This document shows, piece by piece, positions 1-64,000 of a DNA stretch of 64,000 bases. The stretch is from Prorocentrum cordatum (Eukaryota; Sar; Dinophyceae; Prorocentrales; Prorocentraceae): positions 22,189 through 86,188 of the forward strand of contig CAUYUJ010002751.1 in the NCBI GenBank assembly GCA_963575745.1. Reading direction: 5' to 3'. The translations under genes were made by a program, and so were the position numbers. The notes below the pieces were generated by a model. It made no database searches. It had not been told where the DNA came from and saw only the letters and a list, made by a program, of their open reading frames with translations. Position 1 is the first letter of the stretch; every line of letters begins with the position of its first letter.

Positions 1-75
1 GAGGAGGAGGAGAAGGAGGAGGAGGAGGAGGAAACGAGGAGGCGCCAAGGAGGAGGGAAAGGAGGAGGAGGACAT
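1..75. repeat. (GGA)n purine tract
   Basis: Imperfect GGA/GAG trinucleotide tract at the left edge of the window, all purine on the plus strand apart from one short GGCGCC interruption. It continues off the edge, so its full length is unknown. Confidence 0.9.
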
Positions 76-944
76 GCACCCCGCTCCCCCTCCCGTTACC
101 CCCATGCAGAGGCCGACCCCCCAACCCCGACAAAGCCCCGTCCGCGAGGCGCTCGTCGCCGTAGAGGGTCGCGATGCGCGCGGCCACCTCGGCGGGGCAG
201 GAGAAGCCCGTCGCCTGCGCGGCGCGCGCCAACAACCGAGGCACGGGACGGCGGGGAAGCGCAGCAAAGCGAACACCAAAGGCGTGCGCGCTCCGCGGGG
301 GGAGCCCGCCCGTGTCTCGAGCAGGACACGGCGCGGTGGCCCTGACATCGAAAGTCTCGGCTTTTCGGCGGCGGGCTCGGGGGGGAAGCGAGGCCATTCA
401 AGAAGAGCCTCCTCAGAAGGCTCAGAAGTCCCCAGGCCTTCCGAGAAGATTCTTCAGCCTTCCCCGAAGACGGAGAGAGAACTCCTCAGAAGGCGCGAGG
501 GCTTCTTGAGTCCCACCGCCTTCTGAGAGGGCGTTTTCCTTCTCATTTCCCCCCTCGCTCGCGGCCGATATTTGCACACGCCCATCGCTTCGGTGAAGCG
601 CCCCTACCGAGAAACGACTCACGCGATCGCAGCGGGCGGATGTCTATTGTGTTCTGCCTCTGGGGGCCCTCGCCGGGCCCAAAGCGTGAAAGATCTGTTC
701 AGGATGAATGATAACCGGTCCTGGGGCCCGCGAAGATAATGACGGAATCAGAATGGGCACCCAGGGTAATGAGAGCTACATCAAGGCGACGAGACGCTGG
801 CAAGCAGCTCAAATCAAGCGAAAACCGAAGGCATGCAAAACTTCGACAGGGTCGCCAGGGTCTCCTTTGATTTCACTTACATTCACATATGAGGCGACCG
901 CTACTGGCAGCCCCCAAGCCAATCTTGGCGATCCCAGCGTGTTG
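76..944. other. GC-rich stretch without a supported gene
   Basis: Short reading frames exist on both strands but overlap one another and are rich in Arg, Gly and Ala, as expected by chance in GC-rich DNA. I recognise no domain, RNA or mobile-element end. Around 360-500 a small CAGAAGGC-like word recurs a few times. Confidence 0.5.
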
Positions 945-1320
945 GGACGATGCCAACCGATGCAAAGCAACCCTGGCAATGCAAACCAATGCCAAATGTA
1001 CTCGACAAAAGGCAAGCAACGCCTGAGCCAAGCAACAAACCGCTTCGGCTAGCACTGGCAAGCGGTGCAACTCCAAGCAATGCCAAGCAAAGGCAAGCAA
1101 TGTGCAGCAACGCAGAACAACGCAATGCAAAGCAACGCAAGGCCACTCAAGACAACGCCAGGCAATGCCGAGCAATGCCGAGCAATGCAAACTCATATCT
1201 GACAAAGCTAAGAAATTCCAAGCTGTGACCAACAATGCCAGGCAAAGCCACGCAACGCAAAGGTACAGCCAGCTCATCGAAGCAACACAACGCAAAGCAA
1301 TGCCACAAGGGTGCCTTCTC
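945..1320. repeat. Degenerate ~10-bp AAGCAATGCC repeat
   Basis: The words GCAATGCCAA, GCAACGCAA and GCAATGCCGA recur every ten or so bases across this stretch, for example three times in a row near 1,165-1,195. Spacing and sequence vary, so this is a decayed minisatellite rather than a gene. Reading frames across it are only translations of the repeat. Confidence 0.75.
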
Positions 1321-2190
1321 GCGGCGATATTGAAGCCGCATCGTTCCGGGAATCTCCACCATCCAAAACTGCTGCGGACGTCGCCCCCGTGCAAAAGGCT
1401 TTCGTGTCTGATATACAAGACGCCCTGGAGCAGCCTTGCCAGCTGAGACGACATCGAAGGACATCCAACAAAGATGCTGCAATAATAAACCCATAAATCG
1501 CAAGGGCGGGAAAAAGACCGAATGCGCTGGGCGCGACTGGGAACGCTGAAGCATTCCGAGCAAAGACGCGCTCAACCATTTATAGGAAGACGCTGCGCGC
1601 TCTTAATGACTGACTGCGCTTACTATGCTGGCCCCCCGAGACTCGAGGCTGAGTCACAAAAAAAACACTAACCCCCATCGGTTGCTGCATCTGGAGAGAA
1701 ACACGAGAAACGTAGGACCGGCAAGCTCAAGCCGAATGCTCCAGCAGCCTGGTGCTCAAAAAGGAGAAACCAATGTCGTTCTGCGTCAGACAACGTAATG
1801 ACTGTGACCTCCCACAGAATGCTGATACGCGAACCTCTCACTGCCGCAGAGACACGCGATAGCATTGCCCGCGAACGGCGCTCCCGTGCTCAAAGCTACT
1901 ACTCTACCCCGACATAGCGCAGAATGCTGAGGCACGAGACAACGAACACATCCGACACCAATTGTTGCGCTCATTTAACCAATGCTGCCACAACTAGCCT
2001 CATCAAACGGAAGACTCAAACCGAATGCCCTGGCAACAGGTGCAGGTTTCACTGGGACAACTGTTGCGCAACACCACACAACACAAAACTCGGCAAACCA
2101 CCTAAAGCAATAGTCAGCATCGAACTCAACGCGACAAGGGAGCACGCCCAGCCGAAACTCTTTCGATAACGAAAGATGCGAAAAAAAAAC
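1321..2190. other. Unassigned DNA with weak repeats
   Basis: No gene is supported. Words such as CCGAATGC(T/C)C and CAGAATGCTGA recur at about 1,730, 1,818, 1,920 and 2,020, suggesting diverged copies of a longer repeat. The stretch ends where the purine-rich block begins. Confidence 0.4.
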
Positions 2191-3028
2191 ACAAGGAGTG
2201 CGCGAGAGAAGGGAGAGAGAAAGAGAGACAGAGAGAGCGCGAGAGGACGACAAGGCGCAACCCAAACGGTGTTATACTGGTATGTGCGTCGTTTTGCCGC
2301 TGAACCCGTTTAGCTTGGTTTGTTGTTGTGTCTTCGTTTTGGTATTTTGCACATTTCCGAAAAAAACTGTGAGCCCAAAACAAGACATGGCGCGGCAAGA
2401 ACACTCGGAACAAAACGAAAAAAAACACCATCTCAAATAAGGGACACGCAACAAAACACAAGCTGGCCCGACGTGGACAAGCCACACAACAAAACACAAC
2501 GGCAAGGGGGAAAACACAAGGGCGTCAAATCAAACGACACGGGCACAAAACTAAACAAAACAAGGCGGAAGCGAAAGAGAAAACGAAAGGGGGGAAGCGA
2601 AGACGGACAGGGAAAGGGAGGGTGAAGAAGAGAGGGCGGGGGGAAAGGGAATGTGGGAAGAAAACAGCAGGGGAGAGAAAAAGGGAACAAAAGGGGACGG
2701 CGGAAGGAAGCGAAAACGGAGAGGAAAAACAAAACGGAGAAAGCGAAACAAGAGCAAAAAATACAAGGCCGCAAACAAAAAATCCATGGGAACCAACAAA
2801 AAAAGCAAAGGCACCAGGAAGGAAAAACTAACATAACAAACAAAAATCAGAAGAGAATAAAGGGCGCATGGAGACGAAGAGATAACCAAACGAAATGCCG
2901 AAACTTAAAACAATGGCGCCGGCAAAAAACATGCGCACCGCAAGACACCGACTGGCACCGAAGACGAAACAAAAACGCTGAACAGAGCGAACGGCGATGA
3001 GAAAAGACAGCGTCCCCCCCCCCAAAAC

Positions 3029-3036
<8 letters not shown>

Positions 3037-3104
<68 letters not shown>
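3037..3104 (+). repeat. Poly-A tract (68 A)
   Basis: Uninterrupted A run preceded by AAATTT and followed by CGCTGAAACC. It may be the tail of a retroposed transcript, but no gene is recognisable just upstream and no target-site duplication was established. Confidence 0.95.
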
Positions 3105-3105
<1 letters not shown>

Positions 3106-3367
3106 GCTGAAACCAAAAACCAAGGGCGCGAAAGGGCGCGCAAAGGAGCCAAAGGCAACAGAAAAACCCGGAATAAAAAAACGATGATTGCGAAAAAACT
3201 AGGACGCCGGAAGAAAAACAAAAAAATGGGCGCCTCAAAATCCCAAGGATGACGGGAAGAAAAAGGGAGCTCAAGGGAGTTGGACAACCTGAAGGACGCC
3301 GAAAAAAACGCCGAAAATAACATCGGCACTAAACAAGCCCGAGCACGCCAGGGGGGAGGGGGAGAAA

Positions 3368-3387
3368 ACACACACACACACACACAC
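3368..3387. repeat. (CA)n microsatellite
   Basis: About ten CA units inside the purine-rich block. Confidence 0.9.
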
Positions 3388-4170
3388 CAACAAAAAACAA
3401 AACCACCCAAAAAAAAATCGGCGCCGAGAATAAACGAGGGCGTCGGAAAGAAGGGGGGCCGATAAAAAAAACTGTTTTCGTCGGCGGCGAGGCAGAATGA
3501 CTGCACCAGCGGAAGAGCTAAACGGGGACACCGACAAGCGAATTGCCCAACGCGCAGGAGGGGAGACCAAGACAGACGGGGCGGCCGCGGAGGAGGAGGG
3601 AGGAGGGGGCACTCAGAGGCGGAAGACTTCCGACCTGAGCGCGCTGGCGCGGCTGGCCTCATCAGCGGGGACCGTGGCAGCTGCCGGGCCGCAGCGTCGG
3701 GGCACCCACGGGCGATGACGAGGCCCAGTACGAGAAAGCAAGGGGTACCAGCAGTGACGCCGTCGGTGAAGTAGGACTAAGTACTTGCACGTCAGGGAAA
3801 GCGCCGCGAGGCCGCCCAGGTGGGCGGCCGGGTTGACAAGGTGCGGCAAGCACACGAGCAATCTAGGTTTCAAACTGCCACCAGCAAAATGCTGGGCCCG
3901 TGAGGTGAGGTGCAGGGCGGCAAGACCAGGCCCAGGAGCACCGCAACACGGGGGAAGCTGCCAGCCGCGGCTGCAGCGTAGGCGCCACAGCGGGGGCCGA
4001 GAAAAAACGGGGGGCGCTGAAAAAAAACAGGGGCCAACAGGGGGCACTGAAAAAAAACAACATCTTCGAGAGAAAGCCGAAGGGCACCGAAAAAGACCAA
4101 GGGCGACGACAGAAAAAAACAATGGCGCCCCAAAAAACACGGACCCAAGCCAATAGATGTGTATATACGT

Positions 4171-4174
<4 letters not shown>

Positions 4175-4237
<63 letters not shown>
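4175..4237. repeat. (AT)n microsatellite
   Basis: About 31 uninterrupted AT units in otherwise GC/A-mixed DNA. It can extrude as a cruciform. Confidence 0.95.
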
Positions 4238-4240
<3 letters not shown>

Positions 4241-4396
4241 GTAAAACTTGAAATCAACATTAAAATTGATAAACTTGATAGTTCTGAAAACAAAAAACAA
4301 TGAACACACAAAAAACGCGAACAAAATCCAAGGGCCCAGAAAAAAAAACACCGACAGCGATAGAAAAATCCCAAAAGCAGCTGAAGATGCCGGGGG

Positions 4397-4478
<82 letters not shown>

Positions 4479-4480
4479 AA

Positions 4481-4552
<72 letters not shown>
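4397..4552 (+). repeat. Double poly-A tract (81 A + 71 A)
   Basis: Two long A runs separated only by CAAC at about 4,478-4,481. Similar isolated runs occur at 3,037, 8,574 and 10,858, and all have A on the plus strand. Confidence 0.95.
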
Positions 4553-4553
<1 letters not shown>

Positions 4554-5447
4554 GCCAGCCGACAAAAACAAACCGAAGGGTGTCAGGTGGGGGGGCAAAC
4601 TGACAAAAGAAGCGCCGAGAAATAATATATTCTTCCAAACAAGAAACGCAAGTGCACTGCAAAAAAGCTACGAAGAGCGCCGACAAAAAAAGCGCGACAT
4701 AAACAAAGAATCAGAAACGCCCCCCCCCCCCCCAAAAACAAAAGAAAAAGAGGGGCGCCAGAAAACAAAAGGCGCCGAAAACCAAATGCGCGCCGCGAGA
4801 AGCCCAAGGGCGCCGAAAAAAAGCACAAGGTCGCAATACAAATTGAAGGTCCCTGAAAGAAGCCAAGGACGCAAAAACAAAACAAAAAACAACAAAACAC
4901 AAAAAAAATGACTAAACAACATAAAAAAACTGTGACGTATCCAACCCTTTCTATACATGTGGCGAGTACACTCAGGATCACTCAATGCTGACTGGCATTC
5001 TGAAGGACCCGCAGTGCGCAAGAAAAGCACCCAGCAGTGATTTCAGAAGAGCGCAGCAAGAAGAGGAACGGCAAATACACAAAATGGAAACACTGGGGCG
5101 TTAAATGAAACGCGCCCAAAAAGTGAACACAAAAGGGCGTGGCGGCGAGGGCTAAAACAGAACATCTGTTTAATTCAGCAACGCGCTGCGCTGAGCGGGG
5201 CAAATGCATGAGGTGCATAACGGGGGTGGTGACTCATCCAGAAGTGGAGACAGAAGGGCGCGGCAGCGAACCCAAAGAGAGGCACCCCAAAGTGGAATCA
5301 AAAGTTCGCGGTCACGAGAATAAGCAGGAGCACACAAAAGTGGACGCAGGAGGGCGCGGTAGAAAAAGCGGCCTAGAGTGGTTACACAAGAGCGCGGCAG
5401 CGAACGCAATAAGACCTCCCCAAGATGTGGAGACAAAAAGGGCGCGG

Positions 5448-6620
5448 CACAGGTAGTAACCTGAAGCCCACGAACGTGCCGACAGTTTCGCAGATCGCAA
5501 GCCCCCCAGTGGGCGGCGAGGTCCCGTATGACGTACCTCCGCTGGGCCTCCCAGGAGCCCACGGAAGTGCTGACAGTTTCGCAGATCGCAGCCACCCAGG
5601 GCACCGCGAGCTATAGTGGTGATCTGCGTATGACGTACCTCCGCTGGGCCTCCCAGAGGCCCACGAAAGTGCCGACAGTTGCGGAGATCGCAGCCCCCTC
5701 AGGGCAACGCGAGCTATAGTGGTGATCGACGTGGGACGTACCTCCGCTGGGCCTCCCAGGAGCCCACGAAAATCCCGACAGTTGCGGAGATCACAGCCAC
5801 CCAGGGCACCGCGAGCTATAGTGGTGATCTGCGTATGACGTACCTCCGCTGAGCCTCCCAGGAGCCGACGAAAATCCCGACAGTTGCGGAGATCGCAGCC
5901 ACCCAGGGCACAGCGAGCTATAGTGGAGATCTGCGTATGACGTTCCTCCGCTGGGCCTCCGAGGAGCCCACGAAAGTGTCGACAATGTCGCAGATCGCAG
6001 CCCCCCAGGGCACCGCGAGCTATAGTGGTGATCTGCGTATGACGTACCTCCGCTGGGCCTCCCAGGAGCCCACGAAAGTGCCGACAGTTTCGCATATTGC
6101 AGCCACCCAGGGCACCGCGAGCTATAGTGGTGATCCACGTGGGACGTACCTCCGTTGGGCCTCCCATGAGCCCACGAAAGTGCCGACAGTTTCGCAGATC
6201 GCAGCCCCCTCAGGGCAACGCGAGCTATAATGGTGATCTGCGTATGACGTACCTCCGCTGGGCCTCTTAGGAGCCCACGAAAAAGCCGACAATTGCGCAG
6301 ATCGCAACCACCCAGGGCACCGCGAGCTACAGTTGTGACCTGCGTATGACGTACCTCCGCTGGGCCTCCCAAGAGCCCACGAAAGTGCCGACAGTTTCGC
6401 ATATTGCAGCTATAGTGGTGATCCGCGTGGGACGTACCTCCGCTGGGCCTCCGCTGGGCCTCACAGGAGCCCACGAAAGTGGCGTCACTTGCGCAGATCG
6501 CAAGCCCCCCGGGGGGCAGCGAGGTACCGAGGTGATCCGCGTGGGACGAGCCTCCGCTGGGTTTCCCAGGAGCCCACGAAAGTGGCGACAGTTGCGCAGA
6601 TCGCAGCCCGACGGTACGAG
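5448..6620. repeat. 102-bp minisatellite, about 11 copies
   Basis: Anchors such as TGACGTACCTCCGCTGGGCC recur at about 102-base intervals (for example at 5,528 and 5,630), each copy also carrying GCAGATCGCAGCC and CGCGAGCTATAGTGGTGATC. Copies differ by scattered substitutions, and the last ones (6,360-6,600) are shorter and rearranged. Because 102 is a multiple of three, reading frames stay open across many copies on both strands, with a repeated 34-residue unit on the minus strand. I treat these as repeat translations. Before the array, 5,220-5,440 holds weaker GGGCGCGG(T/C)-type repeats. Confidence 0.9.
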
Positions 6621-8289
6621 AGAAGAGGAGAGGGGAACACAGGAAACAGGAGAGAAGGAGGAGGAGGAGAGGAGAAGGGAAGCGGAACTCAACACAGGAG
6701 GGTTGGGATGACAAAACCCCCAAAAAAACACGCCATGGCGTTGAGGGGCATCCAAGGGGGTTTGGGGACAAAACAAATGTGCAGGGGGGAGGACAAACAT
6801 GTAAAAAGTCAGGGCGCAAGAGATGAGAGAGAAGAAAAAAAACAAAAACAAAAAAACTCAATGGCGCCAGAAAGATATGAAAGCACGCCGAAACCATGAC
6901 TCCGACAAAACCGAGGGCGCCGATCAAACACAATGGCCCCGAACAAAACAAATATCAGGAAAGTCCCAGGGGGGAAAACAAAAAAAAAAAAAAAGTGTAG
7001 GACACCCCCCAAAACATGCAAACAAACCAAAAACATAAAACAAACCAAAAACAAAAACAAAAACAAAAAAAAAAAAAAAAAAAAACATGGGCGCCGACAG
7101 AACCCACGGGCATCGGAGGAAACAAAAAAACAAAAACAAAAAGAAACGAAAGGCGCCATAAAAATCCGAAGGTCGCCTGAAATTTCCGGGAAAAAATGCG
7201 ACCCCCCCAAACAAAACAAGGGCGCACAGAAAACACGATGGCCCGGAACGACAAGAGAAACAGCGCCGAATAAACCCAAGGGCGCCGAGAAAAAAACAAG
7301 GTCGCCAGGAGAAAATATAACGACGCCGAACAGAAGGCCCCGAAGAGAACCTAGGGCGTCGACAAAACCCAAGAGAGCCCAGAATAGAAAACACAAAAAA
7401 ACAAAACGGAGGAGCTAGACAAAGTCCCAAGGGCGCCTAAAGCGCCGACCAAAACCAAAAGGGAAAGGGAAACAAAAAACAAAAGCGCCGAGAAACCACA
7501 GCGCCGAACAAAAACTCAGGGTGCCCCCCCCCCCCAAAAAAAAAAAGGACGCCGAACAAAAAAAAGCAACCAGAAACAAAAAAAAACATGGCGCCAATAA
7601 AACCCAACGACCCCGAACAAAAACCTAAGGCGCCAGAAAAGTCCCAAGGGTGCATAAAGACGCCGAGAGAAAACGAAAAGGCGCCACCAAGAAAAACGAA
7701 AAGGCGCCACCAAGAAGAAAAATGCCAATAATACGCAAGGGCGCCGAAGGGAAAACCAAAAAGAAACGCCGAAGAAACCTACAGCACCGAAAAAAACAAG
7801 GGCGCAAAAACAAGACACTGGGGGGGGGAAAGGACCAAACGCGGAGGAGAAAAAATCAACCAACAACAAAAAGCTGGCATAACAACAAAAAACATGCCGA
7901 GAAAACACAAGGTCACCCGAAAGAAACAACAGCAACAACAACAACAAAACGCGGAAGAAACCCGAAGGGCATCAAACAAAACCAAAGGCACCCAAAAACA
8001 AACCAAAGACGCCGAAAAAACAAGAACACAGAAAAAAACATGGGGCGCCAACCCAAGGGCCCCGGAAAAAAAGGCGCCAGAAAAGTCCCAAGGGCGCCGA
8101 ATGACGGGAGCAAAAAAAACGAAACAACGAACAAAAAGGGCGCCGAGAAAGCACAAGGGCGCCAACAACAAAAAAACAAAGGCGCAGAGGAAACCGAAGA
8201 AGGACGCCGAACACAAAAAAAACAGGAACACCGACAAAAAAAACGAAGGGCGCTGATAAAACATAAGGGCCCTGCGGTGGTGAAAAAAA

Positions 8290-8570
8290 AAAAAAACGAT
8301 CCAACACAAAACCATATATGTATAAAAATAAAGGTATAAGGAGAGAGAGAAGGAGAGAGAGAGTAATATATATATAGATATGCGTATATATATATATGTA
8401 TATATGTGCATAAATATGTACATATATATATATATAAAATAAAAATATGTATGAGGGGGGAGAGAAAGAGAGAATATATATTCTATATATACATAAAAAA
8501 TGATAATAATAATGTTGTTGTTTTATATATATTTTGTTTATATATATCTATATAATAATATATATATATA

Positions 8571-8631
<61 letters not shown>
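8290..8631. repeat. AT-rich low-complexity stretch ending in poly-A (58 A)
   Basis: Includes GAGAGA tracts, TATATA tracts near 8,365-8,440 and 8,520-8,573, then an A run at 8,574-8,631. It interrupts the GGCGCC/A-tract array, which resumes immediately afterwards. Confidence 0.85.
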
Positions 8632-8636
<5 letters not shown>

Positions 8637-9507
8637 AAGGGCGCCTGAAAACGCCCAGAAACAGAAAAGCGCGGAGGTGAACAAAAAAGATGCGAGATAA
8701 CAAAAGAGCGCCAGAAATTGAAAAACTTGTTACTTTGTTTCCTTATTAAAAACAAAATGCGCCGATCAGATCCAAAGGCGCGGAAAAAAAAATCAATAAT
8801 GTCAAGGGGGGGACCAAAAAATGACACCCAAAAAAACCTAGGCTGCTGGCTAAACCCAAGGGCCCGAAAAAAAAGCCCACGGGCACCAGAAAAGTCCAAG
8901 GGGCGCCGAATGACGGCGAGAAAAACCAAACAGGCGCCGAAACAACAAAGCACAAGGGCGCCGAGAAAACACAAGGTCGCCTCACTAAAAAAACAAAGGC
9001 GCCGAAGAAACTAAAAGGCGACGCGAAAGACCAGAAGGGCGCCGACAAACAAAAAGCAAGGGCGCAAACAAAAGGACACCAAAGAATACCTAGGGCGCCT
9101 ACAAAAAACAGAAAAGCCTTTAGGGCGCCCCCCCCCCCCCAAAAAAAAACAAAAACGCTAGCAAAAAAACAAAAACACCGAGAGAACAAAACAAACAAGC
9201 GAACGAAAAAAAAATAAGAAACCGAAGGGCGCCGACTAAAAACAAGAGCGCCGAAATAAACGAGCAAGACGGAAAAACCCAAGGACGCCGCAAAAAACCT
9301 AGAGCGCCGACAAAACCCAAGGGCCCTGACAACAAAAAACAAAAAAACCTGAGGGCGCCAGACAAGTCCCCAGGACGCCAGACAAGTCCCCAGACCTTGA
9401 CCCATGGCGCTTCAAAACGCCGAAAAAAAGCAAGGGAATAAGAAAACGAGAACAAAAAAAAAAAAACTGCCGCCGAAAACACCCAAGGACGCCGGAAATG
9501 AAAAAAC

Positions 9508-9544
<37 letters not shown>
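9508..9544. repeat. (CAA)n microsatellite
   Basis: About twelve CAA units in the purine-rich block. A longer relative lies at 12,270-12,370. Confidence 0.9.
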
Positions 9545-10857
9545 AGGCGACGAATAAGCCCCCAGGACGCTGACAAAAAAACAAGAGCGCCAGTTAAAAA
9601 ACGAGGTCGCCGGCGTAAACCCAAGGGCGCCGAAAAAAAACACGGGCGCCGGGAAAAAAAGGGGCCGAACAAAAACAAGGGCGTCGGAAATAAAACAGGG
9701 CTCTGGAAGAAGAAAACAACAAAACAAAAAAAAGGCGCCGAAGAGCGCCGAACAAAAAACAAGGTCGCCGATCAACACCCAAGGGCGCCCAAATAAGAAC
9801 AAGGGCGCTGGAAAAATAATGCGCGCCGCGAGAAGCCGAAGGGCGCGGGGGGGGGGGAGAAAAAAAAAGAAGACAAAAAAAAAAAAAAAAAAAGTCGCAG
9901 AACAATGCGAAAAGATCAGAAAAAGACGAGGGCGCCGAAAAAACCCAAGGGCGCCAGAACAAAGAAAAACAAAAGAGCTGAGAGAGAGAAAGAAAAAAAA
10001 AAAAAAAAGGAGGCGCTAAAGGGCACCCAAGGCTGCAAAAAAAAGACTCTAGGACGCCAAACGAACAAACGAAATGTGCAGAAACAAACAAATGCACCTG
10101 AAAAAAAGGCGGGCGCCGAAATAAAAACAAGAGCGCCGAAAAAAACAAGAGACCCCAATGGCGCAGGATAAACTAAAGAACGCCAGGAAAAAAAAACCCA
10201 ACAGCACAGAAAACAACAAGCGCGCCAAAAAAAAACAAGGGCGCCAAACAAAGCCAAACTCGCCGAGAAAAAAAGGCGCGAAAAAAACAAGGGCGCCCCC
10301 AAAAAAAGGCGCTGACAAAAAACAAAGGGCGCCCAAGGGAGTTGAAAACAACAGAGGTTTTGACAAAAACCAGGGGCGCCGAAAAATAACACGGGCGCCG
10401 AAGAAAAAACCGAGGGCGCCGGAAAAACGCCGACTAAACCCAAGGACCCCGAAAAAACACCGAAGGGCGGCAGAAAAGTCCCAAGGGCGCCTTAAGACGC
10501 CGACAAAAACCAAGGACGCTCAAAACCAAGGGCACCGAAAAAAACCAAGGGCGGCCAATGGCGCAGAAAAAAAACAAGCGCGCAGAAACTGGAAACACCG
10601 AAAGCACGCAGAAAAATCGAAGTCGCAGCGCAGCAGGGGAAATCCGCACGCGCGTCAGGGCGGAACCAGGGCACGCAGTCGCGAATGAACCATCGAAAAA
10701 AACAGGCGCAAAAAGAACGCCTAAAAAAAAAGGGCGCCGAGAAATACGCAACTGTACCGAAGAAACCTCAGGGCGACCAAAGGCGCAGGCAAAGAAAAGC
10801 AACAAAAAACCGCCGAAAGAAAAGAAGGGCGCTGAGAAAAAAAGAAGGAAGAAGAAG

Positions 10858-10944
<87 letters not shown>
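10858..10944 (+). repeat. Poly-A tract (87 A)
   Basis: Uninterrupted A run preceded by GAAGAAGAAG and followed by CGCGGGAAAC. Confidence 0.95.
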
Positions 10945-10945
<1 letters not shown>

Positions 10946-12269
10946 GCGGGAAACTAAAAAAATGCCGAAGAAGACCCAAAGGCGCCGAGAAAAGAAAACA
11001 ATGGCGAAGAACAAAAAAAAACAGGGCGCCGAAAAAAACCCAAGTGTGCCGGGAAAAACAACAGGCACCGACAAAAAAACAAAAGAAGCCCCCCCCCAAA
11101 AAAACAAGGGTGCAGAAAAACACTAAACGCGTCAAACAAAAAACAAGGGAGCCGAAAAAAAACAAATGGCGCCGAACAAAAACGAAGCGCATCGAAAAAA
11201 CCCGAGGTCCCGAAAAGAAACCCAAGGTCGCCGAAAAAACAAGGCGCAGAAAAAACCGAAGGGCGCCTAAGATCGCCGAAAAATCCAAGGGCGTCGAAAA
11301 AAACAAACTGGCGCCGAACAAATAACACTTGTTTTCGTCAGCGGAAAGGCGGCGAACTCCACTCCAGCGAGAAGACGAACAAAAAGACAGGGCACCCGAA
11401 AAAACAAGCGCGCCGAAAAAAGCAAAAGAAAAAGAAGCGCATCGAAAAAAAAACAAGGGCACCAAACAAAACCCAAGGGCGCCCAAAATCACCGAAAAAG
11501 TCCGAAGGCGTCAAACAAAACGAAGAGCGCAGAACACAAAACAAAGGGCACCGTCGCAGAAATAAAACAGGGGCGCAGAAGAAGAAAACAAAAAAAAGGG
11601 CACCCAAGGGCGCTGAAAAAAACAAAGGGCGCCGAAAAAAACGAGAGCGGTGAAAACAACTTTTTGGGGGGGGTCTGCGGGTCGGGAGCGGGCCCCTTCC
11701 GGTCAAGAGCTAAACGAGACGCGAGTAGCCCTAATTGGCGGTGAAAAAAACAAGGGCGCCGAAAAAAAAAACAAGGACGCAAAAAAAAACGCGAGCCCAA
11801 AACGAAAGACCGGCCTGCCCCCCCGAAACAGAGAAAAAACAGTAATATCCGCGAAACACCCAAATTGTCGAAGAAAAACCTAAACATGGGCGCCGGAAAT
11901 CCTTAAGGGGCTCAGGATAACCAAAAAGAAAAGAAGGGGGGGAGCGCCGAAAATCCCGCCGGGGCGCCAAAACGCCACGGGTGGCGCCGAAGCAAAAACG
12001 GCGACAAAAAAAAACATAACAAACAACAAAACAAGCGCACGGCGAACGCATTGGCAGCATTCATGTGCGGCTAGAATGGCCCATTACTGAAACGAAAACA
12101 AAACAAAACACAACTTGGAGCGACATACTCAAACAGACAAACCAACAAAAAAAACGGCACGTCGCACGCAACCCAACAAAACATACGACGGAACGCGTCG
12201 CCCAGACAAACGGTCAACATCGCTTTGCAGATTCGTTTAGTACAAGAACAAGCTCGCTTAGATCGCAAA

Positions 12270-12271
12270 AC

Positions 12272-12323
<52 letters not shown>

Positions 12324-12324
12324 G

Positions 12325-12368
<44 letters not shown>

Positions 12369-12370
12369 AA
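12270..12370. repeat. (CAA)n microsatellite, ~33 units
   Basis: Nearly perfect CAA/ACA/AAC tract with one CAAGAA interruption. It marks the right end of the purine-rich block. Confidence 0.95.
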
Positions 12371-12573
12371 ACAAAAACAGAAGTCATACCATAACAGCGT
12401 TTAGGTAGCGCCCTGGTGAACGTTAGTTGAAGAAAAAGCACCGAGACAGTAACTAGCGGGAAAGAGAGAGAGAGAGAGGGGTAAAAAAATCAGAGAGGTA
12501 GAACCAGAAAAACAGCGTCAATGTAGCGGATACGAGCACAAGCGACCGGAACAGGTCGCGCCCCGGACGAAAA

Positions 12574-12700
12574 TCCCACCAGCCCTCCGGGCGTGAATAG
12601 TCTACGGAGGTCGTTCTGCAAACACATTTTTTCCCCTGCGGGAAGGGGCCCCCCTCTCCCCCCACCCCCTCCCCCTGAGTCTGCAAGGGGACTTCGCGAG
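12574..12700. repeat. Dispersed hairpin repeat, copy 1
   Basis: Begins CCCACCAGCCCTCCGGGCG and contains CCCCTGCGGGAAGGGG followed by a C-rich run and a CGCGAGGCG segment. The same order (CCCACC-GCCC..GGGCG, a TTCCCC...GGGGAGGGG hairpin, then GC-rich text) occurs at 12,794 and 18,808, which makes it a repeat family. No coding signal. Confidence 0.7.
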
Positions 12701-12793
12701 GCGTTGGAACACTCACGACGACCCAAGATCCATCAAACAGGGTCCCAGAGAGCACAAGATGGCCTCCAAGATCGCTCACGATAATCCATAATA

Positions 12794-12920
12794 GTCCCAC
12801 CAGCCCTCTGGGCGTCGGTGGTTTAGGACGTTTCCTCTTCCACCCCTCCCTCTTCCCCTTCGGGGAGGGGTTTACCCCTCCCCCTACCCCCTCCCCGTGG
12901 ACCTGGACGGGGGGGGCCGC
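12794..12920. repeat. Dispersed hairpin repeat, copy 2
   Basis: Begins CCCACCAGCCCTCTGGGCG and contains TTCCCCTTCGGGGAGGGG, a clear stem-loop with a TTCG-type loop, then CCCCTCCCCCTACCCC. About 220 bases after copy 1. Confidence 0.7.
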
Positions 12921-13054
12921 GAGCGGTCAGAGCGTCCCAAACGGCCTCGGCGAGGAAGCCAAAATCATTGATTTTACTATGGTTTTGGCTCCATTTTGGC
13001 CTCCTGAGGGGGCAGCCCTAATTGAAGCTCCCCTCTTCTTTGATCGATTTCCTC

Positions 13055-13215
13055 CAAGATGGCCCCAATAAGCGCCCAGGAGGCCCCAAGAGGTCCCAAG
13101 ATGGCTCCAAGATGGCCCCAAGAGGCCCCCAAGAGGCCCCCAGGAGGCCCCCAAGAGACCCCCAAGAGGCCCCAAGAGACCCCCCAGAGGCACCCAAGAT
13201 GCTCCAAGAGGCCTC
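13055..13215. repeat. CCCAAGAGGC minisatellite A
   Basis: Roughly 10-12-base units (CCAAGATGGCCC, CCAAGAGGCCC) in tandem with indels. The same family recurs at 19,040-19,262 and weakly at 13,675-13,735. Flanking text (GGCGAGAATGCCAAATCATTGATTTTAC versus GGCGAGGAAGCCAAAATCATTG at 12,948) is also duplicated, so the minisatellite sits inside a longer duplicated unit. Confidence 0.8.
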
Positions 13216-14214
13216 GGCGAGAATGCCAAATCATTGATTTTACGAAGGTCTTAGCCACATGTTGGCCTCTTGGGGGGGCACTGATTAAGATGACTCCAAG
13301 AGCGCCTGGGAGAGACAAACATGACCTCCAAGATGGCTCAAGATATCCCTAGATGTCTCATAATGGCTTCCTCTGTGTGCTGCCCACTTCCCTGATCGAG
13401 GCGATTCCTCTGGGCATCGTTTCTGGATGGGCTGGTGGGGATTCGCGAAGCGTCAACAATTCAACATAGCTTCCAACATGCATCCAAGAGGACCGAAGAC
13501 CGCTCCAAGGCGGCTCCGAATGGCCACGGAGCCTCCTAATGAGGCCCCCAAGGGGCCAAAATCCTTCAAAACAGATTATGTTTCAATGTTTTTGGTTTGC
13601 CTTCTCGCCGTTTCGCTTCCGATGGGCTCTCGGGGCCTCAAGATGATTCCGACACGGCGCGAGATGGCTTCAAGCGGGGCCCAAGAGGGGCCCAAGACAG
13701 CCCAGAGAGCACCCAACAGCGCCCAAAGAGCGGGGCCCGAAAGCGGGCGAAAGCGACCGGCGCCAAAACAAAAAAAAAAAAAAACGATGCGCCGCTCGTC
13801 GTCGAGCGGGCCCGCCAGCGTTCCGCGGCCTCTGCGCGCGGCGGGGAGGGAGGGGTGGGGGAGCAAAAAGGTACGGACACTGTTACTCTCGGGACCTCTC
13901 CTGGGATGCGTGTCGACCTGAATTTTGCAACGAATCCAGCAAGCGGCGATGAGGGCCTCCCAAAACGCACAAAACGGCAAAAACAAGGCAAGGGTAGCGT
14001 GATCGATACCGTTCCCAAACCCACGACGCCGTGACTCTTTCGCAACGTCGAACCCCAGAGCTCTGGACCGCTTCTCCGAAACCAGTTTTTCGTCAGGGGC
14101 ATTTTTGTTGACGGCCCCAGGGCCCAGCGAAGGACCCCCGAGATCGAAAACAGCCCAAGGGCTCGAGTATGGACATTGACTACAAAATTGCTTTGCCCCA
14201 AAGTTCATTCGCAC
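13216..14214. other. No gene recognised
   Basis: Contains CCAAGATGGC-type words, a short poly-A (13,770-13,784) and GC-rich text. Overlapping open frames on both strands show no domain, and none is preferred. Confidence 0.4.
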
Positions 14215-14324
14215 GCCGAATATACAACAACATGCGCACAACGTCCGTAGAACAACCGACGCTTTACGCGCCGAATATACAACAACATGCGCACAACGTC
14301 CGTAGAACAACCGACGCTTTACGC
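14215..14324. repeat. 55-bp perfect tandem duplication
   Basis: The unit starting GCCGAATATACAACAACATG occurs at 14,215-14,269 and again at 14,270-14,324, essentially identical, so the duplication is recent. It includes CGTCCGTAGAACAACCGACG. Confidence 0.95.
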
Positions 14325-14770
14325 CGCTTCTGCGGACTCGACGAAAACACAAGTCTGGGGTAAATCCTCAGGGGCGCGCAAACATGGACTAACGATCCAT
14401 GGACTTGACGCGCGGTCGCCTAATCCATGGATCGGGGGAGATGCCCTCCCCCAAATGCGGCCGGTCTCGCCCCGCTCGGCGGCGGAAATCCGCGATTTCC
14501 AATGGAAACGAGACTCGTCGCTAATCCACACCCCCTTGATCCATGTCTGCGAACGGCTGAAATCCCTGCTCGAAGGATAGCGGCAGCGAAATCTCTCCCC
14601 CCCCTGAAAGGGGCGCGGCGCGGCGCGGAGGGGGTCGGCGCACCGCGCCGCGCGTAGCCTCGGCGGGGGCCTGCATCGTCGCAGCCTGGCAGCGTTCGCG
14701 GCCAGGCGCTGCCGCCCCCGTCCCTCCCCGGAGGGGGGCAGAGGGTCCTCCTCCTTCTGTTCCGCCTTTT
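14325..14770. other. GC-rich DNA, no gene recognised
   Basis: Carries two CCATGGA-containing segments near 14,397 and 14,426 and a GCGGCGCGG-rich part at 14,615-14,660. No convincing coding frame. Confidence 0.4.
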
Positions 14771-14869
14771 CCTCCTCCTCCTCCTCCTCCTTCTCCTCCC
14801 TCCTCCTCCTCCTCCTCCTCCTCCTCCTCCTCCTCCTCCTCCTCCTCCTCCTCCTCCTCCTCCTCCTCA
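14771..14869. repeat. (TCC)n pyrimidine tract
   Basis: About 30 CTC units, pyrimidine on the plus strand, ending about 90 bases before the EEP-domain frame at 14,957. A polypurine/polypyrimidine mirror repeat of this kind can form H-DNA. Confidence 0.95.
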
Positions 14870-14956
14870 GCCGCCGTTTCCTGCTCTAGCCACATCTTTC
14901 GCGGCCCAGCAGGCACCCCACGCAGAGCAGCTCCCGCCCTCAGGCACCTTCATGAC

Positions 14957-17339
14957 ATGCCAGCGCGGCTGGCCATCCATATTTCTTTCCTCGTGATCTT
15001 CTGGACGACATTCATGCGATGGGACGGGTACCCACTCACCACGGTGGCGCCACTCAGCATGGAGATATCGCGCCAGTTCCGCGCTGTGGACGGCGTCACG
15101 GGGCCAGCGACGAGATGGAGGCAGAACGACACCGCCAGCGCCGTCGACCAGCTGCAGACGTACAAACACCGCACCTTCTCCTGGGGGCTCACCTACAGCC
15201 ACGCAGGGATCGCCACTACGGTCAGCAACTGGTTGCGACATAAGTGCATCACAGAGCTGCCCAGCCCACCAGCGAACATACAAGGCCGTGCACGAGCAGT
15301 ACGCAGTCGAAGAGGAGCACTCGACTCGATCTACATCGTCGCGTACCAGCCACCGCGGTCGGGCCCCGCCAAGCAGCATAACGAGTGGGTCAAGACAATC
15401 TACGAGACGCTCAACTGGATCAACAAGGCGGTCTTCGCTACGCCCACGAGCAGCATGCCCATCACCGGCCTCAACACGAACGACCTCCACGGCCAGGACG
15501 GATGGCTCCCCGCCGCGCGCAACGTGCACGGCGACGCGGGCCCCACGGGCATCACAGGAGGAGCTGCAGCATCACTCCACAACATGCTCGACGTCCACGG
15601 CACGTACATCCCGAACACTTCCTGGCACGCAGGCCCCACGGGCGGAGCACAAAAACAAGTCACGCGCTTAGACTACATCGCAATACCTCAAGGACTACGG
15701 GCACATCCCATCTCTTACAGAGTATGGTGGCGTGCAGCCACAGCACTCCCGCTCATCAACGACTACCTCAAGCGCGATCCCGTCCCGTTCATCGTTGCCG
15801 CCAACATCACCATCTCTAACGCGTCCACCGAGCCGCAGCGGAGCTTTCGGGACTACGACAAGACGGCGCAGGCACTACATACGGGCAAGCACCGCAAGGA
15901 CTTCATCACCGCGCGGGAGACGAATTTCGGCCAGTACCAGGGGCAGCTGCAGGACCTCGCCAGCGCCAACACCACGGACGAGCATCGGGAGCTCATCATC
16001 CGCCTATTGCAGGAGACAGCCAAGCCCCGCTTCGAGGGCCAGCAGCATAACCCCGACAACTATCAAGAGCTCCTGGAGGAACAACTACGACTCCTACAAG
16101 AACGCGCTCAGTTCAGGGAGGACATCATAGGCACCGTCCCCGCCTTCGACGAAGACTTCCAGAGCGAAGCCCTCTCGCGCCCTCCAGGAGCAGAAGAAAC
16201 GCCACGAGGCCGAAAAGAGCCGCCCGCTCGAAGAGCTCCCCTACGAGGCTTGGCAACGACGCGAACACGCAGAAGTGCATCGACTGTCCCGACCTCTCGC
16301 AGGTACCTACTTCGGCAAGCGCAACCGCAACCGCAGCCGCGCCACCAGAGCACGACCCAGACTACAAGAGCGGACAGACCACACTGCACAAGACGGACAG
16401 CCTGGAGGATTCCAAGTACAGCCAATCAACCTCAGCGAGGAAAAGCACATCCTGAAGGAGAGCATCTACGCCTGCACCAATGAGTTCTACCTGCAGACCC
16501 GGCAGGTGCACAAGGACGCCAGGGACAATATTAAGCGCACCCTATACGGCGTAGACAAGCGGCTCATGTACTTCAGGATATGCGCCTCAACGCCAGAGTG
16601 GCCGCCGCCCGCAGAGACCTTCCAGATGATCCCAGCGCCCACCAACATCACCAAGCAGAAGTCAAAGAAGACAGGCGTGGGGATCGACGACGAGCCCGCC
16701 GAGGCACCCCTCTCGCAGGGACGCTTCGAGACAGTCATCAACCACGAGTACCGAGACGGCCTTGCACCTCTCGACGCACACCCCAACGAGAGTGCTCACT
16801 GTGCTGACCGAGCAAGTGCTGGCCTACACACAGCAGATCGAGTGGGTCGGTTCCGCGGTGCACAGCACGTACCTGATGCCCACACAGACCAAGGTGATCA
16901 AAGCACCGTGAGACTGAAGAAGATCTACGCCGAGAAGTGCAGGAAGGCGGGCAAGGGACATGCGCACGGCCCACCAGAGGGCCACCTCTGCCCCACGCCT
17001 ATTTCGACCCTCCACACCGAGGACGCGGGCGCCAAGATGAGGACCCTTCCAGCCGCACACGGGAGGTTCGAGGACCAGGTCAACGTAGCCACCGTGCTCA
17101 GCAAGGTCCAGTACCTGAAGCTCAGCACGCGCTACGACAACTACATGGCGAAGCTCACTACTTACATCGAGCAAGAACTGTGGCCCGATCCCGAAGCGGA
17201 GGAGGAAGCCAGCGAGGAGCAGATAAAGCAGGCCCACATCAAGGACAGCATCAACAGGGCGCTGATCCAGGCGGGGGCCACAGTCAAGATGGGGAAGCCT
17301 CCTGCGGGAGTCATGGAAGACGACCTGGCCGCGTGGTAG
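14957..17339 (+). pseudogene. Frameshifted retroelement-like gene with EEP (APE-type) nuclease domain
   Basis: A 508-residue frame runs from an ATG at 14,957 to 16,483. It contains features of the endonuclease/exonuclease/phosphatase fold used by non-LTR retrotransposons: a strand IYIVAYQPPR (about 125-134), a degenerate GDxN-like loop ITGLNTNDLHG (169-179) and RLDYIAIP (237-244). The sense reading switches frame at about 16,165-16,185 and continues to a stop at 17,339 in the frame that opens at 16,275. That part is Glu/Lys-rich with a helical C-terminus ending MEDDLAAW and no recognised domain; around 16,780-16,910 it appears to slip frame again. No reverse-transcriptase motif is visible. 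The first catalytic Asn and Glu and a terminal Asp-His pair were not identified, so activity is doubtful. Family placement rests on three weak motifs. Confidence 0.5.
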
Positions 17340-17504
17340 GCTGGGCTATGAGAAAAAGTGGATGGCCGTTCGACTACGCCTCGTTCGGCAAGTGATCGGC
17401 GCGCGTGGCGCCGCGATCACAATGAAGGTGCCGCTCTGAGCGGCGACGGCGGGGACACATTCATGCGGCTGAACGCACTGCTCCGCCCCCCAAGGCCGCT
17501 CTAT

Positions 17505-17851
17505 CTATCTATCTACCTCCTCCTCCTCCTCCTCCTCCTCCCCCTCCTCCGTCTCCTCCTCCTCCTCCTCCTCCTCCTCCTCCTCCTCCTCCTCCTCCTC
17601 CTCCTCCTCCTCCTCCTCCTCCTCCTCCTCCTCTCCTCTCCTTTTCCTCCTCCTCCGCCGCCGCCTCCTCCCTCTTCCTCCCCCGTCCGCCTCCTGTCCT
17701 CCTCTCCTCCTCCTCCTCCCTCCTCCTCCTCCTCCATCTCCTCCTCCTCCTCCATCTCCTCCTCTCCATCTCTCCTCTCCTCCTCCTCCTCCTTCTCCTC
17801 CTCCTCCTCCTCCTCCTCCTCCTCCTCCTCCTCCTCCTCCTCCTCCTCCTG
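17505..17851. repeat. Long (TCC)n polypyrimidine tract
   Basis: About 345 bases almost entirely of C and T on the plus strand, mostly TCC units with short CTCTCC interruptions. It follows the EEP-domain pseudogene. Long Leu/Ser/Pro and Glu/Arg/Gly reading frames across it are artefacts. Confidence 0.95.
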
Positions 17852-18501
17852 AAGCACTGGAGCATGGAGGGCAAGAAGGTTCGCCGAACCTTTCCCCCGC
17901 CCCACGGCCGGTCGGCCCTGGGGACCGATCACACAAGTGAGCCAGGTGGATGTCCCCACTGGCCGGGCGAGGAATCATCATCAAAGGTAGCGACGGCAGA
18001 CGAAGAAGGCAAGGGAAGAGGCAAAGCATGAAAACATCACCTGGAAGGGGAGAGAAGGAGAGAGGAGATGCAGTGGTGGCGTGGCGGCGTGCGGCGGGGC
18101 GGCGGGACGCAGCAAGAGTGAGGCGCTGAGCGGGCGTGCGGCGTGGGTGGTGGCGGCGCGACAAGGAGCGCGAACAGGCCGCACCCGCCAAAGTGGAAGG
18201 CATTTGGGCCTCTCCCCCTACCCATAACAAACACCAAACGACAGCCCACAGTCCCGCCAAGGTAGCGTTCACCCGCTGATGCACACGTAGGCTGCCCGAG
18301 GTAAGGACTGGGGGCTGCCGTAGGGGGTTCCACCGAGCGTGGGGGAGGGTTGTGCCGTCCACGGCGACGGCCGTGTGGCCTGACGATTGTGGTGCCCGCA
18401 GCCGCCCTGGTCATCCCCAGGGCAACCAGCGCCTCCTCTTCCGCTTCGTCGTCCTCCTCCTCCCCCTTCGCCTCCGCCCCCCCTCCTCCTCTACCCCCTC
18501 T
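17852..18501. other. No gene recognised
   Basis: GC-rich spacer between two TCC tracts. Open frames on both strands are short-motif, Arg/Pro/Ala-rich and overlapping. Nothing recognised. Confidence 0.4.
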
Positions 18502-18550
18502 TTCGCCTCCTCCTCCTCCTCCTCCTCCTCCTCCTCCTCCTCCTCCTCCC
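18502..18550. repeat. (TCC)n tract
   Basis: About 16 TCC units, with C/T-rich flanks from about 18,440. Confidence 0.9.
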
Positions 18551-18675
18551 GAGTATCTTCCATTCCTTTTCCTTTTTCATAACCCTTCACTCTCGCACTC
18601 CGAGGCCTGCCGGTGGAGCGGGCCACGCGTTTCGTCTGAGACTTCCTCACCGCTTACGACCCCTAGGCTGAAAAT

Positions 18676-18790
18676 TTGGAGGAGCTTCACGGATGGAGGG
18701 TGGGTGGTTTCAAAATTTACCGCTTGCCTTATCGCCGCGCACATATTGAGGGCGATTGGTTTTCAAAGCGCGACTATGGCCTGAGCGCCG
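18676..18790. repeat. Dispersed GCCTGAGCGCCGCGCA repeat, tandem pair
   Basis: Contains GGGTGGGTGGTTTC, TATCGCCGCGCACA and, about 50 bases on, GGCCTGAGCGCCGCGCAC. The same elements in the same order, again as a tandem pair, occur at 37,255-37,385, so this is one dispersed repeat family. Confidence 0.65.
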
Positions 18791-18807
18791 CGCACTCTCG
18801 TCTCAAT

Positions 18808-18935
18808 CCCACCCGCCCTTCGGCCGACGGGTAGTCTAAGGGTGGTTTTGTTCTTCCACAACCCCTTTTCCCTCGGGGAGGGGAACCCTCCCTTTCCCCT
18901 CCCTGGGGTTTTTGGGGAATTTTCGCGAGGTGTCG
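18808..18935. repeat. Dispersed hairpin repeat, copy 3
   Basis: Starts CCCACCCGCCCTTCGGCCG, then TTTTCCCTCGGGGAGGGGAA, C-rich text and TTCGCGAGGTG, matching the order seen at 12,574 and 12,794. Confidence 0.65.
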
Positions 18936-19039
18936 GAGGCTCTTTTTGCGGCCAGTGGGAGGGCCACTGTTTGATACCCCTCACGAGGATCGTGGCCCCC
19001 GAGAGGGGGGACTCACATCAAGGACTCCTCTTTGGACCA

Positions 19040-19262
19040 ACCGCCTCCAAGATGGCCCCAACAGGCCCTCCAGGGCTCCCAAGACGCCCCCAGGAGGGTC
19101 CCACGAGCGCCCCAACAGGCCCCAAAAGGGCTCCAAGAGGTCCCCGAGAGGCCCCCAAGAGGCCCCCGAGCGGCCACCCAGCGGCCTCAGAGAGCCCAAG
19201 ATGACCTCCAAGATGGCTCAAGATAGACCAAGCTGGCTCAAGATAACTCCAAGATGATCCAA
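19040..19262. repeat. CCCAAGAGGC minisatellite B
   Basis: Tandem 10-12-base units (CCAAGATGGCCCC, AAGAGGCCCCC, CCAAGATGGCTCAAGATA), the same family as 13,055-13,215. As there, a hairpin repeat of the 12.6-kb family lies a few hundred bases to the left, so the two blocks look like segmental copies. Confidence 0.8.
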
Positions 19263-19514
19263 GAGGCCCCTCGCTGTTGAACTATGCGTGTCTCTTCCTC
19301 TCTTTTCCCGCCAGCTCTCATGGGCATCCTTTCTGGATGGGCTGGCGGAATTTGTTGTGGTACGCGGGCGCGCGAAGCGAGTCGAACGCCGCGCGAGCAG
19401 GGACAGGCCGTGCCACAAGCATAGGGAAAACAAAACGGTAAGCAACGCCATGCACAGAGCGGGACGGAGCTCAGCGCCGCCAAAATGGCGCGGACGGCAT
19501 CACGAAGCGGCATG

Positions 19515-19602
19515 TAGGCGGGGATGTTTTTTGGTCGCGGCCGCAAGCGAAGGCGCAGGCGGCGTCAAGGGTCGACCTGGACTACGGGCGCAGCCTAATT
19601 AA
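19515..19602. repeat. Diverged direct repeat, left copy
   Basis: Starts TAGGCGGGGATG, has a T6 run then GGTCGCGGC, and ends CAGCCTAATTAA. A counterpart of nearly the same length and order, in the same orientation, is at 34,586-34,674. The pair brackets the minus-strand methyltransferase region. Just left of this copy (19,484-19,500, minus sense) is TCCGCGCCATTTTGGC, a partial match to the spliced leader that lacks its conserved TCAAG end. Confidence 0.55.
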
Positions 19603-20554
19603 GCAAGCGCGCTCACGGTTGCCAAAGCTGCCGCCGAGGGACGCTGAGCGGCGCTGGGGGCTGAAGGCAGGCTGCAGGAGCTGCCAAGTGAGCCAGGCCG
19701 CCGAAGTCCATCCATCCCAGAGGCGAGACCACCGGGCAGACGAACGAATTGCACCCTGTCGCGCCAGGCGCCGGAGGTAGCCGTGCCACCGAGCGCGGCA
19801 AAACGCGGGGCTGCGCAAGCAGTCCAGCGTACCGGTGCTGCATGCCAACATAGACGACCTCACATGGCTGAACAAGAAGGCTAAACCACTCCTGAGCAAT
19901 CCACGCAGGGGCGCGCCCCACCACGCAGGCGGCAGCTGCAAACACAGCCAGGCTGCGGCGGTGTCTGAGGACCAGAGGCCAGGAACACGCAAGCATTCTA
20001 GCCGGAGCTGGTCGACGTGCGAACCACCTAGACGACAGGGCGCCTCACCAGGCCCAAAACAGCCAGCACGGAAACCACCCGGCGTCAGGCACGGAGAAGG
20101 GGCGGCGCAGCAGGCAGCTGAAGGCTGAGATTACCTCCGGCCAGGTGCCCGCGGCGCGGCGCGCGCGAGCCACGTGACGTCACGAAGAGGGTGCGGGATA
20201 CCAAGCCAGGCCGTGGCCGCGCCCGAGCGAAGGCCAAGGTGAAAACAGCTACAGTGAACGGCCAGGGCCAGGCACGCTGCGCCCCGCCCCGGCAAAGGGC
20301 ATCGCGCCAGGTATTGACAGCGCCGTGGAGCCTGATCCCCATATACGGGGGCAAAGCCAGGCGCTGCGCTCCGACCGAAATCGGGCGGCAGAGGAGGGGG
20401 GGTGCAACGACAGGGAAGCAAGTGGCCAACGGCCACACAGTCACTTGGAACGAAGGGGAGGGATGGGGAGAATAGAGGCGCTGAGCGTGAAACCAGGAAT
20501 TAAGGTCGGCACTGAGGTGGCTAACGGCTACAGTTTCTGGTGGCTGGTGTCTGG
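19603..20554. other. No gene recognised
   Basis: GC-rich DNA downstream (minus sense) of the endonuclease remnant. If the element were an intact non-LTR retrotransposon the reverse transcriptase should lie here, but I find no RT palm motif in any frame. A short repeat, GTGGC(C/T)AACGGC(C/T)ACA, occurs at about 20,421 and 20,517. Confidence 0.45.
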
Positions 20555-21580
20555 CTACCGACCATGCCTTGCGGTGACGCTTCTAACGCGTCTAGCGACA
20601 GTGACAGGGAGATCACGAACACTTGGACATCTTGCCGTCGTGGTCAGCACCGTCGCTGTTTCGCCTGCCCCTCTTGCCTCCGTCATGCCAGTCATGGTCG
20701 CGCCAGGACTGCCCTGAACCGTGCTGGAGCCACCCCCCCAAGAATCCCAGGTCCGGCGCTGGGAGCCAGCCCCGCCCCTGGACGTCAATCTGGGACTCGC
20801 TCTCAGCGTCGACCCTGGCAAGGCCGTCCGCGCGGGCAATGAACGAGCCTGTCCTGCTGAACAGGTCGGCGAGGGCCGCGACGTCCTCCGACTCTCCGCC
20901 CCTGGGACAATCGATCTGGAGGTTGGCGTCCCCGCCCCAGCATGTTGGAGTGTCGTCCCAGGTCTCGATGGCTTGGTAGATGGCCGCAATGGTCTCCGTT
21001 TTCCTGGAGGAGGGAGATAGAAGGAGGCCACGCGGAAGGTTTGGCCTCTGCGTGCGAGGCTGGCGGCCACGGCGCAGCCAGGGACATGGACGACGGAGCT
21101 GACCAGGGTGACACCGTGCGGGACCAAGATGGCCACTCCGCCGGCGAGGCCGCCGCTGGGGCCGGCATCGGCCGGGGAAGCCACAAGGGCCCTGGCGGGG
21201 AACATGGTGGCCCAGACGGCGGCTTCGTGTTCCGACCAATGCGTCTCCTGAGGGAGGCAGATCCCACCGTTGCTAATCATCTGGCAGGGCACAGCGTGCT
21301 TGATATGAGTTGTGCGCGCCGTTGTGCTCCGAAGGTAGGGTACGTTCCAGCAGGCCATGCAGGGCGCGTCTGTGCTTCTGGCCTCCGAGAGGGCCTCGAC
21401 CAGGTCCTGTAGGAAGAGCGATGCGCATAGATCAGCCCACGTGGGGTTGTTCCAAGCTTCTCTGCGCAGCAGCGACCAAAGTGATCGAGGGCGCCGCACA
21501 GAGTGATTACGATGGGGAGCCAGGGCTCTGTTGAGCGCAGTGCAAGCTTGCTGCCACGCGCGGGACCTTGATTCTGGCAC
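20555..21580 (-). pseudogene. Retrotransposon-type EEP/APE endonuclease remnant
   Basis: Sense reading begins in the frame ending at 20,555 with a segment typical of APE-type endonucleases: CWNVPYL, then LPQETHW carrying the catalytic-type Glu, GGVAILVPHGV and VASFYLPPPG. After a frameshift near 21,020-21,060 it continues in the frame spanning 21,239-20,613 with TWDDTPTCWGGDANLQID, the GDxN loop. The later Asp-His pair is not evident and no reverse transcriptase follows, so the gene is broken and probably 3' truncated. It sits directly downstream of the methyltransferase on the same strand, which suggests both belong to one element. APE-type endonucleases nick target DNA in non-LTR retrotransposition. 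Confidence 0.6.
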
Positions 21581-21806
21581 CAGGGCATGCCCTGTGGGCC
21601 ACCCCAGGGCTCCGTGAAGCGTCCCGAGGTCCTGTCCTGAGTCTAGGGGAACGGCGGTCTGTTGGGGAAGAGTCTGTGTCCCTGTAGGAGGCGCAGGACG
21701 TCGTCTGGGAAGGGGGGGCCCCTGAGAGGCGCCCAGGCGCCTTGCGTCGCAGCGAATGCGTGGGCTGTCCTCCAGGCAGCCAGGATGTGACCTTCGTTGG
21801 GGGCAC

Positions 21807-23417
21807 TTAGCTGCGAGCGCTTCGGTTCCCGGCGAGGATGACGCTCACAATCCTGCGCTGCAAGCAGCGCGGGTCGAAGTGTATGCCGACAGCGTCGTAG
21901 AGTCTCCCCCCCGTGATTCCAAGGGAAGCGCAGCATCCTCCCAGCCCAACCGCGCGGGCGCGTTCGGCCGGGGATGGGATCCGGAGTCCGTGCGACCTGC
22001 CTTCACTCATGAGCCAGGCGGCCCAGGCCTTGACCTTGCCTTCCGCGGCTAAGCTTTCCCGCTCCCTCTTTTGCATGACGAGGGTGAGCCCCTCCGTGAA
22101 CCCCGGGAACGCGCGCTCGGCGTCTGTCTCTGCGAGGATGCTTCTCACGCCGACCTTGGTGTTGCCCAGCGTGCGGAGGAACCGTATGTAACGACTGTCC
22201 TCGTCGTACAGCAGGCAGAGTGGGTGAGTCTGATAGCTGCTGGGAATTATCGAGTCCAGCTCTGATGCTGGCGCTCTTGATTGAGTCCATGTGGGGATCC
22301 TGCCGTCTGGTCTGAACGAGCACCTGCGTTCCCATGGACATGGGAGCCTCGGGTATGTGATGGTGTCTTCCGCGGGGGGACAGTAACTGATGAATATTCT
22401 TTCCCTAGGACTCGCCACTGCACTGGCTGCGTTGAGCTTGCCCACCCATGCTGCTGGGACCTCCCCCAACGCTGTACACATGGCGCGTCTGTGCGCTGTG
22501 TTCATCGTGGCGACGTCCTCGACCAGCACGCCGATTCGGAGGTCTGGTCTGAGTCTGCTAGCCTGTGCCCAGGCCAAGGGGATGGCAAGCAAATTCACTG
22601 ACTGGGGGCCTGCCAGGCCGTCGAGTCCTCTGAACTGGCCCGCGGAGGATAGGTCAGTGCATGGCGGCCCGGCTACGATGAGGAGAAGGCCGTTATAATC
22701 CAGGAACCTCACGTGTCTTTCCCAGGGGGCGTCAGCGCCGTTGCCTCGGAACATGTCCCAGACGTCCTTGCACAGGCGCCTGCGCGGGGGACCGCTGTCG
22801 TAGGCCGCGGCAGTGGGATGGGACCATCTTTGTTCGACGGCGCTGGCGGCTTCTTCGTTGATCTCCGAGAAGACGGAGGTTCGGAAGCGTTGACTTGCGG
22901 TGATTATTGCCAGCAAGTCTCCTATTGCTAGCCTGGCCAGTCCCCAGCCATCAAAGAAGGAGACGAGGTGAATGCTTGTCCCTGTCCCGCTGCTGGGGTT
23001 GGGCCTGGGGTCTTCGACACGTACCCTGGTTTGCTGTGTGAGGTCCACCGTTTCGTCGTCCCTGGTGCCTTGCTCGAGGCGCAACTGCCCTGTGATTTGC
23101 CAAGCAGCGCGCGTTGGTCCCAGGGTAACGGTTCCTTGCTCCTGGAGAGATCGAAGGGCGTCGAGGATTAGGCCATCGTCGAGACCCACGATCTGGTACG
23201 CAGCCAGGATCGTATCTGGAGGGGCAACCGGGGAGAGCCCCATACGCTCGTCGAGGTGGTGTGCCCAGACTTGCTGCAATGCGTCTGCCGGTGCTGGGGC
23301 TGCAGTGGCTTCATCTGGACGGGGCTCGACGACGCGCCGCCTGGCTCTTCGTTGTCCGTGGTCGTCGGCGCTAATGGGGCTCTGCGCAGGTCGGGTTGTC
23401 CCCCTGTATTGCACCAA
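21807..23417 (-). CDS. C5 cytosine DNA methyltransferase, retroelement-associated
   Basis: An uninterrupted 536-residue frame with the ordered motifs of C5 DNA methyltransferases: motif I LVSFFDGWGLARLA (about 151-164, SAM binding), motif II FSEINEE (183-189), motif IV AGPPCTDLSSAG (249-260) with the catalytic Cys at 253 (codon near 22,661), a motif VI-like VEDV (299-302; usually ENV), motif VIII RERIFIS (338-344), a motif IX-like stretch IPSPAERARAVGLGG (480-494) and motif X LYDAVG (506-511). It would transfer a methyl group from S-adenosylmethionine to cytosine. The first 145 residues have no recognised domain. The frame opens at a TTG with no ATG before residue 59, so the true start is unknown; it may be part of a longer product. 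An APE-type endonuclease follows on the same strand. Cytosine methyltransferases captured by retrotransposons are known from dinoflagellates and charophytes. Confidence 0.85.
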   Translation of the reverse strand: MVQYRGTTRPAQSPISADDHGQRRARRRVVEPRPDEATAAPAPADALQQVWAHHLDERMGLSPVAPPDTILAAYQIVGLDDGLILDALRSLQEQGTVTLGPTRAAWQITGQLRLEQGTRDDETVDLTQQTRVRVEDPRPNPSSGTGTSIHLVSFFDGWGLARLAIGDLLAIITASQRFRTSVFSEINEEAASAVEQRWSHPTAAAYDSGPPRRRLCKDVWDMFRGNGADAPWERHVRFLDYNGLLLIVAGPPCTDLSSAGQFRGLDGLAGPQSVNLLAIPLAWAQASRLRPDLRIGVLVEDVATMNTAHRRAMCTALGEVPAAWVGKLNAASAVASPRERIFISYCPPAEDTITYPRLPCPWERRCSFRPDGRIPTWTQSRAPASELDSIIPSSYQTHPLCLLYDEDSRYIRFLRTLGNTKVGVRSILAETDAERAFPGFTEGLTLVMQKRERESLAAEGKVKAWAAWLMSEGRSHGLRIPSPAERARAVGLGGCCASLGITGGRLYDAVGIHFDPRCLQRRIVSVILAGNRSARS

Positions 23418-23949
23418 CGTTTGGCTGGGGTGCGCTGCCGTGCATGGGGCCTCCGTCCCATAGCTCCACGAGGGAGCGAGTGCCGGGGGTTGCTACCGGT
23501 GGCCTTCTGGAGCGGTCGCGTGCGGGTCGCCGTCCTGCGGCGTCTGATCTGGGGGGTCGTCTACAACTTCGGGTACCTTGTCTTGCGGCCGCCTGTGCGG
23601 GGGGCTCTGGGAGTGCTCCTTCCGTGCCTGGGCGTGGGGGGAAAGCCTTGGAGGGCGCCGGCGTTGGGGTCGTCTCTTTGCTCGGCCCCAGGGCTTCTGC
23701 CTGCAGCTCGTCCGCGAGGGGCGCCCTCGTTCTGAGTGCCGGGCGTGATTGGGCTTCCGCCGTCACCATCGGGGCTGCCTGGCCTCTCGCCAGCGGCGCC
23801 TGCGCCTTCAGGGTTGCTTCTGGGCGGGCCGCGTCGGATCTGCAGGTCCAGCCAGCAAGCCTCAACGTCTGCTTGCACATGTGCGTCGCGCTCGGCTGCG
23901 CACGGGGGGCCCGCTCCGACGCGGAGCACGGCGGCGACGGCGTTGGAAG

Positions 23950-25431
23950 TCAATAGCTGGAAGGGTTGTCGTGAGACCTCACTCCCCGCCGGAGGTCGGA
24001 CCCTGTCTCAGGCGTCGACGCGGCGTCCGCCAGACTCTGCATCCTGGCGCAGGCTGCGTCCGCCGAGAGTGCGGCTACCCTGGATAGCACTATGTTGCCG
24101 TCGGGGCTGCAGGTGCCGAAGGGAGGCCGGGAATCCCAGTACGCATTGAACGCGAGGACGATCCTATTCAAAGTGCACGCGGGGGGGCCGAGCTGCTCGA
24201 AGAGTCTGCGAAGCTGTCTTTCTAGCTGGCGTATAGCTGTGCCCCACGCAAGGGTGCTGAGGGCGATATTTCGCCAGTCTGCGGGAAGTCCAGCCGGGGC
24301 GTCTGGTCTGGCCCTTGTCACCGCCTGTAGGGAAGTTGATAGGGCGCCCAGAGCTCTTCTCCAATCGGCTTCCATGCAGGGCGGTAGGCTCTCGCCAATT
24401 CTGGGTGCGTCGCCTCGGCCTAGGGGGTCGAGCTCGTTTCTCGGGGCAGTATCGGGCGCGGGTCGCGCCGAGGGCGTTGCCCTATGGGCTGTTTCTCCTG
24501 GCGGGCGGCTGGCTTCAGTCCCCGCCTGGTTGACAGTCCCTGGAGGGGGCTCCTGCTGTCGGTCGGCGGGACTGGGAGGCCCTGGAATCTGGCTGGGGTC
24601 AGCGTTGTGGCGGTTGTCGGTGGGGGCGGGGTCTCCGCCTCCTCCGCCTGGGCAGTCGCGTCCGTCCGGGGGGGGTGCGGCGGCCGTGTTTGCGGCTGGC
24701 GGGCCGTCGTTGCCCGTGGGACGTCTGCCTCCCCCGTCGCGAGGCCTTGGGATGGGGTCCGTGGTCGGGGCGCCGCTCGTGCCAACCACTGGCGCTGCGC
24801 TGGCGTTGTCGGCGGCCGGGCCCGCGGCACCGTTGATCCCGGCCGCTGGGGGGCTGGCCGCACTGGCCGGCGAGGGCACGTTGCGTCGGCTTCTGCTTTT
24901 GTTGCCGCTGGTGCCTGGGCTGGGAGGGAGGGCCGACCCGCCCTCCAGCTGCGTCCTGCCTCTCCTGCGCCTCGGCGCTCGTCCAGGATCTTGTCTCTGC
25001 CTGTCGTCCCAGTGTAGATCACCAAGTCTCGTGGTCAGCTGTTCTAGCCTGTCCAGGGTGCCCTCTTCCATGGCGTGACTGGTGGATGCATTAAGCTCAG
25101 TGCCTCTCGAACCTGGGACGTCCAGCCCGGCCTGGTGGGGGGTGCATGTCGGGCCCGGCTCAGGAGCAAGCCATTGGGTGAAAGGGAGCTGCCTCGCGGC
25201 TTCGCCCCTGATGCCCATGTCTCGGAACAGTTGGTAGAGGTGGTCCCGATCGAGGTTTGCTGGGTTGGCCAACTGAAGGATCCAGCTGGCGGCGAACAAG
25301 TCCCAGTTGTATATTTTCAGCGGCCGCCCTTCGAGCTGCCTCCGGAGCTCCAGGGCCATTCTGGCTTGTATTCCTCTTGCAAAGTCATGCACAGCCTGCT
25401 CTGGCACACAGGCCAGGAAACTCCCCATCAT
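23950..25431 (-). CDS. Hypothetical Pro-rich protein upstream of the methyltransferase
   Basis: A 493-residue frame from an ATG at 25,431. Residues 1-75 look globular and helical (Trp- and Leu-rich, including IYNWDLFAASWILQLANP). About 110-330 is Pro/Gly/Ala/Asp-rich low complexity. Roughly 340-460 is globular again (MEADWRRALGALSTSLQAV, LEQLRRLFEQLGPP-like helices). I do not recognise it. Position before a methyltransferase-endonuclease pair would fit a structural or nucleic-acid-binding ORF of the same element, but no zinc knuckle or RRM is visible. Between its stop and the methyltransferase frame, about 500 bases remain open in shifting frames. Confidence 0.45.
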   Translation of the reverse strand: MMGSFLACVPEQAVHDFARGIQARMALELRRQLEGRPLKIYNWDLFAASWILQLANPANLDRDHLYQLFRDMGIRGEAARQLPFTQWLAPEPGPTCTPHQAGLDVPGSRGTELNASTSHAMEEGTLDRLEQLTTRLGDLHWDDRQRQDPGRAPRRRRGRTQLEGGSALPPSPGTSGNKSRSRRNVPSPASAASPPAAGINGAAGPAADNASAAPVVGTSGAPTTDPIPRPRDGGGRRPTGNDGPPAANTAAAPPPDGRDCPGGGGGDPAPTDNRHNADPSQIPGPPSPADRQQEPPPGTVNQAGTEASRPPGETAHRATPSARPAPDTAPRNELDPLGRGDAPRIGESLPPCMEADWRRALGALSTSLQAVTRARPDAPAGLPADWRNIALSTLAWGTAIRQLERQLRRLFEQLGPPACTLNRIVLAFNAYWDSRPPFGTCSPDGNIVLSRVAALSADAACARMQSLADAASTPETGSDLRRGVRSHDNPSSY

Positions 25432-26361
25432 CCCTTGTGCTACGCGTAAGGCGCCCTGGCCCGCTCTTACCAGGGGTGCGCCCTGCCCTTATGCAGCGCG
25501 GCAGGTCCTCAAAAGGACTTCGGCCAGGTCTGGGCACTGTGCAGGTCTGGCTGGACCTGGCAAGGGATTCAGGGCGGCCGCTGTAAGTATGGGGATCGGC
25601 TGTTGCGCTGGCTGGCTTGCGCGCGTCCTTGCCGTCGCGCGGGGGGGGGGGGCAGCCCGTTGGGGACGTGTCCAGGCGCGCGGTGTGCACTGCTCCTGCG
25701 GCGAGCTGCAACTTGATGCGTGCCTGAGGTCTGTCCGCTCCCCTGTAGGCTGCCCGCATGTCCGAGTCGGCCGGGAACCAGATGGTGACCCACGTGGGTG
25801 TGCTGGTGAGAAGGAGGCCTGTTTCTCCGCTCGCACTGACATGGCCCCGCCCGCCGCCAGGGCGGCAACCAGGTACTCCCCAGGGTGGATTGTGGTCTCG
25901 TGGCCCCTCAGGCCGCCCTGTTGGTCGTCTCTACGTTGGGTGTCGTCGGGGGCGCCCCTCTGCAAGGCTCTGGCGTTGTCTCGGGGCGAGTCGTCGGTTA
26001 GGGCGGGCGGCGCTGCTCGCGAGCTCGCGGGGAGGGGTGCTCCGTTAGGGCTAGAGGGAAGTGGCCAGAGCCTCGTGAGAAGTTGCACTCCCGCAGACCC
26101 CACTGTCGCAGAGTAGAATCTGAAGGTGCCGTGGCCGGGAAGCCAGGAGTCGGCCCTCATGGCCCTGGTCTGAGTGCAACCGATTTGTGCTCCGTCGCAG
26201 TCCCTTGCCGCGACTTCGAGGATCTTGGAATGCACGGCGCGCCTGGGCGCCTGTCTGATCGCTTCACGAGCGAGGGCATCCAGGTGTTCATGGTGCTCCC
26301 TGGGGGCCCCGGCGCTGCGGTGGCTGGGGCCCCTGGCAGAGGTTGCGGGGAAAATTCTCAC
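25385..26361 (-). pseudogene. Unrecognised frameshifted coding remnant
   Basis: A protein-like reading starts in the frame spanning 26,361-25,489 (ILEVAARDCDGAQIGCTQ, then FRFYSATVGSAGVQLLTRLW) and later moves to the frame spanning 25,759-25,385 (RIKLQLAAGAVHTARLDTS), with a doubtful Arg/Pro-rich stretch between. The SATVGSAGVQLLTRLWP part faintly resembles an EEP-fold strand, but no catalytic motif is clear. Co-oriented with, and close to, the frames on either side. Confidence 0.35.
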
Positions 26362-27121
26362 GGTCTGCGCACCAATCGCGATTCACGAAGGCGGCTGCCA
26401 TCGTGTCAGCTGCGGCCAGGCGCATCCGGACCTGGGCCATGTGCCTGTAGTCCGAGGCATCGGGGAACCAGGCGTACACCGTCGATACCTGCTCCACAGA
26501 GCCTGGCCCCGTGGTGGCCTCGATGGCTTCGAGGGCATCCTCCGGGCGAGATTGGCACATGTCGGCGAGGTTCCACCCCAGGTGGAAGCCGTCCTCAGGG
26601 TCAGCCAAGCGGACGACGGAGGGGCCACCGTCCCAGGCGCCTCTTAGGAGCACCCTTCCGGGGGCAAGGGCCTGATTCGGGTTACCGCGCCCCAGGACTC
26701 GCGGCAGCTCGTCGCGCAGTTGTCGCAGCACAGGGGCTGCTGCCCTTTCGGGCATCCGGAGCAGGAGAAGTCCGGTGTCGCAGATTCCTACTCGGTGTCC
26801 AAGGGCGTCTGCTGCCGCGGATGCGATTGCGTACGCCGGGCATAGTGCTTGGTTCGGGACGGGGACGTGCACGGAGTCGCTGGTTTCGTGCATTCTCCAC
26901 GTGCATGCCGTCGCGTGATGCATCGCGGATGCTTGGGCGGGCGCCTGTAGGATGTCTGGCGGGAGTCCGGGCCCGTAGCTGATCTGCAGCGGAGTACGTG
27001 GTGAAAAAGCAATTATGGGCCGGGCCCGAGCAGAAGCTCGTCCTTCAGTAGCTATACCCTGGTGGTGGTCCAGACAGCGAGGACACAGGAGCTTTCCAGG
27101 CCGGCGAGCAAGTCTCGCCAT
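26288..27121 (-). CDS. Hypothetical protein (277 aa)
   Basis: Open from an ATG at 27,121. It begins MARLARRPGKLLCPRCLDHH, with a CPRC-x2-HH cluster that could bind zinc, then a mixed globular sequence rich in Ala, Leu and Arg ending in a Pro/Arg-rich tail. No family recognised. The N-terminal zinc-like cluster, and the RING-like protein immediately upstream, suggest nucleic-acid or protein-binding roles, but this is inference only. Confidence 0.45.
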   Translation of the reverse strand: MARLARRPGKLLCPRCLDHHQGIATEGRASARARPIIAFSPRTPLQISYGPGLPPDILQAPAQASAMHHATACTWRMHETSDSVHVPVPNQALCPAYAIASAAADALGHRVGICDTGLLLLRMPERAAAPVLRQLRDELPRVLGRGNPNQALAPGRVLLRGAWDGGPSVVRLADPEDGFHLGWNLADMCQSRPEDALEAIEATTGPGSVEQVSTVYAWFPDASDYRHMAQVRMRLAAADTMAAAFVNRDWCADRENFPRNLCQGPQPPQRRGPQGAP

Positions 27122-27178
27122 CGGGTGACGCGGGCGACAACGGAGTCATTTCCGCCGTCTGGTACTAAAATGTGCAAG

Positions 27179-28501
27179 TCATATGTTGTCTGCGCTGGCT
27201 GCGCCCCATTGCAACACGATGGAGGGCGGGATCACCGCGTACGTCGGTCTGCCTGACATAGCGACCTGTGCTGCGATGTGCTGCTGCATCGGGGGGGGTG
27301 CCCGTCCAGTCTTGTATGGATTCCCGATTGCGACGAGGGGTGTGATTCTGCTGGCGGTTCTGTACCCCCATCTAGCGTTGGCCATGGCTGTGATTTCCAC
27401 TGGGTCTGGGCCGCCTGGGCTCGGCGCTCCATCTGCACCCAGGGCTATGATCCTATAGGAGCCTCCTGCCGCGGAGGCGGCCGCCCGGGCGGCTTCCGTC
27501 CGGGAGGCCTGCGCGTCGGCCAAGATTATGATGGGGGCCCGAGCGGCTGCTCCGTCTGCGGCAAGGGCGCGTTCGCTGACCAGGGATTTGATCTGCTCCC
27601 ACGCACTTGGGCCAGCCAGGGCGTAGGTGACATCGGCTTCGTCGACTACACCGTGCCCCAAGCACGGTCGCCTGGACACCACTAGGTCTGCCGCGACTCC
27701 CCCGGCCGTCGCGGCAAGGAGGGAGATCGGAAACATGGGTGGGCCTCGGGCCCTCGGCTCATCGACTGGCGAGTTGCGCCCTAGTAAGAGAGCCCAGCGT
27801 CCGTGGGTGACCAGGGGAACCTGTCTGATTCTGTCCTGTCTGCTTGGGGGCGGTGGTGGGTCAGGCTGGGGGGGAGCTGGGTCGGCGGCGTCAGACTGGC
27901 CCGGTTGGTCTCTCCCAGCTCCAGGGCCGGAGGGGGGCTCGTCGACTTCCATGCTGGTGTCTTCGCTACCCAGCCTGCGTCTCCTGTCTTGAATGCGGGC
28001 ATGGATTCTCCTCATATCTCCGACGATCACGTAGGTGAGGGGCCTCCTGAGGGATACCAACTGGGCGCGTAAACAATCTAGTTCTGGGCTCAAATGACGG
28101 ATCGCCACTGCTAGCTCGACCAGCCTAATGGCCGGTCTGAGGGGTGGGACGGCGCCGTCGCGGAGTTGCACCAGCTCGAGTGGGTCGCCTGCCAATTCCC
28201 CGCCCGCGCTGTGGGTCGGCTCGCTGAATCTGACGGCGACGCCGCCCCTGTCGTCTGTCCGACACTGCGGACATCGAATGGGCATGGACCTGCCCCCTTC
28301 CCTGAACACCGCCGGCTGGCTGAGGCGCCACTTTCTGAGGCAGTCGCCGCGGAATATGCGTCCGCAGGGGATCAGGACCTCGGCGACCCCTGAGAGTTCT
28401 CCGCCACAACATAGGCACACCGGGCTGTCGTCCCCGAAGTCCCACGACGGGACGGGGACGGGGTCTCTCTCCACCTTCCCCGGGGAGGGTGGAGGCATCA
28501 C
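27179..28501 (-). CDS. Degenerate RING-finger protein
   Basis: A 440-residue frame, with an ATG at 28,498. Residues 32-100 have the outline of a C3HC4 RING: VCLCCGGELSG, then LIPCGRIFRGDCLRKW, then IRCPQCR. In a standard RING the middle segment reads PCGH-x3-C; here His is replaced by Arg, and the Cys that follows GRIF is also Arg, so two zinc ligands are missing and ligase activity is unlikely. Residues about 135-235 contain a helical Arg/Leu-rich part and a Pro/Asp-rich linker. The C-terminal 200 residues look globular (IIILADAQASRTEAARAA, YRIIALGADG) and are unrecognised. The sense reading from 29,120 probably joins this frame by a frameshift near 28,480. Confidence 0.55.
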   Translation of the reverse strand: MMPPPSPGKVERDPVPVPSWDFGDDSPVCLCCGGELSGVAEVLIPCGRIFRGDCLRKWRLSQPAVFREGGRSMPIRCPQCRTDDRGGVAVRFSEPTHSAGGELAGDPLELVQLRDGAVPPLRPAIRLVELAVAIRHLSPELDCLRAQLVSLRRPLTYVIVGDMRRIHARIQDRRRRLGSEDTSMEVDEPPSGPGAGRDQPGQSDAADPAPPQPDPPPPPSRQDRIRQVPLVTHGRWALLLGRNSPVDEPRARGPPMFPISLLAATAGGVAADLVVSRRPCLGHGVVDEADVTYALAGPSAWEQIKSLVSERALAADGAAARAPIIILADAQASRTEAARAAASAAGGSYRIIALGADGAPSPGGPDPVEITAMANARWGYRTASRITPLVAIGNPYKTGRAPPPMQQHIAAQVAMSGRPTYAVIPPSIVLQWGAASADNI

Positions 28502-29469
28502 CAGGTGGCGCGCCTACTGAGGCGATGCCCTCCCCTAGGCTTTCGATCAGAGCACGGATCATTTTGTTGGCCTCGGTCTGCGCGTTGCACGCGGTTCCGC
28601 CGAGTCTCCTTAGCAGGATCCTGATGTGCTCGTTATCCAGGGTTGCGTACGTGGGCGGGTCGGCGTCGTCCGCGTCCGCTGTGAGCCAGGGCACGGGATC
28701 CGCTGGAGTGTGCACCCCCGCCAAGGGAAGCCATCTGGCGATGACCTCGCATGGCCTTGGGCCCATGCCTCTCGCCTGCAAGACGGGCCTGAGCAGAGGA
28801 AGGTAGCGGGGGGCCAGGCACAGCCAGATGGCCCGAGAGACCCAACTGCCCGGTTCTCTTCCAGGGCTCTCGTCGATCAGCACCCCGCGGGCCAAGCTTT
28901 GTGCCTGATCCCCGCTGATGGAAGACCTGTCGCCTGGGATGTGTGTGCGTGTGTGTGGAGCGCCTACCGTTCTGCTCATCGCCTGGTGTCGAGGAGGAAT
29001 ACGGCTCGGCCCAGGCACTCGTCTCTGGTGCCGTCGTCGGGACACAGGGCTGGCAGGGACGCGGCAAAGGCCCTGGCGGTGGACCCTCTGCCCAGCAGTT
29101 GCCTGATGTCGGCGCGCCACGGGGTGCCGACGCGCTGCTCGTCCTGTTGGCTCGGTTCAGTTGCCCTGCGTGGGTGCGGAGGGTGCTGCTATTCCTTGCC
29201 TGTTCGTCCGTCTGTCTGTCGCGCACCCTCTCCGCTCGTACACGCGCGCCGGCCTCCACTGCCTGCCTGTCACCGGATAGGACACTGCTTTGGAGCGTGC
29301 CGCGCGGGTCGAGCCATTCCATCATGACTTCCTGAAGCCTGGGGGGGGCGCATCCTCCAGCGTGGGGTCGTCGGCGCGGGGAGCTGTAGGTCCACCTGCA
29401 ATCCTTCTGGCGTCGTCCGCGATGACGTTCTGGGCGCCCTGGTAGGACCGCACTGCTTGCCCGCTCCAT
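28450..29469 (-). pseudogene. Frameshifted N-terminal extension of the RING-like gene
   Basis: The protein-like path uses three frames: MMEWLDPRGTLQSSVLSG and a Glu/Arg-rich helix from about 29,325 to 29,110, then a short segment in another frame to about 29,000, then the frame spanning 29,120-28,125 (GDQAQSLARGVLIDESPG, WVSRAIWLCLAPRYLPLL, EANKMIRALIESLGEGIASV). It then runs into the RING-like frame. No domain recognised. At least three indels are needed, so the gene is broken or the sequence is noisy. Confidence 0.4.
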
Positions 29470-30455
29470 CGGGCGGCGGCCGCGTCGATGACGCTGTCGT
29501 CCGTCCTGGTGTCTCTGACGGTGCGCCTCAATACTCTCCGGCCTTGGTCTGCTCGGTCCCAGATGAAGGGAAACAGGATGCTGCTCCAGGTCATACCTGC
29601 GGGCACTCGGTCGGAGGCCACGAGTTCGCGTATGATCCTGATCTCGTTGGTGAGAGCTGCGCTGCGCCTCTGCTCGTCGACGCTGAGCTCGAGGTCGCCA
29701 TCCTGTCGGTTACTCCTGCTGGCTGGCGCTGTGGTCGTGGCCTGGACGTGGGTGGGGTTGGTATCCTGCCTGGCTCTGGTGCGGCTGTCGCCGCGCGTGG
29801 GTGCCTGGGCGCCAGGGCTGTCGGCCCCGGTGGTCTGCTCAGATCTTAGCCTTCTTGTGGCGGCTTCGACGACTAACCTGCCCACGGTGCTGTCGGCCCC
29901 CATCTGCGCGCGCATGGAGCGACCCTCGCGCCCTGCCATGGCCTGCAGCGCGCCGCGCATCACTTCTGCCGCTTCCATGGGGGTGGCCCTCCTGCCCTCG
30001 CTGCCGGGTGATGATGTGTCGAGGAAGGCATGTTCGAAGTAGCGGCTCCCGATCTGGGCCGCGATCCACGTCAGGTCTGTCTGCTCGACTGTTGAACCGC
30101 CCGGCAGGGTGGTGCGCCGCCCGCTGGTTAGGCCAACGGGTGGAGCGGGCGCCATCCCGACGTTGGGCCTGGCGATCACTGGCGGGAACCATTTGCACAG
30201 CTCAGCGCGCGTCGGGCTCGCCTCGGCCAGGCCCCGCATGCGTCTGCACGCGCTGGCTGCCCACTGCGCGGGCGCGGCACATAGCTGTGCTAGCGCCGCA
30301 ACCGCCCCGCGGAGCTGGGGCTCCTCTCCAAGATCTCGGTTGCAGAGGACACGGCCGCTGATCCAGACGTCTGGGCACGTGGCCACGTGTCTCCACGCGC
30401 CGAGCAGCTCACCGATTAGCCATGATGCGGCGTGGCCCACTGTCGCGGCGCGCAC
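29322..30455 (-). CDS. Hypothetical protein (377 aa)
   Basis: Open frame with a GTG at the first possible start. The sequence is mixed globular with a Thr/Ala/Arg-rich disordered middle (about residues 205-250) and a helical C-terminal third (IRIIRELVASDRVPAG, MTWSSILFPFIWDRADQGRR, ending PPPGFRKS). Unrecognised. It overlaps the zinc-finger-like frame just upstream by about 40 bases in another frame, consistent either with overlapping ORFs or with one frameshifted polyprotein. Confidence 0.45.
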   Translation of the reverse strand: MRAATVGHAASWLIGELLGAWRHVATCPDVWISGRVLCNRDLGEEPQLRGAVAALAQLCAAPAQWAASACRRMRGLAEASPTRAELCKWFPPVIARPNVGMAPAPPVGLTSGRRTTLPGGSTVEQTDLTWIAAQIGSRYFEHAFLDTSSPGSEGRRATPMEAAEVMRGALQAMAGREGRSMRAQMGADSTVGRLVVEAATRRLRSEQTTGADSPGAQAPTRGDSRTRARQDTNPTHVQATTTAPASRSNRQDGDLELSVDEQRRSAALTNEIRIIRELVASDRVPAGMTWSSILFPFIWDRADQGRRVLRRTVRDTRTDDSVIDAAAARWSGQAVRSYQGAQNVIADDARRIAGGPTAPRADDPTLEDAPPPGFRKS

Positions 30456-30868
30456 AGGCGCGCTGCTATCGGGGCGTATCTAGCCCCGACCCTTGCCAGC
30501 TGGAAGGAGAGGGCTTGTCCCAGGGCGCCCAACGGATGGTTCGGCGGCTGATAGGTGTCTACCGAGAGCACGCTGTCCACTAAGCTCCAGAGCGTGGCCA
30601 ACCGTCGGCAGACAATGCAGGAGCGGCGACCGCGTGGTTCCCTGAGCTGCCAGGCCCCGCAGAAGCTGCAGCAGATGGCGGGGCAGAAGAAGTCCCCGAA
30701 GAGGAGGCGGTGCGCGGCCGCGCTCCATGGCCATAGGCCGTTGGGGGAGTCGCCGCCTTGCACGGACACTCCCTGCAGACCAGGCCCGCGGGGGACTGCG
30801 TTATCTAAGGCGGGGGTGGCCCAAGGGGTAGGTCCGAAGAGGTGTCCGTATTGCTCGAGCGATAGCAC
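30416..30868 (-). CDS. Small protein with CxxC...CxxC zinc-ribbon-like motif
   Basis: A 150-residue frame with FFCPAICCSFCGAW and, 13-15 residues on, RRSCIVCRR. The two CxxC pairs have the spacing of a compact zinc ribbon, which suggests nucleic-acid or protein binding. The rest is unrecognised. First possible start is GTG. It lies in the minus-strand array ahead of the methyltransferase. Confidence 0.45.
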   Translation of the reverse strand: MLSLEQYGHLFGPTPWATPALDNAVPRGPGLQGVSVQGGDSPNGLWPWSAAAHRLLFGDFFCPAICCSFCGAWQLREPRGRRSCIVCRRLATLWSLVDSVLSVDTYQPPNHPLGALGQALSFQLARVGARYAPIAARLCAPRQWATPHHG

Positions 30869-30907
30869 GTCGTTTCCTCGGCTGCTGAAGATCCCACTGT
30901 TGTTCGC

Positions 30908-31501
30908 TCAGTCCCTCATGTCGTTGTGGTCCGGGAAGTGCACGATGTTGTTTCTGTGTTCGTGCACTATTACCCTGTATGCTCTGGCCCGTGTTTCGTC
31001 GCCCATGGGGTCAATCGTTCCGTCGGGTCTGCCTGAGCCGGACATGTTCCTGGGGACTGGGTCGAGGCAAGCTCTGGTGGGAGCCAGAAAGGCGTCTGGC
31101 AGTAGGCTGTCTGTGGCGGCCATGCCGAAGTCACAATAGTGCGCAGCCGCTGCCGTGGCCTCGTATTCAAGCCGTGCCAGTTGCAGCTCCATGGGACTGG
31201 CGTCGTCGCTGTCAAGGCTCCTAGCGTGTATCAGGGGGTCATGGGTAACGCACGCGAATCGTAGGCCGAGCATCTGCACCGGGCCCGGCCGAATTCCTGA
31301 TCGTCTACCCTCGTGGTCGGCGCCGGTGATGGACCAGACCAGCCCCGACAGGTCCATCAAGGTCAGGGCACTTGCGGCGGCTAGTCGAGCCGGGGCGGGT
31401 AGCCCGTCGCGCGGGTCGGGGGGCGTCGACTGTAGACAGGAGTTTGGGTGCGCTCCAGAGTGGCCGGGGCGGCGCCGGTTCCCGCCGTGGCGCACTAGCA
31501 T
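30908..31501 (-). CDS. Hypothetical protein (197 aa)
   Basis: Open from an ATG at 31,501. After a Pro/Arg-rich start it has a globular-looking body (LTLMDLSGLVWSITGADHEG, LGLRFACVTHDPLIHARSL, LQLARLEYEATAAAAHYCDF) and an Asp/His-rich end. Unrecognised. Amino-acid variety and length make it one of the better coding candidates in this array. Confidence 0.45.
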   Translation of the reverse strand: MLVRHGGNRRRPGHSGAHPNSCLQSTPPDPRDGLPAPARLAAASALTLMDLSGLVWSITGADHEGRRSGIRPGPVQMLGLRFACVTHDPLIHARSLDSDDASPMELQLARLEYEATAAAAHYCDFGMAATDSLLPDAFLAPTRACLDPVPRNMSGSGRPDGTIDPMGDETRARAYRVIVHEHRNNIVHFPDHNDMRD

Positions 31502-34500
31502 CTCGAGGTCGCGGTTCTGGACAGGGGCGCGCTCAATGCCACTGTCCGTGAACTCTCGCCAGGGACCCTCGATGCATTGGTAGTTCCATGGGAGGGCTCC
31601 CAGGGCGCCCCCTCTCCCTGTGCATCTGTAGCCGAGGACCGCTGGCCGGGTCGTCGCTCTCGCGGCGTTGCGGCCAGTCGGTGTTGGCGCGCCTGGCGCC
31701 GCCCATCCACCGGGCGTGGGCGTCGGCGCAGTCCTGCAATCTTCTGGTGCTCAGCCCGACGCTGCCCGGTTCGGAGTTCGAGGTTTCTCCTCCGCCCTCG
31801 GTGGCCCACTGGTCGACCGAAGGGGACCAGTCGGGGGACTGCGGGTAGTCCGGGGGGCCTTCTGCGGGGAGAAGCTCTCCCTGAGGGGCAGCCGGGGGGC
31901 GCGGTTCGCCCCCTTGCGAGGCCGAGGAAACGGAGGAGGGAAAGGGGGGACCGGGAGGAGGCTGGATAGCGGGAGAAGAGCGGGGGGAGGCGATCGGGGG
32001 AGCGCCCGCGCACCGCCCTGGGATGACGGGCGATTAATCCTGATCGGCAGGGGCGGGAGCGCTTGCTCGGCGCGGGCAGCCAGCCCGCCTCAAGAGCGCA
32101 GCGATTGGGGCCCCCGGCTGATGGCGGATCCAGGAGAGTGTCAAGGATTGGCCCGCCACGGCGGCGGCGGCGGCAGCCGCCACTCCTGCCGCGGCCGCTG
32201 CCGCGGGCGACCGCGATGCGGCTCGCGTGACTGCGGCCGTGTCCAGGGCGGGGCCATGGCTGCCTGCGACGGCGGCCACGGTTGCGCTCATCGCTGGTTC
32301 GCGGCAGGGAGTCCTCGAACGGGCGCTGGGGGGCGTTCCTCCGTGGATCTCTGCAGCGGGGCTGTTCCTTGTAGGCCTCGCTGTTCCAACGGCAACCCCG
32401 CCCAGACGCCCGGGAGTCCTTGTTGGTTCCGTCGCTCCAGGGGTCGGCCTGCCAGGGCTACTGCCGCTGGACACAGCCGCGTGGGAAAGGCAAGGGGGGG
32501 GGCCGTCCACGTCCATCGGGGAAGAGCCCCCGTGCCTTGGGGGTTATGCTGGGTCGGCGCGGCTGCAGCGTGGCCCTGCTGGGACTCGGCGGGTCGCGAC
32601 GAGCACGTCCAGAGAGACTGGGGGCGGGCCCTCTATCTCCATCGGAAATGGATGATCTGCCACTGCGCCGCGGTCCGATCCAGGGCGCGGGCTTCTGGCG
32701 GCCGCGGATGAACCGTTGAGAAGTGGGCGCCGCCTCTCATCGGTTCGCCCCCAGGGCGGTCGCAGGTCGCCGCCGCAGGGCGCCGCTGACGCCCACGCTC
32801 TGGGTGGCTGCCGGGGAGAGAGCTGGAGCCCGAGACACCGCGAGACTTCCTTCTGCCCAACGGGGCCTGTTTCGCTCTGGAAGGCCGGCAATATCGAAAC
32901 CACGTCCCCTTTTGGCCTAACGGGCCCTGCTTCAACATGTGACTCCGATGGCGCAACCGCGGCGGTTCCTTCTGGCCTAACGGGCCCTGCTTCACTTGGA
33001 GAGGTCTGCTGGCCGCCAGAGGCCCCCGGCGGGGCATCGGAACTCGGACGTCGGAGGGCGCGAGCGCCCGGATCACCTGCGGGCGGGGGGGAGGCGCGAC
33101 CCAGAGGAGAAGCGTTACCACAGAGAGCTGCTGCGCCGCACGATGAACCCCCCACTGCGCTTTCTTCTGGCCCGCGGGGCCCTGCTTCTCCGGGCGAGGC
33201 CGGCGGGCGACCAGGAGCACTCCTCCCGGCGGCGCCCGCGCTCGGACGACAAGGGCAGGGGGGGCCCGGCACCGCTACGGAGGGGGGGGGGGGGGGGCCC
33301 AATCCTTTCTCTGGAGAGGCTGGCGCACCGGTCGCTGCGGCCACGTCTCCGCCCCCTCCTGTCCTAACGGGCCCTGTGTCAGTTGGGAACGCCGATGGAG
33401 CAGATGCCGCGCCCCCTTCTGGCCTGACGGTGCCTGCATCGTCTTGTGAATCCGCCGACGCCACAGCGACGACCCCCTCTGGCCTAACGGGCCCTGCTTC
33501 CCTTGCAGAGGTCAGCTGGCCGCCAGGGGTGCTCGGCAGGGCGTCAAGATTCGAGCGATGGAGGGCACGTGCACCAGGGTCGCCCGTGGGCGGAGGGGGC
33601 GAACCAGACCGTGAAAGTCCGTCGCCGCCAGGAGCGGCCGTGCCCCACCCTGATCCCGCTATTCCATCCCCTAATGGCCTAACGGGCCCTGTTTCACATT
33701 TTGGACACCAGGGGCGTCCGCGGGGGCGTCGATGACCGGCCCTCGGAGAGCGCGCGGGCCGCGCTCACCTGCCGGGGCCAGGGGGCCGCTTCTCTGAGGG
33801 GACCTGCCCCCGCTGTGGGTGTCCGTGTCTGCACCAACTGGGGAGGCACCCCTGCGACCCGAGGTTCTGCAATCGGGGCTGGGGCAGAAGCCCCCCGTGG
33901 AGTGAGCGCCTGACGCGTCGGCGCCATCGCACGAGCCCCCCCCAGAGAGAACGCAGTCGGGGCAACATGTGGCTGGAACGGGAGAGTAGGGGAGATGGAG
34001 TCAAAGGAAGGGAGAGGGGGGGGCTGCGCTGTCCTGTGTACCACTGCTGCCAGGGTTACCAGGGTTGCGGCTAACGGCCGCTGCTCTCATTGGGTCGGTC
34101 GGGTCTGTCCGTCGCTACCCGACTTCTTCTCGGCGGGCTGCCGAGCTGCTCCTGCCGTCACCAGGGTCTTCACCAGGGTCCGTGGATCCGATCAGGGGAT
34201 CTGCCGTGAGGTCGATCGTCCTGACGTCGACCTGCCCCCCCCCCGCGGTCTGGGGGCGATGGCTGCCCAGGGGGTATCGGCGAGGGGGTGGGTTCCAAGG
34301 GGAGGTGGTCGCACCCCTCCTGACTGTCGCCACCCCGATCGATCTCATGATCGGTGATCCCCTCCTCCATCGCTCTGGCCGCAAGCTAAGCCTGACCTGG
34401 CAGGCTGGAGCTGGGCCACGCCAGGGACTGCTCCGCGAGCAGCGCTGGGATATGGCTGGCCGCGGCCCGAGGGAAGCGGTGCCCGCCCAGCGATGCGTCG

Positions 34501-34566
34501 GGCGACCCCTTAAGCACGGTAGACTGGCCCGAGGAAGCCAGGCCCGTGAGACGGCTTGAGGCAAGG
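31502..34566 (-). other. Low-complexity leader region of the methyltransferase array
   Basis: Minus-strand open frames at 32,013-31,495, 32,516-32,034, 33,464-32,544, 34,044-33,694 and 34,560-34,115 are Pro/Gly/Ala/Arg-rich and change frame repeatedly. The 33,464-32,544 frame repeats EAGPVRPEG-like segments because of the underlying 20-bp DNA repeat listed separately. No domain recognised. It may be a decayed 5' coding part of the transcript that begins at the spliced-leader relic at 34.57 kb, or simply GC-rich filler. Confidence 0.35.
32845..33700. repeat. Interspersed TCTGGCCTAACGGGCCCTGC repeat, ~8 copies
   Basis: Copies or near-copies lie near 32,853, 32,913, 32,971, 33,162, 33,360, 33,420, 33,478 and 33,672. 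The core GGCCTAACGGGCCC is partly palindromic. Some neighbours are 57-60 bases apart, others 180-200. In the minus-strand frame the repeat reads as GPVRPEG. Confidence 0.8.
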
Positions 34567-34584
34567 CTTGAGCCAAACTACGGA
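34555..34584 (-). other. Dinoflagellate spliced-leader relics (tandem)
   Basis: On the minus strand 34,584-34,567 reads TCCGTAGTTTGGCTCAAG. This equals the 22-base dinoflagellate spliced leader with an internal CCAT deleted and every other base matching. Immediately downstream, 34,566-34,555 reads CCTTGCCTCAAG, a weaker second match to the leader's 3' end. Tandem truncated leaders are the known mark of trans-spliced mRNAs that were reverse-transcribed, reinserted and spliced again. It lies at the 5' end (minus sense) of the methyltransferase array. Confidence 0.65.
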
Positions 34585-34585
34585 A

Positions 34586-34674
34586 TAGGCGGGGACATTT
34601 TTTTGGTCGGCGGCTCCGAGGCAGCGGACAGGGAGCGGAAGGCGTCGTCTTGTCCAGCAGGCGAAGCTAATTAA
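34586..34674. repeat. Diverged direct repeat, right copy
   Basis: Starts TAGGCGGGGACA, has a T7 run then GGTCGGCGGC, and ends GAAGCTAATTAA. It matches 19,515-19,602 in order, orientation and length (89 versus 88 bases), with scattered substitutions. It directly abuts the spliced-leader relic. Confidence 0.55.
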
Positions 34675-35739
34675 CTACAACAGGCAACGCACCTGCAGTA
34701 TATACATGCACATGCCAGGAACAGAATGCCCCTCATCGAGACGCATCTTAGCGTCGACTGGTGGTAACTGGGCGCGGGAAGAGTGCGAGGAGTCGCCGAA
34801 ACGGCGTCAGCTCAAGCAACCCGCAAGTAGGACAGGGAACCACCGAAGTGACACCTGGCATCCTCGAGACCGGGGGAGCCGTGCAGGACGGACATGAACC
34901 GGCCAAGTGAGAGCAACCTGAGTCCTATAGAACAGGCAAGCCAGTGAGAAGCAGGCGCGGCCGGGGCCCGTGCCTACAAATCGATCCAGCCTCTCACGTG
35001 CAGCCCAGTTGGCCCGGTGTGGACGCAGAACAGAACCCGCTGTTGGCGGTGAGTTGTCACTGAATCCACGTATGACCACCGATGCCAGTGGAAAGAGCAC
35101 CACTGGGAACGCTCTCGAGCCGTACAACCACCACCTGGGGGGGGCCTGCGCGCTGACACCGTCTCCGAACAACGCGGTTCGGGGGCGTAACGGTGCCGTC
35201 ACACTACCACGGGGCTGGTAGCTGAGGCTGCGCCGAGGTCTAGCGGGACGAAGTCGGATCGCTGTAGGCTGCACCACACAGCGCAGAACCGTCCACACTG
35301 GCCATGGTGAACGACTGGGACTGCTGTACCCACTCCACTCCAGCCCCGCGGCATAAGCTGGGGCCAAAGTGGGGCCGTCGACGCAACCGAACTCCGAGAG
35401 CTGGCCGATGCTGCGCCCGCGGTGAGAACGGGGGCCAGCGGGGGCCAGTGACTGCTCCGTATGCTGGTGGTAATGCTGAGAGGGGGGCCAGAGGCGTCCT
35501 CGTGACGCCACCAAGGGCTGTCTGACTGCGGCGGCGGCGAGGCCCCCGCACCTGGGCGGGACCGAGAGCTGCCGAGTACGCGCTGCTGTGGACAGCCCGA
35601 GACATACGGAGACAGAACAGGAGGAGGAGGAGGAGGAGGAGGAGGGCAGAGGCAGCCAAGGCGGGGATACGCGAGGCGTCAAAATTTTAGCCTGGCGAAG
35701 AAACCAACCACATGCAGGTGTGAGTAACGCAACTGTACG
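34675..35739. other. No gene recognised
   Basis: Moderately GC-rich DNA with only short overlapping frames. Contains a (GGA)n tract at 35,619-35,646. Nothing else recognised. Confidence 0.4.
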
Positions 35740-36100
35740 TATTGTCATCGGTGGAGTTCCCTACGGCCCCCAGAACGTGTGAGGGGTGTGCCGAAACGGC
35801 GGCGGCGGGCGCATGCGAGCGCAGCCACTGAGGCCTTCGGTGGAGATCCCTATGGGCCCACGAAGCGTGAGTGGTGTGCTGAAAATGGGTGCGGCGGGCG
35901 CATGCGAGTGCAGACACTGGGGCCGTCGGTGGAGCTCCCTGTATGGCCACGAAGCGTAAGTGGTGTGCCGAAGCGGTGGCGGCGGGCGCATGCGAGCGCA
36001 GCCACCGGGGTGTGTCGAAATGGGTGCGGCGGGCGCATGCGAGCGCAAGCACTGGGGCCCTCGGTGGGGCCAACAGTGGGGCCAAGAAGCGTGTGAGGGG
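35740..36100. repeat. ~88-bp minisatellite
   Basis: The anchor GGGCGCATGCGAG recurs at about 35,808, 35,897, 35,985 and 36,032 (spacings near 88, 88 and 47), each with TCGGTGGAG(A/C)TCCCTA and GTGTGCCGAAA text. The last copy is shortened. Arg/Ala-rich frames across it are repeat translations. Confidence 0.85.
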
Positions 36101-36119
36101 AATACCATAATCAGAGCTG

Positions 36120-36884
36120 ATGGCGATGGTGGTGCTGACGAGGGCGATGATGATGATGATGCTGATGATGGTGGCGATGCTACTAAAAAACTAGCTTTGA
36201 TGCTTGAATTAATCAAATTACTTGTATTGATATTAATATTGATGGTAATAACAACAATCATAATTAAAAGTGGAAATAAAAAAATGATAAAAAAAAATGA
36301 ACATAAGAATGCTACATAACACACATACGACTGATAACAACAATAATAATGATACTGGTCCGAATATTAATGTTAATACTGACAATAACCATAACACAAA
36401 TAATCAGAATGTTAATATGATTAATATGATAATGAGAATGTTGATGATGATGATCATGACAATAACAATGATGATGATGATGGCGATGATGATGGTGGTG
36501 ATGCTGCGGAGAACGATGATCCGAATCATGATGATGATCATGGTGGTGATGATCATGGCAATGGTTATGAAGGTGGAGATGACGATTGCTATGATGATGA
36601 TGGTGAGGATGATGATGAAGATGATGGTGATGGTGATGATGATGATGATGGCGGGCGTGACGGCAATGATGGTGACGATGATCATGCTGCTGATGATGAT
36701 GGTGGTGGTGGTGCTGATGCTGAAGCGGATGCTGATGCTGATGCTGATGATGATGGTGGTGATGATGATGATCATGATGATGATAATGGTGATGATGATA
36801 CTGTGATGATGATGATGGCGGTGGTAATGAGAATGGTGGTGATGGTGTTGATGCGAATGATGATGATAATGCTGATGATGAACA

Positions 36885-36917
<33 letters not shown>

Positions 36918-37185
36918 TGATGCCTAGGACGGGTACGATGACGATGACGGTGATGGTGACAATGATGACGATGATGATGATGACCGTGGTTTTGATGCTG
37001 ATGTTGATGATAATGATGATGCTGGTGATAATGATGATGATGATGATCATGGTGGCGGTGATGATGATGATGGTATTGATGATGACGATGATGATGATGA
37101 TGAGTACGATGATGATTATGATTATGGTGATGATGATGATGACGGTGATGATAATGATGATAATGATGATGATTATCCTTATTGG
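36120..37185. repeat. ~1-kb (GAT)n-like imperfect satellite
   Basis: GATGAT units interspersed with GGT, AAT and GACGAC variants (a GAC run lies near 36,892-36,918). Frames read as Met/Asp runs on plus and His/Ile runs on minus. It starts next to an AT-rich patch (36,180-36,400). Confidence 0.95.
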
Positions 37186-37254
37186 GAGGAGGGAGTGGGA
37201 GGACGAGGACCCAACACCACAGGATGGCGGGCAAAAAATCGCACAAGTTTCACT

Positions 37255-37385
37255 GATGCAGGGTGGGCTGTTCTCACAATGTGGCTTTCGCCTGAGCGCC
37301 GCGCAAATTCGTCTTTAAATTTGACAAGAGCTCCACGATTTTTGTTCAAAGGGTGGCTCTCGCCTGAGCACCGCGCACACTTGTT
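37255..37385. repeat. Dispersed GCCTGAGCGCCGCGCA repeat, second locus
   Basis: GTGGCTTTCGCCTGAGCGCC at about 37,281 and GTGGCTCTCGCCTGAGCACC at about 37,353 are about 73 bases apart. The same family is at 18,676-18,790. Confidence 0.65.
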
Positions 37386-37396
37386 TAGAGAGTCTA

Positions 37397-37620
37397 CAGA
37401 AGTGTCAAGGATTCTCATGGTTAACGTCCCAGAAATGGTGTTTTCGCACGATGTCAGACTGTTAGGGCGCGACAATTACGTTGACTCGCGGTGTTGAAGT
37501 CCCAAGAACGGCACTCTGGAACGAGTCAGAACCGTCAAGACGCAACAATAACGGTGATTCGCGACGTTGAACTCCCAGGAATGGTGTTCTTGCACACTTC
37601 CGGATTTGCAAACGGTTTCC
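37397..37620. repeat. 73-bp diverged tandem repeat, ~3 copies
   Basis: GACAATTACGTTGACTCGCG (37,471) and CAACAATAACGGTGATTCGC (37,543) begin related units about 73 bases apart, each followed by GTTGAA(G/C)TCCCA(A/G)GAA. A poorer copy precedes them. Confidence 0.7.
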
Positions 37621-37715
37621 TCTGCGAAGACAAATCCTTGTAGGGGCTTCTGATGACCGAACTTGGAGGGAGGGTTGATTGCAATAACGTTGATGAGTCT
37701 TGGGCTTGCACTGGT

Positions 37716-37830
37716 CCTCCTCCTCATCATCATCATGATCCTCCTCATCCTCCCCCCCCTCCTCCCCCTCCCCCTCCTCGTCTTTCTCCTCCACCTCCTC
37801 CTCTCACTCCCCCTGCTCATCCCTCCCCCT
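37716..37830. repeat. (TCC)n/(TCA)n pyrimidine-rich tract
   Basis: Mixed TCC, TCA and CCCC units, pyrimidine on plus. It precedes the palindromes at 38.03 kb. Confidence 0.85.
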
Positions 37831-38029
37831 GCCGCCTCCTCAGAAATACTCGCGTCGTGGGAAAGTCACGGTGGCGGTCTTTTGGCCGTTTGCGCGCCTC
37901 CAGGGGCTCTCGCCGGGCCCATAAGCCATCCAAAAACAGGTCGGAATGAAAAACTTGACCTGGGGAAAAGGACGTGGTTTCCAGGGATTTTGTAATCCAG
38001 AAGCCCTTATAATGAGGACGAGAGGTCGT

Positions 38030-38059
38030 TTCAAAGCAGTCCCCTGGGACTGCTTTGAA
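38030..38059. repeat. Perfect 14-bp inverted repeat with 2-base spacer
   Basis: TTCAAAGCAGTCCC, then CT, then its exact reverse complement. A shortened copy (GCAGTCCC-CT-GGGACTGC) is at 38,081-38,098 and a longer near-perfect copy at 55,409-55,446, so this is a dispersed hairpin element. Confidence 0.95.
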
Positions 38060-38080
38060 CGCTACAAGGCAGTCTTCCAA

Positions 38081-38098
38081 GCAGTCCCCTGGGACTGC
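38081..38098. repeat. Short copy of the AAGCAGTCCC hairpin
   Basis: GCAGTCCC-CT-GGGACTGC, followed by TGTGAACGCTT, which still resembles the TTTGAACG flank of the full copies. Confidence 0.9.
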
Positions 38099-38227
38099 TG
38101 TGAACGCTTACCTCGCAAGGCGCCATGGGGCGCAGCAGCTGCAGGATGATGATGGTGATGGCGATCGAAAAGGAAGATGGCGATGACGTCAATGATGATT
38201 TGCCAACTTGTCTCGACGAAGCGCTGT

Positions 38228-38311
38228 CCGCAACTGCGGCCGCAAACCTTCTGCTGCACTTGCCCGCAACTGCGGCCACAAACCTTCTGCTGCACTTGCC
38301 CGCAACTGCGG
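38228..38311. repeat. 36-bp tandem repeat carrying the dodecamer
   Basis: CCGCAACTGCGG at 38,228, 38,264 and 38,300, spaced exactly 36 bases, with AAACCTTCTGCTGCACTTGC between. This is the only place where the dodecamer is in a regular array; elsewhere its spacing is irregular. Confidence 0.95.
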
Positions 38312-40161
38312 CCATTACCAACGTGTCGTTTCGTAGGTCCAGGGAGCGCGGTCGTTCCACGGCCCCGCGTGGCCCGCGTTCTGCGTCTGGTCGGGCATGC
38401 CCGCCCACATGCGATTAGGAGGCGAACCCTCCGCGGCCTTGTCCGGAACTGCGGCGCGATTATCGCCCCACCACTTCTGCTCATCAGCGCGCCATCCCGC
38501 CCAGCTCGACCACTCATCAGCGCGCCATCCCGCCCTCCACTCCCTCGCGGGATCCTCCGCCCCCCACGCGCCGCTTCCGCTGGCGCCAGAGGGCCCAGCC
38601 GCAACTGCGGCATAAGAGAGGGTCGGAACACGACCTAGAGGAAACGCACGACTTGGGAACCCCCAAACCGGGCGGTGAGATACCAGCGGCCACTGCGGTG
38701 TCGAAGGTCGCTCAGCCTCAACGGCTCCCCCCGCAACTGCGGTTCCCCTCTGGGCAGTGTTACTCTGGGCGCCCTTTCCCGCAACTGCGGCGTCCTTGTC
38801 GCCGTCGTTGTTGCTGCCCTTCTGGCCGCCCTTGCAAGCGCCTTTCTCTTGCTTCCGCTTCTTTTCCTTTTCATTCCTCTCAGCAAGCTTCTCTGGTGAT
38901 CTGCGACCCGTGTTGCGGGCGAAAGCCACCAGGGGGAAGTGCGCTCCGTTTCGCGCCTTGCCGACGGAGCCGTTCCAGATCGCGCCGCCCAGCTTGCCCT
39001 GCCTGACTCGGAAGGGGTCGAGCACCCACTCGCCCCGTGCACGGCGCGCCATCTTTTGCTCGAAATTCGCAACTGCGGCCTCGGACGCGTCAGATGGCAT
39101 CACGAAGTCGAAGCTTGTCTGCGACGGCACCAGCCTTCGGCAAGTAAGTCTGCAGCACATTCCCAGGGCCATTCGTGGAATCGAAGGTGTGGAAAGAGGC
39201 GCCAGGGGAGTTCGTTAAGAACCCACCAGGGCCGTCGTGCAGGGCGCCCAGGCCATGCCGAAGCTCGTATCTCCCAGGGCAACTGATGAACAGAATTGCC
39301 ATACTGTCTGCCCCGGGCAGGCCGCCTGCTGTCTTCCAGGGGGTCCACGCAGCGACGTCCACCGTGACTCCGCGACTGCGGCACCAGGACACGAGCTGGA
39401 AAATGCACATGTTGAAGTCCCCCATGCAGATTTTGACGCCCCACTTCGCGACGTACTCGGCGAACCACTCGTAGAATTCCTGGAGTTTCTTCGGGCCCCA
39501 GTCTTGGTTGGCCAAATTGTGGTGGACGTGCACCGCCATGACGTTGAAGGGTTCCCCCACATGGGGCAACGTTTCGTCCAGGGTGATGCGCGCAACCATC
39601 GCCCTCGAGTACTTGTTGTGCCACTTTGGCGCAGCCACCTCCGCAACTGCGGATTTCTTCTTCTTCGGCTTCGACTTCTCCTTCTTGTGGAAAAGCCTCG
39701 CGAAGTCCACGTGATCAATTTGGCCGCCACTGCGGTCTCTGAGGCCGATGAGGAGGGCCCCAGAAGGCTCTCCGCCCTTGACGCACAAGTAGTTGTACCG
39801 GGGTCGATTCATGAACTTCTCGTCCGCAACTGCGGCTGTGCTCTCGCGCGCGTCGCCCCCCCCAGAGATTGCCCTGCAGCACTCGTCGTCGCACTCGCAA
39901 AGGGCGATAATTTGGACGGATTGGCGTGGATCTGCGCGAACTCGTCTCTGCGTTGCGCGGGCTTCCCTGCGCTCTGTCCGAAGTTGGCCACGTGGAAGCC
40001 GATGCGCCCCGCTTCGCCTTGCGTTTTCTTCTGCCAAGCCTCGTAAACAGATCTCTCCTTCTCAGACACACGACTCGTCTCGATGACATGCACCCGCCTC
40101 CAGGCCCGCGTCTTCGACAGCACTTTCGGCCTGTAGGGCTCGCTGGTTGCCGCAACTGCGG
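38228..40161 (+). repeat. CCGCNACTGCGG dodecamer cluster, left part (~13 copies)
   Basis: Copies counted by eye include 38,228, 38,264, 38,300, about 38,593, 38,731, 38,778, 39,364 (N=G), 39,642, 39,723 (N=C), 39,821 and 40,150, plus one-mismatch copies near 38,446 and 39,067. Arms CCGC and GCGG are inverted repeats around NACT. All copies have ACT on the plus strand. None occurs between 1 and 38,227. Confidence 0.9.
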
Positions 40162-40363
40162 CTTCCAAATCTCCTTGTGGCTCCGCCTCGTCGGCGGATG
40201 ATGATGATGATGATGAAGCGCCTTGAAAGGTCGGTTCTCCCAAAACACAAACCTGAGAAGCCACCAATACGCCAAATGCGCACGGTAGAGAAAGAGAGAA
40301 GCGGGGGGGAAGCGGGAGAGGGGAGGGGCAGAACAAAAGATGAAGCCCAACCCAGGATTGCAA
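38315..40363 (-). pseudogene. EEP-fold nuclease gene, frameshifted
   Basis: Sense reading needs three frames: an N-terminal part in the frame spanning 40,363-39,809 (VLSKTRAWRRVHVIETSRV, YEAWQKKTQGEAGRIGFHVA), a central part in the frame spanning 40,037-39,090, and a C-terminal part in the frame spanning 39,172-38,315. The central part has EEP features: IIALCECDDE with a catalytic-type Glu, VMAVHVHHNLAN, and ICMGDFNM, the GDxN loop. The C-terminal part (FPLVAFARNTGRRSPEKL then a Lys-rich tail) looks like the end of the same protein. The closing Asp-His pair was not found. The dodecamer is present in the coding sequence, reading AVA, PQLR or RSCG depending on frame. Shifts lie near 39,920 and 39,150. 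Substrate unknown. Confidence 0.55.
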
Positions 40364-40503
40364 CCCATGATACTGAAAGAAATCATGAATGAAAGACTGT
40401 CCGATGTCCCCGAATGAAATCCACCACTAGGACCCTCTCGCTTTGAATAAAGATGAGAGCAATGAGAAACGTAATGCGAGATAATGGATTGTGCTCAAAT
40501 TGA

Positions 40504-41003
40504 TCAGAATATCTTGAGTGACTTGAGTAACTCGAGTAATTTGAGTAACTCTTGAAGCCAATCTTGATGGCATATGTTCCCACGACCTGAAGTGGTTAAG
40601 AAGTGAAGAGAACTTTCATTGAGTCCCATGAAACCCGATATACATAAGTGACAACCCAGTCGGATATATGTAGTGAAAGAAAGCCTGACATTAAACTGAA
40701 TGTCCCAAGCACGCAATGATCCCAGAAGATACGGAGGCATACAAAAATGAACTGTAAAGCCGAGTGAGAGCCCAACCGTGAGAACCCACCCCAGGTGAAT
40801 CAAGGCATATGAAGTAAGATTGAATTCTAACAACTTTGACGCAGGAAGGCTGGGAATGTTTATGGCTTTGTATTTTGCCAACCACCGACGTTGAAGAGCA
40901 TGCAAGGGAGATTGAAGGGGAACTGAGAGACCTCCAAAAGCCGCAGGCCCATGCACCGCAGACGCCAAGAGGTTCAGACTGTGGGAGTCCCAGGAGAGGC
41001 CTT
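40504..41003 (-). other. 3' part of the retroelement
   Basis: A single frame is open from 41,181 to 40,504, but its first part overlaps the small ORF at 41,248-41,003. Beyond that it is Leu/Ser-rich with no recognised motif. It contains the TTGAGTAAC-type simple repeat at 40,505-40,555 and is probably the 3' untranslated region. Confidence 0.4.
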
Positions 41004-41248
41004 CACGGATACTTCCAACGCCACTTTTCCACAAAGAAGTCTCCGTCCCACCAGTAGTCAGACAGGTACCATACCACTGGATGAGGCCAGCCAGATTCAG
41101 GGTCGAACCACGTGTCATAGTACTCCGTATACCAGACTTTGGTGTAGACTTTTTCCTCTTCACAGTAGTTCCACATACCACCTGAGCCGTGTGTCCACTT
41201 GAGACGCTTCCTAGCTGCTAGCTTGGCTGGAAGGCTGCGTTTGGCCAT
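41003..41248 (-). CDS. Retroelement small ORF, 81 aa, aromatic/acidic
   Basis: Starts at an ATG at 41,248. The first 20 residues are very basic (MAKRSLPAKLAARKRLKW). The rest is unusually rich in Trp, Tyr, Asp and Glu (VWYTEYYDTWFDPESGW, LSDYWWDGDFFVEKW). Such bias would not arise from the local base composition alone, so I regard it as probably coding. Function unknown. Confidence 0.45.
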   Translation of the reverse strand: MAKRSLPAKLAARKRLKWTHGSGGMWNYCEEEKVYTKVWYTEYYDTWFDPESGWPHPVVWYLSDYWWDGDFFVEKWRWKYP

Positions 41249-41320
41249 CCCCTGAATTGTATATGGAAGTTTCCCAGCCGTCTCGGACGAGAGTTCCCGT
41301 CAGGGTTTGAGGCGAAACGG

Positions 41321-41710
41321 CTACTGACTAACAGCCAGTTCTTTCCAAGGGACTCTCCGAACCCTTTCGTCGGGACCCCGAACGTTGACATACAGTCTAT
41401 TAAAGCCGCTGTCCCGACAAGCTTTGAAGAGCGGGATTTTGCACCAGTCATATGTGAGATGTGGACCACCAAGGTCCGATGGTATAAGAAACCGAGCAGG
41501 CAACTTGACCACCCTTTGGAATAGCAGCGTAGAGCAGTATGAGAGTGCTTCAAGGTCTTGTTTGGACAGGAAGCAGACTTTGCGTTTAGACCTGCAAAGC
41601 TTCCCCTGAAAGATAACGTGAGGGTCTGACGCCTTGGGAAGTAGCATACCGAAAGCTTGAGCCCGAGACTGCAGGAGCCGACAGGAGGCAAGGGACGAGG
41701 AAGGGCCCAT
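41321..41710 (-). CDS. Retroelement small ORF, 129 aa
   Basis: Starts at an ATG at 41,710 and ends just upstream of the 81-residue ORF. Residues 25-129 look globular (CFLSKQDLEALSYCSTLLFQ, KIPLFKACRDSGFNRLYVNV, ending VPWKELAVSQ). No family recognised. Its spacing (about 70 bases) from the next ORF fits a compact multi-ORF element. Confidence 0.45.
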   Translation of the reverse strand: MGPSSSLASCRLLQSRAQAFGMLLPKASDPHVIFQGKLCRSKRKVCFLSKQDLEALSYCSTLLFQRVVKLPARFLIPSDLGGPHLTYDWCKIPLFKACRDSGFNRLYVNVRGPDERVRRVPWKELAVSQ

Positions 41711-41923
41711 CAGAGGCAGACAGAGGGAGGCGGGATTGTTGCGAAGCCACGGTGTCCCTAAGATCGCAGAGATCAGGCGGGTCCCAGATAGAATCGCACA
41801 AGTGACATCTCCTGGTGTCAGCCAATCCCGTAGGCGGGAGGCAAAGAGAGAGGAGAGAACACAAAGGGGTCACGAAACAGACCCAAATGTAAATTCCGTG
41901 GGGTGTCAAATACCCCCGCTCCA

Positions 41924-42904
41924 TTAGTATTGGAGCCTGTTCTCTGAGGCTGCAATTAGGTAAGATACCCATACCTCTGAGGATTCCGTAACATTAAATT
42001 TGTGCACTTGCATTCCGTGGAACATTGCCACGGCAAACTTCCGAGTGTGGGGTGCACATGGGCCACGAAAAAGGCGACGGTCTTTCCCGGTCCTAGCGAA
42101 AGACCCATGTTGATCAGCAAATGTCAAAATGGACCGAATGGAGCAGATGATGGGAGAAATCCCCTGAATAATGTTCCAGAACCGATCTGGCTCAACATAC
42201 CCCGCTCCCAACCCTAACTCCATCAAATCTCCGATGAGCTCTAGCCATCGAGAAGTGTCGGGTTCCCTGTTCCACCGTTCTCGGACCATCCTCTGTACAT
42301 CGGTGACACGACCAGCGACTGATCGAAGCTCCTCCATGGACTTGGACGAAGCACTGGTAGGTTGTCTTCTTTGAAGATACCTGGCCATTTGACCCCAAAT
42401 ATTCCACCAGACAGTGTAAATGAAATTCCCAGGATCTGACCAGCGGTTGTCGTAGAACACTGCGCCCTTGTATGACATTGTCTTAATCTGTACAAAAGAC
42501 ATAGAGCGTACTGCAATTCCCACAATCCCAATAAGGTCTTTGCACGCCTTACTTGAGAAAAACTCCTCAAAGAGGTTCCATAGCTGCCTGAGAGGTATCT
42601 CGAATTCGCGTCCCTTCTCGTACATGTGGAGTGTGACACATCTCCGTGGGAGGTATGATCCTGAATTTAAAGGGACGATCTCGGAACTTTCGATTGCCAG
42701 TGCACGCGGGCAGGCAGATGCCCACGCCTCGAAGATACAGCACTGGAGCGACTTTGAATTCCATGGCCTGACGACCCTCTGAGGGGCAAGCATGAGAGTG
42801 TGTTCCCAGAAAACTTGAGAAGAGGTTGGAGCAGAACGTGCAAAGCGAATTGAACCAAAATGACTACAGAAAGCGGCCAAGCCAACAGGCCAACCGAAAG
42901 ACAA
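41924..42904 (-). CDS. Retroelement accessory ORF, ~290-326 aa
   Basis: Open from 42,904 (TTG); the first ATG is at 42,793. Well-mixed composition with helical stretches (LRQLWNLFEEFFSSKACKDL, YTVWWNIWGQMARYLQRRQ, MEELRSVAGRVTDVQRMVRE, RWLELIGDLMELGLGAGYV). No nuclease, protease or RNase H motif recognised. It lies downstream of the reverse transcriptase, where LINEs normally have only a 3' UTR. Confidence 0.45.
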   Translation of the reverse strand: MSFGWPVGLAAFCSHFGSIRFARSAPTSSQVFWEHTLMLAPQRVVRPWNSKSLQCCIFEAWASACPRALAIESSEIVPLNSGSYLPRRCVTLHMYEKGREFEIPLRQLWNLFEEFFSSKACKDLIGIVGIAVRSMSFVQIKTMSYKGAVFYDNRWSDPGNFIYTVWWNIWGQMARYLQRRQPTSASSKSMEELRSVAGRVTDVQRMVRERWNREPDTSRWLELIGDLMELGLGAGYVEPDRFWNIIQGISPIICSIRSILTFADQHGSFARTGKDRRLFRGPCAPHTRKFAVAMFHGMQVHKFNVTESSEVWVSYLIAASENRLQY

Positions 42905-42956
42905 GGATTCGAAAGATGAAGAGATAGAGAAAAGAGATGCACTTTATCAGGGATCG

Positions 42957-43335
42957 GACGGCAGTCATCGTCCTGGCCAGCAAGGTGAGATTAACAATCC
43001 CAGGCCGAACTCCTTTTGTACTGAAGTGAAGAGGCAAACTGAACGCCAAACTACCCCAAGAAAGAACTTGAAACATCGAGGACTTGGGCAAAGAGTGAGC
43101 AACAACCCCACTTAACCCCGTCAGCCGAATTGAGAAGAATATGATGCAGTCCCCGCTCCTGCGAGGTGACCTGGGGGCCTCATGCCCTGAGACACTCGTA
43201 ATCCCAAGCATTCCCAGATTGAAACGAAAGCCATAATCCTGGCAAAGTGATGAAATTGACAATCCCATCCAAGCCCGTTTTGAACTGAAGTGAAGGGCCA
43301 AACTAAGAGCGAAGCAATCCCAAGTTAAGAAATGT
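42957..43335. repeat. Diverged ~110-bp direct repeat inside the retroelement
   Basis: The segments 42,975-43,075 and 43,225-43,330 share CTGGC(C)A-A-AGGTGA, TTAACAATCCCA/TTGACAATCCCA, TGAACTGAAGTGAAG/TGTACTGAAGTGAAG, (G/C)CAAACT and CCCAAG in the same order, about 250 bases apart. The surrounding 42,905-43,530 has no convincing coding frame. Confidence 0.6.
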
Positions 43336-43530
43336 CCCATCTAGGCTGTGGGCAAAGCAAGAAACGACTCCACTACTTTGGCCCTGACGGACATATTGAT
43401 GAGAGCAGAACTTAATTCATGCCTCGGAGAAAAAGCCTGAGGTCCCCGATTGAACCAGAGTTGAACCAAGAAGAGAACTGAGGACCCAAAGGGAAGGAAG
43501 AATTTATTCGTATCTTCTGAACTGCCTCGG

Positions 43531-45330
43531 TCACATCAAGAAACGGGGTTTGCAAAGCAGGTGGCACCTAACATTGGCACCGTTATTGCCAGACTCCACC
43601 GTTATAAGATCTCCAACATCTTCATACATGTCCTTGACGTAGAGGAGTGCCACAATACAGCTGCCAGCGAAGATCTGAGATTTGTCGTGTAGCCTCTCCT
43701 TCTTAGGGCAGACCTCAGGACCAATGAACGCTTCTTTGGTATAAAACCGCGCGTTAAACAAGTGAATGTCCTTGGAACGAAACGTGTTGAGCCCAAAGTG
43801 CCAGAGAATCTTCGTGACGTCCCTGGTAGTGAGATAGCCGTGCTCTCCCAAAACCGGGATACTGTCTGAAATCAGTGGACCTTGATTGTCGATAATGAAA
43901 GGTGTAAGCTCACGAACTGTGATGATTTGGAAGTGTTCCCCGACCTTGGCCTTGAAGGTGTTCAAACCTGTCAGCTGGGGAACGAAAATCATAATGTAGC
44001 GCCTTGAGCTGGCATGGTCTGTGCCGCCCTTTGGGGCGAAAATTGGGCATCCAGAATGATCGTACTCCAACTGGGACTTCAGCACTGGAGGGCCTAGCTT
44101 GCTAATCCAGGGCTTCTTATCCTGTTCCCAACTCTTTGGAGCAGGCTGCGACTTTCGGTCAGGCGAGTCGACTTCCGCTTCAGAGCCAGAGGAGGAACTC
44201 CTGGATTCTGGTGATCCCGAAGACGGTACTTCCCCAGTAGTGCCGCCCACCGGTTTGACAGGTGTTTCCCCACGGTAGTCCTGCGTCTCTGGTAAGGCAT
44301 CATCCGAATCGGGCTTCGACCCCGACCCGCCGCCCTGCGGTTGTTTCTTGAACCCAACTGAGTACTGCATCTTCCTGGCAATCGGCGAGCGGCTCCGAGA
44401 GGCAGAGTCTCCCCTGTGCACAGGTGCTGGGGGCGGCGTGGGGAGTATCCTTGCTTCGCGAGGGTCAGCACTGGAGGAAGCTTTGGCTTTGAGACCCTGA
44501 TTCTTGAACTCGACTGACCTTGCTTGGTCCTCCTTTTTCTGTTCGAGCTTCTTCTGCAACTTGGCTTTCTTCTCATTCGAGGTAAGAATGGGCTTCGTTT
44601 CCATCTTGGCCAGACGCTTCCGAGCCCAACGATCTAAGGCGTGGCGGTCGAAGCCAAAGAAAAGGGGGATAGTCGGCTGAATATGATTCCCAGTCCAATC
44701 CAGATCCTGAGAGTAACAGGTGTCCGTGGTGAAAGTAAAAGGAGGCCCCGCTGGGCGCAGTACAATAGCAAATGTGTGTCTGGATGCACCAGACAGAGCC
44801 GATGGCTACTGAAGGCGAAGGTGAAGCGGTTGCCGAACCCAATCGAGCATTTCTTTAGCGAGGCCCAAACGAAACTTTTTGTCCCGAGAGCCCTGTGGGG
44901 AGAATAAGGTGGTCCAGGCATCCTTGTCATACCTGAAAACGTACCCCCTATGCGAGCGAGAGTGGGTACGGCTGCCACCGAAGTGGTCAAAGGAGCGATT
45001 CTGAATGACCCAATGCTTGCAATATTGAAACAGCCTCGACGAAAAATCTTCTGGATGTCTTTGCATGTGTGAAACCCAACTAATAGCAGAGTCCAAATGG
45101 AAAATAGCCCATGAGACTTCTTTGAACCCCTTGGTTTTGCGATTTCTGCGTAAACTGAATTGTTCGGGAGATTCCCCTGGGAGCCTTCTGAGTTTCAACA
45201 TGATCCTGATACATTGATTCTGGGCCTTGGTAATCAAATCCGCCGTCGTCTTACAAGGGACCCAGGCAGCACCTCTGGATCGTATAATCCCTCCCGCCAT
45301 GCAGTTAAGTTTAGAGAGGCGTTTAGACAT
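43531..45330 (-). pseudogene. ORF2 C-terminal region (thumb and extension), frameshifted
   Basis: After the frame of ORF2 closes at 45,234, LINE-like sequence continues in a second frame (45,330-44,806): AAWVPCKTTADLITKAQNQC, then RIMLKLRR, typical of the region after the RT palm. At about 44,830 it shifts again into a frame that is open before the ATG at 44,604 (including PLFFGFDRHALDRWARKRLA) and runs to 43,531. The last 357 residues have a Lys/Glu-rich helix, a Ser/Pro-rich linker with GSEAEVDSPDRK, and a globular end (YIMIFVPQLTGLNTFKAKVG, IFAGSCIVALLYVKDMYEDV). The final domain is unrecognised. The ATG at 44,604 could start a separate ORF, but the open upstream frame argues for a continuous ORF2 of well over 1,300 residues. 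Confidence 0.55.
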
Positions 45331-47747
45331 GGGATATGCTCATTGATCAAGAACCTACTGTTAGCCCAAAAGGCTTTGTTGATCTGTGAAATACCCTGCT
45401 TGACATCTTCGTGACAGGAACCAGTGGCGGAGAGAATTGGGCCCAGCACCTTGGCCTCCGGCACTACAGACCAAGTTTTCCCAAAGGGGTCAGACCACTT
45501 GTATCCTTGAAAGAAGTAGGGGTATGCCGGAAGGATTTCCCGATCGTCTTTGAGTTTGAGCCGATGTTCATTCCATAGCTCCGACTCTACCAGGGCGGTC
45601 AGAGTTGCAAGGTCTTGTTCCGAGGAAGCCACCACGAAGATATTGTCTGACCAGCTGAGAAGCGCAATCCTGAAATCAAAGCCCAACTGCTCGCTGCGGA
45701 TGGAGATTCCCAAAGAAGAATGGGTGATTTTCTCCAGGGTGGAGGCGAAACAATCTTCGACGGAAACGCGCGCCAGTATGCATGCCGTCCCAGCTCCTTG
45801 CATCAACCCACGGTCTCTTTGGATAATCCCAGTGTTTGAGTCCAAAAGTGAAATGGAAACTCGAGGGTTCCTGTGCAACCTGATGCAGCCCACCGCTAAG
45901 AAAAGAGGGACTCCCCGTCCCAATAAACTCCGTAGAACCAATCCATAACGAATCTGATCATGGTGAGCTTTGATATCAGTAATCCCAACCATTCCTTTGT
46001 TGAAGTGATCTCGGCCATATTCTAAAATGTGGTAGACACTCGTGTGAAGTTCTTGTAATTGTCCACCTTTGCTGAGCCCAAAAATCAGGCCCTTGAGACC
46101 TTTAGAATCAGTGTATGAATCCAGAACTGGCAAAATGGCCCTCGCCACATATGCGTGCCCAATCTTGGCAATAGCAGGCTGAGGAATAACAACTCTAGTT
46201 TGAGAAGGGGTTCCAAAACCCTTGATCTTGTTACCCAGGTGGCCCCCGAATGTGACGTCGTTCCAAAATTCGGGGTTGCCTAAGCAGGCTTGTATACACC
46301 CCGTGAGCCTTTGGGACCAGCCCGAAACTTTTATAACAGCCGTGCAGGCAAACTCTGTGTCGATCTTTCGGGGGGCCTTGATGTCGTCCAGCGCGTCCTC
46401 TAGCAAGGAGAAGATGATGGGGTCGTCGTAAAAATTGAAGAAACCCAAAGAGCGGAGCCAGGCGATGTCCTCCTGACGCTCCGAATCTGAGAGTCCCCAC
46501 CTCTCGCTGTATTCTTCAGCAACCAGTGAGGTACAGCGGTCCACTTCAAAAATCTTGACTTGATCTACACAGAAACCTAAAATGGGTAGGAGAGACTTGC
46601 GGGAGGCCCAGACTCGTTTTCCTTGAGAGGCGTTGAGCGCAACCTGAGCCAATTCACGTTGAAGTTTCGTTATCTTAAGAGCTTTCAAGAGGAGCTGACC
46701 CAAGGCGACCCTCGTGGCTTCGTTAAGTTCGGAGTTGAACCGTGTCCTGAGACTCTTGATCCAAAATGGCTCTTCGGCAAATCTCCTAAAACTCCTTGGG
46801 AGAGCCTGAGTCGCTTCATAAACCTGTCCCAACATGTTTTCCCAGAAATCGAAGGAGAGGGTGAGGTCCCTTGGATCGTGATACCTTACCGCACATGAAT
46901 CAGGCTGTTCTTCGTCATTTAGACGAATAAGTTCCGCTGATTCGGGAAACAGGCCCTGGGCGATCTTCCTGACCTCCAAAATGTTAGTAGGAGTCCAAAG
47001 GAGAGGTCTTCTCTTACGAGCCTGCTGGGGGAAGGCCAGGACATCACAGCCAATAAGGGCATGGTCCCCAGGGACGCCTGCCCAGCAGGCGAAACAGTCA
47101 AAAGATAGATCACCCCTGGCGAGAGCAATGTGATCGATCGTGCTGTTGGCTTGAGAGAGCGCCTGCTCACCATCGGGCTTCCTAGTGAATTGCATGGAAG
47201 TCTCTTGGAACCTGAGAGGGCACCAATGGAGATCGAGGTAGGAACAGGCTTCGCAGAACGATCGGAATGTTTGGTCTCCGTTGCCTTGATCGGCATTCAT
47301 GTCCCCCAACCAGGAGAGAGTAGACCCCACAGGGCGGGATCGACCGAGTTGGATGGCACAGTTTAGAGAATCATGGAAAAAATCATGGGCAAGATGAGAG
47401 AAGAGAAAGGATCTGGCATGATGGTGGCATCCATCGAGACAGTCAGGACGAAGATCAACACGGATAGATCTCCAATCGCAGACAATGTCTTTCACACGTT
47501 TTCTCAGAGATTTGTGCACAAGCACGCCCATGGCCCTACACCCAGGGCCAGAATGATGACGGTAGTAAGCGTGGCCATTGAAAACGGGGCGAAGTAGCCC
47601 ATCGTTTTGAAGGCAGCCCTTGAAATCCGCCTCTAGGATACAAATTAAGCCCCAGCACTTCAGCTCGAGCAAATCTAGGTTGGCTTGCATTTGAGTCTCG
47701 TCGGCCCACTTGCCCTGCACATTGGGTGCACAAACGAGGCCCCTCAC
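45234..47747 (-). CDS. Retroelement ORF2: APE endonuclease and reverse transcriptase
   Basis: An 837-residue frame. The endonuclease occupies about 1-240: YVRGL-like start, LEADF with Glu39, LSWLGDMNADQG (GDxN at 148-151), STIDHIAL (205-206) and GDHALIGCDV (Asp-His at 228-229). The reverse transcriptase is about 420-760: motif A GITDIKAHHDQIRYG with Asp591, motif B RGLMQGAGTACI (650-651) and motif C LLSWSDNIFVV (Asp701-Asn702). In most RTs motif C is YxDD; here the second Asp is Asn (codon near 45,644). No in-frame ATG precedes the GTG at 47,747 and a TGA lies just upstream, so the N-terminus is frameshifted or missing. The product would nick target DNA and prime cDNA synthesis in the nucleus. 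Confidence 0.85.
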   Translation of the reverse strand: MRGLVCAPNVQGKWADETQMQANLDLLELKCWGLICILEADFKGCLQNDGLLRPVFNGHAYYRHHSGPGCRAMGVLVHKSLRKRVKDIVCDWRSIRVDLRPDCLDGCHHHARSFLFSHLAHDFFHDSLNCAIQLGRSRPVGSTLSWLGDMNADQGNGDQTFRSFCEACSYLDLHWCPLRFQETSMQFTRKPDGEQALSQANSTIDHIALARGDLSFDCFACWAGVPGDHALIGCDVLAFPQQARKRRPLLWTPTNILEVRKIAQGLFPESAELIRLNDEEQPDSCAVRYHDPRDLTLSFDFWENMLGQVYEATQALPRSFRRFAEEPFWIKSLRTRFNSELNEATRVALGQLLLKALKITKLQRELAQVALNASQGKRVWASRKSLLPILGFCVDQVKIFEVDRCTSLVAEEYSERWGLSDSERQEDIAWLRSLGFFNFYDDPIIFSLLEDALDDIKAPRKIDTEFACTAVIKVSGWSQRLTGCIQACLGNPEFWNDVTFGGHLGNKIKGFGTPSQTRVVIPQPAIAKIGHAYVARAILPVLDSYTDSKGLKGLIFGLSKGGQLQELHTSVYHILEYGRDHFNKGMVGITDIKAHHDQIRYGLVLRSLLGRGVPLFLAVGCIRLHRNPRVSISLLDSNTGIIQRDRGLMQGAGTACILARVSVEDCFASTLEKITHSSLGISIRSEQLGFDFRIALLSWSDNIFVVASSEQDLATLTALVESELWNEHRLKLKDDREILPAYPYFFQGYKWSDPFGKTWSVVPEAKVLGPILSATGSCHEDVKQGISQINKAFWANSRFLINEHIPCLNASLNLTAWREGLYDPEVLPGSLVRRRRI

Positions 47748-47894
47748 GTAGGCCTCTCATAGAGAGAGTGCCTCGTCGATGGTGTCTTTCAGCGTCTTGC
47801 GGAGCGCTTCATCGGGGATCTCCTTAAGAGACTCGTGCCACTGAAATTCCCCATCCTTGATAACACCTATCTGATGATCCAAGACGAAAAATTT

Positions 47895-48821
47895 TCAAGT
47901 CCGAGAGCAAATCACGTAACTGTCTGTGCGGTCTCCCATTGCCTTTTCCAGTGCACTTGAAACTGTCTTGAACAATTTTGCTGGGCCCCGCTCCTCCTTA
48001 GTACTGATTTGTCCACACCAGATCAGATTTTCTAAGTACCCAGGAATCTTAAGATCACGGATCGTAGCTGCTGCTTGAAGTCCCACCGTAACCGAGCTCC
48101 ATTTGATCTCAACGCAACTCCCATATCCAAAAGGAGCAACAATATGCGTAGGCTGGGGGACGTCTGCTCGGCGCAGGATCGCCCGCGCCTTTTCCAGAGC
48201 CTCCTGCTTCTTGAGATTCCAGCCCAAGTTGGTGAGAATGAAGATATCTCTATCTGCTCTTGGGGTGCTGGCCCATGGCGGACCCTTTTTCCTGGAGGGA
48301 CCCTGACTTGACTGGCTTTCTAGTTGTTTGGCTGCCATTTCTGCGCGCAGAGACTTCTGCTCCAGTTCGACAGCCAGAATCCTTTCGTTGAAGGCTTTCT
48401 GCACCTCAGTCTCACCTGCCTCCAGGTTGGCAAGCTTTACTTCGTGGTCGTTGATCAGGGTGACGGCTACCGAGAATTCCTGGGCCAACGCCTTTTGAGT
48501 TCCCAGTACGTCAAGTTGTAACGAGTCGATACGGTCCTTGATGGGAGCGATCTTTTTATCTAGAAGCGACTCGAGTTGCACCAAAAAACCGTCAGTCCCC
48601 GTGGCTGTCGAGACAGCCCCTGAAGAAATTGAACCATTCTCTCCCAGGCCCGTACCCTTAGCAGAACCCTTGGCCGCCAGTGTTCTCATAGCCTTCGAGG
48701 CCTCTTGCTGATTTTCTTTATCTTCGTCTGCCATCCGAGCGTCGTCTCTCAGTCTTTTCTGCTTGTCGATATCTAAAGACAAGAGCTTTTGCATGGTTTC
48801 TCCAATCTGCAAAGTCGGCAT
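47895..48821 (-). CDS. Retroelement ORF1: coiled coil plus RRM-like domain
   Basis: A 308-residue protein if started at the ATG at 48,821 (MPTLQIGETMQKLLSLDIDK); the frame is open further, to 48,953. Residues about 20-75 are charged and Ser/Gly-rich. About 85-170 is a likely coiled coil (LVQLESLLDKKIAPIKDRID, VKLANLEAGETEVQKAFNER, AVELEQKSLRAEMAAKQLES). From about 200 a compact domain has RRM-like strands DIFILTNLGW and GSCVEIKWSSV. This is the layout of LINE-1 ORF1 proteins, trimeric RNA chaperones that coat element RNA. It lies about 150 bases upstream of ORF2 on the same strand, as expected. Confidence 0.65.
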   Translation of the reverse strand: MPTLQIGETMQKLLSLDIDKQKRLRDDARMADEDKENQQEASKAMRTLAAKGSAKGTGLGENGSISSGAVSTATGTDGFLVQLESLLDKKIAPIKDRIDSLQLDVLGTQKALAQEFSVAVTLINDHEVKLANLEAGETEVQKAFNERILAVELEQKSLRAEMAAKQLESQSSQGPSRKKGPPWASTPRADRDIFILTNLGWNLKKQEALEKARAILRRADVPQPTHIVAPFGYGSCVEIKWSSVTVGLQAAATIRDLKIPGYLENLIWCGQISTKEERGPAKLFKTVSSALEKAMGDRTDSYVICSRT

Positions 48822-49083
48822 GGCCGAAAGTGTAAGTATGAGCCAGTTACCCACGATTCGATATGAAAATGAAGCGCCGAATTGGCAAAACCCAATAAAT
48901 TCGCGAATTCGCAAAATTGAGTCGATATCCCACCAATGAAAGTGATATCCCACTGATAAATCTCACTGATTGAACCCAAATTGAACCAATCTCGCTGACC
49001 TCGACGAAAACGAAGGCAGCGATGGCGGCCGCGCCCCCCGCGGCCGCCCCCCCGCGGCCGCCCCCCCGCGGCTTGCCGATCAC

Positions 49084-49105
49084 CTTGAGCCAAAATGGCG
49101 GCGGA
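49084..49105 (-). other. Dinoflagellate spliced-leader relic
   Basis: On the minus strand this reads TCCGCC then GCCATTTTGGCTCAAG. It matches the 22-base dinoflagellate spliced leader at 20 of 22 positions, the exceptions being TA replaced by CC at positions 5-6. It is followed by GTGATCGG and lies about 260 bases upstream of ORF1 of the retroelement. Alternative: on the plus strand the same bases contain CCAAAATGGCGGCG, which could be a start context for a 49-codon frame (49,095-49,244); the two readings are not exclusive. Confidence 0.6.
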
Positions 49106-49588
49106 GGCAGCCGAGGACGCGACGGTACTGTCGCCATCTTGCGTCCTTTGGTCGTCGCCATCTTCCGCAACTGCGGCTTCCTCGTCATCTGCCGCAACTG
49201 CGGCTTCGCTTTCCTCCACGTGGATGAGCGCAGCGTTAGCGTAGCGAGCTCCGCGCGGCATCGCCTGCGACGCCAATCCAGGACGCGCAGGCGGCCACAT
49301 GGTCGCCGCGGGCGGCTGCGCGGGCGCCGCGTCGAGCCTCGGTGGCTACCGACGCGCCCACAAGGAGAATGGGAGTAGATGGCAGGGGATGGGAGGAGAG
49401 AAGGACACGTTGGAGCCGGATGGCACGAGGAGACAAGGGGAGCGGGGGAGTGGCAGGAGGAGGGCGAGGAAACAATTTTGTCGCATCACCACACACATTA
49501 AAACGCACTTGGGGCCACCCGTCCGCAGGGCGCGCAGCGACAAGACCTGTCGAGAGTCCGCAACTGCGGTTTTTGCATTCATTTTGAC
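49106..49588. other. Spacer with dodecamers
   Basis: Holds dodecamer copies at 49,165, 49,191 and about 49,558. Just left of the leader relic, 49,028-49,075 is a GCGGCCGCCCCCCC-type repeat. Short overlapping frames only. Confidence 0.5.
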
Positions 49589-52500
49589 TCATGGTGGTTT
49601 TCCCCCAGGTCCGCAACTGCGGCTTGTAGGGGACATGGCGGGAATCACCAGAGCCACTCCGCGAACTGCGACAGCGCGAGAGCGATTCCCAGACGCCGCG
49701 TCGCTGGCGACTCGCTGCAGCCACCCAGCAAACGTCAACGGCCATTGCTCTTTATGCTCCTTGCACATCTGTTCGTCCCAGTTCGTTTTGAACCAACCCC
49801 ACCCCCACCCCCCCTGTTCATCCGAGAGGACGCCCTTTCCGCGAGCCAAGCGGTCCAAAGCAGCCATCCTGGTTTTCTCCTCTAGGTTCCACTGGGCCAG
49901 GACGTACTTGTCAGCCAGGGCCGCCTCCACCGCAACTGCGGCCTCCTTCTCCTCCCTCAGAACAACTTCGGCCTCCCGAATGTGTTTCTTGATGTCGTGG
50001 AGGGCCTTCGTCCTGTCGTTCGCTTCTGTTGCCAGGCGCCTCTGTTTCGCCGCAAATGCGGCGTCGTGGTCTCGCTGGGCAGTCAACGCTCGTAGGAGGT
50101 CGTCGTCCTCCCGCGCCAGCTCTCGCAGCCGCTTCTTCTGTTTGTGTTGTTATGTACTGCATTGTTGCGTCCTTTTCTCCATGCCCACATTGCGCAGCAT
50201 ACCTTCCACCTCGCGAAGCGTGTCTGCCAGAGACGTCGCCACTTCAACCTGCTCGGCCGCATGGGTGTCCACCACCACGCAGTCCATAGGTGCCTGCTTT
50301 TCCCGAGACCCATCGTCCTCCCAGCCATGCTCCGCCATGGCCTCCTCCCAGTCGGCCTCCTCGCCCTCCTGATCGCCCTCCTCCTCTCCCTCGGCCTCCT
50401 CGCCCCCCTCGTCGCTCTCCTCGTGGCCTGGCCCCAGGCCAAGCACTTCCTCCCCGAGCACGTTCAACACGGCATCTGAGGCTTTATGCGTCTCGCACTG
50501 GTGCATGAGCCGCTGCACGTCATTGCATGACCACTTGAGGCGCCCCTTCTGGCATTCCCCCCTGACCTCCGCGACTGCGGCATCCACTTTCGCTCGGAGG
50601 CCCCCTGCTTCCCAGAGCTGCGCCGCCTCTCGGCAAATCTCCAGGTCGCCAGACTTGTCAAAAGGCGCCCGCATGCCGACTTTCCGAAAACCCTGCGCAG
50701 CGTTCACGTGCAACTGCAGATTGCTGAGCACAGAAACCATCAAGTCCGCGCACTCGGCAAGCCGCAACTGCGGCACGTGTTTCCCTAACGCCATCTGCTG
50801 CACCAGCGCTTTGGTTTCGAGGGCAATGTACAAGCGTTTCACGTGCTGGTTCAAGTCTGTGCCCACAGGCTGCGCAACTGCGGTCGCCCCTCCGCCATGA
50901 ATGATCAACACGTAGCCGTGCTGCCAGCCGAGTCTCCGCACAGCGTCCGCTTTGTGCGGGCCGCGGTCATCGGCCATGAGGATTCTCCACTTCCCCCGCA
51001 ACTGCGGGTCGTCGGGCCATGCCCGCAAGTGCCGCCGCAGGAACGATATGACGTCGTCTGTGCGGTAGGACCCCTTCTCAGACGTCGCCGTGCTCACCCA
51101 TTGCGGGAAGCCGCTACTGCGGGCATGAGCGGCCAGGTCCTCAGCGACGACAGTCCCCCCCTTGAACATCAGCTCCGCGGGCGGAGGTCCGCAACTGCGG
51201 ATGTCCTCCACGTCGCTGGACACCGTCAGGTTGGCGGCCCACCGACTCTTGCTGTGGTCGCGCGCCTCCACGAGCGGAACAATGCCCCCCTTCACAGCCA
51301 AGGCCGGCTTCGAGGCTGAGGAGGACTCGTTGTGGTGAAAAAAGCGACTGGCCCCAGTTCAGGATGCGCGGGTCGTACCCCAGAAGCTCCTCCGCGGCTG
51401 CGCGGACCCGCGTTACGTTCAGGATCATTGTCTCGAAGCACGATTGGAGCAACCACTTGGGGATCTTGTATTTGCGATTCGGCTTCCTCATGCTCAGTCC
51501 GTAAGAGCGCCGCCACTTGGTCCACCACCGGGCCCGCAACTGCGGCACTTTCGGTTTGGCCCCCCGCTTCATGGCCTCCACGCAGTACTCCGCGACGAGT
51601 TGCTTCGCCTTGGTGACCACCAAGGATTGGGAGAACCTGGCGAGCATTTTGGGCTTCTCTTCCGCGGCTGCGGTTCGCTTCGCCACCGCCTTCCAGTCCA
51701 CCGAATACCTCATGTGGGACCACTCTTCGTATAGAGCGGCCTCCACCCATGGAGCCTTCGTCGGCGCGCCTTGCGTGCCGCGGCCGCGGCGCTGGCCAGT
51801 TGCGCCCACTGCGGTCCTTGCATCTTTCTGGCGCCCCCTGTAGAACCACTGCGCAACCGTCTTCTTCTGGCGGGCCAACCCCCAGACCTTCGGCCACGCG
51901 AACCGCCCGCAAAACGACGCAAGCGAACTACGTGGCAGAGGGCCAACGCCCAACCAACCGCAACTGCGGGCGTGCTTCTCCAACTCCTGGCACACCAGCT
52001 GCCTGTCTCGGAGCGTGCGCGGGCATACCTTGCGCTTCTCAGGCTCAGCTGCGGGCTTCGGGTGCGCGCGGGCCAGTGCGCGCGCCCTGATCTGTTCCTC
52101 CTGCAACGCCTCTGTCATGGACGCAGCCATGGCCAACAGCGCCCCGTCGCCCTTCACACCCGTCTGCCATTTCAACGCTTCAATGAGGAGGGGGCTTGGC
52201 GCGCCTGGCCCCCCGAGCGCTTCTGTTGGCTTGCCCTCGCCCTCGGCGCCGTCCAGGACGATGGGCCTGGGAGGGCCGCTGCCCCCGCAACTGCGGTACG
52301 CGTTCACAGCCTCGAGGTCGAGTTCCTGCGTGACCACGAGCACGTCGTGCAACCATGGCACGTCCCAGCGGGCTACTCCGAACTCGTAGAGTTCATCCCG
52401 CAGCCACCTGCGCGTCTCGGCATTGAGCGGCTTCCGCAACATCATCGCCATCAGGTCCACGCCGCAGCTTCCATCGCAAATGGCACCAACGATCCACTGG

Positions 52501-53966
52501 CCTAGAGGCCCGTAAAACTCACTCAACGGGCCCATCCCCTCCGCGCACGGCGCACCCACCGCAACTGCGGCCACCCGGCGGCGCACCTCGTGCAGAGGGT
52601 GTTCAGGAGTTACTGGCCACAGGTCCTGCGCCCCCCACGCCCAAGCCTCCGCGGCCTTGCGGGATCCCCTGCGAAGCACGCACGCCACGCCGTCGACGGC
52701 GCATGGCTCAGCGCACGTCGCCAAGGCCCAGGGCGCATAGAAGTCAAGGATGTCCATGCGGTTTTCGCCTTCCCACATGCACGGACGACGCTCGAACCGC
52801 AAGGCAAACAGCACGAATGCCACGTGTCCCATGTAGGAACCCTCCGACAGGATTTCCCTCAGGAGCGCCACAACTCTGTCAGGCACCCTCGCCGCCACTG
52901 CTGCCACCATCTCTGGACCGTATTCCAGGGGTACTACTGTCTCTGGCGCCAGGGGTGGCGCCGCGACCCGCGGGCGCAAGGCCGCGGCAGTGGGCGCCCC
53001 CACTGCGGCTGCTGCCCGCGGGTCTGGGCAGGGGAAGAAAGCGACGTGTGTCTTGGACCAGCTCTCCTCCAGCGGTCGCGCTGGTGGCACGCGCGCTGCA
53101 AGTGGCGCCTGCGTGCCAGCTGCCACCCCTTCAGGAGCTCCACCCGCAACTGCGGGTTCTGCCAGTGGAGGAGGTGCTTCTGCTGCGGGTGCGGTTGACT
53201 TCGGCGCAGGATCGCCAGGAGCTGATGGCCCTGCGGGGGCGGCGGTGCCCGATGCAGCTGCCCCTGGTGCTGCGGGAGCCGCAACTGCGGCGGGTGCAGA
53301 AGGTACTGGAGGGAGCGCTGTTGCTGGAGGGGGAAGTGGTGGCACTGCGGGCGCTGTCGCAGGGTCTTGAGCTGCTGCTGCCGCTGCGGGGGCATGTGCT
53401 GGCGCTGCTGCAGCGGGTGCTCCTGGAGAAAGTGCTGGTGCTGGAATTGCTGCAGCCGCTGCGGGAGCCGCAACTGCGGGCGGTCCAGCTGCGTCTTGCC
53501 GCCACGTAGTTGGCCGCAGGTGAAAACTCGGCGGCTCTACGTCGCCGCACTGCGACAACGACCACTTCGCCTTGCACGGAAAATCCGCACAAGCGTGCAC
53601 CTTTATCTTTTTGGGGCAATGGGCGCCGCAACTGCGGCTCAGTATGTTCGCGACCCCAGCGGTGCCGCACTTAGTCTTCCTCGGTGGCGCCCCGCTGTCG
53701 TAACAGAGCCACCCCACCTCGAAGTGCTCGCCGTCCTCGTGGCCGTACCATGTTTGGCCCACCGGGACGTCCAGGGGCGCCCGCGCGCCGAGGGGCTCGG
53801 GCCTGGCACGCGGCTGCGGGCATGACAGTGAAGGGCGGGAGTGGGTGGGAAAGGAGAAGAAATGGCAAGGGCAATTAGCAGGAGGGGGAAGGAAGGAAGG
53901 GGACAAAGGAAAGGTGCAGGGGAAGACACATACCTTTGTTGAACACCGCTCGCGCGGAAGCCCCAC
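49589..53966 (-). pseudogene. DDE (pogo-like) transposase gene, broken
   Basis: One long gene read through 53,966-51,141, then 51,301-50,150, then 50,086-49,589. The N-terminal third has a Cys cluster (CYDSG...KTKCGT...SRSCGAHCPKK...CADFPCKAKWSLSQC) and an Ala/Pro-rich linker. Next come a helical DNA-binding-like region (WVEAALYEEWSHMRYSVDWK; RWWTKWRRSYGLSMRKPNRK) and the catalytic region: ILNWGQSLF, then in the next frame LAVKGGIVPLVEARD and RWAANLTV, ILMADDRGPHKADAV (Asp near 50,971) and QPVGTDLNQHVKRLY. This is the DDE_1 superfamily layout. It is broken by one extra T in a T6 run (A6 on plus at 51,338-51,343) and by TAA at 50,150-50,152. The first catalytic Asp position reads Gly in NWGQS. 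After the TAA the same frame continues as a Glu/Lys coiled coil and a WGWGWFKTNWDEQ tail. Dodecamers occur in all three frames. Confidence 0.65.
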
Positions 53967-54135
53967 TCATCTCGCGCACAAGGTTTCTATGCATATCTAC
54001 GAAGCTCTGCGTCAGCGTGCACCCAGTAAGCACACGGGGGTGTGTTCTCGTGAAACACCCCAACCCTTCAAAAAGACAAGCGATTTCTGGCCCTCGGAAA
54101 GCCCCCTCAACCCCGCAACTGCGGCGCTCGTTGCC

Positions 54136-55200
54136 TCAGTGCCCGCGCCCCCGTTCAGCCCCGCAACTGCGGCGTCGCCGCAACTGCGGCCAGTTCGGTT
54201 TCGAGCTCAGAGCAAGAGAGACGGGACGACGACGTCGAGATCGTCCAGGGCCTGCCAGGGCCGCCTGCTTCCTTTGCTCGTCCGTGATTCTGACCCAGTC
54301 GTAGTCGTACGCCTTCGCATCCCTCGCTGTCTCCCATTTCTTCTTGGTCTGTTTCTTCACCTCCATCTCGATCGTCTTGCCGCGGTTGGCGCACTCGCGC
54401 GTGATCGTGGCCACCCAAGCGCCTTTGAAGTTCCATGCGACGGTGTAACCAGCCCCGCTTCCCTGCGCCACGGGGGGCTCGTCCGCGACTGCGGCTTCGT
54501 CCTTATCGCCGTCCGCGACTGCGGCTTCGCCCCTCTTGCCGTCCGTGATGTCGGGCACCCCGCCGAGGCCCACGTCGTCCATGATCGTCAAAATCAACCA
54601 CTCAAGGTCTTTAGCGTCGAGCCACAGCGTCCGCCGCTTGAAGCTGGCCACCCGCACGTGGCGAACGTCCTTGTCGCCTGGAAACTTCAACTGGCTCCTG
54701 CCGGGCATCTGCACGCAGTGCACAGCGGACACGTGTCTGTCCGCAGCCTCGCCTCTTGGCAGGCCAGACTTCGAGGCCTGGTGGGAGCTACGCTCTCCCG
54801 TCCTCTGCTTCTCGGTGGGCGTCACAGTCGCGGCCTGCCTCTTCGTGGCGCCCGAAGCACTGACCAAGGCCATCATTGGGTCATCTTCACCATCTCTCTC
54901 ATCGTCGCTCTCCTCGCCCGCAACTGCGGCGCCTTCCTGTTTCGCCAGTGTGTCCTTGAGGTCCAGCCAGACCTTGGAAGCCTTCAGCGCCCCTGCCGTT
55001 GGTTTACCCTTCGCGCACACCTTCAGCAACCATTTCTTCTGCACGTTCACGTGCACGAACGTGATTGACCCAGTGGGCCCTGCGTCAAGCACTCTGACGC
55101 CCTTCTCGGGGAGGGGGGTTGTCTGCGGAAGCCCCCCCCCCCCCCAGATGCACAAGGCCATCTGCACCTTCACAGGGCTCCATTCGCTCGAAGAACCCAT
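54136..55200 (-). CDS. Hypothetical protein (354 aa)
   Basis: Open from an ATG at 55,200 (MGSSSEWSPVKVQMALCIWG). Residues 35-80 look globular (SITFVHVNVQKKWLLKV, KASKVWLDLKDTLAKQEG). An acidic and Ser/Thr-rich linker follows. About 165-300 is globular again (GDKDVRHVRVASFKRRTLWL, DLEWLILTIMDDVGLGG, YTVAWNFKGAWVATITREC), and the tail is basic and repetitive. Dodecamers read AAVADGDKDEAAVADE and PQLRRRRSCG, all in coding sequence. Unrecognised family. It lies about 170 bases upstream of the transposase gene on the same strand. Confidence 0.55.
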   Translation of the reverse strand: MGSSSEWSPVKVQMALCIWGGGGLPQTTPLPEKGVRVLDAGPTGSITFVHVNVQKKWLLKVCAKGKPTAGALKASKVWLDLKDTLAKQEGAAVAGEESDDERDGEDDPMMALVSASGATKRQAATVTPTEKQRTGERSSHQASKSGLPRGEAADRHVSAVHCVQMPGRSQLKFPGDKDVRHVRVASFKRRTLWLDAKDLEWLILTIMDDVGLGGVPDITDGKRGEAAVADGDKDEAAVADEPPVAQGSGAGYTVAWNFKGAWVATITRECANRGKTIEMEVKKQTKKKWETARDAKAYDYDWVRITDEQRKQAALAGPGRSRRRRPVSLALSSKPNWPQLRRRRSCGAERGRGH

Positions 55201-55852
55201 GTCCGCAAATTACTGCGGATGACCCCACCGCAACTCGGGGAAAGCAGGGCCGCGCGGGCAGCGAGGTCGCGTCCGAGAGGGGTGCGCTTTGAGCCAGACG
55301 GCGCCTCGACTGAATCTGCGGGGAGACCCTACATCGATTGTCACGCCCCATCCGCGCATGCGCCGCCCTTCCGTCTGCGCGCGCCCCCCCGAGGCCCGCC
55401 TTTGCGAGAACGTTCAAAGCAGTCCCCTGGGGCTGCTTTGAACGTTTGCACTCAGGGGGGCGTTTCGGGCGGCCGCGCGGTCCGAGGAGCTGCTGACTGT
55501 TCCCGCGCACGGGGGGCGGGGGGCGGAACGGGGCGGAGGGAGGCGCCCAGATGGCGCGAGGAGGGCGCTCACGTGCCCCCCGGAAGAGGCGCGACAGCAG
55601 GGGGGGCAAAAGCTGCTTCTGCATGGGACTCAGAGCTTCGCTCGTACCTCAGTGCGTGGACGTCGGCAATCCGCGACTGCGGCGACACTTCACGGCCTCC
55701 TTAACCAAACAAGCAACTACTACAGCACTCCGCCACTGCGGTCGCAAGCGATATGATTCAGCAGCGAGTGGCGCCTGAACGCCCGCCACTGCGGTTTCGG
55801 AAAACCACCGAATCAAGGAACGAATTCGTAGAGCAACCGCCACTGCGGTTTC
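55201..55852. other. Spacer with hairpin and dodecamers
   Basis: Contains a dodecamer relative with AATT inserted (CCGCAAATTACTGCGG at about 55,204), the long hairpin at 55,409-55,446 and four dodecamers (one with N=G, three with N=C). Frames on both strands are short and Arg/Gly-rich; no gene supported. Confidence 0.5.
55409..55446. repeat. Long copy of the AAGCAGTCCC hairpin
   Basis: AACGTTCAAAGCAGTCCC, then CT, then GGGGCTGCTTTGAACGTT: 18-base arms with one mismatch. The same element is at 38,030-38,059, about 17 kb away. Confidence 0.95.
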
Positions 55853-58255
55853 TTAGAGCGACATCTTGCCTTTATCGTCGAAGCCACTCCTCGTCTTCTT
55901 CGACGGCGGTTGCCCCGAAGCCTTGCCCTTTGCCCTTTTGTTCGCATCCGTCCTCCACGTCTCCTCGACCGCCTTCTTCTTCTGTGCGGCTTTGGGCCTC
56001 GCCTGGCAAAAGACTTCTTCTCCTGGCCCGATGTCCGTCGCATTCACCAGCACGGGCAGCTTCACGGCGACCACTAGCCCACTTGGTCCTGGAACACACA
56101 CGGCCAGCTCTTTATCCTGGAGCTCCATGTTGATACGCGCAACTGCGCTTCCAATACGCTCGTTCCTCTGGTGGAGCTCTTGCTGCGTGACTCTGTTGAC
56201 GGCCCAGAAGAGGTGCATTGTCTCTTGAGCACCCCAGTTCCACGTTCTCAACCGCACATCGTGGTCTGCCACCTCGGCGGGCGTCTTGTCCGCAGGGGGC
56301 TGGAACTCTGGCAGCAGGTAGAAGGTCTTGATTGAAGGCGCATCTGGTCCTCCTTTGACCCAGACCTGCACTGGCACCCTCTCGGGGCGCGCGCTCGTGG
56401 ACAGCAGCTTGGACGCCTTTGGGGCGCATGGCCACAACTCGATGGAGTGCGCCTCGTGTGCGGCGGTTGCCTGGACGGTGCGCTTGCCCGGTTCGGCGTC
56501 TTGGAGCACGTCCACTTTCGCTTCCGCAACTGCGGACTTGTGGCGCGCCCAAAGACACAACAAGACTGCGCCTGCAAGAGCAGGCTCCTGTCCTAACTCC
56601 TGGGCTGCCGCTGAACACTTCCATTCGTTGATTGGCCATGGGAAGGGTCCGAGGCTCGTGGCCGTAGCGCCCCTGCAGTCCCGTTGGTTCGTGGGCAGGT
56701 GCGTATTGGGATCAAAGGAAATGACCCCCGGCTTCAACGCGACCTCCCTGGAGGCCGTTGCCTTTCCCGCAACTGCGGGCTTGTCGGCGCCCGTGCGCGG
56801 CAACGCGTTGAAATCAAACCAAGCGGGCTTTTCGTTTCGGACAGGCAGCTCTTCCACAGCCTTCGCGAGCTTTTCCGCGTGGGTCTTCGGCTGCAGCAGC
56901 TCCGTCGCATCCCTGCAGGCGCGGACGAGCGCATGTCGAAATTCGATGACACTTCGCGCCTTCGCCGAGGCGTCCTTCAGGTCTGCACGTAGCTGTCCGC
57001 GGTCAGTATGCCGACGTTCGCCTTGAACTCCAAAGCCTTGTCCTTTCCCATGTCCTGGGGGGCGGGACCCAGCGTGTGATAGTACATGCGGAGAACGGCG
57101 TTCATGTCCTGCAAGAATTCCAGCGCCTCACCCTTCGTCCAGGCTGCTTCTGGATCAGGGCACCACACGGCGGTGGTCACCCCGCGCTTCTTCGGAGGCG
57201 CGTTCCGGTAGCATCGCACGAGAATCGCTAATTTTGACCCACGGAACGTGGTCGGGAAGCGCGGCAGCGACCCCAAAGGCACCGAGCCGAAGGGCCCTTC
57301 TCTTCGAGTTCACGTACACCTCGCAGAACTGGAGCAGTAGGTGGATGAACTGCGCTTTCGTGCCCCCGAGCCCAACGACAAACGAACACAATTCAATGAA
57401 GTCGGGGTCCTGAACGACACGATCGAGTTCGAGCATCACTGACGTCCTCACGCTTTCAAAAGCCACCTGGTCCGCGACTGCGGCGTCGAGCGCTGCGTCA
57501 ACAGCCTTGCACAGGACGCTGAGCGCTGTGACCTCAGTCGATCACATCGCAAAGTCCGCCCCCTTACTGAGCGCCTGGCTGATGAGGGAAGCGCCAGTGG
57601 GCTCCTCGACCATGATTCTCCAGCTGAGCACTTTCATGAGCATACCCTCCTGCGTGAGCTTCTTAGCCACAGCGTCGTATTCCGCCACTGCGGCCATATT
57701 GATGTTGCCATCCTCATCAAGCACGCGCTGCAGCCTGGCGCGCTCTTCCTCCGTTAACTCCATGCCCGCGGGGATGGGCCACCGGGCCCCTGCAACGATT
57801 GCCCGCAACACGAGGCACAAGTGGGAATGCGACAACGTGCCATACGCTATGTCTGCCCCGCTACTGCGGTCGAAGCACGCAGCGAGGTGCCCTGTCGCTT
57901 TCTTGTGATTGTACTCGGTGTACGTCTCGAAAGCAAGATCTTTCGCCTTCTTCTCCATCAGCTCTCGAGTCGGAAACATCTGGACGCATGCGCCCTCGCG
58001 GTCGGCTTCCGCTTGCGAAAATCCAGACACGATGATTTCCACAGCGAGCTCCCGAACCCTTTCCTGCTGAGGGTAGTGGCCGCCCCGGTTGTTCAGGTGC
58101 GGGGCCAGCAAGACCACGGGAATGCGCACCTTCTTGCTCCCGTCCCTGAATTTCGCCCTAATCGCGGTGGCCTTCTGAAAAATCCCCCGCGATCCGTCCG
58201 CCACTGCGGCTCCCACCTTTTCGTTTTGCTCGCCTTTCCCGAGGCTGTCACTCAT
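55853..58255 (-). pseudogene. Large hypothetical gene, frameshifted
   Basis: A protein-like path starts at an ATG at 58,255 (MSDSLGKGEQNEK), runs to 57,542 (IPVVLLAPHLNNRGGHYPQQ, DLAFETYTEYNHKKATGHLA, YGTLSHSHLCLVLRAIVAGA, VLSWRIMVEEPTGASLISQA), continues in the frame spanning 57,466-57,155 (FIELCSFVVGLGGTKAQFIH) and the frame spanning 57,282-56,977 (SKLAILVRCYRNAPPKKRGV, WCPDPEAAWTKGEALEFLQD), and ends in the frame spanning 56,857-55,853 (TWNWGAQETMHLFWAVNRVT; Lys/Arg-rich tail). Together about 770-800 residues. No known domain recognised. At least three frame changes are needed, so the gene is broken or the sequence has indels. Dodecamers interrupt it throughout, for example as AAVADGSRG. 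Confidence 0.5.
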
Positions 58256-58387
58256 TGCACCGAGCCGCGCCCACGGCCGACACTTCCGCAACTGCGGAAA
58301 ACGGCCCCAAGTGCGTCGCCTGTGGCACTGGCTGAGGGCGAGGGGCCCAAAGACTTCCTGAGCCCAAAATTCTGCGGCATGTTTCAA

Positions 58388-58760
58388 AGTCTGGTCTGGT
58401 CAGGGTCTGGTCTGGGTCTGGTGGTGGTGGATGATGGTGGTGGTGATGGTGATGATGATGATGATGGTGATGCTGGTGATGGTGATGATGATGATGCTGA
58501 TGCGGTTCGGAGACCAAACGATTCACCTCAGACCTCAGCAAGAGCAATGGGCCAGAAGTACTAGGACTACTACTACTAGTTCTTCTACTTCTACTACGAC
58601 TACTACTACTAGTACTACTAGGACTACACCTACAACTGCCACTACCACTACCACCACCAGTACCACGACCACTACCAGTACATACCACTAACACTCCTAC
58701 CACTACCATACCACTACCACTACCACTACCACCACCAGTACCACGACCACTACCAGTACA
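58388..58760. repeat. (GAT/GGT)n and (ACT/CCA)n microsatellites
   Basis: 58,405-58,500 is GGT/GAT-rich. 58,560-58,620 is CTACTA. The block ending CACGACCACTACCAGTACAT occurs at about 58,640-58,683 and again at 58,712-58,761 as a direct repeat. Confidence 0.9.
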
Positions 58761-59089
58761 TAATTACCCTAATTACCACCGCCGCCCCCCTCCCTGCGCG
58801 CGCCTTTTGCTCTCATGGGCACCCTGCGCCCGAGGAAGGGCACGCATCCTTTCTCCCTGCGCGCCGTCGCACCGCAACTGCGGGCCCTCCGACAACGCCA
58901 GCCGCAACTGCGGTCTTTCCCACGCCGACACATGCACTCAAGCAGCCAGCAAGCCTCTGACACCGCAACTGCGGGCCCTCCCAGCACATCGTTCCGCAAC
59001 TGCGGCCATGCGCGCCGAGTCCGCCACGGGCATGCGCGTGCAAAAAGAAGTACGGCGCAAGAAAGAAACGCCCGCAACTGCGGGTCCGC
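58761..59089. other. Spacer with five dodecamers
   Basis: Gene-free DNA between two co-oriented genes with dodecamers near 58,872, 58,901, 58,963, 58,992 and 59,071: five in about 210 bases, among the densest non-coding runs in the window. Confidence 0.75.
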
Positions 59090-60965
59090 TTACCTCCGCG
59101 GTTTCTCCTGGTAGTGCTTCCCTTTCTGGCCGCTTCGCCCGCGCCCTAGGAAGATGATGTTCTGGTGGGCGCCTTCCCGCCAGTGGCCCTGAAAAGTCTT
59201 GGGGTAGAGCATATCCTGAACGACCTTGCCGATGGGGGGCAGCGCTTGGAGGCCGAGGCGTCGCCGCATTCCGCTACTGCGGTCACGGTCCTCTCGCCAC
59301 TGCGGCATGCGCATCAGGTAGGGACCCAGCGCCGTGCGATGAGAGACTCGGTAGTGCGAAGCATCCAGTCGGGGAGCCAGAGAGGCCCATGATCCGCGCG
59401 CTTCCCTGCGCTGTCGGTCTTGTAGTCCGCAATGCGCACGCCGCTCGGGCCAATGGGGGCCATGTAGTTGGGATGCATGACGCGTGTACCAGATTTGATG
59501 CCTCCGAACAGGGCGGGCCATGCGCGGAACGGAACTCCGATCGGGCACTTGTAGCTCGCACCGCAACTGCGGCAGAAGTCTGAGAACTGCTCTGGCGGGA
59601 CGTCGAAGAGGCCGCACAGGAAACGAACATCTTGGGCATGGATGGTTTCGACGGCTTCCATCACGAAAGACTCCTCCCAACATGTTTGTTCTGCTTGCGT
59701 GATTTTCGGTTGAAGAGGATGGGGAACCGCGTGCCTGGTCATTACGGCGAAACCGAGCACCGCGGCAGGATTCCTCTCGGAGCCCTTCAAGCGAAACCGC
59801 ACGATCGTGAGGGCGTGGGTGGCCCCAACGACGCTTGCCGCAACTGCGGCCTCACTGACAAAGTGCGGGCGCCACACAACGAGGCCAGTCTTGTCGAAGA
59901 GCTCCGCCATCATCCAGCAAGGCTCGCCGCTGCTGTTGGGCCCGTTCTTCACCGTGATGGCGTCCACGACGGCGCCGTGGAAAGTCCATGAAGGGGCGCG
60001 GGGTCCGCTGACTGCGGTTCCCCCGAGGCCGAAGCACCTCGATGTCCCACGCGACGATGAAGATCCCCGGTTTTGGGGCATCGACAGCGGCGAAGACGTC
60101 TTGCTTGGTGGCCGCGGCAGTGATGACCAGCACGTTCACAGTCATGGCGAGGGTGGGCGGCACCGGGAGGCCGCCCACTGTCCTGGCGAGCCCCTGGTTC
60201 CACGTGGGCGCCGCCCCCATGTACCTGATGCCCTGGGTCCGCTGCTTCTTGCGCGGTGGCTCCTCGGAGTCCCGCAACTGCGGTTCCGCGCTACCCCGCG
60301 ACTGCGGTTCCGAGGGAAGCTGCAGGGGAGGCGATGTAGGAGACGCCACAGGACGAGGCCTCTTCTGCGGGAACCGAGCCTTCGACGCGGCCGCAGGGGC
60401 TTGTCCTCGGGGGCAGTGGCCGAGGCGGCCGTCTCCTTAGAAGCGGCCTCGTCTTCGGGCCCAGGCGAAGACGAAGAGAGAGGTACTCCCGCAACTGCGG
60501 TCGGAGCTGCCGCGTCAAACGGACTAGAGGTATTTGCGCAACTGCGGTCCTGGTGGAAGCTTTGGCAACTGGCGGCGTCGGGTCCCGCGCGCGCAACTGC
60601 GCTCTGGGAGCTCCGTGCGCGCGGCGCAACTGCGCCCCCCTGCGCCTCGGGGCACTCCGAGACCGCTCGCGCGGCTGCGCCGCGGAGGAACTTGCGCCCG
60701 TCGGCGGCGGCCGCCGCCGATCCCTGCTGCAACTCGACGCCGAAGTCGCCTCGCGCGGCGCTCGCTCGGGGGATCCGCTACTGCGGCTTTCTCCTCCCCG
60801 AAGGCTGCGCGGCGCTCGCTGGGGGGATTCGCCACTGCGGTTTTCCCTCCTTGCAAAGCGCGCTTCCAGGCGGCCCCTCAGCACCGCCAGCATCTCCTCA
60901 TGGGTGACCTCCAACTGCGGCACGCCGCCGCGAGAAGCGCGCCCCCCCAACGGATGCTCGGACAC
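59090..60965 (-). pseudogene. Hypothetical gene, frameshifted, with RS-rich N-terminus
   Basis: The path begins in the frame spanning 60,965-60,291 (LEVTHEEMLAVLRGRLEARF followed by a long Arg/Ser/Pro-rich region), passes to the frame spanning 60,349-59,852 (LAMTVNVLVITAAATKQDVF, FIVAWDIEVLRPRG), then the frame spanning 60,081-59,314 (WTFHGAVVDAITVKNG, CWMMAELFDKTGLVVWRPHF, a Cys-rich FLCGLFDVPPEQFSDFCRSC, IGVPFRAWPALFGGIKSG) and ends in the frame spanning 59,683-59,090 (VQDMLYPKTFQGHWREGAHQ, basic tail). No known domain recognised; the Cys residues may be structural. Dodecamers occur in all segments. Confidence 0.45.
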
Positions 60966-61351
60966 GGCTGCGGCGAATGAGGAAGAGGGCGACGGGCGCG
61001 AAGGCCAGGATTGGCAATTACGAAGAGGACAGCGAGGAGGACGACGGAGGGAACGAGGACACCGAGGGTGGCCTCAAGAACGCAAGCGTGGTAGGACAGG
61101 ACTGGGGACGAGGAGGAGGAGGGGGGCGACGAAGGAGAATCGAGGAGAGATAGAAGACGACAAAGTAGGACCAAAGGGCCTGACATTGACGAAGGGGAAT
61201 CCAGAAGAGATAATTAATTAGGCGACGACAAGAGTAAGACAAGATGAGGCGTGGAGTTTTTCTTCGTGACTCTTCGCGCGAGAAGCCGCGCGCCGCAACT
61301 GCGTTTCCGCCTGCCGCAACTGCGGACAAGCCCAAATAATTGCTGATTGAC
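60966..61351. other. Spacer
   Basis: Gene-free GA-rich stretch (61,020-61,240), then two dodecamer-like sites at about 61,295 (mutated to CTGCGT) and 61,312. Confidence 0.5.
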
Positions 61352-62601
61352 TCAAGGGAAGTGACGCGCGGACGAACCGCCTGCGGAGTTCACTCGCGCG
61401 GGCGCCGCAACTGCGGGCGGACGCATGCGGAATGCGAGCGGGGGCGCCGCAACTGCGGACGACGACGCGCGAAGTGAGTGAAAGGATCGCGGTGTCACGA
61501 GATCGGTTTCCGCAACTGCGGTTTCAAGCCCTCTCCCACCTCGGTTGTAGCCCAGCTCCTTGGTTGCGTCGAACCGCCCCGATATTGGCTTGGCGTGCAA
61601 TCTCTTGTAGCATGAGTACGTGCCACGTCCCGCGCTCTTGCCGAGGCCCGCCCCCGGGGGCTGCACGGGCCCCCAGCGAGGCTCAACCTCATACAGGCTG
61701 AACTTCGGACTGGACCATTCCGGGTGAACGCGAATGCCTGAGCCGTCGTCGCGGATGAGGACGAAATCCCACACGGGCAAGCGGACTGCCTGCGCTTCTC
61801 CTCTGCCACCCCTTTGGCGTGCCTCTTGTGGTCGTAACTGCCCGGGCACGGGCGAAACTCGCACCTGACCAATCCGCGACTGCGGTCGTTGTCAGGGCCG
61901 CGCACGACGAGTTCCATTGTGGCCGCATCCATCTGCGCGACCAGCTGCAGCCAAGACCACGAGACCAGTTCTGCGCGGCCCCACTCCCAGCCCCTGTTGC
62001 CCTGCGCCCCTCCGCGCCCTTTGCGCTTGATAATGCGCGAAATCTGCTCCACAACTGCGGGGTCAAAAACAGGAAATCGGCTGTTGAAGGGGTCAGCTGG
62101 GTTTTCGTACTCTTCGCGGTAGTACTTCAAGGCCGCGCTGTGCTGCTTATAGTTGCCATGCCAGCGCGCCACGTAGGTTTGGAAGTACTCCAACGTGTAC
62201 ACCCCAGGGCGGCTTGCGTCCGCAACTGCGGCACCTCCTCGCCCTGGGACATGCGCCACTGCGGTTTTCCCCTTGCCCTTCGCGTCGTCTGCCGCTCGCC
62301 CTGCGGGGGCGCCCTCTCCTTGGACGTGCGCAACTGCGCCTTGCCATTGGTTTTCGCGGCCGCCTTCCCATCCGCCCCAGAGGCCGTCTTCCCCACCGCT
62401 ACAGCGGCCGTCTCCCCATCCGCTCCAGCGGTCCTGCTCGCGTTCGCCTGCGCCCTCTCCTCCACCGCTGGCGCGGCCCTCCCAACTTCCACTGCCGCCA
62501 TGAGTTCCGCCGCCACCCTCCTCTCCGCATTGCCAACCTCCGCCGCCGCACTCCCATCCGCGACTGCGGTCAACTCCGTCGCCGTTTCCCCATCCATCCA
62601 T
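61352..62601 (-). pseudogene. Hypothetical gene with Gly-rich N-terminus, frameshifted
   Basis: Starts at an ATG at 62,601 (MDGWGNGDGVDRSRG). The first 120 residues are Gly/Trp/Ser/Glu-rich low complexity. A globular part follows (YTLEYFQTYVARWHGNYKQH, YYREEYENPADPFNSRFPVF, LVSWSWLQLVAQMDAATMEL, LVRCEFRPCPG). At about 61,800 the sense reading moves to the frame spanning 61,864-61,352 (LPVWDFVLIRDDGSGIRVHP, FSLYEVEPRWGPVQPPGAGL). Unrecognised. Because 12 is a multiple of three the dodecamers add residues (AVA, PQLR, RSRG-like) without shifting the frame. Confidence 0.45.
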
Positions 62602-62821
62602 TTGCCATACGCCACTGCGCCAATCTCCGCCTTGCCATCCACCACTGCGGCCATCCCCACCGCCCCATCCGCCACTGCGGTCGTCCCACCATCCACGAGC
62701 TGCCCCATCGCCGCCTTTGCCCCATGGAGGCCCCGCAACTGCGGCCCTTTTTTCCCGGAAAGGGCTTTGGCCCAGGGTTCTCTTTTAGTTGGTAAACCTA
62801 ATCCCCCGGTGCCTGCTTGAG
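62602..62821. other. Upstream flank of the Gly-rich gene
   Basis: Contains the last dodecamers (about 62,668 and 62,733) and marks the right end of the dodecamer compartment. No promoter recognised. Confidence 0.5.
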
Positions 62822-62878
62822 GGAGGCCGGCGAATTTTTTCCCTGATAAATAACGAGGTCGAAGGAGGCCGGCGAATT
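62822..62878. repeat. 15-bp direct repeat GGAGGCCGGCGAATT
   Basis: Identical copies at 62,822-62,836 and 62,864-62,878, separated by 27 bases. They mark the change from GC-rich genes to satellite DNA. Confidence 0.9.
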
Positions 62879-62885
62879 AAAATTT

Positions 62886-63160
62886 GAGGATGTCTCGAGC
62901 GAAACGCTTGTTTTTGAAATCCCGATCGATAAATCACAGGGTGCGGGCCACTTTTTCGTGCGTTGAGGATGTCTCGAGCGAAACGCTTGCTCGGCAGAGT
63001 TTGCCGAGGATGTCTCGAGCGAAACGCTTGTTTTGCAGAGCCGACCGCGACGCGGAAAAGCGCCCCGCGCGAAGGAATTTCGATGATGTCTCGACTAATT
63101 CCTTTGTTTTTGTACGATTTCCTGGAATTTTGGCAGGATGTCTCGAGCGAAATGCACGAC
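62886..63160. repeat. Irregular TGTCTCGAGCGAAACGCTTG repeat, ~5 copies
   Basis: Copies begin near 62,886, 62,965 and 63,006 (near-identical over about 25 bases), with diverged copies near 63,082 and 63,134. The unit contains the CTCGAG palindrome and an AGCG-AAA-CGCT hairpin. Spacing is irregular (about 41-79 bases). Confidence 0.9.
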
Positions 63161-63873
63161 CCCACCCTAGCACGACCATACCCCAGCACGACCACATCCC
63201 AGCACGACCAGACCCCAGCACGACCCCACCCCAGCACGACCCCACCCCAGCACGACCATACCCCAGCACGACCACACCCCAGCACGACCCGACCCCAGCA
63301 CGACCCTACCCCAGCAAGACCACACCCCAGCACGACCACACCCAAGCACGACCTCACCACAGCACGACCACACCCCAGCACGACCACGCCCCAGCACGAC
63401 CACGCCCCAGCACGACCACGCCCCAGCACGACCACCCCCCAGCACGACCACCCCCCCAGCACGACCACCCCCGAGCACGACCACCCCCCAGCACGACCAC
63501 ACCCCAGCACGACCACTCCCCAGCACGACCACACCCCAGCACGACCACACCCCAGCACGACCACACCCCAGCACGACCACACCCCAGCACGACCCCACCC
63601 CAGCACGACCCCACCCCAGCACGACCCCACCCTAGCAAGACCACACCCCAGCACGACCACCCCCCAGCACGACCACCCCACCGCACGACCACACCCCAGC
63701 ACGACCACGCCCCAGCACGACCACGCCCCAGCACGACCACGCCCCAGCACGACCACGCCCCAGCACAACCACCCCCCAGCACGACCACCCCCCCAGCACG
63801 ACCACACCCCAGCACTACCACCCCCCAGCACGACCACACCCCAGCACGACCACTCCCCAGCACGACCACACCG
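63158..63873. repeat. 16-bp satellite AGCACGACCACACCCC, ~44 copies
   Basis: Nearly perfect head-to-tail 16-base units with variation mainly in CACACC/CACGCC/CACCCC. Because 16 is not a multiple of three, each frame cycles through the three phases, giving long Thr/Pro/His/Arg frames on plus and Gly/Trp/Cys/Val frames on minus. These are not genes. Confidence 0.95.
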
Positions 63874-63885
63874 CCTTGGTTGAGT

Positions 63886-64000
63886 GGTTGCCTGTCGTCG
63901 TGGAATGTTTCGTGGGGTGTCTCGTGGAATGTTTCGCGGGGTGTCTCGTGGAATGTTTCGTGAGGTGTCTCGTGGAATGTTTCGTGAGGTGTCTCGTGGG
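63886..64000. repeat. 24-bp satellite, truncated by window end
   Basis: Unit close to GTGTCTCGTGGAATGTTTCG plus GG/AG spacer, about 4-5 copies, running off the window. Its GTCTCG...TTTCG words resemble the TCTCGAGCGAAACG repeat before the 16-bp satellite. Confidence 0.9.

Follow-up and report, generated by a model that had tools for sequence, protein, structure and literature searches.

The window, which is the whole stretch of 64,000 bases analysed here, contains a decayed copy of a large transposable element, and this copy is split by a LINE-like retroelement (Table 1). We found 67 exact matches to CCGCNACTGCGG in the window, whereas 100 dinucleotide-preserving shuffles of it averaged 0.10 and never exceeded 1. 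A preliminary description had put the number at about 65-70, with far fewer than one expected by chance and none in the first 38 kb, and these statements hold. The first copy begins at 38228 and the last finishes at 62744; the blocks of 11 and 56 copies in Table 1 account for all of them. In the mRNA sense the motif reads CCGC-AGUN-GCGG, with a stem of 4 bp closing an AGUN loop. All 67 copies of CCGCNACTGCGG are on the + strand and the homologous ORFs of the element on the - strand; this strand bias was absent from the preliminary description.

Table 1. Features of the element copy in the window.
Feature	Position	Strand	Remark
11x CCGCAGTNGCGG (coding sense), in ORF GH and the spacer 3' of it (3' part of the element)	38228..40161	-	exact matches
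56x CCGCAGTNGCGG (coding sense), 5' part of the element: ORFs A-F, spacers, start of GH	49165..62744	-	exact matches
Paired variant GCGC-AGTT-GCGC	56137..56148, 60591-60602, 60624-60635, 62328-62339	-	
3' terminal inverted repeat with subterminal palindromes (GTTCAAAGCAGTCCC..GGGACTGCTTTGAAC); end is GGATTA	37993..38107	-	
ORF A homology	61559..62202	-	58-59% aa identity to young copy
ORF B homology	59096..60400	-	47-62% aa identity to young copy
ORF CD homology, split over more than one open frame	55856..58195	-	62% aa identity
ORF E homology	54256..55200	-	65% aa identity
ORF F homology: CDGNCG (OTU-like) region and DD35D transposase-like region	49631..53819	-	
ORF GH homology, GDFN endonuclease-like region; separate ORFs in the window	38318..40135	-	
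LINE-like element inside ORF GH, free of motif copies	40198..49099	-	TCCGCC at both junctions
Reverse transcriptase-like ORF of the LINE-like element	45234-47756	-	RVT_1 E 0.065, short of cut-off
GCCATTTTGGCTCAAG at the 5' junction of the LINE	49084..49099	-	

At 40.2-49.1 kb the motif-bearing element is interrupted by the LINE-like retroelement, which accounts for the gap in the motif there. Its 5' junction carries GCCATTTTGGCTCAAG, which we take to be the 3' part of the dinoflagellate spliced leader, and the first part of ORF GH lies beyond it, at about 49.1-49.3 kb. The reading frame of ORF F breaks near 51,340 and meets a stop near 50,150. The variant GCGC-AGTT-GCGC matched four times in the window against 0.13 expected, always on the strand of the main motif, and positions 37993-38073 are 79% identical to the 3' terminal inverted repeat (TIR) of a young copy of the element.

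A second copy from the same genome aligns colinearly with the one in the window. The young copy is 16,440 bp long and has six long same-strand ORFs and TIRs of about 0.1 kb (2866-2968 and 19203-19305 of a 30-kb piece), 77% identical as an inverted pair. It holds 67 motifs in sense and none in antisense, and about 12 kb of unmasked sequence on its flanks is free of the motif. As claimed earlier for the window, copies occur both in genes and in spacers (49 of the 67 within stop-to-stop ORFs, 18 outside). The outermost motifs are about 0.94 kb from the 5' end and about 0.17 kb from the 3' end of the young copy. At the 5' end, TA adjoins ATCC in eight of ten further young copies and in C9335, the other two being off the predicted place; at the 3' end, GGAT is followed by TA in all ten and in C9335. 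The sequences outside the TA vary among these copies. A 32-base element end sequence occurs 225 times genome-wide, against 0 for a control. Of 103 transposase hits, the best 30 loci, the window's own included, each had 11-18 motifs, on the gene strand only. Thus the clustering described earlier is real, but the supposed genomic compartment is a repeated 16-kb mobile element, a TIR transposon.

Across the host genome of 4.13 Gb, the motif matched 17,588 + 16,045 times, compared with 2,958 + 3,006 for the reversed pattern. The genome-wide count proposed in the preliminary description gave a 5.6-fold excess. Among the first 100 genome places listed, 61 fell within three one-strand clusters (C4, C15 and C84), another 5 belonged to a distinct repeat at C3 that has the motif on both strands, and 34 lay elsewhere. 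The GCGC variant showed a small genome-wide excess (8,829 vs 8,250).

The 1,389-aa ORF contains a putative catalytic triad, D796-D923-D959 (DD35D), assigned by eye. For the C15 copy, Pfam reported DDE_3 at E 0.0016 and DDE_1 at E 0.023, both short of the curated cut-offs; the corresponding ORF of the young copy matched no DDE family. A PDB profile search returned a single match, at E 0.12. Performing the Pfam search on the young copy's ORFs, we found no RNA-binding domain (641 of the 825 residues of CD were covered). The TA target site duplication and the TIRs are shared with the pogo family (DDxD) of IS630/Tc1/mariner, as would be the candidate DD35D-like triad in a DDE-like protein. The element is thus probably a giant multi-gene TIR transposon of this pogo-like kind, with a candidate transposase. 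Unlike that family, it is 16.4 kb long and has six long ORFs; Tc1 and mariner measure about 1.3 kb with one ORF, and the ciliate Tec/TBE elements have three ORFs (PMC7325037). The accessible part of this Tc1/mariner account makes no mention of a dispersed hairpin motif.

We compared copies of the element to see what is conserved. Motif sites were exact between copies in 27 of 34 cases, against 621 of 9,787 other 12-mers, with N at background level. Between two diverged copies, four-fold synonymous positions matched at 52 of 58 within the motif, 7 of 16 at N and 379 of 850 outside the motif; a second comparison of copies gave 84 of 88 synonymous sites inside and 763 of 1,158 outside. Hence the nucleotides are conserved, not the residues alone. 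The preliminary description had held that the same residues at the same places in orthologues would reduce the motif to ordinary conserved sequence; this was partly found, but the synonymous sites show that the nucleotides are conserved too.

The motif mostly occupies the same alignment columns across DNA copies, and positions are shared in copies 65-76% alike. Of 22 motif column sets, three (columns 3053, 3086 and 4617) are present in one subfamily and missing from another, and where lengths differ they do so by 6 bases, not 12; two more sets lie at the margins of the alignment, which few of the copies reach. When the protein of one ORF was aligned with relatives lacking the motif, four of its five exact motif sites were free of gaps. 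The exact 12-bp insertion that the preliminary description had proposed to look for did not appear in the parts covered. In the copies examined, the coding sense is the sole motif strand, and the motif falls in all three frames and in spacers. The motif is thus a selected nucleotide sequence and not a 12-bp insertion: it belongs to the element, keeps to the coding-sense strand and holds its positions, and its nucleotides, N excepted, are maintained by purifying selection.

Does the motif act as a folded hairpin in RNA? In four copies, the sense AGTN-loop 4-bp stems comprised 204 CCGC/GCGG, 15 GCGC/GCGC, 2 TCGC/GCGA, 1 CCGT/ACGG and 1 GTGC/GCAC, and none of these five paired types occurred on the antisense strand of the same copies. 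At homologous sites, two motifs had swapped the stem yet stayed paired and four kept pairing through G-U, as against 13 comparisons with pairing lost and six with the loop changed. Strand-specific conservation, a paired stem and a fixed loop were therefore all found, with covariation small (the two swapped sites). One-mismatch forms in the four copies included 14 stem transversions. In decaying copies the third loop base was the most variable (10 of 42 distinct single changes), and the G-U asymmetry was 11 vs 4 (p 0.12), with similar background rates of C>T and G>A.

Predicted pairing in context showed no advantage of sense over antisense in three copies (0.40 vs 0.48, 0.44 vs 0.50 and 0.53 vs 0.59). 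Compared with shuffled flanks, it was not better in the young copy (0.40 vs 0.47) and was higher in the other two (0.44 vs 0.33 and 0.53 vs 0.40). Extension of the stem was weak at the first flanking pair (74 of 204 matched vs 58.4 expected), with no excess at the second and third (68 vs 79.9 and 67 vs 73.6). Rfam gave no match in 38,000-63,000 of the window. Action as a folded RNA hairpin is thus supported but not proven on these sequence comparisons. Of the options offered in the preliminary description, the RNA hairpin is the best supported, by the strict coding-sense orientation, the conserved loop and the paired alternative stems.

On balance we favour, with some caution, the reading that a CCGC-AGUN-GCGG RNA hairpin runs along the coding strand of a pogo-like transposon, is putatively protein-bound and marks the element's own transcripts. 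A trans-acting RNA-binding protein, most likely encoded by the element, would bind many hairpin copies co-operatively. The bound hairpins would mark the transposon's transcripts and tell them apart from host mRNA, and the marking may serve export, protection, 3'-end handling or translation. More tentatively, the strand-specific hairpin throughout genes and spacers, with its putative own binder, might form a self-recognition code by which only the element's own transcripts are treated as self.

The genes and the element share one polarity, so the orientation of transcription is inseparable from that of the element. The motif could then be a polar signal acting in double- or single-stranded element DNA, for example in marking the element's own DNA against self-insertion, in compaction, or in a strand-specific repair or replication step. 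We regard this as unlikely, though still worth weighing. The spread of motifs over the body of the copies examined, their single orientation relative to the element, the palindromic arms and the lack of sense-strand preference in folding all agree with it. However, the young-copy motifs follow the coding part and leave the ends free, both stem arms change together in some cases, every young-copy stop codon has a motif after it, and a near-palindromic double-stranded site would hardly require a single orientation.

The stop codons might instead suggest an RNA signal at 3' ends or gene boundaries (cleavage, trans-splicing, or translation stop and restart between adjacent genes), with the intragenic copies as tolerated extras. 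In the young copy, a motif lies within 20 nt downstream of six of six stops, equalled by 9 of 20,000 circular shifts, and motif density is 9.2 copies per kb in spacers but 1.9-4.6 in ORFs. Such a signal alone seems improbable, since most young-copy motifs lie inside stop-to-stop ORFs and synonymous sites of in-frame motifs are conserved there. Selection on the repeated peptides AVA, RSxG and PQxR, which exceed shuffled expectation in relatives, was rejected as highly implausible: three frames give three different peptides, 18 of the 67 copies are outside ORFs, and synonymous sites are conserved with N free. A very small mobile insert or excision footprint of 12 bp, as once suggested, is just as implausible and was rejected despite the high local copy number and the few sites differing between subfamilies, since diverged copies share positions, alignments are mostly ungapped and their covered parts hold no clean 12-bp gap. 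Phage or virus origin was also rejected: viral_contigs, scanned for the double motif, yielded 42 stretches, with more than three copies at two loci only, both on one contig and one of them (L009) a tandem repeat, and no transposase relatives were found there.

In the partly accessible literature, the letters of one motif strand matched in a single paper, on Bdellovibrio, and those of the other nowhere. No description of the motif or element appeared in the literature searched, which included the available text of PMC10666404; supplements and most subscription papers lay outside its scope. A fixed 12-mer is under selection across the coding body of a DNA transposon, strongly enough to affect the amino acids read in three frames. 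This implies that a dinoflagellate has a recognition system not yet described. According to the available part of PMC12787238, dinoflagellate gene control is reportedly mainly post-transcriptional and translational. As a defined RNA bait, the motif could help to find a nucleic-acid-binding protein of dinoflagellates. The transposon identified here, present in many copies and recently active, spans 16 kb in the genome of a bloom-forming alga. Should the element encode the factor, a class II transposon would carry a mark of self versus non-self mRNA.

Several known systems resemble parts of this picture. The iron-responsive element has a CAGUGN loop, a long upper stem and a bulged C; here the loop is CAGUNG (N mostly U) and there is no extended stem. 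The yeast RNase III Rnt1 cuts AGNN-tetraloop hairpins, and its known substrates have stems longer than 4 bp. The present loop likewise begins with AG and leaves its last base free, but its third base is mostly U, the stem has 4 bp, and extension is weak at the first flanking pair and absent beyond, unlike the long stem capped by AGNN. The HIP1 octamer of cyanobacteria is a perfect palindrome found genome-wide, and it shares with our motif the short, GC-rich, palindrome-like form and hyper-abundance within genes; in contrast to that orientation-free distribution, ours has a strand polarity and clusters in one family of transposons. The En/Spm TnpA sites are also 12-bp and many times repeated in a DNA transposon, but they are subterminal DNA sites in both orientations near the ends, whereas the present motifs run through the coding body in one orientation. 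The dispersed packaging signals of RNA viruses and the repeated Smaug/Vts1 hairpins likewise place many short conserved-loop hairpins along one RNA, within coding sequence; the present case differs in its DNA transposon host, its one nearly fixed 12-mer and its putative binder.

We counted 67 copies of the motif CCGCNACTGCGG in the window, where 0.10 would be expected; this bears out the preliminary description, which had placed some 65-70 copies in two tracts where chance would give far fewer than one. All 67 copies lie on the + strand, and the element ORFs in both motif tracts run on the − strand; the coding-sense motif is therefore CCGCAGTNGCGG. Read from that opposite strand, its free last loop base (N) was T in 47 copies, C in 9, G in 7 and A in 4. 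An assembly-wide count with a control, also proposed in that description, yielded 33,633 matches to the motif pattern versus 5,964 to the reversed pattern (4.13 Gb, 21,875 contigs). Positions 14561-36000 of the window are GC-rich and motif-free; by eye, the long ORFs that lie there on either strand resemble those of retroelements. At another locus (L052, C3:993524-995439), a repeat contains CCGCCACTGCGG five times, in either orientation and in part at spacings of 318 and 354 bases; this repeat lacks homology to the element ORFs of the window.

The motif compartment is a mobile element. Without its LINE-like gap, the compartment is colinear with another stretch of its genome, C15:271-286 kb, and the gene order is identical. 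With the window's 402-aa ORF as query, a genome search gave at least 103 scored hits. Of these, 24 had 84-100% identity and 79 had 78%; 55 of the 79 had a 1,389-aa open frame in common (counted by hand, among the hits listed). The unmasked flanks of a young copy on contig C9335, one of those with this open frame (~1.3 kb upstream, ~10.7 kb downstream) contained no motif. Among ten further young copies with varying flanking sequence, TA adjoined the 5′ end in 8 and the 3′ end in all 10. The 32-base 5′ end sequence of the element occurred 225 times and its reverse not once. Comparing five pairs of young copies over ~4 kb, we find 99-100% identity in four and 96.7% in one, and this near-identity indicates that the transposon was recently active.

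Coordinates of the motif tracts and element features (window positions unless a contig is named)
Feature	Location	Strand	Details
CCGCNACTGCGG tract	38,228-40,161	+	11 copies
CCGCNACTGCGG tract	49,165-62,744	+	56 copies
Young copy	C9335:456599-473038		16,440 bp; inverted ends, six long sense ORFs (stop to stop), 67 sense motifs
3′ TIR of window copy	37,993-38,107		
LINE-like element	40198-49099		fills motif-free gap 40.2-49.1 kb; reverse transcriptase-like ORF

The window copy is decayed: compared with its relatives, its reading frame breaks near 51.34 kb and meets a stop near 50.15 kb. Up to the contig end no 5′ TIR of this copy was found; tandem CCCAGCACGACCACA-type repeats and ACAAGCGTTTCGCTCGAGACATCC repeats occupy the expected place of the 5′ end (62785-64000). 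Palindromic GTTCAAAGCAGT..ACTGCTTTGAAC repeats lie at element ends and internally (37993-38107 and 55412-55443 in the window; C9335:464751-464878 in the young copy). The LINE-like ORF matched RVT_1 at E 0.065, weaker than the cut-off. Its element bears a spliced-leader-like sequence at the 5′ junction, shares TCCGCC between both junctions, and looks like a retrotransposed trans-spliced transcript. A CAT-type repeat forms its 3′ end. GTTCGGCTCAAG, which resembles a spliced-leader end, lies upstream of the first main motif run in three copies (the young copy at ~C9335:457414, and loci L048 and L050).

Among the element proteins, ORF F combines a DD35D pattern with a CDGNCG motif, and ORF GH has a GDFN motif; the labels OTU-like and endonuclease-like are putative and derive from the latter two short motifs. 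For a DDE domain, Pfam gave a weak match in the C15 copy (DDE_3, E 0.0016) and none in the young copy's ORF. A glycine-rich RSGG/GGW stretch in ORF A could be a candidate RNA-binding region, but is only a lead because the motif itself encodes part of it. At 39090-39101 of the window, the endonuclease-like ORF overlaps the next ORF (GATGCCATCTGA); the young copy has a single 703-aa ORF. Long poly-Lys-reading runs, possibly introns or microsatellite growth, break the ORFs of the C15 copy (L046 ~4200, L047 ~3170).

Of the young copy's motifs, 49 fall within stop-to-stop ORFs (31, 13 and 5 by codon offset) and the other 18 within spacers, where their density is 9.2 per kb, compared with 1.9-4.6 per kb in ORFs. 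A motif follows the stop codon within 20 nt in all six ORFs, which 9 of 20,000 circular shifts equalled. The peptides AVA, RSxG and PQxR exceed shuffled expectation in the pooled transposase relatives P0002-P0016 and are absent from the distant relatives P0013-P0015. At the level of these protein peptides, there is a hint that other organisms may carry the motif too.

Selection acts on the motif as a nucleotide sequence, as judged from alignments of diverged copies. In pairwise BLAST alignments of the window, C15 and C84 copies (75% identical outside motifs; the aligned pieces can overlap and may contain simple repeats), 27 of 34 ungapped motif sites were exact in the partner versus 621 of 9,787 other 12-mers. 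Ten of the 11 fixed positions were 94-100% identical; the first reached 85% and N 68%, the bases adjoining the motif 71% and 44%, and the second upstream base 85%. Four-fold synonymous sites of the young copy matched C15 at 52/58 within the motif, 7/16 at N and 379/850 elsewhere (p 4e-12), and the window at 84/88, 17/21 and 763/1,158, respectively (p 1e-10). The young copy and C84 are near-identical and uninformative here. Across 31 transposase-region copies (30 loci and C15), motif sites were mostly column-stable, 3 of 22 varying by subfamily.

Surveying AGTN loops with 4-bp stems in four copies (51.5 kb), we found CCGC/GCGG stems 204 times on the sense strand, besides GCGC/GCGC (15), TCGC/GCGA (2), GTGC/GCAC and CCGT/ACGG (1 each), 8 CCGC-type stems still paired via G-U and 11 unrelated stems. 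The antisense strand gave 5 such hairpins, all with unrelated stems. Of the 40 one-mismatch forms in these four copies, 14 were changed in the loop and the others in the stem (14 transversions, 8 C>T, 4 G>A). Comparing homologous sites, to which the young copy/C84 pair contributed no rows under the filter applied, we find the same stem in 69 comparisons, a changed loop in 6 and lost pairing in 13; the stem was altered yet paired at two distinct positions, and G-U kept the pairing at four. Three results point against a hairpin: predicted pairing in context was no better for the sense than the antisense strand, the C>T versus G>A asymmetry was 11 to 4 (p 0.12), and the genome-wide excess of the GCGC stem variant was small.

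A polar role in DNA seems less probable than one in RNA, though every gene shares the polarity of the element and so leaves room for it. We favour a function at the RNA level, for which the coding-sense-only orientation, the conserved loop, the paired alternative stems and the synonymous constraint argue together. For the tag, its reader and its purpose alike, we infer a model in which the motif would be an RNA tag that a trans-acting protein recognises, and the element itself would probably encode this protein.
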